From positions 1-62,365 of IMG/VR virus record IMGVR_UViG_3300012920_000037: a stretch of 62,365 nt of DNA; one strand, written 5' to 3'. Position numbers and translations under genes: made by a program. Positions 1 to 62,365 of this stretch are shown here, one piece after another. Each line of letters starts with the position of its first letter. Within the stretch, counting starts at the first letter, position 1. The stretch comes from a virus. The notes beneath the pieces were generated by a model. The model did not search any database. It saw only the letters and a list, made by a program, of their open reading frames with translations, and was not told where the DNA came from.

Positions 1-1
1 C

Positions 2-196
2 ACCACAGCGCGTTCTAGATGTGGAATTAAAGTACCTAGAGGAACAAAAGCAAAAGTTGTTGTACTCGCATGGGTTGACGACAAGTTTGACAACTTCATC
101 ATGGAACACACAAGACACGGAAACCCAAAGCCCGGACTCGATGATGAAGCGGATGCGATTGTAGTTGCTCTTTCCCATTTTGATTTGAGAGACTAA
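2..196 (+). CDS. RuvC-like Holliday-junction resolvase, C-terminal fragment (5' truncated by window edge)
   Basis: The open frame enters from the window edge and ends in TAA at 194-196, giving about 64 residues. The last part contains PGLDDEADAIVVALSHF. A D-x-x-D pair in an alanine-rich helix near the C terminus is the usual final acidic motif of RuvC/RNase H-fold resolvases, which cut branched DNA during phage recombination and before packaging. The N-terminal catalytic residues lie outside the window, so the assignment rests on this one motif and on the replication/recombination context. Another RNase H-fold nuclease is possible. Confidence 0.5.
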   Translation, partial: TTARSRCGIKVPRGTKAKVVVLAWVDDKFDNFIMEHTRHGNPKPGLDDEADAIVVALSHFDLRD

Positions 197-221
197 TTAT
201 TGAGTTACTGGAGACCTCGAC

Positions 222-563
222 ATGAAACTTACTCAAACCAAACTAAAGCACATGATCTCAAGCATTTTGAATGAATCCAAAGACAGAGATGATCACGTTA
301 ACGCAGCATTCAATGCAATTGAATTTTACGAAGAGGGTTTTTCTGGAGAGGATCCCACAAGAAACTCCATGCAAGCTCTTGGAGGATTAGCTAATTTGAT
401 TAGCAAGGGAATCATAGCATGTATTAAACAAGGACCATCCCATGCGTCTGCTCAAATGGAGCTGATTAACAAGGCTAAAGAATTAGGTATTTTTGAAGAA
501 GTCGCCGAAGGCGTTATTGATATGACTAAAGAAGATGTGTCTCCGGAAATCAGACTAAAATGA
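222..563 (+). CDS. N-terminally tagged small protein, candidate packaged internal head protein
   Basis: 113 aa with a good GGAG Shine-Dalgarno. The first 19 residues (MKLTQTKLKHMISSILNES) are a variant of the helical tag found on at least eight other proteins here, ending in L-N-E|S at residues 16-19, which fits T4-type prohead protease sites. The rest is a predicted helical, acidic body (EEGFSGEDPTRNSMQALGGLANLI and onward) that I do not recognise. Its stop overlaps the start of the next gene (ATGA), so the two are translationally coupled. Packaging into the capsid is inferred from the tag only. Confidence 0.75.
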   Translation: MKLTQTKLKHMISSILNESKDRDDHVNAAFNAIEFYEEGFSGEDPTRNSMQALGGLANLISKGIIACIKQGPSHASAQMELINKAKELGIFEEVAEGVIDMTKEDVSPEIRLK

Positions 564-1192
564 AACTTACTGAAGCAATATTGAAACGAATGATCCTTGA
601 AGAAATGAACTCCGGCCTTCTCCAAGAAGCTGCGAAAGGACCACAAGATCTCCCAGAAGACGTATTCGTCAGAGTCTTTCATCAAGGACCAGATAAAAAT
701 TTAATTACCATACTCTTTACAGACAGAGATGGAAACTACATTCCTCCTGTTGCTAAGTCTGGAGAAAATAATCCAATCTATGGAGATGTTACCTTTAATT
801 TAAAAAGTACACATCTCGAGTGCGATAATTCTTCTGTGATTGCTGTAACGGAGGTAGCTGATGGCTGGGGACCGATGTTGTATGATATCGCTATGGAGAT
901 CGGCACAATGAGAGCAAATGGGCTAACACCAGACCGAAGATCCGTGTCTCCGGAAGCCCAAGATGTTTGGTGGAACTATCTTAATATGAGACCTGACGTC
1001 AAAGCGCACCAATTAGACAATGAGTATAACGAGTTGACTCCTGAAGATTCAGACAACTGTGTGCAGATGATGTCTAGAGAGCGAGCTGAGGACTACGGTG
1101 GAGAGTGGAAAGACAATGCTCTTTCAAAAAGATTTACAAAAGAAGTGACTGTATTAGATCAAATTCGAGATCAATTAATTTGGGAAATTTAA
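560..1192 (+). CDS. Tagged GNAT-fold protein, divergent member of a four-gene paralogue family
   Basis: 210 aa. The N terminus MKLTEAILKRMILEEM is the shared tag, followed by L-L-Q-E|A (residues 20-24), a gp21-type cleavage site. Residues 98-111 (EVADGWGPMLYDIA) correspond to GNAT motif A, the acetyl-CoA pyrophosphate loop and helix, and align with the same region of three genes at 17.7-20.2 kb. After it come GLTPDRR, a tryptophan-bearing helix and LTPEDSDNC, matching GLTSDR..A...W and PDPDDDC of the paralogues. This member lacks the PCIPxTFQV strand and has W instead of the usual G/R in the loop, so acetyltransferase activity is uncertain. It is the only copy far from the cluster. Confidence 0.6.
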   Translation: MKLTEAILKRMILEEMNSGLLQEAAKGPQDLPEDVFVRVFHQGPDKNLITILFTDRDGNYIPPVAKSGENNPIYGDVTFNLKSTHLECDNSSVIAVTEVADGWGPMLYDIAMEIGTMRANGLTPDRRSVSPEAQDVWWNYLNMRPDVKAHQLDNEYNELTPEDSDNCVQMMSRERAEDYGGEWKDNALSKRFTKEVTVLDQIRDQLIWEI

Positions 1193-1202
1193 AACTTTTT
1201 AC

Positions 1203-1231
1203 TTGACAAGCATACACATACGTGTTACATT
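1203..1231 (+). promoter_or_regulatory. sigma70-type promoter, copy 1 of 9
   Basis: TTGACA at 1203-1208, 17-bp spacer ending in GTGT, then TACATT at 1226-1231. It sits 20 nt upstream of the nucleotidyltransferase start, with a GGAGG between. The layout is identical to eight other copies in the window. Confidence 0.8.
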
Positions 1232-1250
1232 ATAAATACACGGAGGAAAT

Positions 1251-1766
1251 ATGCAATACACAGTTTTAATCCCAGGTGGTTTCAAACCACCTCATAAAGG
1301 TCACTACGACTATATCAAGTTTTATCTAGATAATCCTGACGTTGAGCGAGTGATTATGTTCTGCGGCGACAAAGAACGCGACGGAGTGACTTTAGAGCAT
1401 ACCGAGAAGATCCTCGAGATCTATGGATTACTATCTCATCCAAAGATGGATTACAGAAGAGCAACAGTGCGAGAAGGAAAGAAGAAAAACTTCACCAATC
1501 CTCTTGCTGACTGTTTTGATTGGGGCGACGAGAATACCAAACACCACTTCGGCCTTGCTTGCTCCGAGAAAGATTCGGGATATCAAGTATCGTTCGGTGA
1601 TTACTTTTACGGAAACGACAAGTACGTGCTCGTGCCCGTATTTAAAATGAATGACGTTATCTCAGCAACCCAATTCCGAGCAGCATTACAAAACAACGAA
1701 TCAATCGCAAAGTTTTTGCCCGAGGGGGTAAGTGAAGAAGAAATTAGGGCACTATTTATAGCATAA
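1251..1766 (+). CDS. HIGH-superfamily nucleotidyltransferase (cytidylyltransferase / NMN adenylyltransferase-like)
   Basis: 171 aa. PGGFKPPHKGHYDYI near the N terminus contains the H-x-G-H signature (H15, H18) of the HIGH nucleotidylyltransferases, which transfer AMP or CMP to a phosphate on substrates such as NMN, pantetheine-phosphate or glycerol-phosphate. ISATQFRAAL near residues 137-146 matches the C-terminal ISSTxxR-like phosphate-binding motif. The size fits a stand-alone domain. It has its own promoter and GGAGG site. NAD salvage is one possibility by analogy with other phages, but no partner gene such as a phosphoribosyltransferase is visible here, so the substrate is open. Confidence 0.75.
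   Translation: MQYTVLIPGGFKPPHKGHYDYIKFYLDNPDVERVIMFCGDKERDGVTLEHTEKILEIYGLLSHPKMDYRRATVREGKKKNFTNPLADCFDWGDENTKHHFGLACSEKDSGYQVSFGDYFYGNDKYVLVPVFKMNDVISATQFRAALQNNESIAKFLPEGVSEEEIRALFIA
1751..1758 (+). promoter_or_regulatory. ACTATTTA motif, candidate late promoter
   Basis: The octamer lies in the last codons of the nucleotidyltransferase gene, 30 nt before the ATG of the tagged membrane protein. The same octamer precedes several virion genes. Because this copy is coding, it could be chance. Confidence 0.4.
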
Positions 1767-1788
1767 TAGTTGTTATGGAGACAAACAA

Positions 1789-2208
1789 ATGAAACTTACA
1801 AAAAAAACATTAAAAAGAATTATCTTAGAGGAACTTAACGTAGTGTCCGAAGAAGAAAAGACACCAGAAGTTACTAAGGAACAAGATGCTGCTGCTAAAG
1901 AAATCGCCAAGAATCCAAAGCCGTTTCATGATGCCCTCTTTAAAGCCCTAGATGCTGACCCTGAGGTTCAAAAAATGCTTAGACAACAGAACGAGTCTAA
2001 CGATCCTTTTGAAGATTTTCCTGTGGCTACAACATATGCAGCAACGATGTCTCCAGTTATGGCCCTCGCCACAGGCCCACTCTTAGCAAAGGTTGCTGCC
2101 GCCGTCGGTGTAACCGCTGGTGTCGCTGGTGTTGGAACCATGGCTATTGGTGCTTTGGTGCCTCTTGCCCTTGCCTATCTTTACGATAAGAAAGGTGGTC
2201 GAATTTAA
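1789..2208 (+). CDS. Tagged glycine-zipper membrane protein
   Basis: 139 aa. It opens with MKLTKKTLKRIILEEL, the shared tag, here followed by an acidic VVSEEEKTPE stretch without a clean L-x-E|S site. After a hydrophilic helix comes a long Gly/Ala/Val-rich hydrophobic region (about residues 80-133) with GxxxG-like spacing and a short break at GVGTMAIGALV, followed by a KKGGR tail. This looks like a two-helix membrane hairpin or glycine zipper. A tag-bearing membrane protein could be an internal virion protein that inserts in the host membrane during DNA entry; that is inference. I recognise no named family. Confidence 0.65.
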   Translation: MKLTKKTLKRIILEELNVVSEEEKTPEVTKEQDAAAKEIAKNPKPFHDALFKALDADPEVQKMLRQQNESNDPFEDFPVATTYAATMSPVMALATGPLLAKVAAAVGVTAGVAGVGTMAIGALVPLALAYLYDKKGGRI

Positions 2209-2222
2209 TCTAAACTTTTTAC

Positions 2223-2251
2223 TTGACAAACCTTCTGTGATGTGTTACATT
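2223..2251 (+). promoter_or_regulatory. sigma70-type promoter, copy 2 of 9
   Basis: TTGACA at 2223-2228, 17-bp spacer ending in GTGT, TACATT at 2246-2251. It drives the primase gene; an AGGAGG site follows. Confidence 0.8.
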
Positions 2252-2268
2252 ATAAACAGGAGGACATT

Positions 2269-3204
2269 ATGATCGAGGACAAAAGAAAAATTGTGACCCA
2301 AGTGCTTGGGTCTTATTATCAAAAGGGCGATGAGCATTTGTATCATTGCCCTTATTGTAATCACCACAAAAAGAAAATGTCGGTGAACTTCGCAAATGGT
2401 TTTTTCAAATGCTGGATTTGCGATGAAAGAGGAAAGAACATTTACCGAATTGTAAGAAAGTTCGGCACATACCAGCAACGACAAAAGTATCTTGAACTAC
2501 AAGGCAGACTTGACCTTAACGAGTTCGAAGATCTCTTCAAAGAATTAAACAACGAAGAAGAGAAGCAGCAAATAGATTTGCCCGAAGAGTTCATCTCGTT
2601 ATGCAACAAAGATTTGCCGATGGAGACTACGGATGCATTTCGTTATTTATCATCTCGAGGTATTGGTCGTCGAGAAATATTAAAATGGAAGATTGGCTAT
2701 TGCAAGGAGGGACGCTATGCCGGAAGAATTATTATACCGTCGTTTGACGTGGAAGGAGATTGCAATTACTTCATTGCTCGCAGTTACGTTGGGCATTCTT
2801 ATAGGTACCTCAACCCTCCAGCAGACCGTGATATCGTTTTTAACGAACTGATGATTGATTGGGATGAACCTGTTATTCTTGTCGAAGGTGTCTTTGACGC
2901 AATTGCGGCAGGAGGTAACGCAATCCCCATCCTTGGCTCAACCTTGCGAGAACGCTCTCGTCTGTTTCAAGCCATTGCTGTACACGACACACCGGTCTAC
3001 ATGGCTCTTGATGGAGATGCCGAAAAGAAAGCAGAGTGGATCATTAAGTCCATGCTCAAGTATGACCTCGAAGTATTTAAGGTGCCCATTGACGAAGAAG
3101 ACGTATCGGAGATGGGAGTAGAAGAGTTCAAAGACAGACTACTTAGTTCTAGACAAATAAAGAATGAGATGTATTTCTTTGAGCAAATGTTGGAGAACAT
3201 TTAA
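2269..3204 (+). CDS. 61: DNA primase (T4 gp61-like, zinc finger plus TOPRIM)
   Basis: 311 aa. A zinc-binding module has Cys27, Cys30, Cys48 and Cys51 (CPYC...CWIC), as in CHC2/gp61-type primases. A TOPRIM domain shows VILVEGVFDAIAA (E206) and the acidic ALDGDAEKK (D248, D250), the metal-binding residues for RNA primer synthesis. The start at 2269 is chosen because AGGAGG lies just before it and the promoter -10 covers the alternative upstream ATG. No helicase domain is fused, so the phage should have a separate gp41-type helicase outside this window. The stop abuts the next ATG directly. Confidence 0.85.
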   Translation: MIEDKRKIVTQVLGSYYQKGDEHLYHCPYCNHHKKKMSVNFANGFFKCWICDERGKNIYRIVRKFGTYQQRQKYLELQGRLDLNEFEDLFKELNNEEEKQQIDLPEEFISLCNKDLPMETTDAFRYLSSRGIGRREILKWKIGYCKEGRYAGRIIIPSFDVEGDCNYFIARSYVGHSYRYLNPPADRDIVFNELMIDWDEPVILVEGVFDAIAAGGNAIPILGSTLRERSRLFQAIAVHDTPVYMALDGDAEKKAEWIIKSMLKYDLEVFKVPIDEEDVSEMGVEEFKDRLLSSRQIKNEMYFFEQMLENI

Positions 3205-3777
3205 ATGAAATTAACAGAAGCAAAATTAAGACTTATAATCAACGAAGTGATTAGCGAATCAATTGATGACCTAGGATCCTACAGAAAATATTTAGCAATG
3301 GACGATATATCTGTAGATTCTGAAGATTATGAAGACCACATAAAAGATGCATCAACTGGAAACTGTGGTAAATTCACCTTGACTTTATTGGTGAGATTGT
3401 TAGAATTAAGAGAAAAAGGAATCGTCAAAGACATTGACCTAATGATTCTCTATGATAAACAGACCGTTACCAATTCAGAAGGAATAAATAAAATTGAAGA
3501 CCTAATCGGATCCTTTGTTAATCACGCTTTTGTTTTTGCTGATGGGTTTTATTATGACGTCAATGGAAGATTTAACGAATCAGAACTATCTTCTCACTTA
3601 AGAGATTACACAGGCTCCATGGATGAGCCATTTTTAAATTCTTTTGAAGTAAATAATCTAAATGATGTTCAGAGATATCATAGTGTATTGAACGATATGG
3701 GCTCTCTAGATAATCGTAGTTGCTCTGGATATGAGAGTGCCGTTGAAGATATAATCATGAAAACATATTTTAATTAA
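3205..3777 (+). CDS. Tagged papain-like (Cys-His-Asp) hydrolase candidate
   Basis: 190 aa. The tag MKLTEAKLRLIINEV is followed by I-S-E|S (residues 16-19), a gp21-type site. The body has TGNCGKFTLTLL (Cys54 at a helix start), then VNHAFVFADGFYYDVNGR with His107 and Asp118. This order and spacing, a Cys-Gly at the N cap of a helix followed by His on a strand and an Asp/Asn on the next strand, is that of papain-like/NlpC/transglutaminase folds. Peptidase, amidase or transferase activity is all possible. It directly follows the primase with no gap. The catalytic assignment is by motif only. Confidence 0.6.
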   Translation: MKLTEAKLRLIINEVISESIDDLGSYRKYLAMDDISVDSEDYEDHIKDASTGNCGKFTLTLLVRLLELREKGIVKDIDLMILYDKQTVTNSEGINKIEDLIGSFVNHAFVFADGFYYDVNGRFNESELSSHLRDYTGSMDEPFLNSFEVNNLNDVQRYHSVLNDMGSLDNRSCSGYESAVEDIIMKTYFN

Positions 3778-3794
3778 AAAATAAATAAAAATAC

Positions 3795-3823
3795 TTGACA
3801 AGACAACTCCGACATGTTATATT
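3795..3823 (+). promoter_or_regulatory. sigma70-type promoter, copy 3 of 9
   Basis: TTGACA at 3795-3800, 17-bp spacer ending in ATGT, TATATT at 3818-3823, 21 nt before the start of the pol-beta-type nucleotidyltransferase gene. Confidence 0.8.
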
Positions 3824-3844
3824 AATAATAACACTGGAGGATAT

Positions 3845-4678
3845 ATGGGTGGAAATATTTTTAAAGATAAGGCAACGTCAATTACAAAAGATAGAGTTGC
3901 ACCAACGATCGAAGCATACAAGCGTACACTAGGCAAAATATTCCCAATGAAGGCACACTCTCTTTCATTCTTTGAACCAGTAGGTTCTGCTGGTAAGAAA
4001 GAAGTGTCTGGAGATTTAGATCTCGCTATTGATTGGACGCACATCGTACGATCGTTTACTTCTGATGAATTGCAGAAGTGGGATATTGAATATGATGAGT
4101 GGAATGACGCGTATACAAAGATCCACAAAAGATCCCGCACTGCGACATATCACATGAGCAAGATGCGTGCTTTATTATCTTTAATATCCGTAAAACTTGC
4201 GGAGAATGGAATACAATTAGGTGGAGATGTAACAGCCGGAAACATCTTCACATGCTTTCCACAGTATGACGAGAATGGACCAACAGATGACTACGTACAA
4301 ATAGACTGGATGGTCGGAGACATTGATTGGCTCACTTGGTCGTACTATTCTCATGGAGAGTATGGACTAAAAGGTTTACACAGGACGCAGTTCCTTGTCG
4401 CACTATTTTCAGAGATTGGATACACATTTAACCACTTTTCGGGCATAAAGAAGAAAAAGACAAAAGAGTGGCTAATTTCGAGTCCCGAGGATGCCCTACA
4501 ACTGCTTTCAGAGCACTACGGAATGGTAACACATAGCCAAACCCAAACGTTCGCTCAGCTCCATTCTTGGCTGTTGAACTGCGAATCAGGCTCTTATTTC
4601 AAGGTTATAAATCGATACAAAGAAATATTGAGAGTACAGAAACAAAATATTCCGAACGTGCTCACTCATACTATTTAA
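3845..4678 (+). CDS. Pol-beta-superfamily nucleotidyltransferase-like protein
   Basis: 277 aa. EPVGSAGKKEVSGDLDLAID contains G47-S48 followed by D57-x-D59, the G-S...D-x-D signature of the nucleotidyltransferase fold (as in MNT, poly(A) polymerase and CCA-adding enzymes), and YVQIDWMVGD supplies a third acidic strand (D154). The C-terminal half is helical. Substrates in this superfamily range from tRNA ends to proteins (AMPylation) and cannot be read from sequence. The gene lies immediately upstream of a tRNA and has its own promoter, so a link to tRNA handling is conceivable but unproven. GGAGG precedes the ATG. Confidence 0.65.
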   Translation: MGGNIFKDKATSITKDRVAPTIEAYKRTLGKIFPMKAHSLSFFEPVGSAGKKEVSGDLDLAIDWTHIVRSFTSDELQKWDIEYDEWNDAYTKIHKRSRTATYHMSKMRALLSLISVKLAENGIQLGGDVTAGNIFTCFPQYDENGPTDDYVQIDWMVGDIDWLTWSYYSHGEYGLKGLHRTQFLVALFSEIGYTFNHFSGIKKKKTKEWLISSPEDALQLLSEHYGMVTHSQTQTFAQLHSWLLNCESGSYFKVINRYKEILRVQKQNIPNVLTHTI

Positions 4679-4686
4679 TTAAACAT

Positions 4687-4762
4687 GGGGGTGTAGCTCA
4701 GTTGGGAGAGCAACTGCCTTGCACGCAGTAGGTCGCAAGTTCGACTCTTGTCATCTCCACCA
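4687..4762 (+). tRNA. tRNA-Ala (anticodon UGC), CCA encoded
   Basis: A full 76-nt cloverleaf can be folded by eye: acceptor stem GGGGGTG/CATCTCC, D arm GCTC...GAGC, anticodon stem ACTGC/GCAGT with loop CTTGCAC (anticodon TGC), T arm GCAAG-TTCGACT-CTTGT, and an encoded 3' CCA. The third acceptor pair is G-U, the identity element read by alanyl-tRNA synthetase. An intrinsic terminator follows within 40 nt. Confidence 0.95.
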
Positions 4763-4800
4763 TTTAAAAACTTAGTTCTTTGGAGCTCTCACACTTTTCG

Positions 4801-4824
4801 CCTCTCTTCGGAGAGGTTTTTTTT
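4801..4824 (+). terminator. Intrinsic terminator after tRNA-Ala
   Basis: CCTCTC-TTCG-GAGAGG stem-loop with a stable tetraloop followed by eight T. It ends nine bases before the Smr gene start. Confidence 0.9.
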
Positions 4825-4833
4825 GGAGTCAAA

Positions 4834-5043
4834 ATGATAACACTAGATCTTCACGGATTACGACATGAAGACGCCAAACGCAAACTTGAACTATTTATTA
4901 ATGACCATTGGGGTGAAATGCTCAAGATTATAACTGGTCACTCAAGTTCCATGAGGGACATTGTTTCCTCGACAGCAGAGTCATACAATCTTGATTTTGC
5001 ATGTGAGCCATTAGGCACATACATAATAATAAAGTCACACTAG
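4834..5043 (+). CDS. Smr-domain protein (small stand-alone)
   Basis: 69 aa. MITLDLHGLRHEDAKRKLE opens with the D-L-H-G motif of Smr domains, and IITGHSSSMRDIV corresponds to the conserved G-x-G/H loop (usually TGxGxHS). Smr domains bind or cut nucleic acids, for example at collided ribosomes or on branched DNA. The start at 4834 is preferred over an upstream in-frame ATG because that earlier start would run through the terminator hairpin, and GGAG sits just before 4834. The second loop is degenerate (GHSS rather than GxGxHS), so nuclease activity is uncertain. Confidence 0.7.
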   Translation: MITLDLHGLRHEDAKRKLELFINDHWGEMLKIITGHSSSMRDIVSSTAESYNLDFACEPLGTYIIIKSH

Positions 5044-5051
5044 GAGAAACT

Positions 5052-5963
5052 ATGTTGCTATCACTTTTATTACTTGCTTGCGGTGGAGACATCGGAATTA
5101 GAACTGTCGATAAAATACAAGTCGACGATACTGGTTACGAAATCATCGACACAGCATACCCTGAGCCTGCTGCAGAACCTTCAACAGAACCTGCGGCTGA
5201 GCCAAGCACGGAACCATCTAGCGAACCTCTAAACGGAACTGTTGGGCTTGTAAATTTTAATTTGGAACAAGTTGCCTGTCAAGCATGCATGGGAGTAAGT
5301 CAAGAAATTACAATTCAATTGGATGCAAAATTTCACGAGAAAATAAACGAAACACATCCAACGTGGTTCCCGCCCGCCGGACAGTGTACAACAAACACCA
5401 ATCCCTTGCAGATCAATGTGGCTACAAAGAATGTTGGGCAATCCCTGAATATTATTGGTAATCCAAACTCATTTACTGCTTTTAACAACGGTGCAAACAC
5501 ATACACAGGATTTATTCAAGAGTATCAATATGATCGAGACACGAATATGCAAGTACATTTGCAAGACGGTTCAGCCTTCCAGTTTCGCTCTATCCACGGA
5601 TTTGATTTTGTAGAACCCTATGAGATGCGCTATGTCGACATTTCTTACGCCTTCGCAGCGGTAGTATCTAAATCTGGAACACAGTTCCAATGGGGGCCTG
5701 CCGGAGGACCTGATCTGTTCAACATTACAATCGCGACATATTCTCCAGACGGCAGTCAACTGCTTGGTGTGATATCATGCTCGACCGCAGACAGCGGATA
5801 CTATGTGTTTGACGGATCATACTTTCAATCGTATCCAACATGGTCTTTGACTGCTATTCACATGACGAGATTTTCTCAACAGAGAGTCCCATATGAAGGC
5901 TTGAATGGTTATGTTGATGTACAATTAGAGTGGTCTGTTGTAGGAACAGGACATATTGAGTAA
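5052..5963 (+). CDS. Phage-encoded lipoprotein with EP-rich linker
   Basis: 303 aa. MLLSLLLLACGG is a minimal lipoprotein signal peptide with lipobox L-L-A-C; it lacks basic residues in the n-region. It is followed by a repetitive linker (EPAAEPSTEPAAEPSTEPSSEP) and then a beta-rich domain of about 230 residues with CQAC and CTTN cysteines and many aromatic residues. I know no family. Such EPS/EP linkers after a lipobox are frequent in Myxococcota-type surface lipoproteins. A surface lipoprotein could block adsorption of other phages (superinfection exclusion), but this is inference. Confidence 0.65.
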   Translation: MLLSLLLLACGGDIGIRTVDKIQVDDTGYEIIDTAYPEPAAEPSTEPAAEPSTEPSSEPLNGTVGLVNFNLEQVACQACMGVSQEITIQLDAKFHEKINETHPTWFPPAGQCTTNTNPLQINVATKNVGQSLNIIGNPNSFTAFNNGANTYTGFIQEYQYDRDTNMQVHLQDGSAFQFRSIHGFDFVEPYEMRYVDISYAFAAVVSKSGTQFQWGPAGGPDLFNITIATYSPDGSQLLGVISCSTADSGYYVFDGSYFQSYPTWSLTAIHMTRFSQQRVPYEGLNGYVDVQLEWSVVGTGHIE

Positions 5964-6005
5964 CTTCCGCTAGACCCGATACTAGTTACTAGTGGAGGGT
6001 TTCAT

Positions 6006-6212
6006 GTGGATGATATTGGGATCGGCTCTTTAGTTATTTTCCTTGAAGATTTCATGAGCGATACAATACCAAATGTCGGTATTGTATTGTCTGTGATTTC
6101 GTTTGATGAATTAACTGGGGATGAACTCGGTCAAGATATCACATGGTACTCCGTTATGTTTGGAGAAGTTGATATTGTTGTATCATCGGAGATGGTTATT
6201 TTACTAAATTAA
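6006..6212 (+). CDS. Small beta-barrel (SH3/KOW-like) protein, GTG start
   Basis: 68 aa, read from GTG because the overlapping ATG two bases earlier is in another frame; GGAGGG is seven bases upstream of the GTG. The pattern GSLVIFLED...VGIVLSVI..........WYSVMFGEVDIVVSSEMVILL (alternating strands, turn glycine, final strand) is that of small SH3-like barrels. Four more such proteins lie at 57.5-59.3 kb. Function unknown; nucleic-acid binding is common in the fold. Confidence 0.55.
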   Translation: MDDIGIGSLVIFLEDFMSDTIPNVGIVLSVISFDELTGDELGQDITWYSVMFGEVDIVVSSEMVILLN

Positions 6213-6213
6213 C

Positions 6214-6242
6214 TTGACAATCATTCGCCAACGTGTTATATT
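6214..6242 (+). promoter_or_regulatory. sigma70-type promoter, copy 4 of 9
   Basis: TTGACA at 6214-6219, 17-bp spacer ending in GTGT, TATATT at 6237-6242. It rules out the in-frame ATG at 6214 as the start of the next gene. Confidence 0.8.
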
Positions 6243-6264
6243 ATATTATACATTGGAGGATGAA

Positions 6265-6585
6265 ATGAACAAATTTATTGACGAAGGCTTAAAGGCTGGG
6301 TATGAATTTATTATTATAGAACCACAAGAGGGCTACAATGAAGCAATTGTGGCTTTTGATAGAGGCAGACTTGTATATGATACAGAAATGCTTATGGACG
6401 CCATGAGGAAGTATCACCATTGGGAATACGGCACTGCTATAACTTGGTTTGAATATAACACGTTAGCTCTCACACATATGGAGGGTGGACCATTATTTTT
6501 TGAACCAGAGGAGAAATATTACTTGACACATGAAGACAAACCTGTTACATTAGAAGTACGCAAGAAAATCATGGAGGACAAATGA
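6265..6585 (+). CDS. Hypothetical protein (106 aa) upstream of the gp47/46 fusion
   Basis: The start is set by GGAGG at 6254-6258 and by the promoter upstream. The product MNKFIDEGLKAGYEFIIIE... is acidic and mixed alpha/beta, with several aromatic residues (HHWEYGTAITWFEY). I recognise no family. Its 3' end overlaps the next gene by four bases and contains an internal promoter (6523-6551), so the codons YYLTHEDKPVTLE double as regulatory sequence for the recombination gene. Confidence 0.65.
   Translation: MNKFIDEGLKAGYEFIIIEPQEGYNEAIVAFDRGRLVYDTEMLMDAMRKYHHWEYGTAITWFEYNTLALTHMEGGPLFFEPEEKYYLTHEDKPVTLEVRKKIMEDK
6523..6551 (+). promoter_or_regulatory. sigma70-type promoter, copy 5 of 9, inside a coding region
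   Basis: TTGACA at 6523-6528, 17-bp spacer ending in CTGT, TACATT at 6546-6551, 30 nt before the gp47/gp46 start. Its geometry is identical to the intergenic copies although it lies in codons of the preceding gene. Confidence 0.7.
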
Positions 6586-9500
6586 AACGAATTGCACACA
6601 TATCAGATACACACATTAGAAACCTTAAATACCATGACGAATACCGCCATGTCTTTAACGAGATATATGATAGTCTAAAGCAAGAGCAACCTGACTATAT
6701 TGTACATACTGGTGACCTCGCGCATACAAAGACACAATTGTCTCCGGAATATTTTGAGATGGCCTCAAACTTTTTGAAGTCTCTCGCAGATATTGCACCG
6801 ACAATTATGATCTTGGGCAACCACGATGGTAACCTTAAGAACGGCGACCGTCAAGATGCGGTCACGCCTGTAATTGAAGCAATGCAACATCCTAACTTTA
6901 CTTTGCTAAAGAACTCCGGAGAGTATTCACCTGAGTCAGGCTTAACATTTAACGTACTATCGGTCTTTGATAGAAGCAATTGGCAAAAGCCATCAAACAA
7001 TAGTTCGATCAATATCGCTTTGTATCACGGAGCAATTCAAGGTTCTCTCGTAGGCTCTGATTTTTCTCTGGATCACGGAGAGGATGACGTATCTATCTTT
7101 GGAGACTTTGACTATGCTATGCTTGGAGACATCCACAGAACACAATACTTAGACAAAGCAAAGCGAGTGTGGTACGCTGGATCTACTGTTCAACAGAACT
7201 TTGGAGAGAGCGAACTAAAAGGATATCTCATATGGAACATCCACTCAAAAGATAAGCACAGCGTCGAGAAAAGATTGTTTAGATCTCCACGACCATTTAT
7301 CACAGTTAGTCTCAACAAAGACGGAACTCTGCCCAAGAGAGACGTTCCTAGAGGTTCTCGCCTTAGACTTGTGTCGAATTACAATTTGCCTGTTGCGAAG
7401 CTAAAACGGGCATGTGACTACGCTCAAGTTAAGTGGAGCCCCTATACCGTTAGTTTTGTAAACAAAGCCGCTCACAGCTCTCTCGCGGGCTCTAATGGTA
7501 TATCTGCTGGTAAATCAATAAACATGCGAGATGAGAAGAACCAAGAAAAGTTCTTGCTTGAGTTCCTCAAGAATAAAGAAATTGAACAAGAAATCAAAGA
7601 TCGAGTTCTAGAGTTGTCTCGAGAATATCTCAAGAAGGTATCCAACGGAAACGAAGTTTCTCGCAACGTTTTGTGGGATATTCGTAAAATGAGTTGGAAC
7701 AATCTATTTAACTACGGAAAGGGCAACACTATTGATTTCACAAAGATCAATGGACTTGTTGGTATCTTTGGTAAGAATTACTCAGGTAAGTCTTCCATCA
7801 TCGATGCTGCATTGTTTGGTCTTTTCAATACGACATCCAAAGGAGAAAGGAAGAATGTCCATATCATCAATCAAAACAAAGAAAGAGCTTCTTGTCGCCT
7901 CGAGATCGCTGTCGGCGATGATGTTTATAAAATTGCTAGAAGCCTCGAGAAAACAACCACAAAGTCTAAAGGCAGAGAAGTCCAGTCAGCGAAAACTGAC
8001 CTAGACTTTACAAAGTACAACTTCGGAACTCAAGCGGAGTCCAAGAACGGAGATACTCGTAACAAGACTGACGAGAACATTCGTAAGACCTTTGGGTCTC
8101 TCGAAGACTTCATGATGACTTCGCTTGCTGCCCAGAACGATTCGTTTGGCTTTGTTAACGAAGGTTCGACAAAACGTAAGGAAATCCTTGCGAAGTTCCT
8201 TGACCTTCAAATCTTTGAGCAAATGAACAAACTTGCGAAGGCTGACTCGTCAGAAATGCGAGGAGTTATCAAGCACCTCAATTCTGTTGACTGGGAAAAG
8301 AAACTTGCGAGAGCAAAGGCTGAGTTCGAAGAGATTGTCGAGGACATTACAGAACAGCAGTCTCTTTGCGAAAAGCACAAGAGCAGATTGACCGAACTCA
8401 AAGATGAGCAACAGTTGATCAAGGATCAAGTTGAAGCGGCATCGCAAAAAGAGATTGACGTAGATGATGTTAAATCATTGCTCTCAAAGGCTCGTAAATC
8501 GCTCTCAAGCAATTCTAAGGAGATGGATAGGCTATCTACTGAGATCGCCACAAAACGCTCTAAGATTGAAGATTTGACGCTTAGATTGCCCTCTCTGCTT
8601 GAAGAGTCAACCACCGCTCAAGAAGAACTTGATGCTTTAGAGATTATCAAATCAGAAATAAAAGAGACTCAAAAGTCTGTTGACAAAGCAAAGCGAGAGA
8701 AGTCTAGACTTCAATCAAAGATTGATATGCTTCATGACCACGAGTACGACCCGAACTGTAGATTCTGCTGCGATAACGAATTCGTAAAGAAGGCTGAAGA
8801 AGCAAAGGTTACAATTGTCGATATACAGAAAGACATAGAGAACCTTAATTCTGCAATGCTGGACTTAAAAATGAAAGCGTCGTTGATCAACGAAGTTTAT
8901 TCAAGAGCAGTTGTGCAAGATTACGAAGTTCAGCGAGACACTCTTTCGAAAGAACAATCAGAAGTTCGGAACATGTCTCTGCAATGGGAAAACTGCGAAG
9001 GTAAGGTATCTCTGATGGAACGACGCATCCAAGACTACGAAGCGGACATCGCATACTACAACGAGAATATTGAAGCGTATGAGAACCTTACATCATTACG
9101 TCGAGACCTACAAGCAATTAACAAGACAGTGTCCTTGAAAGAAGATCAGATCAAGAAGTGTGAAGTAAAGGTACTCGAATACATGTCCGAGAAGGGGTCG
9201 TCAAAGAGAACCATCGAAGAAGCAGAAGAGCGCATAGATCAAATTAAAGCCGCCGAGAGAGACTACATCGCATATGACTTGTTTGTGCAAGCCACACATG
9301 CTAATGGTATTTCTTACGAAGTAATCAAGTCTATGATGCCTGTTATTAATGCCGAGATCCAAAAGATTCTCTCTTCCATTGTTGACTTTGAAGTGTTCTT
9401 CGACAATGACGGAGACAAACTAGAAGTATACTTGCAACACCCAAAGTATGATCCACGACCTCTGTCTATGGGCTCTGGTGCTGAAAAGACAATTGCCTCT

Positions 9501-9743
9501 ATGGCTATCCGCCTTGCGTTGATCTCCGTATCGTCTTTACCTAAGCCGTCGTGGTTTATTCTCGATGAACCTGCAACCGCTCTCGATGCTGAGCACATGG
9601 AAGGCTTCACGAGACTATTGCAAATGATCAAGGCTCAATTTAAGACTGTACTGTTGATTACTCACCTAGATTCTCTCAAGGATGTAGTCGATAAGACAAT
9701 TGAAATTGATAAGGTCGATGGATATGCACACGTCAATTTGTAG
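6582..9743 (+). CDS. Single-chain Mre11-Rad50 (T4 gp47-gp46 / SbcD-SbcC) fusion
   Basis: 1,053 aa. Residues 1-330 form a calcineurin-type nuclease with HISDTHI, HTGDLAH, LGNHDGN, YHGAI and GDIHRTQ, the metal ligands of Mre11/SbcD/gp47. From about residue 370 an ABC/SMC-type ATPase begins: Walker A GKNYSGKS near 397-404, a long coiled coil interrupted by the zinc hook CRFC at 726-729, signature LSMGSGAEKT, and Walker B ILDEPATALD near 993. This complex processes DNA ends for recombination-dependent replication. In T4 and most bacteria the two parts are separate genes. No stop or frameshift separates them here. It has its own promoter inside the preceding gene. Confidence 0.9.
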   Translation: MKRIAHISDTHIRNLKYHDEYRHVFNEIYDSLKQEQPDYIVHTGDLAHTKTQLSPEYFEMASNFLKSLADIAPTIMILGNHDGNLKNGDRQDAVTPVIEAMQHPNFTLLKNSGEYSPESGLTFNVLSVFDRSNWQKPSNNSSINIALYHGAIQGSLVGSDFSLDHGEDDVSIFGDFDYAMLGDIHRTQYLDKAKRVWYAGSTVQQNFGESELKGYLIWNIHSKDKHSVEKRLFRSPRPFITVSLNKDGTLPKRDVPRGSRLRLVSNYNLPVAKLKRACDYAQVKWSPYTVSFVNKAAHSSLAGSNGISAGKSINMRDEKNQEKFLLEFLKNKEIEQEIKDRVLELSREYLKKVSNGNEVSRNVLWDIRKMSWNNLFNYGKGNTIDFTKINGLVGIFGKNYSGKSSIIDAALFGLFNTTSKGERKNVHIINQNKERASCRLEIAVGDDVYKIARSLEKTTTKSKGREVQSAKTDLDFTKYNFGTQAESKNGDTRNKTDENIRKTFGSLEDFMMTSLAAQNDSFGFVNEGSTKRKEILAKFLDLQIFEQMNKLAKADSSEMRGVIKHLNSVDWEKKLARAKAEFEEIVEDITEQQSLCEKHKSRLTELKDEQQLIKDQVEAASQKEIDVDDVKSLLSKARKSLSSNSKEMDRLSTEIATKRSKIEDLTLRLPSLLEESTTAQEELDALEIIKSEIKETQKSVDKAKREKSRLQSKIDMLHDHEYDPNCRFCCDNEFVKKAEEAKVTIVDIQKDIENLNSAMLDLKMKASLINEVYSRAVVQDYEVQRDTLSKEQSEVRNMSLQWENCEGKVSLMERRIQDYEADIAYYNENIEAYENLTSLRRDLQAINKTVSLKEDQIKKCEVKVLEYMSEKGSSKRTIEEAEERIDQIKAAERDYIAYDLFVQATHANGISYEVIKSMMPVINAEIQKILSSIVDFEVFFDNDGDKLEVYLQHPKYDPRPLSMGSGAEKTIASMAIRLALISVSSLPKPSWFILDEPATALDAEHMEGFTRLLQMIKAQFKTVLLITHLDSLKDVVDKTIEIDKVDGYAHVNL

Positions 9744-9751
9744 ATAGTTGA

Positions 9752-9759
9752 ACTATTTA
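9752..9759 (+). promoter_or_regulatory. ACTATTTA motif, candidate late promoter
   Basis: Intergenic copy 24 nt before the start of the small membrane protein that opens the lysis-like cassette; TGGAGG lies between. Confidence 0.55.
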
Positions 9760-9783
9760 GAGCATTCTTTTGGAGGATTTATT

Positions 9784-9978
9784 ATGGAAAATGAAGACAA
9801 AGGGGTGCTCGACGCTGTTCAAGAGAAACTTATCTCTCGAAAGCTTTTAGTGTTCGCAGTAGCAACTGCCTTAATGTATTTCTCAGACTTAAGTTCTGAT
9901 ACATGGGGTATGATTGCTATAACTTACATCGGTGGTCAAACTGCGATCGATTTCGCCAAAGCTTGGAGGAATGGATAA
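9784..9978 (+). CDS. Small membrane protein, holin candidate
   Basis: 64 aa, started at 9784 because TGGAGG lies just upstream; the earlier in-frame ATG falls on the promoter motif. It has a hydrophilic N terminus (MENEDKGVLDAVQEKL), then two hydrophobic stretches (LLVFAVATALMYF and MIAITYIGGQTAIDFA) joined by an LSSDT turn, and a basic end. Size and topology fit class II holins. The stop overlaps the next start (TAATG). Two further membrane proteins follow, as in a lysis cassette, but no endolysin is recognisable next to it, so holin remains a candidate role. Confidence 0.55.
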   Translation: MENEDKGVLDAVQEKLISRKLLVFAVATALMYFSDLSSDTWGMIAITYIGGQTAIDFAKAWRNG

Positions 9979-10346
9979 TGTGGGATTGGATTAAAGATAA
10001 GTGGGAACTTGTAGTTTCCGCCCTCGTTGTGTTGACGGTTTTCATTCTTGGGCGCAAAAAACAAGTTGCTTCTGAGGAGATGGTTGAAGATATCATTGAT
10101 ATAAAAGAAAAAGAGGCTGAAGTAATTGAAGAAGTCTCAGCAGAAGAAAAACTTAGGCTAGCTAAGGCTCATCAAAAATACATCAACACACGCGTAGCAC
10201 TTAGAAAGCAACATCGTGCAGCGCAGACTGAACTTGAAAGAGAAACAATCAATAGAAAACTAGATCTCATCGAGTTGGCTAAAGAAAATCCAGGAGAGAT
10301 TGACAAGATCTTGATGGAAGAATTAAACATCGCGAAGCTAAAATGA
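9978..10346 (+). CDS. Membrane-anchored coiled-coil protein, possible inner-membrane spanin
   Basis: 122 aa from the ATG that overlaps the preceding stop. MWDWIKDKWELVVSALVVLTVFILGRKK is a single N-terminal transmembrane helix followed by a charged, uninterrupted alpha-helical region (residues 32-120) rich in E/K/A with heptad character. This is the usual layout of i-spanins (Rz), which contact the outer-membrane partner during lysis. A tail or injection role is an alternative. The last codons overlap the next gene by four bases. Confidence 0.5.
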   Translation: MWDWIKDKWELVVSALVVLTVFILGRKKQVASEEMVEDIIDIKEKEAEVIEEVSAEEKLRLAKAHQKYINTRVALRKQHRAAQTELERETINRKLDLIELAKENPGEIDKILMEELNIAKLK

Positions 10347-10753
10347 TTTGGCTTCTCACCGCACTTGCATTTGCCGAGCCGCTTATGGCCCCCTTGTCCG
10401 AAGGAGAGGCGGCTCCTTTTGCTGGTAGACTGTTCAATGATGAGGCTGTTGTCTCAATAATCACAATGAAAGAGTTCGCAGAATCTCAGTGCACAATCAA
10501 CTCCGCTCTTGATTTTTCTCTTCAACTTGCGGAAAAACAACACCAAATTGACTATTTAGACATTGAAAAGCAAGCTTTGCAAGCGAAGTACGATGCGATG
10601 GTTGAGATCAAAGACGAAGAAATTGAAACCCTAAGAAGATATTCGAGCACAAAAAGGTCCTCTTGGGTGTTCTTTGGGGGATTTGCACTCGGCACAACAG
10701 CATCTCTACTGACTTATTATGCTGTTAACAAAATAGACGTGAGTGTTCAATGA
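10343..10753 (+). CDS. Exported protein with C-terminal membrane helix, lysis-cassette partner candidate
   Basis: 136 aa. MIWLLTALAFA|EP looks like a short signal peptide with an A-F-A cleavage site. It is followed by PLSEGEAAPFAGRLFNDEAV, a G-x-x-APF-x-G-x-L-type motif I have seen in phage spanin-like proteins, then a coiled coil (residues 58-95) and a transmembrane helix (WVFFGGFALGTTASLLTYYAV). It forms a translationally coupled trio with the two preceding membrane proteins and overlaps the next gene by four bases. The exact role is inferred from context. Confidence 0.5.
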   Translation: MIWLLTALAFAEPLMAPLSEGEAAPFAGRLFNDEAVVSIITMKEFAESQCTINSALDFSLQLAEKQHQIDYLDIEKQALQAKYDAMVEIKDEEIETLRRYSSTKRSSWVFFGGFALGTTASLLTYYAVNKIDVSVQ

Positions 10754-11118
10754 GTAAAGATCCAAATTACGCCGTAAAGGTTGAAAAGGCAATAGCCGAG
10801 AAGTACGGCAAGGAAGCAGTTGTGAATCCCAAGTCACAATGGGATGACGATAAAGAAAAGCAGTACCTCGAGGAGCTTAAGTCGAACTATCGATACGATA
10901 AAGCCGAGAGCGAGAAAGAGGACTTGGACGGAGTTTTAATCTCAAAACAACTACTTAATAGAGAATCGAGGCGTTCATGCCCAACATGTAATACGTATTC
11001 ATTCAAATCCGTGGATGATTTATATATGACGAAATTTGATTGCTGCTACAAGTGTTACATACAATGGGTGGAAGGTCGAGAAGAAAGATGGAAATCAGGT
11101 TGGAGACCAAACAAATGA
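10750..11118 (+). CDS. Zinc-ribbon protein of unknown function
   Basis: 122 aa. The C-terminal half holds SCPTCNTYSF...KFDCCYKCYIQWVEGREERWKSGW, two CxxC knuckles spaced about 20 residues apart, typical of a zinc ribbon. The N-terminal half is charged and probably helical. From memory, similar zinc-ribbon proteins are common near the terminase genes of marine T4-like phages, but I cannot name a function. It overlaps its neighbours on both sides (ATGA), so it belongs to the same transcript as the lysis-like trio and the tagged gene after it. Confidence 0.6.
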   Translation: MSKDPNYAVKVEKAIAEKYGKEAVVNPKSQWDDDKEKQYLEELKSNYRYDKAESEKEDLDGVLISKQLLNRESRRSCPTCNTYSFKSVDDLYMTKFDCCYKCYIQWVEGREERWKSGWRPNK

Positions 11119-11435
11119 AACTAAATAAAGAAACACTAAAAAGAATTATCAAAGAAGAACTTGAAGCCGTTATGAATGAGTCAGATCGTTTTCAAGGACA
11201 AATTCCACAAGAGCTGTGGTCTATAGGTGACTATGAAGATGCTCGAGACGAAGGAATGCTTGGTCGTCTTAGTAGCTACAGCGACGAAGAGCTTCAAATG
11301 AAAATTGAACAACTCGAAGAAGAAATTGAAGATGAAAAGAACTATATGGACGATCCTCAAAACCAGTACGATTCAGCAATTGCTCCGAAAGAAGCATTAA
11401 TCAATTTCATTCAGGACATCTTACAAAGGAGATAA
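11115..11435 (+). CDS. N-terminally tagged small acidic protein
   Basis: 106 aa. MKLNKETLKRIIKEELEAVMNES is one of the best copies of the tag, with M-N-E|S at residues 20-23 as the predicted protease site. The remaining 83 residues are acidic and mostly helical, with a coiled coil (SDEELQMKIEQLEEEIEDEKN). The start at 11115 is supported by the tag itself; an upstream in-frame ATG would read through the neighbouring gene. Candidate internal head protein; no other function visible. Confidence 0.75.
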   Translation: MKLNKETLKRIIKEELEAVMNESDRFQGQIPQELWSIGDYEDARDEGMLGRLSSYSDEELQMKIEQLEEEIEDEKNYMDDPQNQYDSAIAPKEALINFIQDILQRR

Positions 11436-11438
11436 CAA

Positions 11439-11999
11439 ATGAGCAAAGAAACATTAGAAATTATTGAAGGACTCGCTCAAGCTGCTGCTAACGGATCATA
11501 CGATGGTGGACAGCATATGGAGAACTACTCTCTTGATGGGCAGATTCGTAAGACCGGTCTAAAAAGAGAAGAAGGAATTCCTCTTCTTGACAAACGTTGC
11601 ATTGACGGATTCAAAGTCAAGTTCTATGGAGACTCTATGATCATCAACTATCAATCAGATGTTAGAATGAAAGAACTCAAAGATAACGGATTTGAAAACG
11701 ACATCGTTCGCACCATCAATGAAGTAAAGAAGTTCTTGCAAAAAGAATACAAAACAATTACTGGTAAGTCCGTATCGTTGACCGCGAAAGGTGACCCACA
11801 GATTATCATCCAGTCAACATCACACGTTCGCACATTTGTTCAAGCGTATCAACACTATAAGATTGGAAGCCTTAAAATGGATCAGATCGTCGCTCCTTCA
11901 GAAGATACCACTCGAGATATTACAAAAAAGTTTTTGGAAGCAGCAAAAGCAAAGCGTCCTCAGAACGAAAAGATCAAGGCATCAGACAATCAAAAATGA
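11439..11999 (+). CDS. Conserved-looking hypothetical upstream of the terminase
   Basis: 186 aa, alpha/beta, with a central strand-rich part (FKVKFYGDSMIINYQSDV) and a basic C terminus. No motif identifies it. Its place just before the terminase large subunit makes a small terminase (gp16-like) or head-completion role possible, but it lacks a clear DNA-binding helix-turn-helix or coiled coil, so I leave it unnamed. Its stop overlaps the next gene's start (ATGA). Confidence 0.6.
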   Translation: MSKETLEIIEGLAQAAANGSYDGGQHMENYSLDGQIRKTGLKREEGIPLLDKRCIDGFKVKFYGDSMIINYQSDVRMKELKDNGFENDIVRTINEVKKFLQKEYKTITGKSVSLTAKGDPQIIIQSTSHVRTFVQAYQHYKIGSLKMDQIVAPSEDTTRDITKKFLEAAKAKRPQNEKIKASDNQK

Positions 12000-12556
12000 A
12001 ACTTACAAAAGAAACACTAAGGCGAATCATCAAAGAGGAGCTCGAGTTATCCTTGCAAGAGCAAGATATTAATGAAGGGTTCTTCGATTCTTTCTTTGGC
12101 AGAGGCGAAAAGGAAACCGTGTCTTTACCTGGTTCACAAAAAGGAGAATCTGCTTTCTTAAGTCGACCAGGTAGCATTATCAGAAACAGCCTTATTAAGA
12201 CTCAAAATGAAGATAGTTTGGAAGATATGGTGCACCTCTTTAGAGACCAGATCCCTTCCGACGAGATAGAACTATTCAACCAAATAATTGCAATTATCGC
12301 CACATTAAAAAAAGAGCATAGTGAATACGACAAAATTTTAAAAAATTATTATCAATGGAGCAAATTAGGCCGACGACAGCTCTCTAGATGGTGGGATTGG
12401 GTTAAGGACCCACCAAGACTTAGCAGAGCTACCAGGAAAACCATGAAAGCCTACGAGAGCCTTGTGCAGATTGATCCTGAGATCGCTGAGGCATTGGTAA
12501 AATATAAGCCAAAAGAAGTAATTACTCAAAATCCAGACTTCACTCGACGTTTTTAG
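11996..12556 (+). CDS. N-terminally tagged protein upstream of terminase
   Basis: 186 aa. MKLTKETLRRIIKEELELSLQE carries the tag, with two possible cleavage sites, L-Q-E|Q (20-23) and I-N-E|G (25-28). After it come FFDSFFGRG, a serine/glycine-rich linker and a helical body with tryptophans (YYQWSKLGRRQLSRWWDWVKD). I do not recognise it. The tryptophan/arginine-rich amphipathic stretch could contact membrane or nucleic acid. Coupled to the preceding gene by a four-base overlap. Confidence 0.7.
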   Translation: MKLTKETLRRIIKEELELSLQEQDINEGFFDSFFGRGEKETVSLPGSQKGESAFLSRPGSIIRNSLIKTQNEDSLEDMVHLFRDQIPSDEIELFNQIIAIIATLKKEHSEYDKILKNYYQWSKLGRRQLSRWWDWVKDPPRLSRATRKTMKAYESLVQIDPEIAEALVKYKPKEVITQNPDFTRRF

Positions 12557-12564
12557 GCGGGCAA

Positions 12565-14142
12565 ATGAAACTAACCAAAAATGAAATTGTTAAAGAACTT
12601 GTAAAGTGCGGTAAGGACCCTCAATACTTCATCGATAACTATTGCAAGATTTCGCACCCAATGCATGGTCAAATTCCATTCAAGACTTATGACTATCAAA
12701 AGGAGATGCTTAAGAACTTTAACGACTATCGTTTTAACGTAATCTTAAAAGCAAGGCAGCTCGGGATCTCAACCATCTCGGCTGCTTATGTTGCTTGGTT
12801 CATGCTATTTCATCGAGAAAAGAACGTTCTCGTTATCGCAACTAAACTATCCACAGCAACAAACCTTGTAAAGAAAGTCAAGATGATCTTCCGTAACCTT
12901 CCACAGTGGATGTTGATTGCGAAGATTGCTGTTGACAACAAACAATCATTTGAATTAACAAATGGCTCTCAAGTAAAAGCCGGAACCACATCAGGAGATG
13001 CTGGTCGTTCGGAAGCATTATCATTGCTCATTATAGACGAGGCAGCGTTCGTTGACGGACTCGAAGAGCTTTGGACGGGTCTTTACCCTACTTTGTCTAC
13101 AGGAGGGCGCTGCATCGCTCTGAGCACCCCTAACGGCGTTGGAAATTGGTTCCACAAAACCTATACCGAATCTGAGAACTCAATGAACGATTTCTTTCCA
13201 ACAAAATTAAACTGGGATGTTCACCCAGACAGAGATGATGAATGGTACGAGAAAGAAACTAGAAACATGTCCAAGAGACAGATCGCACAGGAGTTGGAGT
13301 GCTCCTTTAATGCGTCCGGGGAAACTGTTATCAATCCTGAAGATTTACAAAGATTGCATGAGTGTGTAACAGATCCACTATACAGAACAGGGTATGACCG
13401 AAACTATTGGATCTGGGAGAAGTATCAAGAAGGCGTGCCGTACTTGTTGGTTGCTGACGTTGCTAGAGGCGATGGCGCAGACTTTAGTTGTTTTCATGTG
13501 TTGAGAATAGACACCATGACTGTAGTTGCTGAATATCAAGGTAAACCAGATCTCGACATGTACGCTGGAATATTGTACTCTGCTGGTAATGAATATGGAT
13601 CATGTCTTTTAGTGGTGGAGAACAATGGTATTGGTATTGCTGTCCTAGAAAAGCTAAAAGAAATGAACTACAGCAAGATCTATTATTCCATTAAGTCAAC
13701 ACACGAGTATGTGGAGTCATATCTAGCCGAAGGCGACGCTAGAGCCGTATTAGGCTTTACAACATCAACAAAGACAAGACCGCTAATTGTAGCCAAATTG
13801 GAGGAGTACGTTAGAAACAAACTAATTAATATACACTCTAACCGTGTTTTTCATGAACTAAAAACTTTTATTTGGCACAACGGCAAGCCACAAGCAATGC
13901 GCTCTTACAATGACGATTTGGTTATGTCCCTGGCTATAGCATGCTGGGTTCGAGACACAGCCCTATCAGAAAACGAAAGAGACATGGCTTACAAAAAGGC
14001 GATGCTAGGTGGATTGATGAAGTCGACAACAACGATGAATACTCAAATCAAAGGTCAAAAGTTTTACAATGAAACGTTCTACGAAAAACACGAGGAGGAA
14101 ATAAAGAAGACAAAAGAATTCTTCTGGATATACAAAGGATAA
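12565..14142 (+). CDS. 17: Terminase large subunit (gp17)
   Basis: 525 aa. It combines an ATPase and a headful nuclease. The ATPase has the variant Walker A KARQLGIST (residues 62-70), Walker B LLIIDEAAF (D158-E159) and coupling motif ALSTPNG. The RNase H-fold nuclease has VADVARGDGADFS (D298), VVENNG and NDDLVMSLA (D451). The length is close to other T4-type large terminases. The first residues MKLTKNEIVKELVKCGKDP resemble the tag superficially but continue into the normal N-terminal domain. The portal gene follows after 3 bases. Confidence 0.95.
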   Translation: MKLTKNEIVKELVKCGKDPQYFIDNYCKISHPMHGQIPFKTYDYQKEMLKNFNDYRFNVILKARQLGISTISAAYVAWFMLFHREKNVLVIATKLSTATNLVKKVKMIFRNLPQWMLIAKIAVDNKQSFELTNGSQVKAGTTSGDAGRSEALSLLIIDEAAFVDGLEELWTGLYPTLSTGGRCIALSTPNGVGNWFHKTYTESENSMNDFFPTKLNWDVHPDRDDEWYEKETRNMSKRQIAQELECSFNASGETVINPEDLQRLHECVTDPLYRTGYDRNYWIWEKYQEGVPYLLVADVARGDGADFSCFHVLRIDTMTVVAEYQGKPDLDMYAGILYSAGNEYGSCLLVVENNGIGIAVLEKLKEMNYSKIYYSIKSTHEYVESYLAEGDARAVLGFTTSTKTRPLIVAKLEEYVRNKLINIHSNRVFHELKTFIWHNGKPQAMRSYNDDLVMSLAIACWVRDTALSENERDMAYKKAMLGGLMKSTTTMNTQIKGQKFYNETFYEKHEEEIKKTKEFFWIYKG

Positions 14143-14145
14143 AAA

Positions 14146-16089
14146 ATGGCCCGCAACGATAGAAACCCTAACAACAATCAAAATGATTTATTTAAAGCTT
14201 TAACAAGAATGTTCTCGGGGCCAATTACCCAACGACGAACACAGTCCGGACGACAACTAAGGCGCCGGCACCTTGATATTTACGCCAAAAGATTCAAGTC
14301 AGCATCGGGAAAGCAGTTCAAGAAGACTGAATACAATCCAATGAACATCATGACCCTGAACATGATTTCAAACAGAAATCGTTCAGAACGATATGTTGAC
14401 TTTGACCAAATGGAATTTACACCAGAGATCGCATCATCTCTAGATATTTACGCAGACGAGATGACGACTCACTCGTCACTTACTCCAATGCTACACATCA
14501 AATGCCCGAATGATGAAATCAAGTATATGCTTCATTCCTTATACTATAACACAATGAACATTGAACATAATTTGTTTGGTTGGGCAAGAACAATGTGCAA
14601 ATACGGAGATATGTTTTTGTATCTCGACATTGACGAAGAGAAAGGTTTGCAAAACTGTATCGGTCTTCCGCCACAAGAAGTTGAGAGACTAGAAGGAGAA
14701 GATCCTACAAACCCAAATTATGTACAGTTTCAGTGGAACAACGCCGGCCTTACTTTGGAGAATTGGCAAATCGCACACTTTCGTGTTCTTGGACACGACA
14801 AGCATGCTCCATACGGAACATCCGTTCTAGAGCCCTCTAGACGCATCTGGAGACAACTTACACTGCTTGAAGATGCAATGATGGCTTACCGTATCGTAAG
14901 AGCTCCTGAGCGTCGTATATTCAAGATTGATGTTGGTGGCGTTGCACCACAAGACGTTGAGCAATACATGCAGAAGATCATGACTCAAATGAAGCGTCAC
15001 CAAGTTGTTGATCCACAAACTGGTCGTGTTGACTTGCGTTACAACCCGTTATCAATCGAAGAAGATTATTTTATCCCTATTCGTGGAGGACAGTCATCCA
15101 CCGACATCATCAACCTTCAAGGTGGAGCAATGACCGCAACGATCGAAGATGTCAAGTATCTGCGAGATAAATTGTTTTCTGCCTTGAAAGTTCCACAGTC
15201 TTACCTGTCGATGGGTGAAGGATCTGGTACTGAAGACAAGACAACTTTGGCACAAAAAGATATTAGGTTCGCAAGAACCATTCAAAGACTTCAACGAGTC
15301 ATTCTATCAGAACTCGAGAAGATTGGAATTATTCACTTATATACTCTCGGATATCGTGGAGACGACTTATTAAACTTTAAACTGTCTCTGAATAATCCTT
15401 CTAAGATTGCCGAGATGCAAGAGCTTGAACATTGGAAGACCAAGTTCGACATTGCTGGTGCTGCTACCGAAGGATTCTTCTCCCGTCGTTGGATTACTGA
15501 AAATCTTCTTGGACTATCTCAAGACGAATACCTCAGAATGCAACGTGAGATGTTCTCCGATAAGAAGTTTATGGCTGCTCTTGAAGCTGCTGCCCAACCA
15601 CCTGCTGAGGGTGGCGGAGACGCTGGTGGAGGCCTCGGAGGAGATCTTGGAGGTGGAGACCTAGGCGGAGACTTAGGAGGCGATCTAGGTGGAGATTTGG
15701 ACCTCGGAGGGGATGATGCTGGAGGAGGTGATACACCTGCTGCGCCTGCTGGGGGAGATGACAAAGATGAAGGTGACCTCTTAGCTGAACCTCCTGCGAA
15801 GCGTGATGACGATTCAAAACGTCGAGGGCCATACAAGAAGCACAAGATTACATATCGCAAAGGCGGATTCTCAAAACAAATGAAGAATCAAGCATTTAGC
15901 GGAGAAGTTCGAGGATCAACATCTCGAACGACATTTCCGGGCAAAGTTGGCTTTGGAGGAATGGACTCATTAGCTCGAGGAGTATTTGAGGGCGATGTGA
16001 AAGAAGAAGAGAAACTATTTAGCATTGATGCAGAGATCAAGACTTTGCTAGAATCACTAAACAAAAAGGAAGAATCCGATGAAACTTAA
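14146..16089 (+). CDS. 20: Portal protein (gp20)
   Basis: 647 aa, right after gp17. The body matches T4-type portals: FTPEIASSLDIYADEMTT, GTSVLEPSRRIWRQLTLLEDAMMAYRIVRAPERRIFKIDVG and LKVPQSYLSMGEGS. It forms the dodecameric portal vertex through which DNA passes and on which the prohead is initiated. The C-terminal region (about 487-540) is a Gly/Asp/Leu low-complexity tract (GGDLGGDLGGDLDLGGDD), followed by a basic KRRGPYKKHK segment. A near-identical tract occurs in the scaffold protein gp22 of this phage. The 3' end overlaps the next, tagged, gene by 11 bases. Confidence 0.93.
   Translation: MARNDRNPNNNQNDLFKALTRMFSGPITQRRTQSGRQLRRRHLDIYAKRFKSASGKQFKKTEYNPMNIMTLNMISNRNRSERYVDFDQMEFTPEIASSLDIYADEMTTHSSLTPMLHIKCPNDEIKYMLHSLYYNTMNIEHNLFGWARTMCKYGDMFLYLDIDEEKGLQNCIGLPPQEVERLEGEDPTNPNYVQFQWNNAGLTLENWQIAHFRVLGHDKHAPYGTSVLEPSRRIWRQLTLLEDAMMAYRIVRAPERRIFKIDVGGVAPQDVEQYMQKIMTQMKRHQVVDPQTGRVDLRYNPLSIEEDYFIPIRGGQSSTDIINLQGGAMTATIEDVKYLRDKLFSALKVPQSYLSMGEGSGTEDKTTLAQKDIRFARTIQRLQRVILSELEKIGIIHLYTLGYRGDDLLNFKLSLNNPSKIAEMQELEHWKTKFDIAGAATEGFFSRRWITENLLGLSQDEYLRMQREMFSDKKFMAALEAAAQPPAEGGGDAGGGLGGDLGGGDLGGDLGGDLGGDLDLGGDDAGGGDTPAAPAGGDDKDEGDLLAEPPAKRDDDSKRRGPYKKHKITYRKGGFSKQMKNQAFSGEVRGSTSRTTFPGKVGFGGMDSLARGVFEGDVKEEEKLFSIDAEIKTLLESLNKKEESDET
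15610..15745 (+). repeat. GGDL-coding repeat in portal gene
   Basis: Degenerate tandem units of about 12-15 bp (GGAGG-rich) encode (G-G-D-L)n. A stretch around 15685-15718 is almost base-for-base identical to one near 32036-32070 in the scaffold gene. Confidence 0.8.
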
Positions 16090-16297
16090 CAAAGAAACAC
16101 TGAAGCAAATTATCAAAGAAGAGCTGGAATCTATAATGGACGAGTCCATGTATATGGACGCAACTCCCTATGAGCTTGGATATGATGCTGGCTTTGTGAA
16201 TATGCCTGCGTCTGTTGATATGATGGATAATGAAGAATACATGCGAGGTTACAACGAAGGCTTAGCAGCAGGTGGACACCCACCTTTAAGATACTAA
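16079..16297 (+). CDS. N-terminally tagged 72-aa protein
   Basis: MKLNKETLKQIIKEELESIMDES is the tag with M-D-E|S at residues 20-23. The mature part would be about 50 residues (MYMDATPYELGYDAGF...YMRGYNEGLAAGGHPPLRY), acidic and tyrosine/glycine-rich, with no known fold. It starts inside the last codons of the portal gene. Candidate internal head peptide, perhaps comparable in size to T4 prohead-core small proteins; the role is inferred from the tag and from the position between portal and protease. Confidence 0.7.
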   Translation: MKLNKETLKQIIKEELESIMDESMYMDATPYELGYDAGFVNMPASVDMMDNEEYMRGYNEGLAAGGHPPLRY

Positions 16298-16316
16298 AAA
16301 CAACTAGGAAGTCAAC

Positions 16317-17138
16317 ATGAAACATAATAAGAAAAGAAATACCGCTTTTCTTTACGAATGTCTGATTCGTGAACTAACAAAAGCAATTATAAAAGAAGAC
16401 AAGATTAAACAAACAAAAGTTAAGGGTCTTTTACGTGAGTTTTTTACAAAAGGAAAGGTTCTTGGTAAAGAGCTTGATCTCTACAAGTCCCTACTCGAAA
16501 GCAAAGAACTCAATCAAGACTTTTCTCGTCGACTCATGGTCGAGACTAAAAAAGACTTTGATGCAATTGATCGCAAGAAAGTATTCAACGAGCAAACATC
16601 ATTGATCAACAAGATCAATAAGGCACTTGGTAATCACGCATTTTCAAACTTCGTACCAAACTACAAAGACATCGCCACCATTGGTTTGTATTTCCAGAAC
16701 TCAAATCTCAATGCAAAGAAAAGAATCATGCTTGAAGACAAGGTGGTAGGATTTCTTACCAGATTGGATGAGAACCAGACAGAGATGAAACCGGTTGACT
16801 CTCTAGAGTTCAAGATGTTCGTGAAAAGATTTAACGAAACATATGAGCACTCATTGTTGAGAGAACAAAAAGATTTGTTAAGTAATTTTATTGTATCGTT
16901 CTCTGATAACGGCTTGGGGCTAAAGTCTTTCCTGAACGATGAAATTGGTCGACTTAAAGAAGCCGTTAGTGCGCATATTATAGAAGGGTCTGATACTGCA
17001 TTAAACGAAAACTTTAAAAAAGTTAGAGCAAAACTGGATGGTTATGCGAAAACTCCTGTAAACTCCAAGATGGTAGAGGAAGTGTTCTACATCCAAGATC
17101 TTTTAGCGGAGGTAAAGCGAAATGCCGATAAACATTAA
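16317..17138 (+). CDS. Helical protein of the head module, unknown
   Basis: 273 aa, basic N terminus (MKHNKKRNTAFLYECLIRELTKAII), almost wholly alpha-helical and rich in Lys/Glu/Leu. I cannot name it. Its place between portal and protease, where T4 has genes 67 and 68 for prohead core proteins, makes a core/scaffold-associated or head-completion role plausible. Overlaps the next gene by 17 bases. Confidence 0.6.
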   Translation: MKHNKKRNTAFLYECLIRELTKAIIKEDKIKQTKVKGLLREFFTKGKVLGKELDLYKSLLESKELNQDFSRRLMVETKKDFDAIDRKKVFNEQTSLINKINKALGNHAFSNFVPNYKDIATIGLYFQNSNLNAKKRIMLEDKVVGFLTRLDENQTEMKPVDSLEFKMFVKRFNETYEHSLLREQKDLLSNFIVSFSDNGLGLKSFLNDEIGRLKEAVSAHIIEGSDTALNENFKKVRAKLDGYAKTPVNSKMVEEVFYIQDLLAEVKRNADKH

Positions 17139-17748
17139 ACTAACAGGTGAAGAAGAAGTTGAAGAAACAGAAGGTTCAACAATTAAAGTAAAGATTGTCA
17201 AAGCTGATTCTGAAGGTATGCCGGAAGAAGATGGTGTAAAAATTGAAGTTGTTGAGAAAGACAGAATCGAAGCCAAACTTAAGCTACGGTCTGCTATCAA
17301 TGGCGACTTAATGATTCTAGACCACAAAGACATCGACATCGTTATTAAGCAAGGAGATAAGAAGATTATAGCTTTTGCTAAAGAGACTTTGTCGGATTTA
17401 GTATACGGAGCAGAAGCTCGATTGCTTGAGTATTTGAGAAGAAATGGCTTGATTGAAATTGATTCTATCCAAGGCGGTAACATCTATGGATCTTTGGAGG
17501 GCAAATTGCAAGAAGGAAAAAAAACTGTTGAAGTCACACTGATGAAAATCTCTGAATGGATGGAAACAGAAGAGCCAATGATGTCTGGACGAACAGGGTA
17601 TGACGACATGCAAGATGATCACTTGTTGTCACCAGACGGAGAATTCTCAACAGAACTCGGAGAAGTACCTCACGAAGAGGAAAAGGGGTCAATCCGACAA
17701 CACAACCTTTTCGCTCCATATTTATATGGGAGATATACCTATGAGTAA
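17122..17748 (+). CDS. Hypothetical head-module protein
   Basis: 208 aa. The N-terminal half is beta-rich and acidic (IKLTGEEEVEETEGSTIKVKIVKADSEG), and the middle part reads DLMILDHKDIDIVIKQGDKKIIAFAKE, followed by an acidic, low-complexity tail. No recognised motif. It lies between an unknown head gene and the GNAT cluster, overlapping genes on both sides, so it belongs to the head transcript. Function unknown. Confidence 0.55.
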   Translation: MPINIKLTGEEEVEETEGSTIKVKIVKADSEGMPEEDGVKIEVVEKDRIEAKLKLRSAINGDLMILDHKDIDIVIKQGDKKIIAFAKETLSDLVYGAEARLLEYLRRNGLIEIDSIQGGNIYGSLEGKLQEGKKTVEVTLMKISEWMETEEPMMSGRTGYDDMQDDHLLSPDGEFSTELGEVPHEEEKGSIRQHNLFAPYLYGRYTYE

Positions 17749-18772
17749 CTATCACCTATTAGTGGAGAGTTGGAGAAATTTCTTTCGTGCTCAAGTAAGA
17801 GGTGCGAGACCTAATGATGGAGCTCGCATGCGCTCACCTGAAGAAAAGTTCAACGAGAAGCACGATCAATTCTTTTACAAAAAATCTCTTTGGGGATATC
17901 GTTCAGACGAGCAAAAGTACAGCGAACCAAAACTAGTGTCTGAGGAAGAGATGATAAAAATAATCACGAACCCTCGGAACAATACTCACATTATAGTCAG
18001 GCCGGCCTCGCTATCTAAATTTGGTGAATTTTACGATTGGAGAAAATTTAAATTTTTAAATTCAAAAGCAGAAGAAATTATAAAACAGAGAGAAGAAGAA
18101 AAGCGAAAAGAAGAGGAACGTCGACAAGCTCGATCCAAGAAACAAATGGATCGTGTGAAAACCGATTCGGAACTAGCTCTAGCAAGTATCAATCTAGGCA
18201 CTGTGGACAATTTAGTTCTGTACCACACAAATATTATGGAAAGAGATGGGCTTCCTTTGGTTATAGGAATGATAGCTCTTGATGGTATGCACGGTCCTTG
18301 CATTCCAAACACTTTTCAAGTAAAATTTTCTGCTGTTAACAGGAAATTTCAACGACAAGGTTTTGGATCAATACTATATCGATTAGCAGCAGCTCACGCA
18401 AAAGTTAAAAAAAACGGAGGTATATCGTCAGATCACACCGCTGGAACTAGTAAAGATGCTGCTCGGAGGTGGGCTGCGATCGACAAAGATCCTGAATTCT
18501 ATAAAAGATCTACTAAAGGTGGTAGCGATACATTTGATTATGGTGGATACAATACGCCGGATGATCCTATGGATGATTGCGAAGATTTTACAAGCAATGG
18601 TGCTGTTACCAATCACAGTTACGGAGTGAGTGATAAAACTGTTGGAGTGTACAATGACCTTATATATGCTGATGAGTCTGGTAGAGGTTATGGGCCGAAA
18701 GATAGCACTGATCTTAACGACAAGGCTACCAGGGTATTCTCAGATAGCTATTCACATCGGACACGCGAATGA
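17741..18772 (+). CDS. GNAT-fold protein with type-B N-terminal tag (paralogue 1 of cluster)
   Basis: 343 aa. The start at 17741 is chosen because it yields the tag MSNYHLLVESWRNFFRAQ, with L-V-E|S at residues 7-10. A charged coiled coil (residues 112-140) is followed by a C-terminal GNAT-like domain: GPCIPNTFQVKFSAVNRKFQRQGFGSILYRLAAAHA, where Q-R-Q-G-F-G is a textbook acetyl-CoA-binding loop (motif A), then SSDHTAGTSKDAARRWAAID and DDPMDDCEDF. The last two elements are shared with the neighbours and replace the usual GNAT C-terminal strands. Likely an N-acetyltransferase; the target is unknown. The start overlaps the preceding stop. Confidence 0.7.
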   Translation: MSNYHLLVESWRNFFRAQVRGARPNDGARMRSPEEKFNEKHDQFFYKKSLWGYRSDEQKYSEPKLVSEEEMIKIITNPRNNTHIIVRPASLSKFGEFYDWRKFKFLNSKAEEIIKQREEEKRKEEERRQARSKKQMDRVKTDSELALASINLGTVDNLVLYHTNIMERDGLPLVIGMIALDGMHGPCIPNTFQVKFSAVNRKFQRQGFGSILYRLAAAHAKVKKNGGISSDHTAGTSKDAARRWAAIDKDPEFYKRSTKGGSDTFDYGGYNTPDDPMDDCEDFTSNGAVTNHSYGVSDKTVGVYNDLIYADESGRGYGPKDSTDLNDKATRVFSDSYSHRTRE

Positions 18773-19473
18773 ATAATCATAATCTAATAATGGAAGGTTG
18801 GAGAAAGTTTCTTAAGGAATCCAGATCAGCTGTAACCGAAATACAAGGAAAGCCGATCAACATGTTTTTCTATTCTAGAAACTCACCCGAGTTTAAAATA
18901 ATTCTTTATATTTTAGACGAGAAAGCTGGTGGTAGAAAGATTGCTAGAGTTATTGGGGGTGTAGAGTGTGTTGAGATCGAAGAGCCTTGTATACCCAAAA
19001 CATTGCAAGTTGGAACGTCATATAGAGACTCTGCCTTTGCCGGAATGGGACTTGGACCTCTTTTATATGATCTAGCTTTTTTTATAGCACAATCTATGGG
19101 ATATGGATTAACATCAGACCGAGAGATTGGGTCTAAGAGAAGCGCTAGAGACAGGTGGGAAAAAATACAATCAAGCCCTGATTATGAAAAACAAAGAACA
19201 AAAGATGGTAATGATAAATTTGATTACTATGGAGAAACACCAGATCCAGATGATGATTGCACAAAAGATGAATACGAGAATTCAAATGCAACAGATCATT
19301 CTTTCATCAAGAAAGATACCGGAAATACTCACGATGTACTCATGAAGCTTGAAGCTAATCATATGGACTATTTAGATAGCATTGGCGACACTTCAGCAGT
19401 ACAAAGATTCTTAAAAAATCTTAAGAGTCAATCAAATGACCTTTTTAACGATGAATACGATATGGCGACTTAA
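18769..19473 (+). CDS. GNAT-fold protein with type-B N-terminal tag (paralogue 2 of cluster)
   Basis: 234 aa. MNNHNLIMEGWRKFLKES contains two possible gp21 sites, I-M-E|G (7-10) and L-K-E|S (15-18). EEPCIPKTLQVGTSYRDSAFAGMGLGPLLYDLAFFIA (about residues 71-107) holds the GNAT motif A loop AGMGLG. Then come GLTSDREIGSKRSARDRWEKIQ, TPDPDDDC and a C-terminal DHSF, all conserved in the family. Coupled to the preceding paralogue by ATGA. Probable product of tandem duplication. Confidence 0.7.
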   Translation: MNNHNLIMEGWRKFLKESRSAVTEIQGKPINMFFYSRNSPEFKIILYILDEKAGGRKIARVIGGVECVEIEEPCIPKTLQVGTSYRDSAFAGMGLGPLLYDLAFFIAQSMGYGLTSDREIGSKRSARDRWEKIQSSPDYEKQRTKDGNDKFDYYGETPDPDDDCTKDEYENSNATDHSFIKKDTGNTHDVLMKLEANHMDYLDSIGDTSAVQRFLKNLKSQSNDLFNDEYDMAT

Positions 19474-19478
19474 TTACG

Positions 19479-20177
19479 ATGAAATCTTACAAACTACATA
19501 AAAACTTTAGAAAATTTCTTTTAAACGAAAGTGCAAACACAGAAGGACTATGCCTTTATCACAAAGGCGAAGGAACGAACTATCAAAGAATAATAATCTA
19601 CAAACCTGTACCAGATGAAGCAATTAAGATGAACCGCCAATATATAGACACCGTTATAATTGGAGCTATCACGTTTGACAACACAAAAAATGTTGTCGGA
19701 GAACCATGCATTCCGGAAACTTTTCAAGTCAGCACTGTCTTTACTCACAAAGACTATGAAGGCCAAGGGTTTCAAAAGCTGTTGATGGATTGTGCGTTCT
19801 ATGCACTAGGAAAAGAAAATAAGGGACTAACCTCAGATCAATATACCGGAACTAAACGTCGAGCTGAGAAAGCGTGGGTCAAAATTCAAAAATCAAGCGA
19901 ATATGAAAAACAGCAAACCAGAGCAGGCAACGATCAATTTGATTATTCAGACGCAACACCGGATCCGGATGATGATTGCAATATGCCGATGAAGTTTCCT
20001 TCAACTATGCACAGCTTTAAAAAGAAAAACTCATCAGATGGCAAAGCACAATACGACACAATGAAAACTAATCACAAAACTTTTGTTAACAAGTTAGGCA
20101 GAAACAAAGGCGCTTTTGAAAATATGCTGAAAAATAGATCAGTAGAAGATTTTAGAGTAAGATTCCGCGGACTATAA
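19479..20177 (+). CDS. GNAT-fold protein with type-B N-terminal tag (paralogue 3 of cluster)
   Basis: 232 aa. MKSYKLHKNFRKFLLNES is the tag with L-N-E|S at residues 15-18. GEPCIPETFQVSTVFTHKDYEGQGFQKLLMDCAFYAL (75-110) contains GQGFQK, a motif A loop in which the final glycine is replaced by Q, so cofactor binding may differ. GLTSDQYTGTKRRAEKAW and TPDPDDDC follow, then HSFKKK. Five bases separate it from the previous paralogue, and the membrane protein gene starts directly after its stop. Confidence 0.7.
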   Translation: MKSYKLHKNFRKFLLNESANTEGLCLYHKGEGTNYQRIIIYKPVPDEAIKMNRQYIDTVIIGAITFDNTKNVVGEPCIPETFQVSTVFTHKDYEGQGFQKLLMDCAFYALGKENKGLTSDQYTGTKRRAEKAWVKIQKSSEYEKQQTRAGNDQFDYSDATPDPDDDCNMPMKFPSTMHSFKKKNSSDGKAQYDTMKTNHKTFVNKLGRNKGAFENMLKNRSVEDFRVRFRGL

Positions 20178-20507
20178 ATGCAAACACTACACTTCATTCT
20201 TGTCGCTTACGGCATGACCTTTATTATTGTATACGGAAAGATATTTGAAGACATTCGGCCTCCAAAGGACTATACCAAAAAATGGAACACCTTATGGAAC
20301 TGCCCTCTGTGTATGGGTTTTTGGGTTGGAGTCTTTATTTCATGTCTTTCTCCCTATACGGAACTATTTAGTTTCGAGCGTTCATTCGTGAATGCGTTCT
20401 TGCTTGGCTGTTTGTCTGCTGGAACATCTTATTTAATTTCGGTCTTAGTCGATGATTTTGGACTAAGGCTATCATCGAGACCAGGGGGTGAGCATGTCGA
20501 TGATTAG
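20178..20507 (+). CDS. Small membrane protein with CPLCMGFW motif
   Basis: 109 aa with about three hydrophobic segments (MQTLHFILVAYGMTFIIVYG; MGFWVGVFISCLS; FVNAFLLGCLSAGTSYLISVLVD). WNCPLCMGFWVG is reminiscent of DUF1360-type small membrane proteins, whose function is unknown. It starts directly after the last GNAT paralogue and ends before a structured GC-rich region with a terminator, so it closes the transcript of the cluster. Confidence 0.55.
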   Translation: MQTLHFILVAYGMTFIIVYGKIFEDIRPPKDYTKKWNTLWNCPLCMGFWVGVFISCLSPYTELFSFERSFVNAFLLGCLSAGTSYLISVLVDDFGLRLSSRPGGEHVDD

Positions 20508-20559
20508 TACGCGCTGGATGTTGCAACCAGTTCGACGCTGTTGCAGCGGATCCTAGATC
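20508..20559 (+). other. Structured GC-rich intergenic segment (possible small RNA or mRNA 3' structure)
   Basis: Two consecutive hairpins can be drawn, CTGG-N9-CCAG (20514-20530) and CGCTG-TTG-CAGCG (20536-20548), followed by the palindromic GATCCTAGATC and then a strong terminator. The base composition is clearly richer in GC than the surroundings and no open frame fits. Confidence 0.4.
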
Positions 20560-20588
20560 GGGCGGGTAGCGCCCGCCCACCTTTTTAT
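20560..20588 (+). terminator. Strong intrinsic terminator before the 2H-phosphoesterase gene
   Basis: GGGCGGG, loop TAGCG, CCCGCCC, then ACCTTTTTAT: a seven-GC-pair stem followed by a T-run. It closes the GNAT/membrane protein transcript. Confidence 0.9.
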
Positions 20589-20605
20589 AATTTTGGAGAA
20601 TAAGA

Positions 20606-21103
20606 ATGAAGATTACAAATGAACAACTAAAACAAATTATCAAAGAAGAACTTTCTGCTGTTCTTGGAGAAGGCGGAGTAGCATACTCTGGTGTTGTACT
20701 TGATGAGCAAAGTGTGCAAGCCCTTAAACAAGCAGCCCAGACAGCAGGTGTTCCTGAAGGTTTTGTATTCAATACAAAAGCCGGTGAGCCCCTGCCTCAC
20801 CACATGACCATTGTCCCTTTCAGTCCAATCGTACACCCAAAGGGCAAGCATGATTTTAGTACAGACTATCCAGTTGGCGGAGAGGTACAGCTGAAAGTTG
20901 TTGCTATCGGGATGTCTGATAAAGCAATGGCTGCTAAAGTTGAGCCACCTGCACCTATTTCTAAAAAAGTGAAGTTTCCTCATGTTACAATTGCAATCCC
21001 AGAAGGTGGAAAACCGTTTAATTCAAACAAAATTCCTCAAGAAAACTTTCAACAAATTGATCCATTCATGATCAAAGGAGTTGTCCAAGAGGTACCTTCG
21101 TGA
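20606..21103 (+). CDS. Tagged 2H-phosphoesterase-like protein
   Basis: 165 aa. MKITNEQLKQIIKEELSAVLGEG is the tag with L-G-E|G at residues 20-23. The mature part has two H-x-T motifs, LPHHMTIVPF (H66-T68) and FPHVTIAIPEGGKP (H126-T128), separated by about 60 residues in beta/alpha context (VQLKVVAIGMSDKAMAAKV). Paired HxT/S motifs are the catalytic signature of 2H phosphoesterases (LigT, tRNA-ligase CPDase, AKAP7-like and the phage anti-CBASS Acb1), which cut cyclic or 2'-5' phosphodiesters. The tag implies capsid packaging. The substrate is unknown. The stop overlaps the next start (GTGA). Confidence 0.7.
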   Translation: MKITNEQLKQIIKEELSAVLGEGGVAYSGVVLDEQSVQALKQAAQTAGVPEGFVFNTKAGEPLPHHMTIVPFSPIVHPKGKHDFSTDYPVGGEVQLKVVAIGMSDKAMAAKVEPPAPISKKVKFPHVTIAIPEGGKPFNSNKIPQENFQQIDPFMIKGVVQEVPS

Positions 21104-22110
21104 GCACAAACAAAAAAACATTGTTTGAGTCGTGGAAGAGATTTCTCAACGAGGCATCGTGGAACAATTCTCCCGATGAAGACTGGCCTGCTTCTGATAC
21201 AAACGTAAAGCAATTTAAATCAGACAAAGTTGTTGTGTTTGATTCAAAAGAGGAGTATGGCGATAAAGGTGCTGATTCTCATGGTCTTGATAGTCACATG
21301 AGCAAACATTGGTTTGAGTTTAGCGAAAGCGATATCAACGCATCAATTAAGAAGGCTGTTAATTTGATTTCCGACTATCAAAAAGAAAATCAAATTTTCT
21401 TTTTGACAAAAGGGACCGGAGAAGTACAACCAATATCTTCTATTTCAGATATTAAAAGTGGAGACATAATAAACACTTTTGATCTAATTAACGATAAAAA
21501 ATTTGACCAAGAAGAGCTTTTAGATATTGAGAAAAAAATATATAATCAAGCAATGTCTGGTTCAATAAAGAGTTACGATAGTGAAGCAGATAGGCTTATG
21601 AGTTCAGCTGTTGATGTTTCAGATGCAGAAATGCAAAGCATGGAAAAACTAATTGAAACTTTAAAAAACAATAGCGCAATAAAGTTTAAAGCAACCTATC
21701 AAGGTCAAGAAAAAACATATTATTATGAAATCAAGAAAACTGCTATAATCGCCCAGCTAGATGATGGGTCAATTGCAACATTGTTCAGATTGCGTAACAA
21801 AGGAAAACCAAAGCAAGAAGATCCGACCAGATCAGTCAGAGGTTTTCATAGCAACAGTGGAACTGTTCCGACAGACGAATACTCTCTATTGAGATCTCTT
21901 GCCGATGGTGAGAAAGCGAAAACTACACAACAGGCGCCTAAGCCAAAAAAGAAAAAACAACAAAAGAAAAAGCAATCGCCAACTGAATTTGTTCAATCTT
22001 TGATCAGTAGAGGACAAAGCCCAGATCAAATAAGAAATATTTTATCAAAAAAATACCCCAAGATGCCTGAACAAGGCATTGACGCCGTTATGAAGAAAGC
22101 TGGACTATAG
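21100..22110 (+). CDS. Tagged (type B) protein with basic linker, possible nucleic-acid-acting effector
   Basis: 336 aa from a GTG overlapping the preceding stop. MSTNKKTLFESWKRFLNEAS is the type-B tag with L-F-E|S (8-11) and L-N-E|A (16-19). DSHGLDSHMSKHWFEF (about 59-74) carries three histidines, and near 230-248 there is IIAQLDDGSIATLFRLR. An H..KH motif early and a 'G-x-I-x-T-x-F/Y-R' strand late occur in BECR-fold RNase toxins, but the spacing here is much longer, so this is only a suggestion. A Lys-rich linker (PKPKKKKQQKKK) precedes a C-terminal helical domain ending QGIDAVMKKAGL. It lies directly before the protease gene. Confidence 0.6.
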   Translation: MSTNKKTLFESWKRFLNEASWNNSPDEDWPASDTNVKQFKSDKVVVFDSKEEYGDKGADSHGLDSHMSKHWFEFSESDINASIKKAVNLISDYQKENQIFFLTKGTGEVQPISSISDIKSGDIINTFDLINDKKFDQEELLDIEKKIYNQAMSGSIKSYDSEADRLMSSAVDVSDAEMQSMEKLIETLKNNSAIKFKATYQGQEKTYYYEIKKTAIIAQLDDGSIATLFRLRNKGKPKQEDPTRSVRGFHSNSGTVPTDEYSLLRSLADGEKAKTTQQAPKPKKKKQQKKKQSPTEFVQSLISRGQSPDQIRNILSKKYPKMPEQGIDAVMKKAGL

Positions 22111-22120
22111 GAGAATTTAG

Positions 22121-22741
22121 ATGTCTAAAAAATTATTAAGAGAATTTCACGCACTATGTCCTGATGGAATGTGTCAAGATCTGTTGACCGAGCGAGAGAA
22201 AAAAGAAGTTAAAGAAGGCGCAATGTATTTAACTGGTCGCATTCAAACTGCCGATAAGAAAAACGGAAACGGTCGTAAGTATCCTGAAAAAGTTCTTCGG
22301 AGAGAAATGGATAACTACATGAAAATCGTAAATGATAATCGTGCATGTGGGGAACTTGACCACCCAGATGATTCGGTAATTAACCTTAAGAACGTATCTC
22401 ACATGGTCACTAAGTGTTGGTGGGAAGGCAAGGATGTAATGGGCAAAATTAAAGTCCTCGACACTCCTTCAGGTCGTATCCTCAAGGATCTGATCAACGC
22501 TGGTGTAAAGCTTGGTATTTCCTCTCGTGGTCTTGGTTCCGTCAAGGAATCAATGGGCGAAACTATTGTTGAAGATGACTTTCAACTTATTTGCTTTGAT
22601 ATCGTATCAGAGCCATCAACTCCCGATGCCTATGTGTATCCCGGAGAAGGATCAAAGAAAGCATTTAAGTTCTCGACAAGATTGCGAGAACAAAAAGAAA
22701 ATAATATTGACAATCTATTTAAGAAGATTCTTGGAGACTAA
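22121..22741 (+). CDS. 21: Prohead core protease (gp21)
   Basis: 206 aa. GELDHPDD (H81) and LGISSRGLGSV (S134/S135) correspond to the catalytic His and Ser of T4-type/herpesvirus-like assembly proteases, and FDIVSEPSTPDAYV matches their conserved end. The enzyme is activated in the prohead and cuts scaffold, gp23 and internal proteins after [L/I]-x-E. The N terminus has a possible autocleavage site L-L-T-E|R. Its presence, together with matching sites in many tagged proteins, supports the packaging model. It stops one base before the next ATG. Confidence 0.9.
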   Translation: MSKKLLREFHALCPDGMCQDLLTEREKKEVKEGAMYLTGRIQTADKKNGNGRKYPEKVLRREMDNYMKIVNDNRACGELDHPDDSVINLKNVSHMVTKCWWEGKDVMGKIKVLDTPSGRILKDLINAGVKLGISSRGLGSVKESMGETIVEDDFQLICFDIVSEPSTPDAYVYPGEGSKKAFKFSTRLREQKENNIDNLFKKILGD

Positions 22742-23167
22742 ATGAACAAAGAACAATTAAAGAAAACCCTTAAGCCTCTTATTAAAGAGTGCATCAAAGA
22801 AGTTATATTCGAAGAAGGAGTTCTCTCGGGAATCATTTCAGAAGTTGTTAAAGGTACGGGCGGTCAACGCATCGTCGAGACCCGGCAACCTCAACAATAT
22901 CAAAAACCACAAATTGATCATGAACTAGAAGAGCGCAAAAGAAAAGAGCGACGTCGCAAGATGCTTGACTCAATCGGACGAGATTCCTTTAATGGTGTCG
23001 ACCTTTTTGAAGGTACTACGCCGCTATCTAATAGAGATTCTGGTAGGTCATCAACTCCACATGGCTCAAAAGCACTGGACGGTGTTGCACCAAATGATCC
23101 CGGAGTTGATATCTCAGCTTTCGGGTCAAGTTCGGCAATTTGGTCAAAATTAGCAAAGGGAAAATAA
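22742..23167 (+). CDS. Possible prohead-core/tag-bearing protein downstream of gp21
   Basis: 141 aa. The N-terminal helix MNKEQLKKTLKPLIKECIKEVIFEEG is tag-like, and F-E-E|G (23-26) may be a cleavage site. The middle is strongly basic (ELEERKRKERRRKMLDSIGRD) and the end is Gly/Ser/Asp-rich (NDPGVDISAFGSSSAIW). I know no named homologue with certainty. Its position right after the protease is where T4-like phages keep small core proteins. The stop overlaps the bS21 start (TAATG). Confidence 0.6.
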   Translation: MNKEQLKKTLKPLIKECIKEVIFEEGVLSGIISEVVKGTGGQRIVETRQPQQYQKPQIDHELEERKRKERRRKMLDSIGRDSFNGVDLFEGTTPLSNRDSGRSSTPHGSKALDGVAPNDPGVDISAFGSSSAIWSKLAKGK

Positions 23168-23361
23168 TGGCTACCAACTACAAAATGAAGCCTCGTAAAG
23201 GCGAGAGCATGGAGCGGTTTATCAAAAGATTCACCAAGAAATGTAAGAAACTTGGAATTATCCAAGAGATGAGAGACAAAAGACATTTTACTTCTGATTC
23301 CGAGAGAAAGCGTCTTGCTCGTAAAAAATGGAGAGCAAACCTCAAGAAGAAGAAGAAATAA
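23167..23361 (+). CDS. Ribosomal protein bS21 homologue
   Basis: 64 aa, very basic. KGESMERFIKRFTKKCKKLG-IIQEMRDKRHFTSDSERKRLARKKW follows the bS21 pattern (…E..d.alRRFKr.ce k.G.l.E.R.re.fe.pserRkr…). bS21 sits near the anti-Shine-Dalgarno on the 30S subunit and affects initiation. Virus-encoded bS21 is known from marine phages. The start at 23167 overlaps the preceding stop; an upstream in-frame ATG would extend into the neighbour. It is placed among head genes, so it should be made late. Confidence 0.75.
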   Translation: MATNYKMKPRKGESMERFIKRFTKKCKKLGIIQEMRDKRHFTSDSERKRLARKKWRANLKKKKK

Positions 23362-23368
23362 CTATTTA
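23361..23368 (+). promoter_or_regulatory. ACTATTTA motif, candidate late promoter
   Basis: Starts at the last base of the bS21 stop codon, 22 nt before the ATG of the first surface protein gene. Confidence 0.55.
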
Positions 23369-23390
23369 GTCCTAAAGAGAGGGAAGAATT

Positions 23391-23804
23391 ATGAGTTCAA
23401 ATTTTTATAGCGTAGGGCTAAATCACGTTGGGGCATATCAAGTAAGCGGCACACCACATATTAGCCATATTACTTTGACAACAGACCCTAACCACTCTGA
23501 TAGAATTCAGTTTCCAACGGTCACAAAAAATATTATAGTCAGATCCAACGACACTGTGGATATCAGAATTCACTTTGCCCCATTCACTGGTTCATATGGA
23601 TATGCGGACGATGCATCTACAAGCAATAACTTTATTATACTTGAGGGTGCTGGGCAAGTTGAATTGGACGCAAAGTGCAAAGAAATATTCATCTCTGCTC
23701 CAAGTGCTGGTGGTACAGAAGTGGTTCAAGTCTATGCAGAACTGACCAACATTCCAAGAGAAAGAATGTTTAGTTTGGATGGTGTTGATGGAGTGAGTAG
23801 CTAA
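23391..23804 (+). CDS. Beta-rich virion surface protein, short form
   Basis: 137 aa, beta-rich. It begins SVGLNHVGAYQVSGTPHI and ends VQVYAELTNIPRERMFSLDG. The next gene has the same beginning (KVGLQHAGSFISSGKPFL) and end (FDVYASLTNIPSERMYDLTG), with a large domain inserted between. Its location between protease and scaffold genes with a late-type motif upstream suggests a virion component such as a head decoration or fibre base. The stop overlaps the next start (TAATG). Confidence 0.65.
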   Translation: MSSNFYSVGLNHVGAYQVSGTPHISHITLTTDPNHSDRIQFPTVTKNIIVRSNDTVDIRIHFAPFTGSYGYADDASTSNNFIILEGAGQVELDAKCKEIFISAPSAGGTEVVQVYAELTNIPRERMFSLDGVDGVSS

Positions 23805-24850
23805 TGAGTACGTATAAAGTTGGTTTGCAGCACGCTGGATCTTTTATATCTTCCGGCAAGCCGTTCCTTAAGACAAACTCGTCTTTGGCTGATGGCGCTA
23901 CTGAGTATATAAAGTTTCCAAATGTGACGAAAAAAATTAAAGTTAAAAATCATTCAGCATCCGGCGTTCTTAAAATTGGCTTTGCCGACAATGCTCGAAG
24001 AGCTTTTGATATGCCAAGTTTAACTGCTCAAGATAGATTTGATGGAACTTTATCATCTGGGGTAGGTCTATCAGCTGTAACAGTTTCTTTTTGGTTTAAA
24101 GATACGGCATTATCCACAGTATTAAGACTTGTAGAGTTTACTGGAACTGGAGTTACAAACACGAGGCTTCAAGGTCAAAATAGCTCCGGCGCTGGTGGTC
24201 TAAGATTTAGAGTTCAAGGAATCAATGCAAATACAGCTGGTGGTGTTACGTCCATAAACACCTGGCATCAAGTCACTATTGTGTTAAGTGGAGCAGATAA
24301 TAAACTTTATGTAGACGGCGACCTAAAAATTACTAACACTACAACCATGGTCCCACCTACTGGTATTTCATTTGGCGATTCAAGCACAGCGAATCATGAT
24401 GGAATTTATGACGACATTTATGTTTTTAATGCAGCGCTTACTGGACCAGAAGTTTTAGAACTGTACAATGAAGGTTCCTATTTTGACCCAAGGGATCATT
24501 CAAGATCATCAGACTTGCAGTCTTGGTGGGCTTTTGAAGATAATGCTTACAGAACATATTTTTCCTCTAATGATACAACATCAACCATTATTGACCGCAT
24601 CGGAAGCCATAATTTAACAAAAGCCGGCAGCGGTACTGGTGCTTTTGTAAACGGGAGACAGCTAGATACAGCCATAAACTCGCACTCCCTAATTTTGTCC
24701 CCAGGTGCAGAAATCGAATTGAATGTAAAAACAAAGTCGATGTTCTTATTTGCAGACGGAGCAACGCAGGATTTTGACGTATATGCTTCATTAACGAATA
24801 TTCCTAGTGAAAGAATGTACGATTTAACCGGACCGGGAATCGATGAGTAA
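23804..24850 (+). CDS. Surface protein with inserted LamG/concanavalin-like domain
   Basis: 348 aa. Residues 1-65 and 286-348 are homologous to the two halves of the preceding protein. Residues about 67-285 form a LamG-like beta-sandwich: VSFWFKDT, TWHQVTIVLSGADNKLYVDGDLKI, ISFGDSSTANHDGIYDDIYVFNAALTGPEVLELYNEG. LamG folds often bind glycans. The pair therefore shows a carrier domain with and without a lectin-like insertion. Overlaps both neighbours by one to four bases. Likely displayed on the particle; the ligand is unknown. Confidence 0.7.
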   Translation: MSTYKVGLQHAGSFISSGKPFLKTNSSLADGATEYIKFPNVTKKIKVKNHSASGVLKIGFADNARRAFDMPSLTAQDRFDGTLSSGVGLSAVTVSFWFKDTALSTVLRLVEFTGTGVTNTRLQGQNSSGAGGLRFRVQGINANTAGGVTSINTWHQVTIVLSGADNKLYVDGDLKITNTTTMVPPTGISFGDSSTANHDGIYDDIYVFNAALTGPEVLELYNEGSYFDPRDHSRSSDLQSWWAFEDNAYRTYFSSNDTTSTIIDRIGSHNLTKAGSGTGAFVNGRQLDTAINSHSLILSPGAEIELNVKTKSMFLFADGATQDFDVYASLTNIPSERMYDLTGPGIDE

Positions 24851-27006
24851 TGTCAAAAGAATTTGGATGGGCATATGTTGTTGGATCCCAAGCCTCAGGG
24901 CCTAAAGGCTCCATTCAGATATCGGGAGATGCGACTAGGCTAGATCACGATCCAAATCTATTTTGGTCTGATGAGGACAACGCGCTCTTGGTTTCTGGTG
25001 ATATCGTTGCGCACAATTTCGAAATTCAAAACCAAACAAAAACAGTCTTTAACTTTGAAGTCTCGGGATCATCGATCTTCGGAGATACAGAAGATGACCT
25101 ACATCAGTTCACAGGATCTCTCGATATCACAGGGAACGTTACCGCTGTAAACTATTATGGTTGGGGTGGTGACCTCGATGGCGTACCTATTAATTATGCG
25201 ACAAACTTCGCAGACAACAGAATTGTTACCTCGGTTACTGGAGATACGGTTAATGCAGAGGAAAATCTGACGTTTGACGGTGCGCTCTTGAATGTATCCG
25301 GAGACATAAATGCTCTAGAGATAGACGCATCACAGTTCAGCGGTAGCATCGCACTCTTTGACTCTGCGGATATTGTGGACCTTGAAGCAACCGAGTTTAC
25401 CGATGGGACTTTATCGATCCAAACAGGGTCTATATCGAACGCTGATCACATTCAATCAACAACGATCGAGGGCTTATTGACTTCGCCATCTCAGACAAAC
25501 ATTACCGAGGTTGGCACATTAACGAGTCTCAATGTAGCAAATGATGCGACGATCAACGGAACCCTCTATGTAAAGACTGCTGACAATCGAGTTGGCGTGA
25601 ATGTCTCAGATCCTCAAGCAACGAATGAAATCTTATCACCAACAACTCAGTTGCGCCTCACAAGCCAAAGAGAGATGTTCGGCATACAAGATTTAGAATA
25701 TACCGACCTACACACAGACACAAATGGTAACTTCTCAATATCTCCGTCAAACAACTTGACAAACATTCTAGGCGACGCTGTTATAACTGGAGATCTGTTG
25801 GTGTCCGGAACGCTTAGCGCCAGAATAACGGACTTCAACGTTTCGGCAGACACCATGACTCTCGGAGATGAAGCGACAGATATTATCACTGTAAATGCTC
25901 AAACAATGAATGCTCCCAATAATCTGGAGATCAATAGTGTTCTTTTTGTCTCTGCATCCACAGTGGGAGTTGGATCATACTCTACAGCCAAATTTGGCGT
26001 AACATCACCTTCAAATCAACTAGAGCTTGGAAATGGAACTCAAAACCTATCTGTGAGCGTCACAAATGGCTCTACAAGCATTTTAACAAACAATTCGACC
26101 TTAGACATAGGCAATAACACAAACGTCCTTGGAGAGCTTGTGGTGGGCTCTAATGGCGATATAATTCTTGATAACGCAGGTCAAGTATCGGCATCTGTCT
26201 CTGTATCGTCAAACACGGGACACTTTACGAACATCACATCAACTATGATTACAAATGGTAATTCAATTATCAATAACGACAGCATTCAAACTCCAACTCT
26301 TGACGCACCAACAGTAAATTCTACAAACATTGTAGGTACACTTAACACCGCTACGCAGCCAAACATAACAAGTTTAGGGACGCTAACTTCACTTAATGTT
26401 GCAAATGCAGCAAACATCGGAGGACCCATAGCGGTAAACAAATCAAGTGCCGATCGGATGGTCGAGATCAAAGACTCAAACAATGCACAATTGAGATTGA
26501 CAAACTCGGAGTTTATCTTCGGTCTAGCAAATCACAATTATGTTGATCTCAATGCTAACTCCAGTGGCGATCTTGAGATTACCCCAGTGTCTGGTAAAGT
26601 AATAGTGCCCAATCTTAAATTGACCAACGTCCAACATGGTACATCAAACAACTTTCTGTCTGTAGATGCAAATGGAGACATTGTTATATGTCCACCATAT
26701 CAGACAGACATTGAAGTCAGAAACAGAACAGTTGTCACAGCAGACTATAACGTCGCAGTGAATGATTATTTTGTTGGCATTCAAGCTACACAGAATCTTG
26801 TAGTTACTTTACCTGATGCGTCTACTTTGTTCAATGGGCAGATCATGGTTATTAAAGACGAACTAGAAAACGCAAATCAATACACCATTCAGGTAGCAGC
26901 TCAGCCCAATCAGTTCATTGAAAATAGACAAAGTATAACCTTGTCTTCTCCCGGATCCGCCATTAATATATATTGCGATGGTACGTCCAAATTCTTTATT
27001 ATGTAA
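24850..27006 (+). CDS. Large beta-repeat fibre/structural protein (718 aa)
   Basis: It contains many short repeats of the type LxVSGDI / LTSLNVANxATINGTLYV, consistent with a trimeric beta-helix or beta-prism shaft. An internal duplication is evident: TNITEVGTLTSLNVAND...LRLTSQREMFGIQDLEYTDLHTDTNGN (about 215-300) recurs as PNITSLGTLTSLNVANA...LRLTNSEFIFGLANHNYVDLNANSSGD (about 500-580). The end (GQIMVIKDE...ITLSSPGSAINIYCDGTSKFFIM) looks like a C-terminal knob shared in style with other fibres here. Tail fibre or head fibre; no chaperone is recognised nearby. Confidence 0.7.
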   Translation: MSKEFGWAYVVGSQASGPKGSIQISGDATRLDHDPNLFWSDEDNALLVSGDIVAHNFEIQNQTKTVFNFEVSGSSIFGDTEDDLHQFTGSLDITGNVTAVNYYGWGGDLDGVPINYATNFADNRIVTSVTGDTVNAEENLTFDGALLNVSGDINALEIDASQFSGSIALFDSADIVDLEATEFTDGTLSIQTGSISNADHIQSTTIEGLLTSPSQTNITEVGTLTSLNVANDATINGTLYVKTADNRVGVNVSDPQATNEILSPTTQLRLTSQREMFGIQDLEYTDLHTDTNGNFSISPSNNLTNILGDAVITGDLLVSGTLSARITDFNVSADTMTLGDEATDIITVNAQTMNAPNNLEINSVLFVSASTVGVGSYSTAKFGVTSPSNQLELGNGTQNLSVSVTNGSTSILTNNSTLDIGNNTNVLGELVVGSNGDIILDNAGQVSASVSVSSNTGHFTNITSTMITNGNSIINNDSIQTPTLDAPTVNSTNIVGTLNTATQPNITSLGTLTSLNVANAANIGGPIAVNKSSADRMVEIKDSNNAQLRLTNSEFIFGLANHNYVDLNANSSGDLEITPVSGKVIVPNLKLTNVQHGTSNNFLSVDANGDIVICPPYQTDIEVRNRTVVTADYNVAVNDYFVGIQATQNLVVTLPDASTLFNGQIMVIKDELENANQYTIQVAAQPNQFIENRQSITLSSPGSAINIYCDGTSKFFIM

Positions 27007-27189
27007 CACTTCTACAATGCCGGTAGCACCGACTTTATAGAGTTTTTTTATTTTTTTTTGACGTTTGAGATCCTAAAGACTAAACTACTCATTTTTTATT
27101 GTCTTTTGGGATTGCCGGGTAGTAGTTAGGGATACTCTCGAGACCTCATAGGTTTCGATTGTTTTAAACACATTATTGGAGGAAATATA
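27007..27189 (+). other. Intergenic leader of the coiled-coil fibre gene
   Basis: 183 bp without a gene. It contains T-runs (27045-27059), an eight-pair hairpin CGAGACCT-CAT-AGGTTTCG (27139-27157, one G-T pair) followed by ATTGTTTT, which may act as a weak terminator, and a good GGAGG. Neither the TTGACA promoter nor ACTATTTA is present. Confidence 0.5.
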
Positions 27190-29769
27190 ATGTCTAAATT
27201 TGTAACTGGAGTTTTTAAACTTGATCAACAAGTAACATTGTTTGACATGTCCGAAATGGTCCCGGGCACCCTTGAACTTCCAGGTGATGCAGTTAAAGAG
27301 TTGTCTCAACTCTCTTCTGACGTTTTACTTGGTCTTGGACTTGAACCACAAGTTGGTGGTGGAAAAATTGTTCGTGAATCTCACTTGAAAATCGTTGAGT
27401 CTGAATTGGAAGCTGAAATAGCTCGTATTGACGGTGAATTGGCTAGTGAAATTGCACGCGCTCAAGCTGCTGAATCTACAAACGCTACTGCTATCTCTAA
27501 TGAAGCAGTTCGTGCACAAGCTGCTGAAGCCTCTCTTCAAGGTGAAATCGATGCTGAAGAAACCCTTCGTGCTTCTGAAATCACTCGCGTAGAAGGTCTT
27601 GTATCTTCTGAAGAAGCATCTCGTATTGCTGCTGTATCTTCTGAAGCTACTGCACGTCAAGGTGCGGATACTACTCTTCAAGGCAACATTGATGCTCTTT
27701 CTGGTGCTGTTGCTTCTGACTTCTCTGCTATGGAAGCTGCTTTTGTAGCTGACTTGGCTGCTGAAGAAGCTGCACGTCAAGCTGCTGATGCTGGTCTTTC
27801 TGGTGAATTGGCTACTGAAAGAGGTCGTATCGACGCTATGTTGTCTGGATCTTCTGTTGATCTTGATCAATTGATTGAACTTGTTGACGCTTATGAATTG
27901 GCTGATACTAACATCATTAGTTCTATCACTACGTTGCAAGGCGACCTTGCTACTGAAATCACTAACCGTGAAGCTGATGTAGACGCAGAAGAAGTTCGCG
28001 CTTTGGCTGCTGAAGCTGTATTGGCTGGTAATATCGCTAATGAAGAAGCGGCACGTATTGCTGCTGATGGTACTGCGACCACTGATCGCGCTGCTATCCG
28101 TTCTGAGTTTGCTGCTGCTGACTCTTCTGAACAAGCTGCTCGTGTTGCTGCTGACAACGTTCTTCAGGGCAACATTGATTCTGAAGCTGCTTCTCGTCTT
28201 GCTGCTGACCAAGGTCTTCAAGCAAATATCGATTCTGAAGCTGCTACTCGCGCTGCTGCTGATAACGCTTTGACTAGCGATCTTAGCACTTTGGCTGATG
28301 AATTGTCTGCTGAAGAAGCATCTCGTATTGCTGGTGATAACGCTCTTCAAGCAAATATCGATGCTGAAGAATCTGCTCGTCAAGCCGCAGATACTACATT
28401 AACTACTAACTTGAACTCAGAGATCGCTCGTGCACAAGCTGCCGAAGCTACTCTTCAAGGTAACATTGATGCAGAAGAAACTGCTCGTATTGCTGCTGTT
28501 GCTGCTGAAAATGCTGCTATGCTTGCTGCTGTTGCGGTTGTACAAGCTGATGTAGATCAAAATGAATCTGATGCTGATGCTGCTTTCGCTGCAGAAGAAG
28601 CCGCTCGTATTTCTGGAGACACTACTCTTCAAGGTAACATTGATGCTCTTTCTGGTGCTGTAGAAGCTGATTTCGCTGCTATGGAAGCTGCTTTTGTAGC
28701 TGACTTGGCTACTCTTCAAGCTGATGTAGATCAGAATGAATCTGATGCTGATGCTGGTATCGCTGCTGTTGCTGCTGATCTTGCATCTTACGAAGCTTCT
28801 AATGACGCTGCTTTGGCTCAAGAAGTTACTGATCGTACTGCTGCTGTTTCTGCAGAAGCTGCTTCTCGTCTTGCTGCTGACCAAGGTCTTCAAGCACAGA
28901 TTGACAACATCATCTCTAACACTGATCCAGCTGCTTTGGATTCTATGACTGAGATCGTTGCTGCTTTCCAAGCTGAAGATGGTAACTTGCAAAACTCAAT
29001 CACTACTTTGGCTGCGAATCAAACTTCTGCTTTGAATGCATTGTCTGGTGCTGTAGCTGCTGACTTTGCTGCTATGGAAGCATCTATGGTTGCTGACTTG
29101 GCTGCTCTTCAAGCTGACGTTGATGGTAACGAAGCTGATGGTGATACTGATCGTGCCTTGATTCGTACTGAATTTGCTGCTGCTGATGCAGCTCTTGAAA
29201 GTGATTTGGATGACGAAATTGCTCGTGCTTTGGCTGCTGAAGCTGTTTTGGCTGCTTCTGTTGCTTCAGAAGAAGCTACTCGCCAAGCTGCTGATACTAC
29301 CCTTCAAGGCAACATTGATGCTCTTTCTGGTGCAGTAGCTGCTGACTTCTCTGCTCTTGAGACTGATTTCACTTCTGAAATTGCTTCTCTTCAAGCTGAT
29401 GTTGATCAAAATGAAGCTGACGCTGACGCTGCGATTGCTGGAGAAATCTCTCGTGCACAGACTGAAGAAGCTCGTATCGAAGCTAAGCATGACGCACACT
29501 TTGATGGTTTCATCAAGCTTGCTTTCTTGACTGAGGCTGACGCTGTAATGGGTCTTGCTACTCACTACATAGTTAATGCATCTTCCGCTAAGACGTTTGC
29601 TTTCCCAGCTATCGCTGATGAGCACTTCTTCATGGTCAAGGTTGCAGCTGGTTCTAACCCTGTTGAGTTCACTGGTAACATTAACGGTGACGCAGACAAC
29701 TCAATCACAGTGCACCCAGGTGCTTCTGTAATGGTTGTTTCTCACGGTGGTGAATTGTACTTGTTCTAA
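27190..29769 (+). CDS. Long alpha-helical coiled-coil tail fibre protein (859 aa)
   Basis: After an N-terminal beta-rich attachment domain (residues 1-70, VTGVFKLDQQVTLFDMSEMVPGTLELPGDAVKEL), the protein is a chain of alanine-rich repeats such as EEASRIAADTTLQGNIDALSGAVAADFAAMEAAF and LQADVDQNESDADA, typical of trimeric coiled-coil fibre shafts. The last 100 residues are beta-rich (HYIVNASSAKTFAFPAIADEHFFMVKV...GGELYLF), probably a C-terminal tip. Codons are strongly biased to GCT/GAA/CTT, which creates long antisense open frames. It lies between a weak hairpin and a strong terminator, so it is its own transcript. Confidence 0.8.
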   Translation: MSKFVTGVFKLDQQVTLFDMSEMVPGTLELPGDAVKELSQLSSDVLLGLGLEPQVGGGKIVRESHLKIVESELEAEIARIDGELASEIARAQAAESTNATAISNEAVRAQAAEASLQGEIDAEETLRASEITRVEGLVSSEEASRIAAVSSEATARQGADTTLQGNIDALSGAVASDFSAMEAAFVADLAAEEAARQAADAGLSGELATERGRIDAMLSGSSVDLDQLIELVDAYELADTNIISSITTLQGDLATEITNREADVDAEEVRALAAEAVLAGNIANEEAARIAADGTATTDRAAIRSEFAAADSSEQAARVAADNVLQGNIDSEAASRLAADQGLQANIDSEAATRAAADNALTSDLSTLADELSAEEASRIAGDNALQANIDAEESARQAADTTLTTNLNSEIARAQAAEATLQGNIDAEETARIAAVAAENAAMLAAVAVVQADVDQNESDADAAFAAEEAARISGDTTLQGNIDALSGAVEADFAAMEAAFVADLATLQADVDQNESDADAGIAAVAADLASYEASNDAALAQEVTDRTAAVSAEAASRLAADQGLQAQIDNIISNTDPAALDSMTEIVAAFQAEDGNLQNSITTLAANQTSALNALSGAVAADFAAMEASMVADLAALQADVDGNEADGDTDRALIRTEFAAADAALESDLDDEIARALAAEAVLAASVASEEATRQAADTTLQGNIDALSGAVAADFSALETDFTSEIASLQADVDQNEADADAAIAGEISRAQTEEARIEAKHDAHFDGFIKLAFLTEADAVMGLATHYIVNASSAKTFAFPAIADEHFFMVKVAAGSNPVEFTGNINGDADNSITVHPGASVMVVSHGGELYLF
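27440..29480 (+). repeat. Tandem coding repeats of the fibre shaft
   Basis: Imperfect repeats of units such as GCTGCTGAC..TCTTCAAGG recur dozens of times, including near-identical blocks at 27660-27760, 28620-28720 and 29280-29360 (TTLQGNIDALSGAV). They invite recombination and shaft-length variation. Confidence 0.8.
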
Positions 29770-29813
29770 TCTATTGATTAGCTAAGTGCTAATGCCTTAG
29801 AGGTATTGACCTT

Positions 29814-29845
29814 GGGCCTCGGGGATTTCTTCGAGGCCCTTTTTA
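29814..29845 (+). terminator. Intrinsic terminator after the coiled-coil fibre gene
   Basis: GGGCCTCG, 10-nt loop, CGAGGCCC, then TTTTTATT: eight perfect pairs and a T-run. Confidence 0.92.
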
Positions 29846-29874
29846 TTATAAAACACATTTTTGGAGGATTAAAA

Positions 29875-30276
29875 ATGTCAATAACAAAATATACAGCCGG
29901 AACTTCGGCACCTGATGGCTCTTCTGTTGGCGTATCGCCTGGTGCATCTCACAATACAGCGATCTGCATTGGTTTTACTGATGTTGGAGTCTATGGAAAA
30001 AATGGAGCAACTTGGGAACTTGTTGGCTCTACTAGTAGCGATGACAAAGTTGTTTTCGTTCCTTTCGAAACATACTCAGAGGTTTTCTTTAAGTCTGAAT
30101 CTGGGCAAGAAGAAACTGTACGTGTGGTATTCATGGAGGACTCTTTGATTAAAGCCGCTGCACCAGCTCCCGCATCTGTAAGCGAGATCAGTGATGTTCC
30201 AGCTTTCACCTCAGCTGACGCCGGTAAGATTCTTTCAGTTGACGCTGGTGGGAATCTTGTTTGGATCACACGATAA
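29875..30276 (+). CDS. Beta-rich fibre-associated protein, short form
   Basis: 133 aa. The start at 29875 (MSITKYTAG) follows GGAGG; an upstream ATG lies inside the terminator. The C-terminal segment ISDVPAFTSADAGKILSVDAGGNLVWITR is homologous to VDEVPIYTASDDGKFLTIRSDGSLAWLAAN in the next protein, and both have SGxEETVRVxF / GSDETIRVSF. It looks like a small beta-sandwich virion protein; the longer neighbour is the same module plus a LamG domain. Function unknown, probably receptor binding or decoration. Confidence 0.6.
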   Translation: MSITKYTAGTSAPDGSSVGVSPGASHNTAICIGFTDVGVYGKNGATWELVGSTSSDDKVVFVPFETYSEVFFKSESGQEETVRVVFMEDSLIKAAAPAPASVSEISDVPAFTSADAGKILSVDAGGNLVWITR

Positions 30277-30290
30277 CGGAGGATCTAGAT

Positions 30291-31433
30291 ATGAAAAAAC
30301 AAAAATTTATGAAACTGACCGCTCACACAGCAGAACCAGACTTGGCCAATTCGTTTGCTTTCCCAGCTACTCACAATGCTGAGATTTCAATCGTGTTTGG
30401 AGGAAAAGATATTTCCGTTCATGGGTACGATGGTTCAGTTTGGACGACACTTCATACTTGGGATGGCGAATCTGATCAATTTACAGCAGATAATTGGGTA
30501 CATGAGTATACAAACTTTTATCTCAAATCATTGACCGGGTCCGATGAAACTATTCGAGTCTCTTTCTTTTCCGCAGAAAAATATCAAGGATCCACACCTT
30601 CTTTAGCCGGCATTAATCGCGATGTAAAGCTTTATGATGTTGATGAGGTTCCAATTTATACTGCATCTGATGATGGTAAATTTCTTACTATCCGCTCTGA
30701 CGGCTCTTTGGCTTGGCTTGCTGCGAATGAATCTTTCATAGTGGCTCCTGAGGGCGGAGATGAAGGCGGAGGTAACGCCCCACCTCAAGCTAACTTCCTA
30801 GAAGAGCTTGATAGGTTTAATTTTACTAATGGAATAATTAACGACAATGGGTCCGGACAAGGACACAGAGCGAGGTTCAATTTGGACACAGACAACATCA
30901 TTGCCTATGGCGGAGATGGACAGCCTGTGGAAGAAGAGTTTACTATCTCTTGGTGGATGTACATTAATTCTAATCAAGATGCTGGAAATATTAGTCTCTT
31001 TGGAAGATATGACCCACCAGCGGATAGATTCGCATGCTCACTTGGTGGGAACTTAAGTTCAAATATACACTTCCCAACTTACATAGGTACTCAAGTCATG
31101 TTCAATTCTAATACTGGAATTGGCGTTGCTGACCAGTGGGTTCATGTGGCCTATACATGCAAGTCAAATGGATCTAATCTCATACTTAGTCTTTATGTAA
31201 ATGGAAATAAACTTAATAGAACTAAATCCTTTCCTTTGGGAACTAAGCTTCTTCCTAGTGCTTCAAATGCTGAGATTTCTATTGGTGGTAGCGGAATGTC
31301 GGGCAAATCTGCAAAAGGACAATTCGATTCAATTCAAATTGAAGACGGTATTGCTCTAACAGATGCTCAGGTTGCTGCCATTGCTGCTCAAACAGATCGT
31401 CAAATGGGAATTGAAGCTGCTTCTTTGCTTTAA
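30291..31433 (+). CDS. Beta-module plus C-terminal LamG-like domain protein
   Basis: 380 aa from the ATG after GGAGG (an earlier in-frame ATG overlaps the previous gene). Residues 1-150 are paralogous to the preceding short protein. A Gly/Glu linker (EGGDEGGGNAPP) leads to a LamG-like domain (about 165-380): FTISWWMYINSNQDAGNISLFGRY, QWVHVAYTCKSNGSNLILSLYVNGNKL, FDSIQIEDGIALTDAQVAAI. It ends QTDRQMGIEAASLL, closely matching the end of the 1,432-aa adhesin (QSDRRMSIDDASQI). Probably a glycan-binding virion protein. Confidence 0.7.
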   Translation: MKKQKFMKLTAHTAEPDLANSFAFPATHNAEISIVFGGKDISVHGYDGSVWTTLHTWDGESDQFTADNWVHEYTNFYLKSLTGSDETIRVSFFSAEKYQGSTPSLAGINRDVKLYDVDEVPIYTASDDGKFLTIRSDGSLAWLAANESFIVAPEGGDEGGGNAPPQANFLEELDRFNFTNGIINDNGSGQGHRARFNLDTDNIIAYGGDGQPVEEEFTISWWMYINSNQDAGNISLFGRYDPPADRFACSLGGNLSSNIHFPTYIGTQVMFNSNTGIGVADQWVHVAYTCKSNGSNLILSLYVNGNKLNRTKSFPLGTKLLPSASNAEISIGGSGMSGKSAKGQFDSIQIEDGIALTDAQVAAIAAQTDRQMGIEAASLL

Positions 31434-31462
31434 TTTAAAACAAACATTTGTTGAACTACATT

Positions 31463-31497
31463 CCCTCACGCCTTTGGTGTGGGGGTTTTTTCTTTTT
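31463..31497 (+). terminator. Intrinsic terminator before the scaffold gene
   Basis: CCCTCACGCC-TTT-GGTGTGGGGG (ten pairs, two of them G-T) followed by TTTTTTCTTTTT. Confidence 0.9.
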
Positions 31498-31529
31498 AAG
31501 GCTTCTTTTGTACTTTAAAATCTATTTAC

Positions 31530-31537
31530 ACTATTTA
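31530..31537 (+). promoter_or_regulatory. ACTATTTA motif, candidate late promoter of gp22
   Basis: Lies between a terminator and the scaffold gene, 16 nt before the first ATG and 31 nt before the second; a related TCTATTTA sits ten bases upstream. Confidence 0.6.
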
Positions 31538-31553
31538 TTGGAGAAAAACAAAA

Positions 31554-32720
31554 ATGGGAGATGATTTAATGTCCAACATGCTAGAACAGGCAATTGCCGA
31601 TGCCGCCGCACTTAGAGAGCAAGCTATCAAAAACGCAGAACAATCAGTTCTTGACAAGTATTCGAAGCAGATCAAGGAAGCGGTTGATCAGATGCTTGAA
31701 ATGGATGATGCTCCATCAAGAGCGGATGAAATGATTGCCGAAGCAGAAGAAGAGATTATGCAAGAAGAAGAAGGTGGGATGGCTGCCGCAGCACCTGCTG
31801 GTGAATCTGCGACGATTGAAGCTCCTGCTGCTTATGATTCTCGCCCAGGTTCTGAAGATGTATACGTCAGAATGTCTGCAATGCTTGACAACCTTCCATT
31901 TGATGAAAACGACGAAATTGAACTTGACTTCGGAGATCTTGACCCAGAACCAATCGACCTCTCACAAGGCGCAGAAAGCGCCTCAGGCGATCTTGGCGGC
32001 TTAGATATGGGTACACCTGACGACGCTGCTGGAGACGATCTGGGTGGAGATTTGGACCTTGGAGGAGATGATTTGGGTGGAGACGATGATCTCGACCTTC
32101 AACTTCAAGAAGTCCTCAATATGCTCGAGGAAGAAGTTGATACTCTAGAAGAAGCAACCACTGTTTATTACGACCCAGAATCTGACGCAACAGGAGTCTG
32201 GAGACACAATCGATCTCGAGAAGAGTTCAACGCAGACATGGGAAAACTACTTTACGACGAAGAAGAGTCTGAGTCCGAAGAAGATGAAGACACTACAGGT
32301 CAAGTTAACGAATTACATGAGACAATAGATTCTCTGACGCAACAAAACTCACAATTAGAGCGCGTCCTTACCAAGTTGGAGGTCCACCTTGAGGAGTCTT
32401 TATTGTCAAACGCAAAACTTTTATATCAAAACCGCACACTAGCTGATGCCTCCCTGAATGAGCGACAAAAATCTAAAATTGTCGAAGCCATCGCAAATGC
32501 GGAGTCTCCGAAGGAAGCTAAAAAACTTCATGAGACGCTCAAAGCTACAGTGGGATCGACGCCTAACAGCAAAAAAGGTCCACAATCACTGAGCGAGTCG
32601 GTCAATCGACGTTCGAACTTAAGTTCTATGTTGAATTCGAGACAAAACATTAACGAAAGCAAGCAAAGCGCTGATCCTTTTAAGGAAAAGATGCAGAAGC
32701 TTGCAGGCATAAAAAAATAA
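31554..32720 (+). CDS. 22: Prohead scaffold/core protein (gp22-like)
   Basis: 388 aa; a second ATG 15 bases downstream (MSNMLEQAIADAAALREQA) is also possible. It is acidic and helical, with a Gly/Asp tract (GGDLDLGGDDLGGDDDLDL) like that in the portal. Several [I/L]-x-E sites (for example TIE|A) could be cut by gp21. The end SADPFKEKMQKLAGIKK is typical of gp22-type scaffolds, whose basic C terminus contacts the capsid protein. It stands immediately upstream of gp23 as in T4. It should form the prohead core and be degraded during maturation. Confidence 0.8.
   Translation: MGDDLMSNMLEQAIADAAALREQAIKNAEQSVLDKYSKQIKEAVDQMLEMDDAPSRADEMIAEAEEEIMQEEEGGMAAAAPAGESATIEAPAAYDSRPGSEDVYVRMSAMLDNLPFDENDEIELDFGDLDPEPIDLSQGAESASGDLGGLDMGTPDDAAGDDLGGDLDLGGDDLGGDDDLDLQLQEVLNMLEEEVDTLEEATTVYYDPESDATGVWRHNRSREEFNADMGKLLYDEEESESEEDEDTTGQVNELHETIDSLTQQNSQLERVLTKLEVHLEESLLSNAKLLYQNRTLADASLNERQKSKIVEAIANAESPKEAKKLHETLKATVGSTPNSKKGPQSLSESVNRRSNLSSMLNSRQNINESKQSADPFKEKMQKLAGIKK
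31985..32105 (+). repeat. GGDL-coding repeat in scaffold gene
   Basis: Degenerate GGAGAT/GGTGGA units encode GDLGG and GGDDLGG runs; part of it is nearly identical in DNA sequence to the portal-gene tract. Confidence 0.75.
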
Positions 32721-32737
32721 TTTAAGGAGATTTTACA

Positions 32738-34498
32738 ATGTCTATTATCGAAACTCTTACAGAAGGGATGGTACAACGCAATATGCAACAAGAAGGTGCC
32801 GCTCTTTTGAACAAGTGGACCAATACTGGTCTTCTTGAAGGTTTGTCTGATGACAACCAAAAAGCTTCAATGGCTCGTCTATTGGAGAACCAAGCTCGCG
32901 AACTTCTTCGTGAGTCTAACACAATGGCTGGTGGAAACATTGAAGGTTTCGCTGCTGTTGCATTCCCAATCGTTCGTCGTGTATTCGCTGGATTGATTGC
33001 GAACGACTTGGTTTCTGTACAACCAATGTCTCTTCCATCTGGATTGATCTTCTTCCTCGATTTCTCTTTTGGTGAAAACGTTGGAGACGGTGGTGATGCT
33101 GGTACTCGTTTGGGTCAAGCTTCTGGATCTTCCATCTATGGTCAAGGAATCCTTGCATCACAAGTAACTGGTGGGGTTGTCTTAGATTCTGCTAACTTGG
33201 ATGGTCAACCATATGCATTCGGTTCTGCCTATACTTCACCTACTGGTACAATTGCAACCAGTGGTCTCACTGTTAACGCAGCAGTTACTGCTGGTCTCAA
33301 AGGTGAAGCAATCGCAGCCAACTTGCTGAACGGTACAAGTCTTGTTGGAGATGCCGTTGATAGCAACGAAGCAGTTGGCTCTTTGATTGGGTGGGATCCT
33401 GATCTTTTGGTAGAGCACAGTGGATCTGGATTAAAGGTTATGAGTGTTGACTTCTCAACTATTACAGACTTTAACGAAGATCATTTGTCTCAAATCATTC
33501 TTCCTTTCTCTGGTGCTACAGATGGTCAAGATGATTCTGTTCAAGTTCGTCGTTTAACCAAAGAAGATCCTAACAACGCTGGTTCTTTGTTGTTCTTCTA
33601 CGTAAGACCTGCTGGTGCATTCAATACCCCTTCCGAACGCGACCACGACGCTGGTTCTTACGAGAAGCGCGATCAATACGGTCCTGGTGGTGTTGATATC
33701 GGTTCAATCCTCACCACAGCAATGCAATTGGAAGCAGAAACCAACATTCCAGAGATCGACATCAAGGTTGACTCAATCGCAATCACAGCGACAACCAAGA
33801 AGTTGAAAGCAAAGTGGACTCCAGAATTGGGTCAAGACTTGAACGCTTACCACAACTTGGATGCTGAGGTTGAATTGACTTCTATCCTCTCTGAGCAAAT
33901 CGCTCTTGAAATCGATCGTGAAATCTTGGCTGACCTTGTAAACGGTGCTACTGCTGGTACTTTCTACTGGTCTCGTTCACCTGGTTTGTTTGTAAACCGT
34001 GCAACTGGTTTGGAAATTGGTGCTCAGGCTGCTGCTCCTGACTTCACCGGTACTGTATCTGAATGGTACGAAACTTTGATCGAAACTATCAATGATGTTT
34101 CTGCACAAATCCATCGTAAGACTTTGCGTGGTGGTGCTAACTTTGTTGTTGTTTCTCCTGAAGTTGCAAACGTTCTTGAGTTCACTGCTGGTTTCCGTGC
34201 AAACGTTACTGCTGATGCAGACAAAGGAGACATCGGCGCTGTTAAGGTTGGTTCTTTGAACCGTAAGTTCGACGTTATCGTTGATCCTTACTTCCCACGT
34301 AACGCTCTCTTGGTTGGACGTAAAGGTTCTTCTTTCTTAGAGTCTGGTTATGTTTACGCACCTTATGTGCCTCTCCAAACTACACCGACCATCTTCGGAC
34401 CTGAAGACTTCGTTCCTCGTAAGGGTGTTATGACTCGCTACGGTAAGAAAATGGTACGTCCTGATATGTACGGTTTGGTTATCGTTCGCGATCTATAA
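32738..34498 (+). CDS. 23: Major capsid protein (gp23)
   Basis: 586 aa. The N-terminal 59 residues form a helical delta domain ending ARELLRE|SNTMAGGNIEG, a gp21 cleavage site at E59 equivalent to T4 LNE|A at residue 65. The mature protein begins with GFAAVAFPIVRRVFAGLIANDLVSVQPMSLPSGLIFFLDF, clearly the gp23 N-terminal arm and strand. The end ITRYGKKMVRPDMYGLVIVRDL style also fits. Codon use is optimised relative to neighbours (GCT, GGT, AAC, CGT), as expected for the most abundant virion protein. A strong terminator follows. Confidence 0.95.
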   Translation: MSIIETLTEGMVQRNMQQEGAALLNKWTNTGLLEGLSDDNQKASMARLLENQARELLRESNTMAGGNIEGFAAVAFPIVRRVFAGLIANDLVSVQPMSLPSGLIFFLDFSFGENVGDGGDAGTRLGQASGSSIYGQGILASQVTGGVVLDSANLDGQPYAFGSAYTSPTGTIATSGLTVNAAVTAGLKGEAIAANLLNGTSLVGDAVDSNEAVGSLIGWDPDLLVEHSGSGLKVMSVDFSTITDFNEDHLSQIILPFSGATDGQDDSVQVRRLTKEDPNNAGSLLFFYVRPAGAFNTPSERDHDAGSYEKRDQYGPGGVDIGSILTTAMQLEAETNIPEIDIKVDSIAITATTKKLKAKWTPELGQDLNAYHNLDAEVELTSILSEQIALEIDREILADLVNGATAGTFYWSRSPGLFVNRATGLEIGAQAAAPDFTGTVSEWYETLIETINDVSAQIHRKTLRGGANFVVVSPEVANVLEFTAGFRANVTADADKGDIGAVKVGSLNRKFDVIVDPYFPRNALLVGRKGSSFLESGYVYAPYVPLQTTPTIFGPEDFVPRKGVMTRYGKKMVRPDMYGLVIVRDL

Positions 34499-34522
34499 TC
34501 TAGCACACTTTCTAGGTAAATT

Positions 34523-34558
34523 AGCTCTGGGTTTCGGCCCAGAGCTTTTTTGTTTTTA
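34523..34558 (+). terminator. Intrinsic terminator after gp23
   Basis: AGCTCTGGG-TTTCGG-CCCAGAGCT, nine perfect pairs, followed by TTTTTTGTTTTT. Confidence 0.93.
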
Positions 34559-34570
34559 GGCATTAAGCAT

Positions 34571-34578
34571 ACTATTTA
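34571..34578 (+). promoter_or_regulatory. ACTATTTA motif, candidate late promoter of the large adhesin
   Basis: Intergenic, between the gp23 terminator and the adhesin start, with 28 nt to the ATG. Confidence 0.6.
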
Positions 34579-34606
34579 CTGAGAACATTTACCATGGAGA
34601 CATTCG

Positions 34607-37600
34607 ATGAAAAGCAAGAGACCAGTATTCAAGTCATTTAGAAAGAAGATTTTATATAAACCCAAAGGCGATGTATTACAACCCAATATACGACATGGAG
34701 AAACGCTAATCCCAACTGGAGGGACACCCACTGTTATTAGTTTACCTAAGACTGTTAATACTTTCACATACGACATCATTAATACAGATAGGTTGTCAAG
34801 TGATTTGACTCTTGCTACCACAGAAGGTACCTTAAAAGGGCTAATTTTAAATACAGATCAGGGAAATCTGAGTATTGATCCAGTTGCGTTAGGGACAAGA
34901 CAGCTTCAGTTTGCTAGCACTATCAAAGACGGATCTTATATTAGTACCTTATCAGACGGTGCAGATTGGTTTATCTGGTCTTTTGGAATTGGACAAGGCC
35001 TAGCGCAAAGCACAAATAAAAGACCGGCAAATACACCACCTTCATCTGGTTTTATTGGGAGTTCTATTGGAGGCAATTTAAATTCAATAGTTCAATCTGT
35101 TCAATATACGTCAGTGTCCATAGACAATTCTGATGTAACTGTTGATTTTCCTGGCGGTTCAGCGGAACATGATATTTCTATAGACGGTTCAGCTCACCCA
35201 AGCACGGCATCCCTACCAGTCATCATCAAAGTCTTTACTCCTGGTGATATTTTTGTTACAGACATAAATGTTGCAACAGATGGCTCTTGGAATTTTTCTG
35301 CTGAAAATCTTGGAAATGGAAATCACGAATTTATATTTAAACAATTCATTGGTGGAACACAAGTAAACAGCGCTGTTTCTTGGAACAGGTTGTTGGATGG
35401 CGGATCCCTAGAGTTTGATTGCCCAACTATCGAGATTGAAGTGGGAACAAATAGTCCAGACTTCACTGTATTCCCAACTGTTCAACACGTTGACTTAAGT
35501 GGTGTAGTAACTCCGATACCTGTTAGTGTGAAATCAACAACATACACAAGCTCAAAAGCCGAAGACGATACATTCAATGTTGTTTTTGAATATGATTTCG
35601 ATGGAGTAACTTATGAACAAACAATTGATGGTGTTGTTGTCAATCTTGTTCAGCCGGCGGAACCTACTATCTCAACTGTTGGTGGAAATGCTAGTAATGT
35701 TGCGATTAGTACACCTATAGCAGATATTGTCGGTACAGCAAATCCAAACGCTACGGTTCAAGTCTGGATTGACGGCATACCAAATACACCCATTGGAACA
35801 GTAACAGCAGACGGGATAGGCGAGTGGACGATATCTTCACATGATTTTGGATTCACAATGAATCAGACAGTAATTATCAAGGCTCAACAGCAAACTGCTG
35901 GAGGATCTTTGTGGTCTAACTCATCAACTGATTTTCTCGTAAGATATGAGCAAAATGTTTTATCAGAACCAACAATAACTTCTCTTGTAGCTGATCTGAC
36001 TACATTCTCCACTGGAGACTATTCGAATAAATCAAATCCATTCACAATAAATGGTACCGGTATAGCTGGCTCTGAAATTACATTAAATGGTGCAACCGCT
36101 CTTGGTGGCACAATTACTGTTGCTGGAGATGGTACTTGGACAACAACAACCAATTTGTCTCATGATGCGACTCACGATATTACAGCTCAAGCAACAAAGG
36201 CTGGGTTTACACAATCACAACAATCAACTGCTTTTCAATTGAATGTTGATAGAACTGCTCCTACTTTTGGTACCATCAATGATATAACATTGTTTCTTGG
36301 CAATGTTACCGACTCTTTGCCCACAGCAAACGATTCTTTCGACCCAAACGGAGTTACCGTTACTCCCTCTTATAGCCCAAGTTTAGCAAGCGTGGAAGGC
36401 GATTATGTGGCCACATACACGGCCACTGATAGAGCTGGGAACTCTACAACCGCCACTGATGCTAGAATAATTACAGTTACAACCGAACCTATTGTTCCAG
36501 TAATTACAAGTATTACAGCAAATAGTGATGGTACTTTTACAGTCGCTGGTACCGTTACAGGTACCTATGCCGACAACCTAACTGTTCAAGTTACTATCGG
36601 CGGTTCAGATAGTGGCTCTCCCGTTAATGTTATAGGCGAAGCGTTTACCCACAGAACGGATGCTCAATCTCCGGGAACTTATCAGTTCAATGCCAAAACA
36701 ATTAATTCAGTAGGAGGAGAATCCTCCTTAATAAATCAATCATCATCAGGAACAATCGCAGTTCCAGATACAGAAAAACCAGTCATAACTCTTGTAGGGG
36801 CCGCTAGCGTATCATTCACAGAGGGAGATTCTTATGCAGACGACGGTGCAACGGCTTTGGACAACGTCGACGGAATTATTACCAATCAAATAGTCACGAC
36901 AATTGTTGATGCCTCTGGGAATCCTGCTGTCTTAGATAGCACTACAGTACCTGGGATTTATACAATCAAATACAACGTTAGCGATTCTGCTATACCGACA
37001 CCAAATGCCGCCGATGAAGTGACTAGAACGGTTACTGTCGAGTCAGCTTTTAGTTTCATCGAGGATCTTCAGAGTGTTATCGATAGGGCTAACAACGCCC
37101 CTGGTGATGGACGATCTATAAATACCCAGACTGGGGTTGGTGTGGTAGGTAGCAACAACCGACAAACAGGAATAAATGTGGATCTCGGTGACGACGGTCT
37201 AGTAACCTATGATTCAAATGGAGTAGCGGATGATTCAAATTGGACACTGTCCTTCTGGATCAAAAGAAATACTGCTAATGAGTCCAATGCCAACTTGAGT
37301 GGTATAAAACATTTCTTTGGAAGACATCAACTTGGAAATGCTAACGATCCTACAAATGCATTAGCTCTTGCAGGAGGCTTTACCGCCACACACTTAAATT
37401 CGTTGAATATGCGCATTGAGGGCGCTACTGCTCCTTTTCATCTGACGTCAACTAATAATTTTACTCAAGACCCCAATTTCGGAAATACCGGAATTCCAAT
37501 AGTTAGTGATTATGCGAATTTCATAATAGTATCAAAAGTTAGAACAGACAACAAAGTAGATATAGAATGCTATGTAAATGGTATTGTTGCTTTCAGAGGC

Positions 37601-38905
37601 AACCACCTTGCAAGATTGAAAGGACTCCCAATAGGAACTCAAGTGCTTCCTGATGCAGATAATCAAAGAATTGCTTTTGGAGGCACTATTGGGTCTAGGT
37701 TTGTCGGCCCCAACCCGGGAAAATCTATAATGTGCGAAGTTGAATCAATCCAACTCGTGACGGGAATTAGTTTAAATTCAGTTGGAGCCGCAGCATTGTT
37801 CGCAGGTGGTACAACAACAACTATATCCGATGCTAATCAAACACCAACACCTCCGGAGATTACTTTGTTTGGAGATGTTTCAATGTTCCATGAATTAGGT
37901 ACAACTTTTACAGATCCAGGATTTGTAGCAACCGACCAACAAGATGGAACAATCACAAATTCTGTTGTTCAAGTTATTAGAGATTCAAACAACAATGTAA
38001 TTTCATCTATTGACGCGAATACACCATATGGATACTACACCATAACATATACGGTTACTGATAGTGCTGGTGCTACCGTATCAGCTACTAGAGACGTTGA
38101 AGTTAACGTCTCTGGCCTATTCCTGGAAGAGTTTGCATCCGCCCGACAAATAGGCACGGGTAATCAAAACCCATTCGTTCCAGGTATGGTAGGTTCTCCA
38201 CTACCCACCATTAATCAAGGAGTGTTTTTTAAGAGTAGTGGACTTGGTGCCACAGAAGTTAATTTAAAAGACGAAGGTGTGTTTACCTTTAACAATAATG
38301 AACCTGTAAATTCGAATTTTACTTTTTCTTTTTGGGTTAGACCTGAGCAGGATATGGGTACCGGTTTTCAGAATATTATGGGAAAAGTAGCATCTGGGGC
38401 GCAAGGGGCCGCAGGGGCTTTTTCCATGGCGATAAGCAAGGACTCGAACGGAAAAGCACGATTCAAGCCAAGCTTGGGTACCAACAGCTATGGTATGGGC
38501 ACAGGCAGTCAAGCGGCAAATCTGACAGCAACTTCAACACGAGATTTTGTAGCAGGCACTTGGTATCACATGGCTATTACTTATGAACTCAACTCCTCGA
38601 CTCAGCTAAATGAATTCAAGGTCTATATAGATGGCACTTTAGGCAATTCTAAGTTGAACATTCCTCCTCAGCACTCACTGATCGCAGAAGCATTCGGACG
38701 GGCAAATAATGGTAATTTCAGCCATCGTTTTGGTATTGGACTGTTGACCTCGTCATCAAAAGCCATGCAGAATAATTCAACGATTTCACTTTCACTTGAC
38801 TCAATTCAGTTTGGTGATAATGTTGTATTGACGGCTAATCAAATTCTAGCTATATATAACCAATCAGATCGACGAATGTCAATTGATGATGCAAGTCAGA
38901 TATAA
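34607..38905 (+). CDS. Giant adhesin with Ig-like and two LamG-like domains (1,432 aa)
   Basis: An N-terminal 250-residue virion-anchoring region (KSFRKKILYKPKGDVLQPNIRHGE...) is followed by bacterial Ig-like modules (for example 'GTANPNATVQVWIDG', 'FTINGTGIAGSEITLNGA'), a DUF5011-type module at about 722-811 (ITLVGAASVSFTEGDSYADDG...GIYTIKYNVSD), LamG-like domain 1 (812-1075, WTLSFWIKRNT), another DUF5011-type module (1081-1170, FHELGTTFTDPGFVATD) and LamG-like domain 2 (1171-1432, FTFSFWVRPEQDMG, VAGTWYHMAITYE). The end QSDRRMSIDDASQI is shared with the 30.3-kb protein. Such tandem adhesive domains suggest receptor or matrix-glycan binding. Confidence 0.8.
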   Translation: MKSKRPVFKSFRKKILYKPKGDVLQPNIRHGETLIPTGGTPTVISLPKTVNTFTYDIINTDRLSSDLTLATTEGTLKGLILNTDQGNLSIDPVALGTRQLQFASTIKDGSYISTLSDGADWFIWSFGIGQGLAQSTNKRPANTPPSSGFIGSSIGGNLNSIVQSVQYTSVSIDNSDVTVDFPGGSAEHDISIDGSAHPSTASLPVIIKVFTPGDIFVTDINVATDGSWNFSAENLGNGNHEFIFKQFIGGTQVNSAVSWNRLLDGGSLEFDCPTIEIEVGTNSPDFTVFPTVQHVDLSGVVTPIPVSVKSTTYTSSKAEDDTFNVVFEYDFDGVTYEQTIDGVVVNLVQPAEPTISTVGGNASNVAISTPIADIVGTANPNATVQVWIDGIPNTPIGTVTADGIGEWTISSHDFGFTMNQTVIIKAQQQTAGGSLWSNSSTDFLVRYEQNVLSEPTITSLVADLTTFSTGDYSNKSNPFTINGTGIAGSEITLNGATALGGTITVAGDGTWTTTTNLSHDATHDITAQATKAGFTQSQQSTAFQLNVDRTAPTFGTINDITLFLGNVTDSLPTANDSFDPNGVTVTPSYSPSLASVEGDYVATYTATDRAGNSTTATDARIITVTTEPIVPVITSITANSDGTFTVAGTVTGTYADNLTVQVTIGGSDSGSPVNVIGEAFTHRTDAQSPGTYQFNAKTINSVGGESSLINQSSSGTIAVPDTEKPVITLVGAASVSFTEGDSYADDGATALDNVDGIITNQIVTTIVDASGNPAVLDSTTVPGIYTIKYNVSDSAIPTPNAADEVTRTVTVESAFSFIEDLQSVIDRANNAPGDGRSINTQTGVGVVGSNNRQTGINVDLGDDGLVTYDSNGVADDSNWTLSFWIKRNTANESNANLSGIKHFFGRHQLGNANDPTNALALAGGFTATHLNSLNMRIEGATAPFHLTSTNNFTQDPNFGNTGIPIVSDYANFIIVSKVRTDNKVDIECYVNGIVAFRGNHLARLKGLPIGTQVLPDADNQRIAFGGTIGSRFVGPNPGKSIMCEVESIQLVTGISLNSVGAAALFAGGTTTTISDANQTPTPPEITLFGDVSMFHELGTTFTDPGFVATDQQDGTITNSVVQVIRDSNNNVISSIDANTPYGYYTITYTVTDSAGATVSATRDVEVNVSGLFLEEFASARQIGTGNQNPFVPGMVGSPLPTINQGVFFKSSGLGATEVNLKDEGVFTFNNNEPVNSNFTFSFWVRPEQDMGTGFQNIMGKVASGAQGAAGAFSMAISKDSNGKARFKPSLGTNSYGMGTGSQAANLTATSTRDFVAGTWYHMAITYELNSSTQLNEFKVYIDGTLGNSKLNIPPQHSLIAEAFGRANNGNFSHRFGIGLLTSSSKAMQNNSTISLSLDSIQFGDNVVLTANQILAIYNQSDRRMSIDDASQI

Positions 38906-38946
38906 ACAAATTAACAAACTAATTAATAACAAAAGGATTTAAAACA

Positions 38947-39351
38947 ATGGCTAAAATTTCAAGAACACCATTTAATGCGTCTCGATGGATTACATCTCGT
39001 TTATCTACAGATACAACCATAACTAAGAAGTTAACAGGTAGATGTTTTTTTGTAACAGCAACTAGCACAACAAACTTAAATATCAACTTTTTAGATAGCG
39101 GATGTTATTTTAAGATAATTGCTCGAGAAAACACAGGTGGAGATATAAACATTATCTTCCCAGCCATGGAAGGAGTATTGATCGCTGATGATACTTCTAC
39201 TGTTGTAATAACAAACGCTGGAGAATCTGGTCAAACAACATTGACGATACCATCGGGTGCATCCGCTGGGTCATACGTTGACTTGATTTGCGATGGACAG
39301 AAATGGTACGTAACTGGAATGGCGCACGGCGTACACTTTACTCAATCATAA
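38947..39351 (+). CDS. Small beta-rich fibre-tip-like protein
   Basis: 134 aa. KKLTGRCFFVTATSTTNLNINFLDSGCYFKIIARENTGGDINIIFP...TIPSGASAGSYVDLICDGQKWYVTGMAHG resembles the C-terminal knob regions of the 718-aa and 859-aa fibres (for example 'ITLSSPGSAINIYCDGTSKFF'). It is thus probably a free-standing copy of that knob domain. It follows the adhesin after 40 bases and a weak AGG site. A decoration or fibre-cap role is inferred. Confidence 0.6.
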   Translation: MAKISRTPFNASRWITSRLSTDTTITKKLTGRCFFVTATSTTNLNINFLDSGCYFKIIARENTGGDINIIFPAMEGVLIADDTSTVVITNAGESGQTTLTIPSGASAGSYVDLICDGQKWYVTGMAHGVHFTQS

Positions 39352-39366
39352 AACTAGGAGAATAAA

Positions 39367-39669
39367 ATGGGTATCAAAAAGAAAAGATTAAAATTAAAAG
39401 CTCGACGAGCAGCCGCAGCAGCAAAAGCTGCAGCTTTAAACGCAGTCGAAGAAGTGAAAAAAGAAATTGCAGAAGCAACCGAAGACATTGCAGAGATTGC
39501 AGAAGAAGTTGCTGAGAAAATTGAAGAAGTTGTCGAAGAAGCGAAAGCTACTGTCGAAGATGTAATTGAGGAGACCAAAGAAGCGGTTGAAGAAGTTAAA
39601 GAGAAAAAGACTGCTCGTAAAACAACTCGCAGAAAAACGACACGCAAATCAACAAAAAAAGAAAAATAA
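39367..39669 (+). CDS. Lys/Glu/Ala-rich helical protein with basic tails
   Basis: 100 aa. A basic start (MGIKKKRLKLKARRAAAAAKAAALNAVEEV), a central acidic amphipathic helix with repeating EEVAEKIEEVVEEAK, and a very basic end (KKTARKTTRRKTTRKSTKKEK) reminiscent of histone H1-like or DNA-condensing proteins. No enzyme motif. It may bind DNA or serve as an internal virion protein; it could also be a low-complexity structural peptide. A strong terminator follows. Confidence 0.6.
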   Translation: MGIKKKRLKLKARRAAAAAKAAALNAVEEVKKEIAEATEDIAEIAEEVAEKIEEVVEEAKATVEDVIEETKEAVEEVKEKKTARKTTRRKTTRKSTKKEK

Positions 39670-39693
39670 GTTAGTTTCATTTTAACCTCCTTT

Positions 39694-39731
39694 CCCTCGG
39701 ACACATCGTGCTCGGGGGTTTCTTTTTTCAT
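39694..39731 (+). terminator. Intrinsic terminator before the neck genes
   Basis: CCCTCGGACAC-ATC-GTGCTCGGGGG (one mismatch) followed by TTTCTTTTTT. Confidence 0.88.
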
Positions 39732-39733
39732 GA

Positions 39734-39741
39734 ACTATTTA
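39734..39741 (+). promoter_or_regulatory. ACTATTTA motif, candidate late promoter of the neck operon
   Basis: Directly after a terminator, 19 nt before the neck gene ATG, with GGAGGG between. Confidence 0.6.
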
Positions 39742-39760
39742 CTACGACGGAGGGTTTCAT

Positions 39761-41005
39761 ATGTCATTTCCAGATTTAACGCCGGCCTCAACATTGTCGG
39801 CGATTACTTTACCCGAGACTTCAACTGATTCTTTAGCCGAGGTTACTTCATCTTTGGCAATCGGATATTATACCAGCGAAGCCTTTGTTTCTGGTGCTCA
39901 AGCACAGGTCGCATACACTTACAAAAGACTAGGAGGTGATGTATTAGATATTGAAATTACCGCTAAGAACGTCTACAATCACTACGAGGAAGCTGTTTTG
40001 GAGTACTCCTACATTGTGAACCTCCATCAGGCACGGAATGCCTTAGGGAGCGCCCTGGGAGGTTCTACAGGGTCTTTTGATCATGAAGGAAGACTAACAG
40101 AGGGCGAGGATGTTGCCTTAAAGTATCCCAAATTTCAATTTGATTATGCATTTAGAAACGCAGACAAATTCTCCACAGAAGCATTGGTTGGTGGAACCGA
40201 GCCGTTGTATTCCGCTTCCTTTGATATTGTTGTAGATCAGCAAGATTATGATTTGCAGCAAATTGTATCATCATCTCAAGCAGGTTCAGATTGGGATGGT
40301 ATGGGTAACAAAAGAATTAAAATTAGACAAATGTATTATGTAACTCCTAGACAAATGTGGAGATTTTATGGTTACTATGGAGGTCTCAATGTTGTTGGAG
40401 ATTTTCATAATTATGGTCAATATGCTGATGACTCTACATTTAATGTTATACCTGCTTGGCAAAATAAACTTCAAGCGATATCTTACGAAGACCACTTATA
40501 CACAAGAACATCGCACTACTCCTATGAAATAAACGACAATAAACTGAAGCTTTATCCCATCCCCAGCTCAGTAACTGAAGATAAGTTTTGGTTTAGATTC
40601 ACAGTGGAGTCCGGAAATACAGCATTTTCTACTGGGTCTTATGATTCAGGAGTTGATGGCATCAATAACATGAATACAATGCCGATGGAAAATATTCCTT
40701 TTAACAAAATCAATTCAATCGGGCAACAGTGGATTCGAAGGTTTGCTTTAGCTCTTTCGAAAGAAACACTAGGTCAAGTTAGAGGTAAATTTGGCGGGAG
40801 TGTACCTATCCCAGGAGACAACGTATCTTTGAACGCCTCAGATCTTCTTAGCCAATCGTCAACTGAGCAAGCCGCTCTCAGAGAAGAGCTTAACAAACAG
40901 CTTGATGAGATGCTTTATTCTAAATTAGCCGAAACAGATAAAGGAATGGTCGAGAACATGGATGCAATTGTTCAAAAAGTTCCTTTGAAAATTTTTGTGG
41001 GGTAA
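39761..41005 (+). CDS. Neck protein (gp13-like position)
   Basis: 414 aa. VAYTYKRLGGDVLDIEITAKNVYNHYEEAVLEYSYIVNLHQARNALGSALGGSTGSFDHEG has the helix pattern of head-tail connector (gp6/gp13-like) proteins, and the C-terminal half is longer than T4 gp13 (309 aa). It is the first gene of the block that continues with gp14- and gp15-like proteins, sheath and tube, the order found in T4. The assignment rests mainly on this synteny. Confidence 0.55.
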   Translation: MSFPDLTPASTLSAITLPETSTDSLAEVTSSLAIGYYTSEAFVSGAQAQVAYTYKRLGGDVLDIEITAKNVYNHYEEAVLEYSYIVNLHQARNALGSALGGSTGSFDHEGRLTEGEDVALKYPKFQFDYAFRNADKFSTEALVGGTEPLYSASFDIVVDQQDYDLQQIVSSSQAGSDWDGMGNKRIKIRQMYYVTPRQMWRFYGYYGGLNVVGDFHNYGQYADDSTFNVIPAWQNKLQAISYEDHLYTRTSHYSYEINDNKLKLYPIPSSVTEDKFWFRFTVESGNTAFSTGSYDSGVDGINNMNTMPMENIPFNKINSIGQQWIRRFALALSKETLGQVRGKFGGSVPIPGDNVSLNASDLLSQSSTEQAALREELNKQLDEMLYSKLAETDKGMVENMDAIVQKVPLKIFVG

Positions 41006-41009
41006 ATAA

Positions 41010-41495
41010 ATGAGCAAATGGGAAAGACCAGCACAACCACCTTCACCTTTGTTCCTCGGAGAGAAGGAAAAAAACCTAGTAAAGCAGGTAAATGATGAAA
41101 TTATTGAAAGAGTTGTGGGGCAACAACTTTTATATTTTCCTATCGATCTTGAAACAACACCATACCACCCTCTTTATGGAGAAGCAATTGAGAAAAACTT
41201 TTTACATCCCGTGAGAGTGTTTGGACTAGTTACATACAATGGTGTTGAAACTGCTGATTTGGAAAATATGGCGATTGACAAGTCTACAAAAATAACAGTT
41301 AATTTTCACAAGAGAAGATTAACGGAAGATCAAAACTTATTTGTTCGAGAAGGAGATTTTGTTAGATTTGGACCAATTTATTATGAAATTGTGAAGCTAA
41401 ATGAGCCAAAATTGCTGTTTGGACAACCAGAAAGTCGGTTTGAAATATCAGCTGACTGTATAAGAGCGAGAGACGGATTGTTCAATGCAGAATAA
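41010..41495 (+). CDS. Neck protein (gp14-like)
   Basis: 161 aa. LVKQVNDEIIERVVGQQLLYFPIDLETTPYHPLYGEAIEKNFLHPVRVFGLV and VREGDFVRFGPIYYEIVKLNEPKLLFG suggest a small connector with a beta-barrel half, as in gp14/head-closure proteins. It lies four bases after the gp13-like gene and overlaps the gp15-like gene by 11 bases. Name given by synteny and partial resemblance, not by a decisive motif. Confidence 0.5.
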   Translation: MSKWERPAQPPSPLFLGEKEKNLVKQVNDEIIERVVGQQLLYFPIDLETTPYHPLYGEAIEKNFLHPVRVFGLVTYNGVETADLENMAIDKSTKITVNFHKRRLTEDQNLFVREGDFVRFGPIYYEIVKLNEPKLLFGQPESRFEISADCIRARDGLFNAE

Positions 41496-42306
41496 TGAAT
41501 TACCAGAAGTAGCATCAACACTTGAGAACATAGACACAGCAGTGTACCGCTTCGTTAATGATGAAATTGACGTTCATACAACAACAAACAAAGGCCGAGA
41601 GAAAGTAAAGGTACTTTGGCTTGGAACAGAGCGTGCTTTTCAGATCAAAAATAACAAAGAGCTTAGAGATGGCGTCGGAAAGCTAAGATTGCCTTTACTA
41701 ACAGTCTCTAGATCATCTATTTCGAGAGATGACGACTTTAAAGGACCCTTCCAGTCTACCTACGGATATGAGTCAATTAATGGTCAAGATTATATCCCAG
41801 TAAAGACGATTATTAGCCAAGAAAAGACTCAAAACTTTCAAAACTCCGATTTACGAACTGAAACGGAAGGTCAAAATCTCGGAAAACCAAGCTCGAAGAA
41901 GGTTGTGTACGAAACACACTACATCCCAAAGCCAGTCTATGTTACTTGTATGTTTGAGATCAACATCAGAACTGAGTATCAGCAACAAATGAACGAGATT
42001 GTGTCAAGCTTTATACCAGAAAACAAAAACTACGTTATCATATCAAACGAAGGCTACCAATACGAGGCTTTCATACAAAATGATTATAGCATAACAAACT
42101 CAACCAACCTTGGTCAGGAAGAAAGAATGTTTACCTCCAAGGTTCAAATAAAAGTCCTAGGATACATCACAGGACCTCAAAAAAGCAACCAACCTTTCGT
42201 TCAAAAGAAGGAATCGGTTGTTGAAGTAAAAGTGTCCAGAGAAAAGGTCATTGTCGGCGATTCAAAGCCGTGGGATAAGACCGGTGAGAAATTTAGAGAT
42301 TTATGA
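41485..42306 (+). CDS. 15: Tail completion / sheath stabiliser protein (gp15-like)
   Basis: 273 aa, the size of T4 gp15 (272). KPVYVTCMFEINIRTEYQQQMNEIVSSFIPENKNYVIISNEG corresponds to the T4 gp15 segment around PSPIKMIYELSIFTRYEDDMFQIVEQILPYF, the conserved core strand-helix of tail terminators. T4 gp15 caps the sheath and joins head to tail. It directly precedes the sheath gene block, which supports the call. Confidence 0.65.
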   Translation: MQNNELPEVASTLENIDTAVYRFVNDEIDVHTTTNKGREKVKVLWLGTERAFQIKNNKELRDGVGKLRLPLLTVSRSSISRDDDFKGPFQSTYGYESINGQDYIPVKTIISQEKTQNFQNSDLRTETEGQNLGKPSSKKVVYETHYIPKPVYVTCMFEINIRTEYQQQMNEIVSSFIPENKNYVIISNEGYQYEAFIQNDYSITNSTNLGQEERMFTSKVQIKVLGYITGPQKSNQPFVQKKESVVEVKVSREKVIVGDSKPWDKTGEKFRDL

Positions 42307-42323
42307 CTTTGGCCTTTTATTTG

Positions 42324-42331
42324 ACTATTTA
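42324..42331 (+). promoter_or_regulatory. ACTATTTA motif, candidate late promoter of the sheath gene
   Basis: Intergenic, 33 nt before the gp18 ATG; an AGGAG site follows it. Confidence 0.6.
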
Positions 42332-42364
42332 CTAGGAAAATGATATTTTAATAGGAGAAAATTA

Positions 42365-45103
42365 ATGCCTACCAAGTTTGACTTTGTGTCTCCCGGTATT
42401 GAACTGAGAGAGATCGACCAATCACAAGTGGCCGCCGTGCCTGAAGCAGAAGGTTTGCTTCTCATCGGTACTTCAAGAAAAGGGCCCGCAATGAAACCTG
42501 TAAAGGTTAAAAGTTTGGAAAACTTCATCGATGTATTTGGTGCTCCAATGGACGGCGTTAAGCGTGGAGACCCTTGGCGAGAAGGGAATACTGGTGCGGC
42601 TTCTTATGCAGGCTACGCAGCGCAAGCTTACTTAGCTGCTGGTGTAGGTCCCGTAAAATTTATTCGCTTGGCTGGTCTTGATAATCCTGATAGTACAACT
42701 TTAGGTAAAGCTGGTTGGAAAGTCGACCACGGTCTAAGCAGCACTAAGGCAAATTGCTCTGGTGCTATTGGACTATTTGTAGCTCCAAATATTGATGATG
42801 CAGTCACTGGGTCTTTAGCTGCTATTTTCTACACAAAAGAAACTTCTCTCCAATTGAGCGGAACAGCAATGAATGGCGACATAACAGAAGGCGCCGAAAT
42901 GTTGATTAAATCTCAAGGCACCAGTGGGCAATTCCAAGCACAATTAAGCTCATCTACAGATCAAACAATCGTGTTTGACTTCAACAAGAACAGCGTTAAC
43001 TTTATCCGTAACGTATTCAATACTGATCCTACTTTATATGATGCAGGCTCAGCATCTTACTTCTTGGGTGAGACATTTGAGTCTCAAGTTTTAGCATTGA
43101 GTGGATCTGATACCACTGATGGTCTGGTTGCTTTCTTTGCTGGTCTAGCTAACGGAACCTCGACTGATGGTGAGTGGACCAATTTTGAAAATGAACTGAC
43201 TGCCGCTAAGTCTGGTTGGTTTGTCGGACCTAAACCAACTCAAAAACGATTATTCCGACTCGCAGCATTAGATGATGGAGAGCAATTCCAAAAAGAATAT
43301 TACGTTGTTGTCAAGGATCTTAGTGCGGCGAATGCTTCGAAGCAAGATGCAACATTCTCAATTGAAGTTCGTCGATATGGACAAGCCGGCTATGTTGAAA
43401 AATTCTCAAACCTAACTTTAAATGTCGACTCTCCAAACTATATCTCAAAGAAGATTGGAGATGTTCATCAATATTGGGAAGAAGGAACTGGTGGATTATC
43501 TGGTAAGATTATCACTGAGGGTGTATACCCTAATGTTTCAGATTTGATTCGCGTTGAAATTAATCCGGGTGTACAGAAATCAGACCTTCCATTTGGGTTC
43601 ACAGGACCTATGACGCCTGACCCAGTCGCTATCTCTGCATCTATGCCTGATGGTGTAGTTGATTGGATTAGTGGAAAAGACCGAGTACCTGATGGTCAGT
43701 CGGATGAATTCATCTCTGGTTCCACTTCTGGTTTTACAGGATCCTTTGAGTTCCCGACTCACTTATTGACAACTCAAAACACTTACCTCGGTTCTCGCAA
43801 CTATCCTGCGACTAGAGAATTTGGTCTTCGCTTCAGAGAAACCAATGGTCGAGACATGACCATCGGGGATGTTGGAGTTAAGCGCGGGAACTTCGCCAAA
43901 CACTCAGTTGCTTCTACTGCATTGACCGAGTACTCTTACGTATTCTCTCTCGATGATATCGTTGCTGCCGATGCTGCTCAGTCTGCATTCTACTTCGCAA
44001 CTGGTTCTTACGAAATCGCTAAAGACGCAACTGGTGCATCTCTAAGTAAAAACAGTGGCTCTGCTTACGTCATCAACACAAAGAACATCAAGCAGTTTGC
44101 TGCTCCATTCTTTGGAGGTTTCGATGGAAACAACATTCTTGTTGATAACCCATTCAACGAAGACCTTCTTGGAACTTCAACTTCATATGCGAAGCACTCA
44201 TTGGACCAAGCGCTGGAAATGGTATCAGATCGAGACCTTATCCGCTACGACTTGATTTCAATGCCTGGTATCACAAACAACACATTCGTTGGAAACTTGC
44301 TCAGACAAACCGAAGAGCGTGGCGATGCGTTCGCAATCGTTGACCTTTCAGGTATTTATCAGTCTGCTGAAGACCTTGGAGCTTCTGGTGACACTAATCA
44401 AAGTATCACAACAATCATTAGTACAATTAACCTAAATGGGTTCAACACTTCTTATGGTGCGACCTACTACCCCAATGTTCGTTTGAAGGATACCTTGAGT
44501 GGAAACGATTCTGTATTGTTTGCACCCCCTTCTGTCGCTGCTCTTGGAGCAATTGCAAAGTCTGAAGCTGACTCTCAGCCATGGTTTGCTCCTGCTGGTT
44601 TCAACCGTGGTGGACTAAATCCTCTCGGTGGCTCTAAAGGGCCTACTGTCGTAGGAACGGTAGAGCACTTGACCAAAGCAGACCGCGACAAACTTTACGA
44701 AGTAAACATCAACCCAATCGCTCGATTCCCTGCTACAGGCGATACCGTAGTGTTTGGACAAAAGACACTTCAACAAGAAGCATCTGCTCTTGATCGAATC
44801 AACGTTCGTCGATTGATGAACTACCTTAAGAGAGAAATCGGAGATATCGCTGATACAATCTTGTTTGATCAAAATGTTAATGCGACTTGGAACCGATTTA
44901 AATCTCAAGCTGAAGCTGTTCTTTCACAAGTTCAAGCTGAGTATGGTGTTACAGAATACAAACTTGTTCTTGACGAGACAACAACAACCCCAGACTTGCA
45001 AGATCGCAATATTTTGTACGCAAAGGTATTTGTTAAGCCTGCCCGCGCTATCGAGTTTATCGCTGTTGACTTTGTTATCACTCAAAGTGGCGTAGAATTT
45101 TAA
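42365..45103 (+). CDS. 18: Tail sheath protein (gp18)
   Basis: 912 aa. The beginning SPGIELREIDQSQVAAVPEAEGLLLIGTSRKGPAMKPVKVKSLENFIDVFG is typical of contractile sheaths, and the C-terminal domain NVRRLMNYLKREIGDIADTILFDQNVNATWNRFKSQAEAVLSQVQAEYGVTEYKLVLDETT carries the conserved sheath handshake region. It is longer than T4 gp18 (659), so the protruding domains are enlarged. It is followed by the tube genes as in T4. Confidence 0.95.
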   Translation: MPTKFDFVSPGIELREIDQSQVAAVPEAEGLLLIGTSRKGPAMKPVKVKSLENFIDVFGAPMDGVKRGDPWREGNTGAASYAGYAAQAYLAAGVGPVKFIRLAGLDNPDSTTLGKAGWKVDHGLSSTKANCSGAIGLFVAPNIDDAVTGSLAAIFYTKETSLQLSGTAMNGDITEGAEMLIKSQGTSGQFQAQLSSSTDQTIVFDFNKNSVNFIRNVFNTDPTLYDAGSASYFLGETFESQVLALSGSDTTDGLVAFFAGLANGTSTDGEWTNFENELTAAKSGWFVGPKPTQKRLFRLAALDDGEQFQKEYYVVVKDLSAANASKQDATFSIEVRRYGQAGYVEKFSNLTLNVDSPNYISKKIGDVHQYWEEGTGGLSGKIITEGVYPNVSDLIRVEINPGVQKSDLPFGFTGPMTPDPVAISASMPDGVVDWISGKDRVPDGQSDEFISGSTSGFTGSFEFPTHLLTTQNTYLGSRNYPATREFGLRFRETNGRDMTIGDVGVKRGNFAKHSVASTALTEYSYVFSLDDIVAADAAQSAFYFATGSYEIAKDATGASLSKNSGSAYVINTKNIKQFAAPFFGGFDGNNILVDNPFNEDLLGTSTSYAKHSLDQALEMVSDRDLIRYDLISMPGITNNTFVGNLLRQTEERGDAFAIVDLSGIYQSAEDLGASGDTNQSITTIISTINLNGFNTSYGATYYPNVRLKDTLSGNDSVLFAPPSVAALGAIAKSEADSQPWFAPAGFNRGGLNPLGGSKGPTVVGTVEHLTKADRDKLYEVNINPIARFPATGDTVVFGQKTLQQEASALDRINVRRLMNYLKREIGDIADTILFDQNVNATWNRFKSQAEAVLSQVQAEYGVTEYKLVLDETTTTPDLQDRNILYAKVFVKPARAIEFIAVDFVITQSGVEF

Positions 45104-45139
45104 TAGACACTAATTACAGATAAATAGGAGAATCTTAAT

Positions 45140-45721
45140 ATGTCATTTTGGACCGAAAACACAACAGAACCTAAAAGAAATTTTAGATGGCGAGTCACTC
45201 TAGGTGGTGCATTCGAAAAATCCGCATCGAGCGGTATCGTTTGGTGGGCAAAAACCGTTGATACTCCAAGCTTCACAGTTACGGATGTTACTCACTCATT
45301 CTTCGACAATGAATACAAGTTCCCCGGACGAGTTCAGTGGCAAGATGTTAACATGACTTTGGTTGATCCAATTTCTCCTAACGCTGCTCAGATGACCAAT
45401 CAAATCATTTTGGACTCAGGCTATAGCATTAAAGGTACGCAAGATTTTGGAGCGAACCCAACGTCAATCACAAAGGTTGGTGCTAACAAAGCAATGGGCA
45501 ATGTTCTTATTGAAATTCTCAAGGGCGACGGAAGTCCAGTTGAGACATGGACTCTTAATAATCCATTTATCACATCAGTTAAGTACTCGACTCTTGACTA
45601 TACCAATGACGACATGAGAACAATCGACTTGACCCTCAAGTATGACTGGGCAAATTGCTTGCATCCTGATGATAAGTTCGGAGATCAACTGCAATTCCCT
45701 AAACCTGGTGAGCAGAAATAA
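45140..45721 (+). CDS. 19: Tail tube protein (gp19), first copy
   Basis: 193 aa. FWTENTTEPKRNFRWRV, VWWAKTVDTPSFTVTDVTHSFFDNEYKFPGRVQWQDVNMTLVDP and the end TLDYTNDDMRTIDLTLKYDWANC define the tube fold. It polymerises inside the sheath. A second, shorter homologue follows after nine bases. This copy, being closer to the size and pattern of the main tube protein, is probably the one that builds the tube. Confidence 0.85.
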   Translation: MSFWTENTTEPKRNFRWRVTLGGAFEKSASSGIVWWAKTVDTPSFTVTDVTHSFFDNEYKFPGRVQWQDVNMTLVDPISPNAAQMTNQIILDSGYSIKGTQDFGANPTSITKVGANKAMGNVLIEILKGDGSPVETWTLNNPFITSVKYSTLDYTNDDMRTIDLTLKYDWANCLHPDDKFGDQLQFPKPGEQK

Positions 45722-45730
45722 GGAGTCTAA

Positions 45731-46225
45731 ATGACCTTTTGGAACGTCAGCGGAAAAGATGCCCTTCAGCCAAAGCGCAACTATCGTTTTAGATTTAGAG
45801 ACGGTGATGGTACGGCATGGTGGTGGGCAAAAACCGTTGACAAGCCATCGTTTGATATTTCCAGCAATGAGTATCAACTTATCAATCATAAGTTCAAGTA
45901 TCCCGGAATCGCAACATGGAAACCGATATCGCTTACAGTTGTAGATGTTGGAGACGCCATAAACCTTATATACACTGAACTTGAAGCTCTCGGATACAAA
46001 AGTCCTTCATCAGATGTAATGACGGGCCTAGCTAAAGATCACGATGGACTATTCAATCAAGTGATCGTTGAACAACTTGAGGGCAAAGAGGGAAAGGCAA
46101 TTGAAACATGGACTCTACATGGAGCCTTCATCACATCGCTTTCAATGTCGAAACTTGACTATAGTAATGATGATTTGTCTGAGATAACAATTGAAATAAC
46201 TTACGATTACGCTGAGCTAACATAA
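45731..46225 (+). CDS. Tail tube protein paralogue (gp19-like, second copy)
   Basis: 164 aa. DALQPKRNYRFRFRDGDGTAWWWAKTVDKPSFDISSNEYQLINHKFKYPGIATWKPISLTVVD matches the preceding protein segment by segment, as does the end KLDYSNDDLSEITIEITYDYAEL. It lacks about 20 residues in the middle. It may be a tube initiator or a distal tube ring (a role shared by gp48/gp54 in T4), or a minor tube subunit. Confidence 0.8.
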   Translation: MTFWNVSGKDALQPKRNYRFRFRDGDGTAWWWAKTVDKPSFDISSNEYQLINHKFKYPGIATWKPISLTVVDVGDAINLIYTELEALGYKSPSSDVMTGLAKDHDGLFNQVIVEQLEGKEGKAIETWTLHGAFITSLSMSKLDYSNDDLSEITIEITYDYAELT

Positions 46226-46244
46226 ACAACATACTGGAGGTATG

Positions 46245-47078
46245 ATGGGAAGAAATTCCGACCGTCTTGGAATAGACAATAAAGCAGAGCCAGCAGAGGC
46301 TCCACCAACAATGAGTCCACTAAACTTCGTGGCTCCCACAGAAATCGTTGACCTCCCTTCAAAGGGACTAGGGTATCCAGAGGATCATCCTCTCAACGGA
46401 AAAGAATATATCGAGATCAGATACATGACGGCAAAGGACGAAGACACCTTGTCGAACCAATCTCTTCTTAAGAAAGGTATTGCACTCGAAAGAGTATTGG
46501 AAAACATCATCACAGACGCCAATATTGACCCTCTAAGCCTTCTTGTGTGTGACCGCAACGCAATAGTCATCCAAGCTCGTGCAACGGCTTACGGAGCGGA
46601 TTATGACGCCGTGGTGAGTTGTCCTAAATGTGCGACAAAGAACCAAATGTCCTTTGATTTGAGGGCTCCAAAGGTTGAAGGCGGACTGGAGGAAGATGAT
46701 TCTGATGTTAAGTACATTGGAGATGGTTTGTTCGAGACAAAGATGCCCGGCACAAAGTTCACGGTTAAGTTCAGGCTCGCAAATGGCGAAGACGAAAACA
46801 GAATCATGGAGATGGCGGTGTCTGGTAAAACGGTTGACTTCGGAGCTGTTGAGCAATACAAGAAGATGATCAAATCTGTTGAGGGTTTCACAGAACAAGA
46901 AGTCATTCACTCATACGTTGACAATATGATCGTCACAGATGCATCGCATTTAAAGAAGTGCCTTAAAGACTGCACGACAAGCATTAGAATTACCGAAACT
47001 CTTAAATGCAAGAATTGCTCAAACGAGCAGGAGGTCGACGTTCCTTTTGGAACGGACTTTTTTTGGCCTAACCTCTAA
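46245..47078 (+). CDS. Baseplate hub/assembly protein (gp26/gp51 family)
   Basis: 277 aa from the second of two adjacent ATGs (better spacing to GGAGG). APTEIVDLPSKGLGYPEDHPLNGKEYIEIRYMTAKDEDTL is the opening of the T4 gp26/gp51 family. A zinc-ribbon-like insertion with CPKC and CKNC lies in the C-terminal two thirds. The family helps assemble the baseplate and may act as a tape-measure chaperone. It ends FFWPNL; a T7 run just before the stop could allow a +1 shift into the next small frame. Confidence 0.75.
   Translation: MGRNSDRLGIDNKAEPAEAPPTMSPLNFVAPTEIVDLPSKGLGYPEDHPLNGKEYIEIRYMTAKDEDTLSNQSLLKKGIALERVLENIITDANIDPLSLLVCDRNAIVIQARATAYGADYDAVVSCPKCATKNQMSFDLRAPKVEGGLEEDDSDVKYIGDGLFETKMPGTKFTVKFRLANGEDENRIMEMAVSGKTVDFGAVEQYKKMIKSVEGFTEQEVIHSYVDNMIVTDASHLKKCLKDCTTSIRITETLKCKNCSNEQEVDVPFGTDFFWPNL
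47058..47064 (+). other. T7 run at the gp26-like / small gene junction, possible +1 frameshift site
   Basis: Seven consecutive T lie 12 bases before the stop codon. The next small frame is +1 relative to the first and stays open upstream through this run, so slippage would fuse the two products. Confidence 0.3.
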
Positions 47079-47082
47079 GTTC

Positions 47083-47250
47083 ATGGAAGGAGTCTACGAA
47101 CAATTCTTCATTCTCAAGCATTTTGGAGGGTGGTCGTTGACCGAAGCATACAGTCTTCCGATTGGCTTGAGAAGCTGGTTTGTCGAGAGGCTTAAAAAGC
47201 AGTTTGAAGAAGAAGCAAAAGAGATAAAGAAAGCCCAGAAGAAACGATGA
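47083..47250 (+). CDS. Small tail assembly protein (55 aa)
   Basis: MEGVYEQFFILKHFGGWSLTEAYSLPIGLRSWFVERLKKQFEEEAKE is a compact helical protein with a charged end. The pattern resembles short proteins coded after gp26/51-family genes in T4-like phages, analogous to tail-assembly chaperone extensions made by frameshifting. It starts four bases after the preceding stop, lies just before the tape-measure gene, and could also be read as a C-terminal extension of the preceding protein. Confidence 0.6.
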   Translation: MEGVYEQFFILKHFGGWSLTEAYSLPIGLRSWFVERLKKQFEEEAKEIKKAQKKR

Positions 47251-47303
47251 GTCTTTTGGGTTTTTGTTTTTGGAGCTAATTAGGGAATAACGAGGGACAA
47301 TAC

Positions 47304-49577
47304 ATGGCTGAACCGTCAATTGAAGAAATACTGAAAGCTATCGAGAAGGCATCGAAAGATAACCCTACTGCTTTTAAGAGACTGCAGACTGCTTTGCAGG
47401 TGAAAGTCCAAGAGGGCACGAATAGGACAAACAGAGAAGGCAACGAAAAAGAGATTGATGCAATCTTAAAAAATGAACAGTCTCGGCTAGAAGTTCTCAC
47501 TCAGTCTGCTAAGCTGATGAATGATCAAGTTGAAGCTAGAAAGCAAGAAGCTGAGCTTTTGAAAACAAAATTAGAGTTAGCCCTCAGGCAAGAAATAACA
47601 GACAAAGAACATTTATCTGAATTGCTAGCTTCTGTTGAGGCCGGCGAGAAAATGACCGGATATGCAGACAAGTATAAAGATTCTACTATCGAAATAATAA
47701 AACAATACAACAAATTGGTCCCCCTCCAAGAGGAGGTCAACAAACTAAGTCACGAACACAAGAGAAATATTAGCGATATTGTTGATGGAATGGGAAGTAT
47801 CGTTGGATTATCTGATAAATATTCGAAAAGTTTTGTTGGGAAAATGACGAAGACTTTTGAACTTTTTGGAAAAGGCACCGATGAATCAAAAGCAGCGATA
47901 CAAGATTTTAAAGACAAATTTTCAACAATGTTCTCAGTGCAAAACATTGCGATGAACATTGGATCGGCAATTTTCAGCCAATCCATGAAGACTCTAAGAG
48001 CTTTTGATGATGCGACAGCCAACCTTGCCAAGACAACTGGTACAGTGGGCAAATTCAATGACGTCCTTTATGATGCGCAGAGAGCAGGAAACCTTCTTGG
48101 CGTATCTATGAGCGATGTTGGAAACGCAATCGCTACATTGAACTCCGGTACGACCCAATTCGCAAAACTAAACAAGCAAACCCAAAAGCAACTCGCCATC
48201 TCAACATCTCAGTTCGAGAAACTTGGAGTGTCCTCTCAAGATTCTGCTGCTTTTATGGAGAATGCATTTAAAATCATGAACATGGGTGCGACTGAGGCGA
48301 TTCAAGTTCAAAAAGAACTTGCTATGGCTGGTGTCGACTTAGGTATTGGAGCAGACAAGATCGTTAAAGACTTTAACGCTGCCTCAAAAACACTTGCTGT
48401 ATATGGTAAAGACTCTGTAAAGATTTTTAAAGACCTCGCGGCTCAAGCAAAGGCTGCTGGTGTTGAAGTATCAACTCTCCTTGGTATTGTTCAGAAGTTT
48501 GATACATTCTCTGGTGCAGCTGAAGGTGCTGCACACTTTAATGCCCTACTGGGTACACAGTTGTCAACAACCGAGATGCTGATGATGACTGAAGAAGAGA
48601 GAATGAAGACTTTAATAGAACAAGTCCAAGCACAAGGCGTTGCCTTCGGAGATATGGATCGTTTCACTCAAAAGGCAATCGCATCTGCTGCTGGAATTAA
48701 TGATATGAACGAGGCCAACAGAATATTCTCAATGAGCCTTTCAGACTACGAAGCAAACGCCGCACAGATGGAAAACAACGCTAATGCTCAGGCAAAGTTT
48801 GATGAGGCCGTTCAAGCAACCGTCCCAACAATGAACAAATTTAAAAACCTTGCGACTGAATTAGTGACCATGGTCCAACCTGCTCTGGAGAAACTCGGCG
48901 AAATTGCAGATTATCTAACAGAAGCATTCCAAGGAATGAGCAAAGAAACGAAAGAGAATATAAGTGGAATTGCCTTGCTTCTAGCTGGACTGGCTACTTT
49001 GGCTCCAATTGTAGCTGTCGGCGGAGGCTTAGTAACTGGTCTTACTGCGATGGGTGGAGCAATTGGTGGTATTGGCGTAGGGATTGCAACAGCAATCAAA
49101 GCAATATCTGCCGCAACAACAACTGGGGTAGGCGCTGCTGTGTTAGGAGCATTGCTGCTAACTGGTGGTGGTATAGCAGTGGCCATGGCTTCGATAGCTA
49201 AAAGCAAAGCTGAGATGGCCGAGTCAAACGCCAAAATGATGAGCCAAGGATCTGCTACCATAGCATCTATAGCTGAGATAGGTCAGGCAGATTTTTCCGG
49301 AATCGCAGTCAAATTCCGAGAAGTTGTTGATGAACTCAATTCAATGAGTACAGACGTAAAAGTAACATCGATGATGCAGAACCTGTCTTTAATTAGTGCT
49401 GGGACAGCTATAGACATCACTGGGGCAAAGATAACGGGTTCGTCAACAAACATAAACACTACGGTAAGGAATATGTTTGAGGGTGCCACGATTAGTCTGA
49501 AAGCTGGTGGTAGAGAATTTGAAGGATACTTTGAAGATCTAGCAGCAAAAGTTGTGGTTAGCCAAGCTAAACAATAG
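47304..49577 (+). CDS. Tape measure protein
   Basis: 757 aa. Residues 1-150 are a coiled coil (Lys/Glu/Leu-rich), followed by helical repeats with TMP-like text (AFDDATANLAKTTGTVGKFNDVLYDAQRAGNLLGVSMSDVGNAI) and a hydrophobic Gly/Ala-rich segment with two or three membrane-helix-like stretches (about 545-630, IALLLAGLATLAPIVAVGGGLV...AVLGALLLTGGGIAVAMA). These features and the position after the tube and assembly genes identify the protein that sets tail length and may form a channel in the host membrane. Confidence 0.8.
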   Translation: MAEPSIEEILKAIEKASKDNPTAFKRLQTALQVKVQEGTNRTNREGNEKEIDAILKNEQSRLEVLTQSAKLMNDQVEARKQEAELLKTKLELALRQEITDKEHLSELLASVEAGEKMTGYADKYKDSTIEIIKQYNKLVPLQEEVNKLSHEHKRNISDIVDGMGSIVGLSDKYSKSFVGKMTKTFELFGKGTDESKAAIQDFKDKFSTMFSVQNIAMNIGSAIFSQSMKTLRAFDDATANLAKTTGTVGKFNDVLYDAQRAGNLLGVSMSDVGNAIATLNSGTTQFAKLNKQTQKQLAISTSQFEKLGVSSQDSAAFMENAFKIMNMGATEAIQVQKELAMAGVDLGIGADKIVKDFNAASKTLAVYGKDSVKIFKDLAAQAKAAGVEVSTLLGIVQKFDTFSGAAEGAAHFNALLGTQLSTTEMLMMTEEERMKTLIEQVQAQGVAFGDMDRFTQKAIASAAGINDMNEANRIFSMSLSDYEANAAQMENNANAQAKFDEAVQATVPTMNKFKNLATELVTMVQPALEKLGEIADYLTEAFQGMSKETKENISGIALLLAGLATLAPIVAVGGGLVTGLTAMGGAIGGIGVGIATAIKAISAATTTGVGAAVLGALLLTGGGIAVAMASIAKSKAEMAESNAKMMSQGSATIASIAEIGQADFSGIAVKFREVVDELNSMSTDVKVTSMMQNLSLISAGTAIDITGAKITGSSTNINTTVRNMFEGATISLKAGGREFEGYFEDLAAKVVVSQAKQ

Positions 49578-49586
49578 GAGAAATAA

Positions 49587-50231
49587 ATGAGCATAGATTA
49601 TATAGGGAAGTACGCCGACAATACGGCAGGGGAATTGGGCATTAGTTCAGTAATAGGCAACGGCAACGATAATAAAAGGCTTGCTGTTTCTTTTTTGGCT
49701 TTTCTTACGTCATTTAATGATAGTATGACTTCAAATTGGAACGAAGAGCAAGTATATGGTAGACCAGACCCAATTGGCACATTTCAAAACACAACCAGAA
49801 AAATTTCTTTAGCTTTTGATGTCCCATCAAAAGATTTAAATGAGGCTAAAGAAAATTTAAAAAAGATCAACAAAGTCAAACAAATGATGTACCCGGCATA
49901 CTCATCTTCTATTAAGCCTGCTTCTGAGGAATCGCCTGAGGTAACAACAAATGCACTATCTCTCGCAAAACCTCCTCTTGTGAGGTTGTTCTTTACGAAT
50001 CTAATTCAAGATCAATCAGCGAAGAGAGGGCTGCTTGGTTGGATTGGTTCATTTTCTGCGAATCCTGTTATCGACATGGGAATGTTTCATGAAAATGGAA
50101 AACTATATCCCAAAGTGTATAATGCAACAATTGATTTTACACCACAGCATGAGTTTGATCTAGGGTTTAACACATCAGATGGTAAAGGAATTAATTCTGG
50201 ATCATTCGCATCATTTCCATATGGGGGCTAA
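49587..50231 (+). CDS. Baseplate / tail-tube-base protein
   Basis: 214 aa. SFLAFLTSFNDSMTSNWNEEQVYGRPDPIGTFQNTTRKISLAFDVPS followed by LAKPPLVRLFFTNL and TIDFTPQHEFDLGF resembles hub/tube-adaptor proteins that lie at the base of contractile tails, with the next gene providing a LysM-like partner. T4 gp48 or gp54 would be the functional counterparts; sequence similarity to those is not evident by eye. Confidence 0.5.
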   Translation: MSIDYIGKYADNTAGELGISSVIGNGNDNKRLAVSFLAFLTSFNDSMTSNWNEEQVYGRPDPIGTFQNTTRKISLAFDVPSKDLNEAKENLKKINKVKQMMYPAYSSSIKPASEESPEVTTNALSLAKPPLVRLFFTNLIQDQSAKRGLLGWIGSFSANPVIDMGMFHENGKLYPKVYNATIDFTPQHEFDLGFNTSDGKGINSGSFASFPYGG

Positions 50232-50233
50232 CA

Positions 50234-50566
50234 ATGTCAAGATTAAAATCAAGAAGAGTGGCGAAAAATAGAAACGAAATGTATGAGAAAATCTTTGAAG
50301 ACCGTGGGATCAAAGAGGTTCAACAGTTTTCCACACCTGTTCTTAGTAATCCATCTCAAAAAGATATCGACAGAATACCAACCATTGAGCACACATGGTC
50401 AAACGGCGACCGGTTCTGGCTTCTTGCATCAAAACATATGGGGGACCAATCACTATGGTGGGTTATAGCCAAACTAAACAATCGACCAACAGAGGCTCAT
50501 TGCGTGGAGGGCGAGGAGATTAAAATTCCAACAAACGTTGCAGTTGCTTTAGAGGTGTTAGCATGA
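50234..50566 (+). CDS. LysM-like baseplate protein (gp53-like)
   Basis: 110 aa. After a basic N terminus comes HTWSNGDRFWLLASKHMGDQSLWWVIAKLNNRPTEAHCVEGEEIKIP, a LysM-type pattern (W..GD..W.lA....GD..lWW.IA..N.......G..i.IP) as in T4 gp53 and tail hub LysM proteins that join tube base to baseplate wedges. It is compact and coupled to the following large baseplate gene by a four-base overlap. Confidence 0.7.
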   Translation: MSRLKSRRVAKNRNEMYEKIFEDRGIKEVQQFSTPVLSNPSQKDIDRIPTIEHTWSNGDRFWLLASKHMGDQSLWWVIAKLNNRPTEAHCVEGEEIKIPTNVAVALEVLA

Positions 50567-53500
50567 GTGAAGAGGAAACAAACTTTAGATCAAAAATAAA
50601 AGAGCTTTTATCTGGTAAATACTCTCCGCAGAATATTAACAATGGGCCTTCAAATCTCATCAATCAAGATCTTTTGAATCTACTTCTCAACGAATACTTT
50701 ACCGACTCTCAATTGACTCCTCAGCTAGAAAAAGCTATTGACGATTATTTAAACGGAAAAGCGCTAACTATTTTAGGTCCAAACTTTGAAGATGAGCAAG
50801 AATACAAGTTTGCCGTTAGCCACTGGATGATTAAATCTATTGAGGCCAATCTGATGGACCCTGCTAACAGGGGATTGTTTGAACTATTATTGTTGGTTCA
50901 ATATTCAGATAAAATGATCAACTACATAACATACGATAAAGATGAGTTCATAATACTAAAAGTTATTAATCCCGTTCGAAATATACAAGTAGATCAGCAT
51001 ATAGGAAAAATTATTGGAGACGCTATAAAAAATGATAGTATGGACAATTTATTTTCTAACACCTACTTGGCCGATTTGGTTGTGGTTTACAATTACAATC
51101 AATTTAAGAGAGAAGTATCCAACAACATAGCAATAGGCTTAAGATCTGGTAGAGTTGGTGCACAAATTGAATTATCTCAGGATTTCTTGGATGGCCCATT
51201 GGCCTTTGAGAAAGATGGCGACAAAGTAAGGCTGAGCAAGACTTTTCCATCTTTAAATTCTGCAGGCGCTACTCAAGCGGCTGTGCCTCATATGCCGGTA
51301 AATAAGCTGGAAGAATTTAAAGAAGCTACCAAGTGGGATACTCGTGTAAATCAACTAAGAAGAATGGATACAAACTCTCCCGATGCATATTATACAGATG
51401 AGCAGATTTTTACTCTTGCAGACTCTTTCGAAGGAAAAGATATAACAAAAAATCCATTTCACTTTTATACTGGTGAAATATATGATTCTTGGGGAAAGGC
51501 GTTTGATTCTGACTACTGGTTAGAGGTCGGCAAATCAATAGGCGAAGTAAAAGATATGGTTGTCGGCGCTACCATGGAAACTTTCTTTGAAGGTGAAGAA
51601 AATCCAGAAGGAGATTATGATGTTTTAGCCACGAAGATTTGGAGGGGGTCTTTGATTAAAGATTTTGAAGCCGAAGATGATTCCCCAATTTTACCAGATA
51701 TTGATGAAGGGAGTGTGGCTGCGCTGGTCGGCGTTCCTGTGGCAACGATTATGACCAAATATGCCGTTAATAAGGTTGCAGCAGAGAGAATGAAGACCGT
51801 TGTGCAAGCTTATAGGAAATCGAAAGGCTTCAGGGGTGTAACCCAGTTGAAAAACATTGCTAATCTTCAAAAAGCATTCAATATAGCTACGAAGGCAAAG
51901 AAAGTGTCCAGGGTAACTACTACGATTGTGAGAGCAGCTAAATTTCTTAGAGTGGTAGCTACTGGGAAAGCTGCTTTGATTGCTCTTAACTTAGCTATAC
52001 TTCTTGGTTTTGGGTATGCAATCTGGAGAGCTGAGGAGACGAGTCAGACTAAGAGATTAGAAAAGTTAATGCTATCAAAATATAACGACTTTGTATACAA
52101 AGCGATCGTTGCCTTTGAAGCAGAAGAAAAAGTTGCCGATGCTTTTCGAGAAGCCGCTAACGAACTAAGTTTTTTGAACAATGTTTTGCAGATATTTGGG
52201 GTAGATAAAGAGGTAGAAAGAAGGGTGCGTCTATTCAACAGATTTTCTTTTGAACTCAATAGGGATGAACAGTTCTTAGACGATAACAATGCTCTTGATG
52301 TTATTGCAGCAATTGCTGGCTCCATCACTGCTGGTTTTGCAAACATAGATTTGCCGGAAATAACTGATCTAGACGAGGAGCAAATTCAAGACCGACAAAA
52401 ATTCTATAAACAATGCGCGTTGATGATGAATATGGCCAATCTAGCGCCGGTTTATGAACAACATATTCTAGACAGACAGTCGGAACCCGCAATTGCTGAT
52501 GGTCCAGATACGAGCAAGCCTTATGGTGGACGATTTTGGCGAGCAACATCAAAGAATAAAGAAAAACTAATCAACAATCTATTTTCTTCCGAGCAATCTC
52601 AAGAGTTGTTCGAAATACCAGCTCATGTAATGACGCAGCTGACTCCTCGATTTAAACTATATAAGGTTCTCAATGGTAAATCGGGAGACCTTAAGAGAAC
52701 GGAGTTTGTTTTTCCAATGCAAACAGATTTAACAAGAAAAAAGAACTTTGCAAAAACACAATCTCTACGACCGGAAACAAAAGTGGAGGGAACGGTACCT
52801 TCGTTTCTAGAGGCACATTTTGATAAAGGCGATGGCGTCGGTCTTAAGAGTTTTAGTTTGGATTTTAATGGTACAAACCCTGCCGAGGCTAGGAATGATG
52901 TTAAAGGCTCAATGACTTTGTTTTTTCAAAGTTTCGCAGACTTTATTAGAGAAAGAGTTGATAAAAATAATAACAAATTCAGCTTTGTAGACTTAATTGT
53001 TCAGCCACCACCGGATGATGAAAATGGAGAAATTGTCCAAGGCATCCCTAAGCACTCCAAAAGGCAATATGACGCTTCCTTCTATAGAATCATGGTCGAA
53101 ATTGGATATAATGTACCTGATAAATTGGAAGGATATAGCTCTAACCTCACTAAAGTTCAAAATGCTATTAAAAACATGAACAAATCCTTTTATCTTTGCA
53201 TGATTGACCACGACTTCAAGATTAAAAACGATGGTACAGTAGAAGTAAACCTGACTTACAGGGCATATATTGAAACTGCGCTAAAAAGTTTGAGGTTCGA
53301 TGCTCTAACGACACCTGAACTGGCCAAGCAAAGAGAAATTAATGAAACAAAATTAGCTGAAATGACTGAGGCTGGATGTACTGATCAGCAGCTTGAAGAT
53401 TTGAAAGTAGTCATTTCTGCCCTAGAGGAACAAATAGTTAAGAACTCTCTTAATTCTATTATGAAAAGACTTCAGAAGAGAGGAAAAATATTTACATGCG

Positions 53501-55071
53501 AAATAAATGAGAATGACAGAAGACAATTTTTAACTAATGGTTTTTTTCGGAAATGTGAAATAATGACCGGAATTAAGCTAGACAAGCTAGCTGGCGCTAA
53601 CACTGGTGACTTAGGCATTGTGCTGAATACGAGGCTGCCTGATAAGAGCACTGGTTTCAATTTCAACGACGCAGACAAGAATGATACGCTAGTCCAATTC
53701 TTTTTCTTTGGAGATTTGCTACATACAATTTTAGATACCTTGTATATCGAAGAAGGTAAAAAGCTAGCCAGAGGATTGAAAAATACAATGATAGTCCTAG
53801 GGTCGTTCTATTTTAAAGTGTTTCAAAGGGAGCAAGGTATTGGACAAACCAGCTTTAATATATCGCAGATACCAGTCTCTGTTGAATTTTTCTCTAGATG
53901 GTTTGTTGATAATGTGATCAATCAAAAATCGACAAGACGATCTTTTCCAATTTTAAATTTTATAAGATCATTGACTAATGCTCTCACTTCAAATGCGTTA
54001 CTCGAGTCTTGCGTCAATAGAGAAGTTGATGATAGATTAATGTTTCAAACAACACAAGTATCATCTTATTCCCCAATTGGAGTAGATATATTGGGAACAT
54101 TGATAGATAATTTTCCCGGCACTGCAATACTAGATACTGACTATTGGCGTGGAGCGACGGCTGGTAGACAGCTTCCATTGGAAGGAAGTCCCCAGGGCGA
54201 TTCTAAGATTAAAAACTTTTTTCACTACATTGTATTAAATGCAAATGGGTCAACAAGGTCCCATAAGGGTACGGGAAACTATGCGGAAGATATCGGATCT
54301 GGAGTTTTTCATATGGAAATAGGCTCAAACAGAGGATTAATTAAAACTATAGGTTTCTCAAAGACAGACTTACAGTTCGTTAGGGAGGCAAGATATATGA
54401 GAAATGGAATCGATGGTTTGCAACAACTATCCTCTGTTTACACAGTATCGGTCGATATGTTTGGCAACACATTGTTTTATCCGGGCATGGATGTGTGGAT
54501 TAATCCATATGGCTTTGGAGGCACAGCTCTAGGAAGCCCTACGGATGGTGAAAATGGAGCACGGTCTCTAGCTAACATACTTGGATTGGGAGGGTACCAT
54601 ACGATTACGGGTGTATCCACAACATTAACACCTCAGTCTTTTTCTACAACAATAAAAGCTCATCACTACTACTCTGGTGATATCAAGCCGATAGATGCTG
54701 CTAATAAAAACAGCAATGGAAAGAACAAAAGCTTGGAAGAGGGCGGTGTCAATGAAACTCAAAACAAAAATAAAGATTTTTGTGATTCAGAAATTGTGAG
54801 AATTCAGACTATCGGAAAAAATAATGGTATTGAACTTGCCTCTCTTGGTATGAAAATAGAAAGCCCTGAGCCTGAACCTGTTGCTCAAGAAAACGAACAG
54901 GCTGTACAGGCTATTCAAGAACCCATTATTGAAAGCACAAGAGAAGGTCCGGGCACTCGTGTTATCGATGGCGTTGAGGTAGAGGGTTTCTATGAGACAG
55001 ACGCTGATGGTAATGATATTTTTGCATACAGTGACGGTGAGTCCAGCTATGTAATACGGCTAGGGAGTTAA
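50563..55071 (+). CDS. Very large baseplate/tail protein with internal membrane helix (1,502 aa)
   Basis: The first 400 residues are helical. A hydrophobic helix lies at about 467-487 (ALIALNLAILLGFGYAIW) after a basic segment. A second part of about 900 residues includes FNRFSFELNRDEQFLDDNN and ends in a beta-rich domain (VYTVSVDMFGNTLFYPGMDVWINPYGFGG...ITGVSTTLTPQSFSTTIKAHHYYSG) similar in style to hub (gp27/gpD-like) domains that assemble around the spike. The tail is a PEPEPV linker plus a short beta domain. I cannot assign a T4 number. The membrane helix suggests an injection-related role. Confidence 0.6.
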   Translation: MSEEETNFRSKIKELLSGKYSPQNINNGPSNLINQDLLNLLLNEYFTDSQLTPQLEKAIDDYLNGKALTILGPNFEDEQEYKFAVSHWMIKSIEANLMDPANRGLFELLLLVQYSDKMINYITYDKDEFIILKVINPVRNIQVDQHIGKIIGDAIKNDSMDNLFSNTYLADLVVVYNYNQFKREVSNNIAIGLRSGRVGAQIELSQDFLDGPLAFEKDGDKVRLSKTFPSLNSAGATQAAVPHMPVNKLEEFKEATKWDTRVNQLRRMDTNSPDAYYTDEQIFTLADSFEGKDITKNPFHFYTGEIYDSWGKAFDSDYWLEVGKSIGEVKDMVVGATMETFFEGEENPEGDYDVLATKIWRGSLIKDFEAEDDSPILPDIDEGSVAALVGVPVATIMTKYAVNKVAAERMKTVVQAYRKSKGFRGVTQLKNIANLQKAFNIATKAKKVSRVTTTIVRAAKFLRVVATGKAALIALNLAILLGFGYAIWRAEETSQTKRLEKLMLSKYNDFVYKAIVAFEAEEKVADAFREAANELSFLNNVLQIFGVDKEVERRVRLFNRFSFELNRDEQFLDDNNALDVIAAIAGSITAGFANIDLPEITDLDEEQIQDRQKFYKQCALMMNMANLAPVYEQHILDRQSEPAIADGPDTSKPYGGRFWRATSKNKEKLINNLFSSEQSQELFEIPAHVMTQLTPRFKLYKVLNGKSGDLKRTEFVFPMQTDLTRKKNFAKTQSLRPETKVEGTVPSFLEAHFDKGDGVGLKSFSLDFNGTNPAEARNDVKGSMTLFFQSFADFIRERVDKNNNKFSFVDLIVQPPPDDENGEIVQGIPKHSKRQYDASFYRIMVEIGYNVPDKLEGYSSNLTKVQNAIKNMNKSFYLCMIDHDFKIKNDGTVEVNLTYRAYIETALKSLRFDALTTPELAKQREINETKLAEMTEAGCTDQQLEDLKVVISALEEQIVKNSLNSIMKRLQKRGKIFTCEINENDRRQFLTNGFFRKCEIMTGIKLDKLAGANTGDLGIVLNTRLPDKSTGFNFNDADKNDTLVQFFFFGDLLHTILDTLYIEEGKKLARGLKNTMIVLGSFYFKVFQREQGIGQTSFNISQIPVSVEFFSRWFVDNVINQKSTRRSFPILNFIRSLTNALTSNALLESCVNREVDDRLMFQTTQVSSYSPIGVDILGTLIDNFPGTAILDTDYWRGATAGRQLPLEGSPQGDSKIKNFFHYIVLNANGSTRSHKGTGNYAEDIGSGVFHMEIGSNRGLIKTIGFSKTDLQFVREARYMRNGIDGLQQLSSVYTVSVDMFGNTLFYPGMDVWINPYGFGGTALGSPTDGENGARSLANILGLGGYHTITGVSTTLTPQSFSTTIKAHHYYSGDIKPIDAANKNSNGKNKSLEEGGVNETQNKNKDFCDSEIVRIQTIGKNNGIELASLGMKIESPEPEPVAQENEQAVQAIQEPIIESTREGPGTRVIDGVEVEGFYETDADGNDIFAYSDGESSYVIRLGS

Positions 55072-55079
55072 AAGAAACG

Positions 55080-56231
55080 ATGCCTAAATTCAATGGAAAC
55101 AACAGTTCAAAGACAATTAAGACTGCTTTTGAAAGAGCCAATTATAAACTGAATGGATTTAATGAATCAGAGATTCAAGTCGTTGATTTCAACTTCGCCG
55201 AGAAAACATTCTATGGAAGAGTGAATCGTCAACTCGATCCCGTGATTCCAAATCAAGAATTCATACGGAACTTTCATAATCAAGACTTTCGTATTGTGAA
55301 CTTTGTTGGAGACCAATTTAAAGAAATGTATGTGAGATACCAAACTGCTCTTGATCTTAGCTTGATTAATTCAGAGGACGCGAACCTATCAGAATTAAGT
55401 GTGATACGGGGCTGGGAAGATCCCGTTGGTCAATATTCTGGCTTTATGTCTCTATTTATGGACTCTTTCCTTGAGGAAATAATGATTCAAAACGAAAAGA
55501 AAATTAACTCATTCGAGTCGTTCCTTAAAGTTTTTGAAGCGCACATCCTAGATAACGACATATCTTCAAAAATCACTCTCTCAGGTTTCATGAAGTCTAG
55601 ACAGTCTTCTATCTTCAATACAGGCTTAGCGTTGCAACTAGCTCCTGTCGGATTTGCAAATGATTCTGCTAAAGAGAACGCTATCCTTAACTCTCCGAAC
55701 TATGCTTTCTTTATGAATATGGCCAAACAATTTGGATTTTCAGTCAATCTCCAAAATCCCAGCGTGCTGGTGTCTGACTTGGCTCATCCAACTACAACAA
55801 AATTTCGAAAAAGATATGAATTATTCACTGTCAATAGTGTATTTGAGAAGCAATATCACAGAACATATAATTTTGACTTTGATTTATTATCTAGTTATCT
55901 AATGGATACCTATAACTCATTTGTATATCTAAGACCTAATTTAAAAGAAGTATACATTTGTAACAATAAAACTAAATCAAAGATATCTAAAAGAAATAAT
56001 ATTGATAGTATAGATTATAATATTATATTATTATTATATATTAAAATAAGAAATATGGAAGAAATTTTTCCGTTTTCTCATTCTGAACTGAAATCAATAC
56101 ACAGTACCTCCGTAAGATTGTTTGATATCACACCAGAGAGAGCATTGGAATTCATCGAATCTCAGTTTCGAAGCAGATACAACACCAAGGAAGGGTCACT
56201 AACCTACTACAAAAAAAAGTTTCAAAAATAA
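55080..56231 (+). CDS. Hypothetical structural protein (383 aa)
   Basis: It follows the large baseplate gene by eight bases and precedes a promoter, so it closes the tail operon. Mostly helical with FNFAEKTFYGRVNRQLDPVIPNQEFIRNF near the start. Between about residues 270 and 325 the DNA turns extremely AT-rich and the protein reads KTKSKISKRNNIDSIDYNIILLLYIKIRNMEE, unlike the rest; this could be an insertion. No known family. A baseplate wedge or late structural function is inferred from position. Confidence 0.55.
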   Translation: MPKFNGNNSSKTIKTAFERANYKLNGFNESEIQVVDFNFAEKTFYGRVNRQLDPVIPNQEFIRNFHNQDFRIVNFVGDQFKEMYVRYQTALDLSLINSEDANLSELSVIRGWEDPVGQYSGFMSLFMDSFLEEIMIQNEKKINSFESFLKVFEAHILDNDISSKITLSGFMKSRQSSIFNTGLALQLAPVGFANDSAKENAILNSPNYAFFMNMAKQFGFSVNLQNPSVLVSDLAHPTTTKFRKRYELFTVNSVFEKQYHRTYNFDFDLLSSYLMDTYNSFVYLRPNLKEVYICNNKTKSKISKRNNIDSIDYNIILLLYIKIRNMEEIFPFSHSELKSIHSTSVRLFDITPERALEFIESQFRSRYNTKEGSLTYYKKKFQK

Positions 56232-56232
56232 C

Positions 56233-56261
56233 TTGACAACCACATCTGAATATGTTATCTT
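56233..56261 (+). promoter_or_regulatory. sigma70-type promoter, copy 6 of 9
   Basis: TTGACA at 56233-56238, 17-bp spacer ending in ATGT, TATCTT at 56256-56261, upstream of the DNA polymerase gene. Confidence 0.8.
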
Positions 56262-56308
56262 ATATTAACCGTCAAACTTATTATAACACATTTCGGAGGA
56301 CCCTGCAA

Positions 56309-57496
56309 ATGTTTTTTCAACTTTTAGATAATAAAATGGATTGTGCCGGCACGTACGTCGATGGACAGTTTATTTGGGAACGAATCCCTCAAGGAATATC
56401 CAAAACTTGGAGTTATTCCGATCACCTTCACGGCAGAGATATTGACTATGCTCAATTGCTAGTTGCCGGCAAGACACTCAGCCAAGTCTGTCCAGATCAT
56501 TTAATGGATCGATGGACTGAAGCGAACAATCTTTTGAAGAGTCATTACACGGCGATACACAAATCAAAAATAAATATTGATGATGTATGCTTTTATGATC
56601 TGATCCCTCAGAAACATCTTCAGCATTACTTCGATGCGAAGAATGAAATTACCAAATGGGTTTTCGACAATGTCGAGAAGCCTGAACACTACGGCTTGCT
56701 GAAGAGAGCCCAAGCCGCAGTCAAAGAGTTGAAGCAACATCCAGTGAACCTCAACTCTTTCGCAGTCTACGTCAGTAGTGCTGATTGCATGAAGGCGAAA
56801 CAACTTTATGATCAATTCGGCGAGACCACACCATATGTTGATTACGACATCTTTGGAACGGTCACAGGACGATTGACGACAAAGAAAGATTCATTTCCAA
56901 TTTTGAATCTCAAGAAAGAATTAAAAAAGCATGTTCGACCAAATAACGACGTATTTTTGGAACTTGATTTCAATGCTGCTGAAGTTCGAACAATGCTAGC
57001 ATTACAAAACCATGAACAACCAGAGGAGGATATACATGAGTGGAACATCAAAAACATTTTTAAACAAGATCTTAGCCGAGAAAAAGCTAAAGAAAAATTA
57101 TTTGCTTGGCTCTATAATGACGAGTCAAACGCAATCAAATCGAGCTTCTACGATCGGGAGAGCCTTAGAGAAAGATATTATGACGGAGAAAAGGTTCAAA
57201 CCCCTTTCGGCAGATCCATCGATGCTCCCTTTCGCAAGGCACTCAACTACCTATTGCAATCAAGCTCCTCGGACAACACCCTTGACCGATTTTGCAAAGT
57301 TTCTAACTTTCTTAAGTCAACGAGATCCCATGTTGCTTTCTTTGTTCATGATAGCGTTATCATCGACCTACACCAAGATGATCGGAGAATGATTCCTGAC
57401 TTAGTTGAAATGTTCTCAGATACAAGGCTAGGCAAATTCAAGGTTAATTGTTCCATCGGAAAAAACTTGGGAAGCATGAGAGAATTTTCATGGTAG
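56309..57496 (+). CDS. Short family-A DNA polymerase
   Basis: 395 aa. Family-A signatures are in order: GTVTGRLTTKKDSFPILNL, motif A LELDFNAAEVRTM (D220), a motif-B-like helix R-EKA-K-EKLFAWL-Y, TPFGRSIDAPFRKALNYLLQSSSSDN, and motif C FFVHDSVII (H347-D348). The start at 56309 is chosen by GGAGG and because the promoter covers the earlier ATG. No 3'-5' exonuclease domain is present and the thumb is short, so proofreading may be on another protein. T4 uses a family-B enzyme (gp43), so this is a notable departure. Confidence 0.8.
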   Translation: MFFQLLDNKMDCAGTYVDGQFIWERIPQGISKTWSYSDHLHGRDIDYAQLLVAGKTLSQVCPDHLMDRWTEANNLLKSHYTAIHKSKINIDDVCFYDLIPQKHLQHYFDAKNEITKWVFDNVEKPEHYGLLKRAQAAVKELKQHPVNLNSFAVYVSSADCMKAKQLYDQFGETTPYVDYDIFGTVTGRLTTKKDSFPILNLKKELKKHVRPNNDVFLELDFNAAEVRTMLALQNHEQPEEDIHEWNIKNIFKQDLSREKAKEKLFAWLYNDESNAIKSSFYDRESLRERYYDGEKVQTPFGRSIDAPFRKALNYLLQSSSSDNTLDRFCKVSNFLKSTRSHVAFFVHDSVIIDLHQDDRRMIPDLVEMFSDTRLGKFKVNCSIGKNLGSMREFSW

Positions 57497-57693
57497 GAGA
57501 GCTTGTGATCCTCACAGACTGCGAGACAACTGGCTATGAAAACGGAATGATTGGAATAATTACCAAATCTGAGAGACTCGGACCACTATATACTATATAT
57601 TGGGTGCTTATGCCGGATGACACGGAAGTCCCAATGTGGGATAGCGAGTTTGAGGTTATAAGTGAAGGAAGGCGACCTGATAATAGTAGTTGA
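57490..57693 (+). CDS. Small SH3-like beta-barrel protein A
   Basis: 67 aa, starting inside the last codons of the polymerase gene. MVGELVILTDCETTGYENGMIGIITKSERLGPLYTIYWVLMPDDTEVPMWDSEFEVI has the strand-turn pattern of small SH3/KOW-like barrels: a G-D/E-L-V-I first strand, a G-x-I-G-I-I second strand, and a 'YxIYW' third. Three more copies follow in the next 1.7 kb. Function unknown. Confidence 0.6.
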   Translation: MVGELVILTDCETTGYENGMIGIITKSERLGPLYTIYWVLMPDDTEVPMWDSEFEVISEGRRPDNSS

Positions 57694-57880
57694 ATCACTC
57701 CCAGATTGGTACTGGCTTAATTGGACAACGGGGCATGTTGGAGTTATAGTCAAGAAGAGGGCGAACGTGATCAATACAAGAACTCCAATATGTGAAGTCT
57801 TTTTCTTCCACAGCGAAGAAGTCCACCCAGTCCCAGAAAACTTTATGAGAACATTGGTCGAGATAAATGAAGGAAGGTGA
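57662..57880 (+). CDS. Small SH3-like beta-barrel protein B (GTG start)
   Basis: 72 aa. Starts at GTG (MKEGDLIIVVESLPD), overlapping the preceding gene by 32 bases. GHVGVIVKKRANV...CEVFFFHSEEVHPVPENFMRTLVEI gives the strands of the barrel. The first codons are almost the same as those of the next gene (K-E-G-D-L-I-I), pointing to tandem duplication. Confidence 0.55.
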   Translation: MKEGDLIIVVESLPDWYWLNWTTGHVGVIVKKRANVINTRTPICEVFFFHSEEVHPVPENFMRTLVEINEGR

Positions 57881-58073
57881 CTTAATTATAATCACAAGAA
57901 GTCCTTGGGACACACGAGCACTGTTTGGATATAAAAATGGAGACGTTGCAATAATTCTTGAGGTGTTTCCATACCCAACTCAAATAAGTTTACCTTCACT
58001 AAGAGTTTTTATTTTTGCCTCTGAAAAAATAATCACAATACCATTAATATACGCAACAGATTTAGGAGATTAA
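57867..58073 (+). CDS. Small SH3-like beta-barrel protein C
   Basis: 68 aa. MKEGDLIIITRSPWDTRALFGYKNGDVAIILEVFPYPTQISLPSLRVFIFASEKIITIPL has the same fold pattern and the same MKEGDLII start as protein B; DNA identity in the first 25 bases is high. Overlaps protein B by 14 bases and is followed after one base by the tubulin-like gene. Confidence 0.6.
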   Translation: MKEGDLIIITRSPWDTRALFGYKNGDVAIILEVFPYPTQISLPSLRVFIFASEKIITIPLIYATDLGD

Positions 58074-58074
58074 A

Positions 58075-58911
58075 ATGATTCTAGTTGGACTAGGAGAAGC
58101 AGGAAAGAATATTGCAGAACTTTTCAAGCCACACACCAAAAATTATAAAATAATAATTCTTGACGAAAACAACGGTATAGATAAAAAGACTTCCGTTGAA
58201 CAATACGATGAAGAGCCAATCAAATTTAAACAGAGAGGGCTCAAATCTCACGATGAAGCCATTCTGTTTGTTTGTGGGAGTGGTAAGATAGCCGGAGCCT
58301 CTCTGCGCGTCCTAGAGGCCCTGAAGGACTATAGAACGACTGTTTGTTATATCGTTCCTGACCTAGAATTCGCTAGTAAGATGGAACGTCGGAGACACAG
58401 AGTACATTTTGGGGTACTACAGGAGTACACCCGCTCAGGTATGCTACATGAGATGATTATTTTGGACAATAAAACGTTGTTTGGTACCGCTGGGCATGGA
58501 CCAGCATCGAACTACTACGAAAAAGTCAATTTTTTTATTTACAGTACCATTCAAAACTTGATGTACATGAAACACGTTGATCCTGTGTTTGGTAAGTTGC
58601 ACGAGAAGAAAGAAATCTCAAGAATATCAACTATCGGCGTTGGATCACTTGATGCAGATGATGAAAAGTTGATGTATGACCTGCAAAACATTACAGAGTC
58701 AACTTACATGATGAATGTAGATGAGGAAGATTTGGACAATGACCAAAATCTCATTCCAACTTGTCAACAAATTGTTCGAGAAAATAAAAACAAGGAACGA
58801 GAGACCTCATTCGCTATATGGCTGACTGATACCGACAATCACCTTTATTCCATGCACTACACCCACTTCATACAGGAAGAAAATAAAAATGCTTCCGGGA
58901 GTTCCGAATGA
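58075..58911 (+). CDS. Tubulin/FtsZ-superfamily-like protein (divergent)
   Basis: 278 aa. MILVGLGEAGKNIAELFK is a nucleotide-binding Rossmann start comparable with FtsZ (GVGGGGGNAV). LFVCGSGKIAGASLRVLEAL (64-83) occupies the place of the GGGTGSG tubulin signature, and CYIVPDLEFAS, VLQEYTRSGMLHEMIILDN and YYEKVNFFIYSTIQNL continue in the same order as FtsZ/TubZ/PhuZ strands and helices. The canonical TG-TG loop is altered (GSGKIAG), so GTP use is unproven; a Rossmann dehydrogenase-like fold is an alternative. It is read from ATG one base after the previous stop. Confidence 0.45.
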   Translation: MILVGLGEAGKNIAELFKPHTKNYKIIILDENNGIDKKTSVEQYDEEPIKFKQRGLKSHDEAILFVCGSGKIAGASLRVLEALKDYRTTVCYIVPDLEFASKMERRRHRVHFGVLQEYTRSGMLHEMIILDNKTLFGTAGHGPASNYYEKVNFFIYSTIQNLMYMKHVDPVFGKLHEKKEISRISTIGVGSLDADDEKLMYDLQNITESTYMMNVDEEDLDNDQNLIPTCQQIVRENKNKERETSFAIWLTDTDNHLYSMHYTHFIQEENKNASGSSE

Positions 58912-59132
58912 TATTTACTATAGACAGGGAGTTCGCTATGGATAGAATGAAAATTAAATCTGAAATAAATAAGTTATTGAGTATTGAAGAAGGTATCCTT
59001 CTCAAACTCGCATATGAGTCGAGTCATTGTTCCGAGGAGCAATTAAGATATGTATCTAAAAAGATTTTTGAAATAAGCGACATGATTCTCAGACTGAAGA
59101 GGGCACTACTCGAGTTTGATAATGAAAGGTGA
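58908..59132 (+). CDS. Small helical protein
   Basis: 74 aa from an ATG overlapping the previous stop, or 64 aa from ATG at 58938, which has a better GGGAG site. EEGILLKLAYESSHCSEEQLRYVSKKIFEISDMILRLKRALLEF is a helical hairpin. No known family. The stop overlaps the next small gene by 11 bases. Confidence 0.5.
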   Translation: MIFTIDREFAMDRMKIKSEINKLLSIEEGILLKLAYESSHCSEEQLRYVSKKIFEISDMILRLKRALLEFDNER

Positions 59133-59289
59133 TGAAATAGAAGTCGGAGACCGACTTGGACAAATTGTTAGAATCATCTTTACCGTCTTTTCTCGAACAA
59201 CGACAGTAATATTTTTTGACGGAACTAGAACAACAGTCGATCTCAACGAGTATGTTTGGGATAATGAAAAAAAAGTTTGGAAAAAATAA
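59122..59289 (+). CDS. Small SH3-like beta-barrel protein D (55 aa)
   Basis: MKGDEIEVGDRLGQIVRIIFTVFSRTTTVIFFDGTRTTVDLNEYVWDNEKKVWKK has the strands and turns of an SH3-like barrel ('GDRLGQIVRI', 'TTVIFFDGTRTTV', 'DNEKKVW'). It overlaps the end of the previous gene. Together with proteins A-C and the 6.0-kb protein it forms a family of five. Confidence 0.55.
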   Translation: MKGDEIEVGDRLGQIVRIIFTVFSRTTTVIFFDGTRTTVDLNEYVWDNEKKVWKK

Positions 59290-59298
59290 TCATTTTAC

Positions 59299-59327
59299 TT
59301 GACAACCCCTTTTGAATATGTTATAAT
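59299..59327 (+). promoter_or_regulatory. sigma70-type promoter, copy 7 of 9
   Basis: TTGACA at 59299-59304, 17-bp spacer ending in ATGT, TATAAT at 59322-59327, a perfect consensus -10. Confidence 0.85.
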
Positions 59328-59355
59328 AATAGTATAAAGAAAAAGGAGGGATACA

Positions 59356-59433
59356 ATGGAAATTGTTCTTGGAACTACAATCTTTGTATTTGGCTTTACC
59401 TGGTTTTGGTATTGGCTTCATGAAAGATTTTAA
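59356..59433 (+). CDS. 25-residue membrane peptide
   Basis: MEIVLGTTIFVFGFTWFWYWLHERF reads from ATG after AGGAGGG with its own consensus promoter 29 bp upstream and its own stop. The peptide is one hydrophobic, tryptophan-rich helix with a charged end. Such a peptide could insert in the inner membrane. The promoter and Shine-Dalgarno argue that it is a real gene. Confidence 0.6.
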   Translation: MEIVLGTTIFVFGFTWFWYWLHERF

Positions 59434-59451
59434 AAAACTTTATAAAAATAC

Positions 59452-59480
59452 TTGACAAGGTATCAAAACTATGTTACAAT
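59452..59480 (+). promoter_or_regulatory. sigma70-type promoter, copy 8 of 9
   Basis: TTGACA at 59452-59457, 17-bp spacer ending in ATGT, TACAAT at 59475-59480, 31 nt before the next ATG. Confidence 0.8.
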
Positions 59481-59511
59481 ATATTAGTCAAACAACATTC
59501 TTGGAGGAATT

Positions 59512-59769
59512 ATGACAAACACAAATACTATGACCGTATATACTGCAACTTTCACTACTCAACGTGGAGAGCAACGATTAATGAATTTCGTTCGACCATC
59601 TGAGGCACCAAAAGATGTGTTTCCAACTTACTTTCGGACTCGAAATCTGCAGCCGGGCTATGAAACTGTATGGGATATTGATCGTCAACAATTCCGAACA
59701 TTCAATAATAATACCGTCATCGGATCTGTTGTTTCAAACAGCCGAAACGTAATGATTGAGTTGTTCTAA
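59512..59769 (+). CDS. WYL_2 / DUF2693-like small barrel protein
   Basis: 85 aa. YTATFTTQRGEQRLMNFV and LQPGYETVWDIDRQQFRTFNNNTVIGSV recall small Sm/SH3-barrel proteins of the DUF2693 (WYL_2) type, with a 'R-x-M-x-F' second strand and the 'VWDxxxxxFRxFN' turn. Function unknown; phage copies are often early regulators. It is monocistronic, with its own promoter and a strong terminator. Confidence 0.5.
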   Translation: MTNTNTMTVYTATFTTQRGEQRLMNFVRPSEAPKDVFPTYFRTRNLQPGYETVWDIDRQQFRTFNNNTVIGSVVSNSRNVMIELF

Positions 59770-59790
59770 GTACCTTACGTTAGAAAGGCT

Positions 59791-59820
59791 TGCGCCCTGC
59801 CTGAAAAGGGCGCACTTTTT
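59791..59820 (+). terminator. Intrinsic terminator
   Basis: TGCGCCCT, 8-nt loop, AGGGCGCA, then CTTTTT: eight perfect pairs. Confidence 0.93.
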
Positions 59821-59873
59821 ACAAAACTCAAAATTCCCAAAATTTTTTTTTGACCATTTTTTGAGATTTTTAC

Positions 59874-59902
59874 TTGACAAACCATTTTGAATATGTTATA
59901 AT
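59874..59902 (+). promoter_or_regulatory. sigma70-type promoter, copy 9 of 9 (gp32 promoter)
   Basis: TTGACA at 59874-59879, 17-bp spacer ending in ATGT, TATAAT at 59897-59902, a perfect consensus promoter. Confidence 0.87.
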
Positions 59903-59908
59903 ATTATA

Positions 59909-60002
59909 TAACGAAACGACTTTAATCGGGGGCGGGATGAAAAACTAGCCTGCCTACCTTAGTGATAACACACAAAAAAATAACCAACCTTAGGAGTAAA
60001 TT
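59909..60002 (+). promoter_or_regulatory. Long structured leader of the gp32 mRNA, possible translational operator
   Basis: About 90 nt lie between promoter and ATG, far longer than other leaders here. It holds a hairpin GGCGGG-N12-CCTGCC (59931-59954), an unstructured A-rich stretch (CACACAAAAAAATAACC) and two copies of ACCTTAG (59956-59962 and 59987-59993), the second touching the AGGAG site. A structured element followed by an A-rich tract near the start resembles the gp32 autoregulatory site of T4. Confidence 0.45.
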
Positions 60003-60776
60003 ATGGCTATTAATATAGAAGCAATGCGAGCGAAGCTCGAACAATCAAAGAACGGAAAGAAGGCATCTGGTAAGAATTCTACCATGTGGAAGCCCCAAGC
60101 TGGAGCGCAACACATTCGAATCCTCCCCACAGCAGATGGCGACCCGTTCCGTGAATTCCACTTTCACTACAATGTAGGAAAGAACCCTGGGATCTACTGT
60201 AACAAGCGAAATGATGGTGGCGAATGCCCTATCTGTGACTTCGCATCTAAACTTTGGCGAGAAGGTACTGAAACAGACGATCAAAACCTCAAGAACGAAG
60301 CTAAAAAATTATTCGCTCGAAAGCGATATTATTCACCGGTACTGGTTCGTGGAAGTGAATCGGAAGGTGTAAAAATCTGGGCTTATGGAAAGACTGCATA
60401 TGAAACCTTGTTGGGCTATGTGCTTGATCCTGATTATGGAGACATCACAGACCCTCAAACTGGTACAGATATTAAGTTAACTTACACACTTGCATCTGGA
60501 CCCGGCGCCTTCCCTAAAACCGCTCTACAACCTCGTCGTCGCCCATCCATTTTGTGCGATGATAGTGTTGGAAACTGCGAAGAGTTACTTGACTCTGTTC
60601 CAGTTATCGACAACCTGTTTGATGTTAAAACAGTTGATGAAGTGCGGGCTCTGCTGGATGGTTACCTGTCCTCCGACTCTTCAGCAGAAGCCTCTTCTTC
60701 AGAAACTCGAAGAGGAAAACAGCAAACAGGTCAGGATGTAGACAAAGCTTTTGCAGCGTTTATGAATGATGAATAA
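60003..60776 (+). CDS. 32: Single-stranded DNA-binding protein (gp32)
   Basis: 257 aa. A basic N-terminal region (LEQSKNGKKASGKNSTMWKP, cf. LAST motif), an OB-fold core with a zinc site (H53/H55, C66, C75, C78 in HFHYNVGKNPGIYCNKRNDGGECPIC), strand text such as RYYSPVLVRGSESEGVKIWAYGKTAYETLLGYV, and the acidic C terminus DVDKAFAAFMNDE that recruits partner proteins. It binds replication intermediates. Monocistronic: dedicated promoter, long leader, terminator. Confidence 0.93.
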   Translation: MAINIEAMRAKLEQSKNGKKASGKNSTMWKPQAGAQHIRILPTADGDPFREFHFHYNVGKNPGIYCNKRNDGGECPICDFASKLWREGTETDDQNLKNEAKKLFARKRYYSPVLVRGSESEGVKIWAYGKTAYETLLGYVLDPDYGDITDPQTGTDIKLTYTLASGPGAFPKTALQPRRRPSILCDDSVGNCEELLDSVPVIDNLFDVKTVDEVRALLDGYLSSDSSAEASSSETRRGKQQTGQDVDKAFAAFMNDE

Positions 60777-60805
60777 GTCGTAGACCTCCTGTGTTGTAGG
60801 GAACC

Positions 60806-60847
60806 GCCGCTCGCCCTTGGTTATAAAGGAGCGGCTTTTATTTTTTG
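60806..60847 (+). terminator. Intrinsic terminator after gp32
   Basis: GCCGCTC, 16-nt loop, GAGCGGC, then TTTTATTTTTT. Confidence 0.9.
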
Positions 60848-60863
60848 ACTTTATATGATTTAT

Positions 60864-60880
60864 GGACAATTGGATTGTCC
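60864..60880 (+). promoter_or_regulatory. Inverted repeat, candidate operator / ParB-type site 1
   Basis: GGACAAT-TGG-ATTGTCC is a perfect 7-bp inverted repeat, about 50 bp before the ParB-like gene. Confidence 0.45.
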
Positions 60881-60888
60881 AAAAAATG

Positions 60889-60906
60889 CTTGATGGGTTT
60901 ATCAAG
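60889..60906 (+). promoter_or_regulatory. Inverted repeat, candidate operator site 2
   Basis: CTTGAT-GGGTTT-ATCAAG, a perfect 6-bp inverted repeat, between the first repeat and the start codon. Confidence 0.4.
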
Positions 60907-60929
60907 TAGCTATTAACAACGGAGTAGTT

Positions 60930-62087
60930 ATGAACGTAGCAAATAAAAAACAGTACACATCTGAAGTAACAGAGCAGTACAAAGAACAAACATCGGATCG
61001 CTCAATCAGATACACGATTGAAGAAAACATTGAAACGTATCCGGAGATTCTAAATGATTTTATAGAATGGAAATCAAAACAGAAAGTCTTAAGGATTATC
61101 CCCACTTTCAAATCAGTAATGCACGAAAACTTCCTATTTCCTCTTTTCGACATTCGAAATGCAGAAATCCGAGAAGACTGGGGACAAAGAAATGCTTTAC
61201 TAGAAGAAGGTCGCAAGGCAAAGATTCTAAGCATGGCTAAAAACTTCGACCCTAAATTGTTTGAACCAATTAGTGTTGATTACATCGCGTCACTCGATAT
61301 ATTTATTATCCGAGATGGCGGAGGAAGATCGCATGCCGCAATGATGAATGGAATTTTCCATGTACCAGCAATTGTTAGATATGTATCATCAGCTGATGAA
61401 AGTAGAAACCTATTCATGACCCAAGATAAGAACTCAGCAACGATTTCAAAGTACGATAAGTTTCTTCAGGACTTGGCGGATATCAATAGTGCTAGACACA
61501 ACAAAGCAGCAGATACATTTGCACTTGCTAAGTCATCTGGAATTAGTTTGCATAATAGCCACTCTAGTGTCGACACTCCATTGATTGAAGGTCTTGGAAT
61601 CCTTCAAAAGATGCTTGGAAAAGATATTTCCGGCGATCCAAAGGGAACCAAGTGGGGCCACCGATCCGGTTCAAACATTGTGAAAGCGATTGATGTAATT
61701 AAAGAAGTCTTTCCGAAAATAGAAGAGATACCAGTATCAACACTGTATGCACTCACTGCTTTTATCCACATGTCTCAGAACAGAATTCCATCAGGTAATC
61801 GTGGACATGAGAGACTAGTAGAATTTATAAGTCGAGTCAAGCAATCTGATTCAAAACTATCAGACTTAAACTCATGGGTTACGGTCCTCAAGTATGATTC
61901 TTCTAATAACTACGGAACTTATGGAACAGCAGCCTTAATGAGAAAATGGAACGAAGTTTTCAAGATGGCGAACAAAGGAAAGAAGGCGAAAGGCTTCTAC
62001 AAGTTTGTAACTTGGACAGACGTAGAGATTGATATCATAAGCAGAACGGTAATTCCTTTTGCTAGAGACGAGTCTCTTTACAAATAA
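60930..62087 (+). CDS. ParB/sulfiredoxin-fold protein
   Basis: 385 aa. KNFDPKLFEPISVDYIASLDIFIIRDGGGRSHAAMMNGIFHVPAIVRYV (about 101-150) follows the ParB N-terminal domain layout (strand, then D-G-x-x-R/H-R helix, then 'vpaiv'). The usual GxxRR/DGxHR is here RDGGGRSHAA (D129). The C-terminal two thirds are helical and unfamiliar. Phage ParB-fold proteins can be DNA-binding CTPases, nucleases or phosphotransferases. Two inverted repeats just upstream could be its binding sites. Confidence 0.6.
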   Translation: MNVANKKQYTSEVTEQYKEQTSDRSIRYTIEENIETYPEILNDFIEWKSKQKVLRIIPTFKSVMHENFLFPLFDIRNAEIREDWGQRNALLEEGRKAKILSMAKNFDPKLFEPISVDYIASLDIFIIRDGGGRSHAAMMNGIFHVPAIVRYVSSADESRNLFMTQDKNSATISKYDKFLQDLADINSARHNKAADTFALAKSSGISLHNSHSSVDTPLIEGLGILQKMLGKDISGDPKGTKWGHRSGSNIVKAIDVIKEVFPKIEEIPVSTLYALTAFIHMSQNRIPSGNRGHERLVEFISRVKQSDSKLSDLNSWVTVLKYDSSNNYGTYGTAALMRKWNEVFKMANKGKKAKGFYKFVTWTDVEIDIISRTVIPFARDESLYK

Positions 62088-62103
62088 ATAAATAAACCGC
62101 AGG

Positions 62104-62130
62104 AAGGCACGGGTCACAGGTGCCTTATTA
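62104..62130 (+). terminator. Weak hairpin between ParB-like and lipoprotein genes
   Basis: AAGGCAC-GGGTCACAG-GTGCCTT followed by ATTAATT, a seven-pair stem with only a poor T-run, perhaps an attenuator. Confidence 0.55.
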
Positions 62131-62154
62131 ATTACTAATGCTATAGGAGCAAAA

Positions 62155-62298
62155 ATGACTACACTATTAATGACCCTACTCTTCGCATGCGGAGAGAAAG
62201 AGGAGGAAACAGATACAGCAATTGAAGAGATTGAAGAAGCTGTTGAAGAAACCCCTGAAGAAGAAGCTGAAGATACAGCGGCTTCCGAGGAGGAGTAA
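62155..62298 (+). CDS. Small acidic lipoprotein (47 aa)
   Basis: MTTLLMTLLFACGEKEEETDTA: a short signal peptide with lipobox L-F-A-C, then an almost purely acidic tail (EEAVEETPEEEAEDTAASEEE). GGAGC precedes the ATG. Like the 5.1-kb lipoprotein it lacks basic residues before the hydrophobic core. Function unknown; surface charge modification or exclusion is possible. The stop abuts the next start. Confidence 0.6.
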   Translation: MTTLLMTLLFACGEKEEETDTAIEEIEEAVEETPEEEAEDTAASEEE

Positions 62299-62365
62299 AT
62301 GACTAAGGCAGGAAAGATCGACATTAACTCGATGAAGAAATTCGTCAACAAAAAAGTTGGGCTAG
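62299..62365 (+). CDS. RecA/UvsX-like recombinase, N-terminal fragment (cut by window edge)
   Basis: Only MTKAGKIDINSMKKFVNKKVGL is present. Such an 'IDIxxxKxxVNKKxG' start is familiar to me from phage RecA-like recombinases, and it fits next to SSB and resolvase genes, but 22 residues cannot establish this. GAGGAG within the preceding gene provides the ribosome site. Confidence 0.3.
   Translation, partial: MTKAGKIDINSMKKFVNKKVGL

Follow-up and report, generated by a model that had tools for sequence, protein, structure and literature searches.

What might an uncultured, T4-like phage do with four acetyltransferase-like genes, three of them set within its head operon? The window (the whole stretch of 62,365 nucleotides that was analysed) carries four homologous ORFs, at 560–1192, 17741–18772, 18769–19473 and 19479–20177; they are named here by their first positions, and all window features given in this text lie on the + strand. 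A first-pass annotation had proposed that they form one family of tagged GNAT-fold proteins, carried in the virion to acetylate host proteins at the start of infection. We favour, with a probability of roughly 0.6, the reading that the four genes encode GNAT-fold head cargo, which would be docked by a tag, freed by a protease, ejected with the DNA and used to acylate a host or defence target.

Two branches of one family

Family ORFs were present at all four of the proposed starts. The mechanical ORF around 17741 is longer (17600–18772), and 17741 is an ATG internal to it; this is the likely start, because the tag begins there. When the window was searched with 18769 as the query, the remaining three members were recovered at E values of 4e-34, 6e-21 and 4e-6. 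The genes 17741, 18769 and 19479 constitute branch A and 560 belongs to branch B; in a profile comparison the two branches matched with a probability of 98.8% (E 6.5e-17, 149 columns). A common family was thus borne out well above chance, but 560, which had been grouped with the other three, falls on a separate branch and does not have the PCIP motif.

The product of 560 is a protein of 210 aa with cysteines at 88 and 167. 17741 has an additional N-terminal region of ~115 aa, 18769 encodes 234 aa (Cys 74, Cys 164, C-terminal helices at 187–232) and 19479 encodes 232 aa. No family in PHROGs, Pfam or NCBIfam scored above cut-off for any of the four proteins. For 17741, Acetyltransf_1 was matched at E 0.0024, its score of 18.6 lying below the 20.7 needed for the curated Pfam cut-off; 560 and 18769 gave no match to Acetyltransf_1 or Acetyltransf_7. 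A tblastn search of 50,697 phage records with three window members and one branch B member returned no relative.

Predicted fold and active site

The AlphaFold2 model of 18769 (pLDDT 85.7, pTM 0.83) contained strands 2–4, the P-loop, helix 3, strand 5 and helix 4 of the GNAT fold. The matches listed by Foldseek against the PDB were acetyltransferases, most of them with a probability near 1, and in the VIA comparison the highest Z score, 8.9, was that for GCN5 (123 residues). When the A4 profile was compared with PDB sequences, all 21 matched entries were acetyltransferases, the top one being PAI 1, titled acetyltransferase (PaiA). Acetyltransf_1 was matched in 7 of 16 branch A members (best E 2.4e-5). 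The predicted GNAT fold is therefore clear for branch A.

For 560 the model (pLDDT 88.9) had NatD (Z 7.4) and GCN5 (Z 7.2) as its best PDB structures by VIA. Foldseek did not find GNATs confidently (best E 0.16), the branch B profile alone had no match among PDB sequences, and the divergence of 560 is too great for a GNAT match by sequence. The modelled fold is best described as divergent and GNAT-like; a GNAT fold is favoured because of the profile link to branch A at E 6.5e-17. The structure prediction asked for earlier thus gave a clear answer for branch A and a qualified one for branch B. Neither a fold of another kind nor loss of the acetyl-CoA pocket in all four copies, the two outcomes named as adverse to the annotation, was seen: the folds are GNAT-like, 17741 has a canonical CoA loop, and G-x-G or G-x-Q is preserved at this loop in the other copies.

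The motifs quoted in the annotation were present in the genes, but they were not uniform. 17741 has an FQRQGFGSILY loop, PCIPNTFQV, GISSDH...A...W and DPMDDC; 18769 has AGMGLG, PCIPKTLQV, GLTSDR...A...W and PDPDDDC; 19479 has EGQGFQ, PCIPETFQV, GLTSDQ...A...W and PDPDDDC; and 560 has a motif A-like VADGWGPMLYD loop, GLTPDR...A...W and EDSDNC. The GLTSDR..A...W stretch had been counted, with the D-rich box, as a C-terminal extension foreign to standard GNAT enzymes. In the model it forms core strand 5 and helix 4, so that the extra part runs from the D-rich box onward.

Motif A (R/Q-x-x-G-x-G/A) is intact only in 17741, as Q-R-Q-G-F-G; its first position is changed in 18769 and 560, and both its first and last positions in 19479. 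The position four residues after the Ala of helix 4 is Trp in 44 of 44 aligned sequences, and it was matched by motif, not by structural superposition, to the usual position of the general-acid Tyr. Such a Tyr in helix 4 is common among GNATs, though not obligatory. Some or all copies may be catalytically altered, since Trp takes the Tyr position and Q-x-x-G-x-G is kept only in 17741. GCN5, NatD and Naa80 are among the nearest solved folds for the GNAT core. Identity to them is below 20%, and the phage family differs from them in the Tyr-to-Trp change, the added Asp-rich box, the paired cysteines and the C-terminal helices.

The cysteine pair is recorded as an observation only. Both cysteines occur in 23 sequences, one in a single sequence and neither in four (Fisher 2e-4). 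Co-loss of the pair was discarded as a strong signal, because independent events were too scarce when it was followed on a tree (sign test, p about 0.5); in the tree analysis the branch A rows were misaligned at the first Cys.

N-terminal tags and gene neighbourhood

All four members start with a short helical tag that ends in L/I-x-E followed by S or A. In 560 the tag (560–628) is MKLTEAILKRMILEEMNSGLLQE followed by A, and the prohead protease is predicted to cut behind residue 23; E23 is nearly invariant across branch B. The tags of the branch A genes, each followed by S, are MSNYHLLVE in 17741 (17741–17767), MNNHNLIMEGWRKFLKE in 18769 (18769–18819; helix predicted at 4–17 with low pLDDT) and MKSYKLHKNFRKFLLNE in 19479 (19479–19529). 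The strict pattern [LI]xE[SAG] was found within the first 32 residues of 44 of 54 family N-termini, compared with 4.8 ± 2.1 in shuffled controls (maximum 14 in 1000) and with 5 of 285 body windows. The relaxed form, [LI]xE, was found in 53 of the 54. Three sequences (L007_1636, L011_3712 and L011_2347) were picked up by the initial HMM search solely because they have the common tag, and were dropped from the family.

The tags occur on 12 window genes with unrelated bodies, and the site is present in 11 of these against 5 of the 44 other genes. Besides the four family members, the tagged genes are the upstream partner of 560 (222–563, MKLTQTKLKHMISSILNE before S), which overlaps 560 by 4 b and has in L014 a counterpart fused to the B domain in a 292-aa ORF; a small protein without the strict site (1789–2208, MKLTKKTLKRIILEEL); a protein whose body is of unknown kind (3205–3777, MKLTEAKLRLIINEVISE before S); two further proteins (11115–11435, MKLNKETLKRIIKEELEAVMNE before S; 11996–12556, MKLTKETLRRIIKEELELSLQEQDINE before G); a small operon protein whose gene overlaps that of the portal (16079–16297, MKLNKETLKQIIKEELESIMDE before S); a 2H-phosphoesterase-like protein (20606–21103, MKITNEQLKQIIKEELSAVLGE before G) with two HxT-type motifs and a below-cut-off match to PF08302 (E 0.019), which is a candidate fellow cargo; and another protein of unknown body (21100–22110, VSTNKKTLFESWKRFLNE before A).

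In T4, the prohead protease gp21 cuts capsid-targeting propeptides at the motif L/I-X-E (PMC9026906), and the tag site agrees with both this motif and those propeptides. The presumed tag-cleaving enzyme is the prohead maturation protease at 22121–22741 (phrog_207, E 1e-60). The major head protein at 32738–34498 (phrog_138, E 9e-72) has a gp23-like propeptide with a candidate site, LRE before S, at residue 59. A similar propeptide on unrelated cargo within one genome, together with a gp21-type protease, was thus found here as in T4-type capsid-targeted internal proteins. When tag peptides were compared with phage records, one found none, and the other found only a 484-kb uncultured phage, matched at four sites (E 0.4), and Streptomyces phages, matched weakly (E 10). 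The tested tag strings were absent from the open-access literature searched.

Downstream of the large terminase gene (12565–14142; phrog_2, E 1e-53), the T4-type portal gene (14146–16089; phrog_213, E 7e-74) marks the upstream end of the operon slot that holds the branch A genes, and the protease gene its downstream end. Operon neighbours nearly abut or overlap. A portal, a protease or both were recognised near the A genes at 15 of 16 A-bearing loci. Branch B genes lie in remote clusters of tagged genes with zeta-toxin and HD proteins: three B copies are adjoined by a zeta toxin (E 2e-12) and an HD domain, and in G001 the portal is near 123 kb and the B cluster at 250–262 kb. In L040 and L041 the B domain is followed by an ART-PolyVal domain in one protein (E 1e-10). 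Tagged ORFs numbered 30 in L058, 17 in L057 and 9 in L059; in two jumbo-phage contigs their density was 17 and 30 per 20 kb.

Proposed delivery, alternatives and known systems

From the operon context, we infer that the proteins would be produced late, the three A genes sharing one tight operon with portal and protease. The N-terminal amphipathic tag would then act as a capsid-targeting sequence docking into the prohead core, and the prohead protease would cut after L/I-x-E and free the body inside the head; both steps are well supported by sequence. The body would presumably be ejected together with the DNA. The weakest step is the last, in which a protein of the new host, or a component of its defences, would receive an acyl group from CoA, possibly with a separate target for each paralogue, so that take-over or counter-defence would begin ahead of phage gene expression. 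Judged from the genes, head packaging of the tagged proteins is well supported, and the tag probably loads the GNAT-like protein into the head for entry with the DNA. The modular tag with its protease-type site is borne out, and the operon position, the sharing of tags and the neighbours support virion-borne delivery as first proposed. A role in acetylating host targets is plausible but putative: Trp stands at the general-acid Tyr position and only 17741 has the canonical loop.

That the tagged proteins are simply a GNAT fold exapted as prohead-core or internal structural material (packing, scaffold or DNA condensing), non-catalytic after infection, is unlikely in our estimate. The A genes do fill the portal–protease interval, which in T4 houses gp67 and gp68; these and IPIII are the core or internal proteins invoked as structural models. 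The invariant Trp for Tyr, the altered loop in three of four copies, the Asp-rich box and the two additional C-terminal helices would also suit such a role. However, copy number and paralogue set vary among close relatives, the distant B genes are far from head genes, and like tags sit on clear enzymes (zeta toxin, HD) that structural filler would not need. Moreover, 17741, with its canonical CoA loop retained, evolves under purifying selection (dN/dS 0.20–0.22). Still less would we expect ordinary late-expressed acetyltransferases, active in the infected cell and bearing an incidental N-terminal helix. The late operon and the intracellular GNATs of other phages, such as Rac of phiKMV-like phages (PMC7552054), fit them, but a conserved L/I-x-E site before S, A or G far above shuffles, the recurrence of the tag on numerous unrelated bodies and a capsid protein with a matching site make this very improbable.

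A narrower form of the favoured reading would have packaged anti-defence acyltransferases aimed at some part of the defence machinery or at DNA or RNA entering the cell, and not at general host proteins. Mom, for example, modifies DNA. The acetylation of Cas12a by AcrVA5 is a precedent (cited in PMC7552054), the neighbours amount to an arsenal of nucleotide- and protein-modifying enzymes, and the patchy occurrence of orthologous paralogues across phages fits an arms race. Against it, the A paralogues are conserved in the phage group and not fast-evolving (dN/dS 0.05–0.22), and we regard this form as rather unlikely.

The broader reading, tagged GNAT-fold head cargo, has relatives among known systems. 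Virion-packaged, injected phage GNATs were predicted already in 2017 (Iyer et al. 2017, PMC5512222), as RimI-like domains of large multidomain polyvalent proteins, one family typically lying beside an ADP-ribosyltransferase domain. Those GNATs are likewise predicted to be injected, and the ART neighbour recurs for the B domain in L040 and L041, though not in the window's four genes. By description, most members here differ in being single-domain, separately tagged genes, in branch B lacking a Pfam acetyltransferase match, and in the family-wide D-rich box with Cys and A-x-x-x-W signature. In T4, Alt and IPI–IPIII carry a short N-terminal propeptide to the prohead core, are cut after L/I-x-E and are ejected with the DNA (PMC9026906); here the same course is proposed from the genes. 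The parallel drawn with Alt holds for delivery but not for the enzyme: Alt is an ADP-ribosyltransferase, while the fold here is GNAT-like and no ART fold or motif was matched in the window proteins by Pfam, model or Foldseek. T4 also has few such cargo genes and different tag sequences, compared with 12 tagged genes in the window and, in a relative, 30 tagged ORFs within 20 kb. Rac is a phage GNAT aimed at host take-over; we take it as not described as packaged, because the main text of PMC7552054 does not mention virions.

If the favoured reading is right, the tag would serve as a sequence-based rule to list virion-injected effectors of uncultured phages, which are otherwise found mainly via proteomics of cultured virions. 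Acyl transfer, hitherto predicted within polyvalent proteins, would join the separately tagged T4-type head cargo, and phage injection at time zero would become testable by heterologous assays. Related phages carry similar tags on dozens of further proteins that are likely effectors. More tentatively, and at slightly short of an even chance, uncultured T4-like and jumbo phages may load dozens of enzymes into one head as separate proteins via a small set of interchangeable N-terminal tags, so that a phage secretome could be read from sequence, with this GNAT family (altered active site, conserved cysteine pair) among the most duplicated. It may be noted that the kinds of protein covered by the tagged-cargo reading are GNAT-fold, ADP-ribosyltransferase-like, zeta-toxin-like, HD and 2H-phosphoesterase-like, along with many of unknown kind.

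Two branches of one gene family

The four related ORFs described in the first-pass annotation (560-1192, 17741-18772, 18769-19473 and 19479-20177, named here by their starts) are present as stated, and sequence searches placed their mutual homology far above chance. They form two branches, A (17741, 18769 and 19479) and B (560), a split that is fully supported in the tree; profile comparison linked A to B with E 6.5e-17 across 149 columns. In the tree, separate orthologues of each A gene appear in other uncultured phages, so the three-gene set predates the window contig. The dN/dS values of the A genes (0.05-0.22) show that all three are maintained by selection; the single computable comparison for 560 gave 0.16. 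The 17741 protein has an extra N-terminal region (residues ~30-115), restricted to its type and followed by the charged stretch KQREEEKRKEEERRQARSKKQ. Directly after 560 lies an untagged cytidylyltransferase-like ORF (1251-1766; phrog_395, E 0.0095).

Fold and active site

The AlphaFold2 model of 18769, obtained with an input of 34 relatives, was confident (pLDDT 85.7, pTM 0.83). When it was compared with the PDB by Foldseek, all fifty matches listed were acetyltransferases, with probabilities mostly near 1. VIA-align matches covered residues 20-189, with Z of 8.9 on GCN5, 8.0 on TacT3 and 7.5-7.8 on NatD, Naa80 and AtaT. The A4 profile matched 21 PDB sequences, every one an acetyltransferase, headed by PAI 1 (structure titled acetyltransferase, PaiA). 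The 560 model (pLDDT 88.9) gave no convincing Foldseek match, and its best VIA alignments (NatD, Z 7.4; GCN5, Z 7.2) were too low to exclude a chance arrangement. Because these matches are weak, homology to A is the main ground for regarding 560 as a GNAT. The modelling points to the GNAT fold proposed earlier for 18769, and less strongly for 560.

The GLTSDR..A...W segment, previously assigned to a C-terminal extension, turned out to form strand 5 and helix 4 within the GNAT core. The true additions are the Asp-rich box, which contains a Cys, and a pair of C-terminal helices in branch A. A canonical motif A is found in 17741 (Q-R-Q-G-F-G); the R/Q is lost in 18769 (A-G-M-G-L-G) and 560 (V-A-D-G-W-G), and 19479 reads E-G-Q-G-F-Q. 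All 44 aligned sequences carry [GA][LIM]x[SPAC]D and the helix-4 A-x-x-x-W. Canonical GNATs usually have their general-acid Tyr at Ala+4, the position at which, judging by sequence, this family would carry its Trp. Two Cys, one ahead of strand 4 and the other inside the D-rich box, occur together in 34/34 A4 rows and 23/28 A5 rows; four A5 rows have neither, and independent losses are few.

Predicted cleavable tags and packaging

T4 gp21 cleaves after L/I-x-E, and a stretch of ten residues at the N-terminus is enough to direct IPIII into the head (PMC9026906). We found [LI]xE[SAG] within the first 32 residues of 44/54 family N-termini, against 4.8 in same-residue shuffles, and in 5/285 body windows. 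Window genes picked by tag shape had the site in 11/12 cases and other window genes in 5/44, a comparison made partly circular by that choice. The window encodes a prohead protease (22121-22741); in the window's major head protein, a gp23-like propeptide contains LRE|S at residue 59. In the fusion L036:3431-5371, an internal tag-type site (LLDE|AMKTAADLPED) directly precedes the B domain, as expected of a polyprotein cleaved by the prohead protease. Packaging through a cleavable tag is well supported by sequence; ejection of the packaged proteins would follow by analogy with T4.

The weak point of the proposal is the chemistry: although the proteins have a predicted acyltransferase fold, their active site is unusual and no substrate is indicated. 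Their most likely function is to modify host or defence proteins early, the main rival being a structural role in the prohead core. Injected GNATs were predicted in 2017, in polyvalent proteins (PMC5512222); the kind is therefore already known, and the present family is a variant. More surprising than injected GNATs is the tag-addressed arsenal of the relatives.

Window ORF 20606-21103 (orthologue L007:5840-6337) is also tagged; its motifs HHMTI and PHVTIAI are 2H-phosphoesterase-like (PF08302, E 0.019), and its product is possibly a packaged nucleotide or RNA phosphodiesterase, an anti-signalling candidate.

Genomic setting and tagged relatives

In the window, the A genes occupy the stretch from portal to protease, where neighbouring genes overlap or almost abut. 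On other contigs, window-type portal and/or protease genes adjoin A genes at 15/16 loci; at L011, the sole exception, neither was recognised. B genes occur in clusters at other sites. On the 273-kb L015 contig, with its portal near 123 kb, nine of ten B matches lie at 250-262 kb, and 20 kb of it hold 17 ORFs with M-x-x-L-R-x-Y-I-R-type tags. The 305-kb L054 contig, binned as Methylococcaceae bacterium TMED69, is a T4-like phage contig judging by its T4-type portal. Its 20-kb locus L058 (G010:C5:186001-206000) has 30 tagged ORFs, each bearing one of two tag classes (MKITKRQLRRIIKE... or MKHLRQYIRQILLTE...), among them a zeta toxin, an HD-domain protein and at least three family-B copies. Across the L015 and L054 contigs, the tagged bodies include zeta toxin, HD domain and family-B copies, along with GNAT-like sequences and an ART-like sequence (these last two kinds by motif or weak match only).

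One protein at L040/L041 combines a B domain with an ART-PolyVal domain after it, and a second B domain lies inside a 1519-aa polyprotein (1760-6319). RVASRF/Y motifs recur between the domains of this polyprotein; besides the B domain, inspection by eye shows two HExxH domains, and there is a GNAT-like domain carrying R-G-K-G-F-G and a ParB_N-like end (E 0.024). In L034 and L036-L038 (~640 aa), a nucleotidyltransferase domain (NTP_transf_2, E 3e-4) is fused to a family-B domain; the tag is T4-like (MKRQLQTFKEFIEE|A), and an LLDE|A site lies inside the protein. A family-B gene preceded by an 808-aa ORF (L053:4998-5606) adjoins lipoyl-synthesis-like genes on a WOR-3 bacterium chromosome contig, and may be a prophage remnant or an assembly junction.

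Follow-up and report, generated by a model that had tools for sequence, protein, structure and literature searches.

A small jelly-roll-type protein of a phage head operon has probably been duplicated, with one copy carrying an exchangeable LamG domain that would be presented on the capsid as an adhesin; we put the probability of this reading at about 0.6. The two genes lie side by side in the window, by which we mean the whole 62,365-nucleotide stretch of viral DNA that was analysed. The paralogy, insertion site, duplication, cassette exchange, repeat expansion and gene neighbourhood described below were read from sequence. The first-pass annotation of the window had noticed the inserted LamG paralogue and was right, but it understated the case. 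It overlooked the swapping of the LamG cassette, the build-up of repeats in one loop and a second pair of proteins with and without LamG in the same window. What is new here is that the LamG insert is exchanged between phages as a cassette.

The plain carrier (p137, 137 aa; 23391..23804, plus strand) is followed by the inserted carrier (p348, 348 aa; ORF at 23804-24850, plus strand), the stop of the first overlapping the start of the second by one base. Both ends are shared, as had been claimed: blastp aligned the N-terminal ends with 34% identity over 70 aa (E 8e-7) and the C-terminal ends with 40% over 68 aa (E 5e-11). Local alignment scores of the ends (82 and 106) were far above the maxima from 2,000 shuffles each of the same composition (50 and 41). 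The inserted carrier is composed of an N-terminal chassis half (aa 1-61; 23804..23986), a LamG/pentraxin-like insert (aa ~62-293; 23987..24682) and a C-terminal chassis half (aa 294-348; 24683..24850) that terminates in GxGIDE, all on the plus strand. Each chassis half is 100% identical to that of the related contig L001. The insert of ~230 residues (aa ~63-294) stands in place of a loop of ~20 residues, and aa 89-217 match Pfam Laminin_G_3 (PF13385; E 2.7e-11, 44.3 bits compared with a curated cut-off of 27.6). Together with the modelled LamG fold, this bears out the earlier description of about 220 extra residues forming a LamG-like sandwich in a loop. Because the plain/inserted pair was found again in dozens of related contigs, a chance resemblance is excluded.

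Structure prediction of both proteins had been suggested as a check, and in the AlphaFold2 models the shared ends form the same eight-stranded sandwich; their folds are alike, the opposite of unrelated. The p137 model (pLDDT 76, pTM 0.71) is a jelly-roll-type sandwich without an insert, with strands at residues 21-29, 37-40, 43-52, 58-61, 82-84, 88-92, 98-102 and 110-122. In the p348 model (pLDDT 84, pTM 0.81; built on an alignment of 15 sequences) the chassis strands lie at 21-28, 33-37, 40-49 and 55-59 and, beyond the insert, at 296-298, 303-306, 312-318 and 322-334. Strand order thus agrees around the insert (21-61 and 82-122 in p137, 21-59 and 296-334 in p348), and a complete LamG/pentraxin domain is modelled between strands 4 and 5. 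Residues 63-294 of this model match 4dqa, a Bacteroides carbohydrate-binding protein (VIA Z 20.3), as well as PAPP-A (Z 20) and pentraxins (Z 18). The carrier is accordingly predicted to be an eight-stranded jelly-roll-type sandwich with LamG in its strand 4/5 loop.

The chassis itself gave only fold matches of Z ≤7.8, generic for sandwiches, among them the SH1 and HCIV-1 capsid chains, the HFTV1 turret chain and the KHP40 cement protein. No fold family can be assigned at this level, and a known fold family for the carrier was rejected since none of the matches exceeded Z 8. Residues 1 to ~18 are poorly predicted in the models, yet no motif of the family is more conserved than the one they carry, which reads VGLNHVGAYQVSG in plain carriers. 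These N-terminal ~18 residues may be an arm that folds only on a partner.

Scans of IMG/VR yielded well over 100 contigs with carriers, all of them uncultured. The catalogue was built with separate N-half and C-half profiles, and counts refer to 111 non-redundant loci. Carriers occur in tandem, with one to three paralogues per locus: a single plain carrier (46 loci), a plain and an inserted carrier as in the window (28), two plain carriers and an inserted one (21), two plain carriers (4), a fused plain-plain gene plus an inserted carrier (3), and an inserted and a plain carrier placed around gp21 (1). At the remaining loci contig ends interrupt the carrier set. Adjacent carrier genes overlap by one base, the next start being the previous end, in 41 pairs. 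Two plain carriers are fused into one gene of 284-293 aa at four loci (L106:9472-10326, L107:7973-8854, L114:8380-9234 and L144:9791-10672), which suggests that neighbouring paralogues assemble jointly in one complex; the one-base overlaps are compatible with this as well.

Among the 111 relatives, some carriers have a short loop, and in the others the loop accommodates a single LamG domain, a pair of them, or at least three (220-1,510 aa). Its length is 220-276 aa in 45 inserted proteins and ~310 in two; three proteins with ~525 aa have two LamG domains, one with 838 aa has three, and in two with ~1,470-1,510 aa three were detected. Pfam matched LamG in 50 of the 53 inserted proteins (15/15, 26/28 and 9/10). 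One without such a match is L106, and the other two are presumed to be L114 and L116, which neighbour it. That these three hold some other kind of insert was rejected, as a LamG-insert profile from which they had been left out matches every one of them (E 1e-24 to 8e-29; best shuffled E 0.02). The search for other insert types at the same loop, which the first-pass annotation had proposed, therefore met LamG alone, singly or repeated, among the 111 non-redundant relatives.

Using three different members as queries, we found no sequence relatives of the carrier among ~50,000 annotated phages. Bacterial and archaeal genomes yielded none either. It is absent near the head genes of the annotated phages closest by capsid protein (Flavobacterium immuto, Microcystis Mel-JY01 and LR756508). 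Profile searches gave no match to any Pfam family, PHROG or PDB chain sequence, known decoration proteins in these collections included, so that the carrier defines a family where such searches are silent. In the genome to which L002 belongs, an extra orphan plain carrier (L201; G004:C1:129999-130406, minus strand) lies amid replication genes, ~18 kb from the head cluster, adjoining an HNH endonuclease-like gene and a 518-aa ORF.

The order of events was addressed by a chassis-only tree (88 rows, 135 columns, unrooted). Wherever a locus bears an insert, its first plain copy falls in a single clade of this tree (96/92), apart from the inserted copies. A tree holding the inserted copies together was 4.4 log units better and was not rejected (p-AU 0.585), which makes several independent LamG insertions unnecessary. 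The simplest account would be a duplication followed by one LamG insertion. As the tree is short and unrooted, we favour this history rather than regard it as proved. It agrees with the earlier claim that LamG was gained in a duplicated copy, as do the tandem duplicates that carry no insert. Conversely, the plain copy could be the product of LamG loss from an inserted ancestor, and with an unrooted tree gain and loss are indistinguishable by counts alone. We consider loss very unlikely, since a lone plain carrier is found at 46 loci and a pair of plain carriers, with no inserted copy, at four, the largest single-plain-carrier group is a supported clade of its own (98*; 99/97), and the data do not reject one clade for the inserted copies.

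We compared the LamG insert with its flanks in closely related phages. Along 12 kb the window is nearly identical to L068 and L001, whereas identity in the LamG insert drops to 55-73% with indels. Six pairs of loci share this pattern. Given as identity of the N/C ends, identity of the insert and best-fit breakpoints in p348 numbering, they are window/L001 (100/100, 58%; 67-291), L099/L124 (98/100, 30%; 52-284), L014/L015 (92/93, 43%; 66-289), L090/L103 (92/88, 42%; 52-288), L006/L010 (94/82, 43%; 69-280) and L083/L085 (84/94, 37%; 69-280). The breakpoints are close to the modelled LamG limits (63-294), and identity inside the best-fit segments is 16-54% when gaps are counted as differences. 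Some inserts resemble those of other phages better: the L001 insert is 84% identical to that of L069 although the ends are only 69/80% identical, and the L124 insert is 76% identical to that of L111 with ends at 74/88%.

Trees of the insert point in the same direction. A clade of window and L001 was rejected (p-AU 1.4e-58), as was one of L099 and L124 (p-AU 2.0e-57). L015 grouped with L004/L009, L010 with L012/L014 and L003 with L083/L080/L089 (100/100 each), contradicting the chassis relationships. For L090/L103 the tree test gave no significant sign of exchange with another lineage (p-AU 0.49). Formal tree proof of exchange with other lineages thus covers two pairs, window/L001 and L099/L124, and exchange in the others is based on identity profiles, tree positions and breakpoints. 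Taken together, these comparisons show that the whole LamG domain is recombined into a fixed chassis, that is, traded as a cassette. Because the relatives are all uncultured contigs, chimeric metagenome assemblies could be suspected of producing the apparent swaps, and so could targeted hypermutation. Both are scarcely credible as explanations: six pairs show swaps independently with similar breakpoints, and in two pairs the inserts match other phages better (76-84%, with indels), which neither process predicts.

The major capsid protein gp23 of the window has a hypervariable segment of its own (33245-33655, aa ~170-306), 50% identical to L068 compared with 98% elsewhere in gp23. In 14 relatives the mean column identity is 0.13-0.4 at aa ~140-320 compared with ~0.75-1.0 in the core, and the segment maps between residues 143 and 249 of T4 gp23. 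LamG identity did not follow the identity of this hypervariable part (Spearman -0.07, p 0.48, from non-independent pairs). The idea that LamG and the variable part of gp23 are swapped in concert was therefore rejected, and a direct contact between LamG and gp23 is unsupported.

The carriers are embedded in a head-gene cluster. The portal (14146), a gp21-type prohead protease (22121..22741, plus strand; Pfam Peptidase_S77 E 2.3e-32, PHROG head maturation protease E 1.4e-60) and gp23 (32738..34498, plus strand; Pfam Gp23 E 1.6e-73, T4 gp23 in PDB E 5e-30) follow the T4-like gp20-gp23 order, with the terminase at 12565. A gp22-like scaffold (31554..32720, plus strand) precedes gp23; its phmmer matches in immuto (E 1e-8) and Mel-JY01 (E 4e-5) are the genes just before gp23 in those phages. 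Among the relatives, carriers lie downstream of gp21 in 101 of 102 loci with a visible gp21, at a median distance of ~680 bases; wherever gp22/gp23 can be seen (43 loci), the carriers precede them. Between protease and carriers the window has a gene for ribosomal protein S21 (23140-23361; PF01165 E 2.6e-10). Such bS21 genes are already known in phages (PMC6375957, PMC9723584); this one is kept at the head-cluster position in most relatives, and its placement beside head genes is notable.

The inserted carrier overlaps by one base with the gene of a putative fibre-like protein of 718 aa (p718; 24850..27006, plus strand), which is locally variable between the window and L068 (26542-26842). An 859-aa repetitive coiled-coil-like protein (p859; 27190-29769) with many internal DNA repeats follows and is likely a long fibre shaft. 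Next come p133 (29875..30276, plus strand), a second short protein without LamG that is homologous to the N-terminal part of p380 (E 1e-16), and p380 itself (30291..31433, plus strand), its paralogue with a C-terminal LamG (aa 214-362; Pfam Laminin_G_3 E 1.2e-12). Relatives of p380 have one, two or three C-terminal LamG domains. This pair repeats the scheme of p137 and p348, without and with LamG, using unrelated parts. Directly after gp23, a protein of 1432 aa (34607-38905) with Ig-like (PF16403) and LamG domains is a candidate long head fibre. Together, p348, p380 and this protein bring the LamG proteins encoded around the head genes of the phage to at least three. The latter two have a common LamG type (E 1e-14); the idea that p348 acquired its LamG as a copy from one of them (p380, E 0.38; the 1432-aa protein, E 0.03) is unsupported.

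In phage lambda, the gene of the decoration protein gpD lies between protease/scaffold and major capsid protein, a usual place for decoration proteins. Compared with it, the position of the carrier suggests a decoration protein through guilt by association, and from this neighbourhood and the weak fold resemblances we infer a probable location on the head, which the first-pass annotation had also considered. Given the fibre-like genes in the same cluster (p718, the coiled-coil-like p859 and p133/p380), the carrier could instead be a neck, collar, whisker or fibre-attachment protein, in which case LamG would act near the tail or on fibres as an ordinary receptor-binding module; LamG has been described in jumbo-phage tail fibres (PMC7824862). 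We regard such a location as unlikely. The sheath (42365) and tube (45140) genes are elsewhere in the window, and in compact relatives, L018 for example, the carrier stands directly before S21 and the scaffold, comparable to the place of lambda gpD.

A capsid-bound adhesin is known from T4, where Hoc attaches variable strings of Ig domains to a conserved domain that binds the capsid; Hoc of Muldoon has 10 Ig domains, and among Hoc-like capsid fibres a shorter and a longer form can be encoded by one phage (PMC10385173). Adhesive roles of decoration proteins have been reviewed (PMC7602432). The carrier resembles Hoc in having a conserved, probably anchoring part, beta-sandwich adhesion domains whose number varies, and large repeat-expanded versions, all in T4-like phages. 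Unlike the Ig domains of Hoc, which hang off a terminal capsid-binding domain, the carrier LamG lies within a loop of the base, which would leave both carrier ends anchored. The carrier also differs from Hoc in having dedicated plain paralogues alongside, and the two have no detectable sequence relationship. Pfam found no Ig match in the inserted carrier; its inserts are LamG and thus no Hoc-type Ig string.

In the HFTV1 turret, a hexamer of a base protein is combined with a trimeric head that has a carbohydrate-binding domain (PMC12494034). It is similar to the carriers in that a small beta-rich base protein has a larger partner bearing glycan-related domains. The plain carrier matches turret chain 8qpg_TD at the level of unrelated sandwiches (Z 7.4, rmsd 3.4, 94 aligned), and the turret differs in its archaeal host and in that base and head are not described as mutual paralogues. 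Jumbo-phage virion proteins share the Laminin_G_3 family; in the available text of that source they are reported with tail fibres and other virion parts, whereas a loop-inserted, exchanged LamG cassette on a head-cluster protein is not described there (PMC7824862). Domain shuffling in phage host-interaction proteins is likewise familiar, mainly from tail and receptor-binding proteins, and the accessible portion of that account mentions no head-operon jelly-roll that offers a fixed loop as a socket (PMC10684548). We treat Hoc and the HFTV1 turret as analogues only; Hoc is the closest working analogue and HFTV1 the second.

By this analogy, the inserted carrier is most likely a capsid-surface adhesin that would work like T4 Hoc, built from unrelated parts. 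We hypothesize that a small jelly-roll-type head-operon protein was duplicated in a clade of T4-like phages and that one duplicate took the pentraxin-like lectin domain LamG into its strand 4/5 loop. The plain copies would probably form a base on the capsid lattice through the strongly conserved, flexible N-terminal arm and the C-terminal tail. The inserted copy would join the same base by both ends and point LamG outward, as Hoc does with its Ig domains on T4. Since both chassis flanks are conserved, homologous recombination can change LamG without disturbing the base; by replacing or multiplying the domain, phages would trade binding specificities, and exchange probably changes what the particle sticks to.

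LamG on the carrier might instead have a structural, masking or defence-evading role, its variability reflecting escape rather than altered adhesion, and the glycan link consists of fold-level similarity and scattered conserved residues. Such a role seems improbable to us, given that exchange of whole domains and repeat expansion fit binding modules and that carbohydrate or cell binding has been ascribed to Hoc and to several further decoration proteins (PMC7602432, PMC10385173). Extending the adhesin reading, the capsid-base family could be a universal socket whose jelly-roll-type loop takes interchangeable LamG domains singly or in strings, while a conserved hetero-oligomer of plain paralogues keeps the anchoring constant and trading re-aims the adhesion of the whole head. 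We hold this wider view tentatively, at slightly below even odds. If it is true, the head of a widespread uncultured phage group, in addition to its tail fibres, bears a modular adhesion device of clean socket-and-cartridge design that is under strong diversifying exchange. The targets of such a capsid lectin (host, mucus, particles or algae) become directly testable, and the carrier is a natural scaffold with a loop tolerating inserts of 220 to 1,500 residues.

Three further regions of the window are of interest. At 17744-20177, three adjacent proteins look similar, the first with a sub-threshold match to GNAT acetyltransferases (E 0.0024), and relatives differ in the number retained. SbcD-like and SbcC-like subunits are encoded in a single ORF of 1053 aa at 6582-9743, and by two ORFs in the L002 genome. 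The tail sheath (42365-45103) has 912 aa compared with 496 positions in the matching PHROG tail-sheath profile and probably has an insert of its own.
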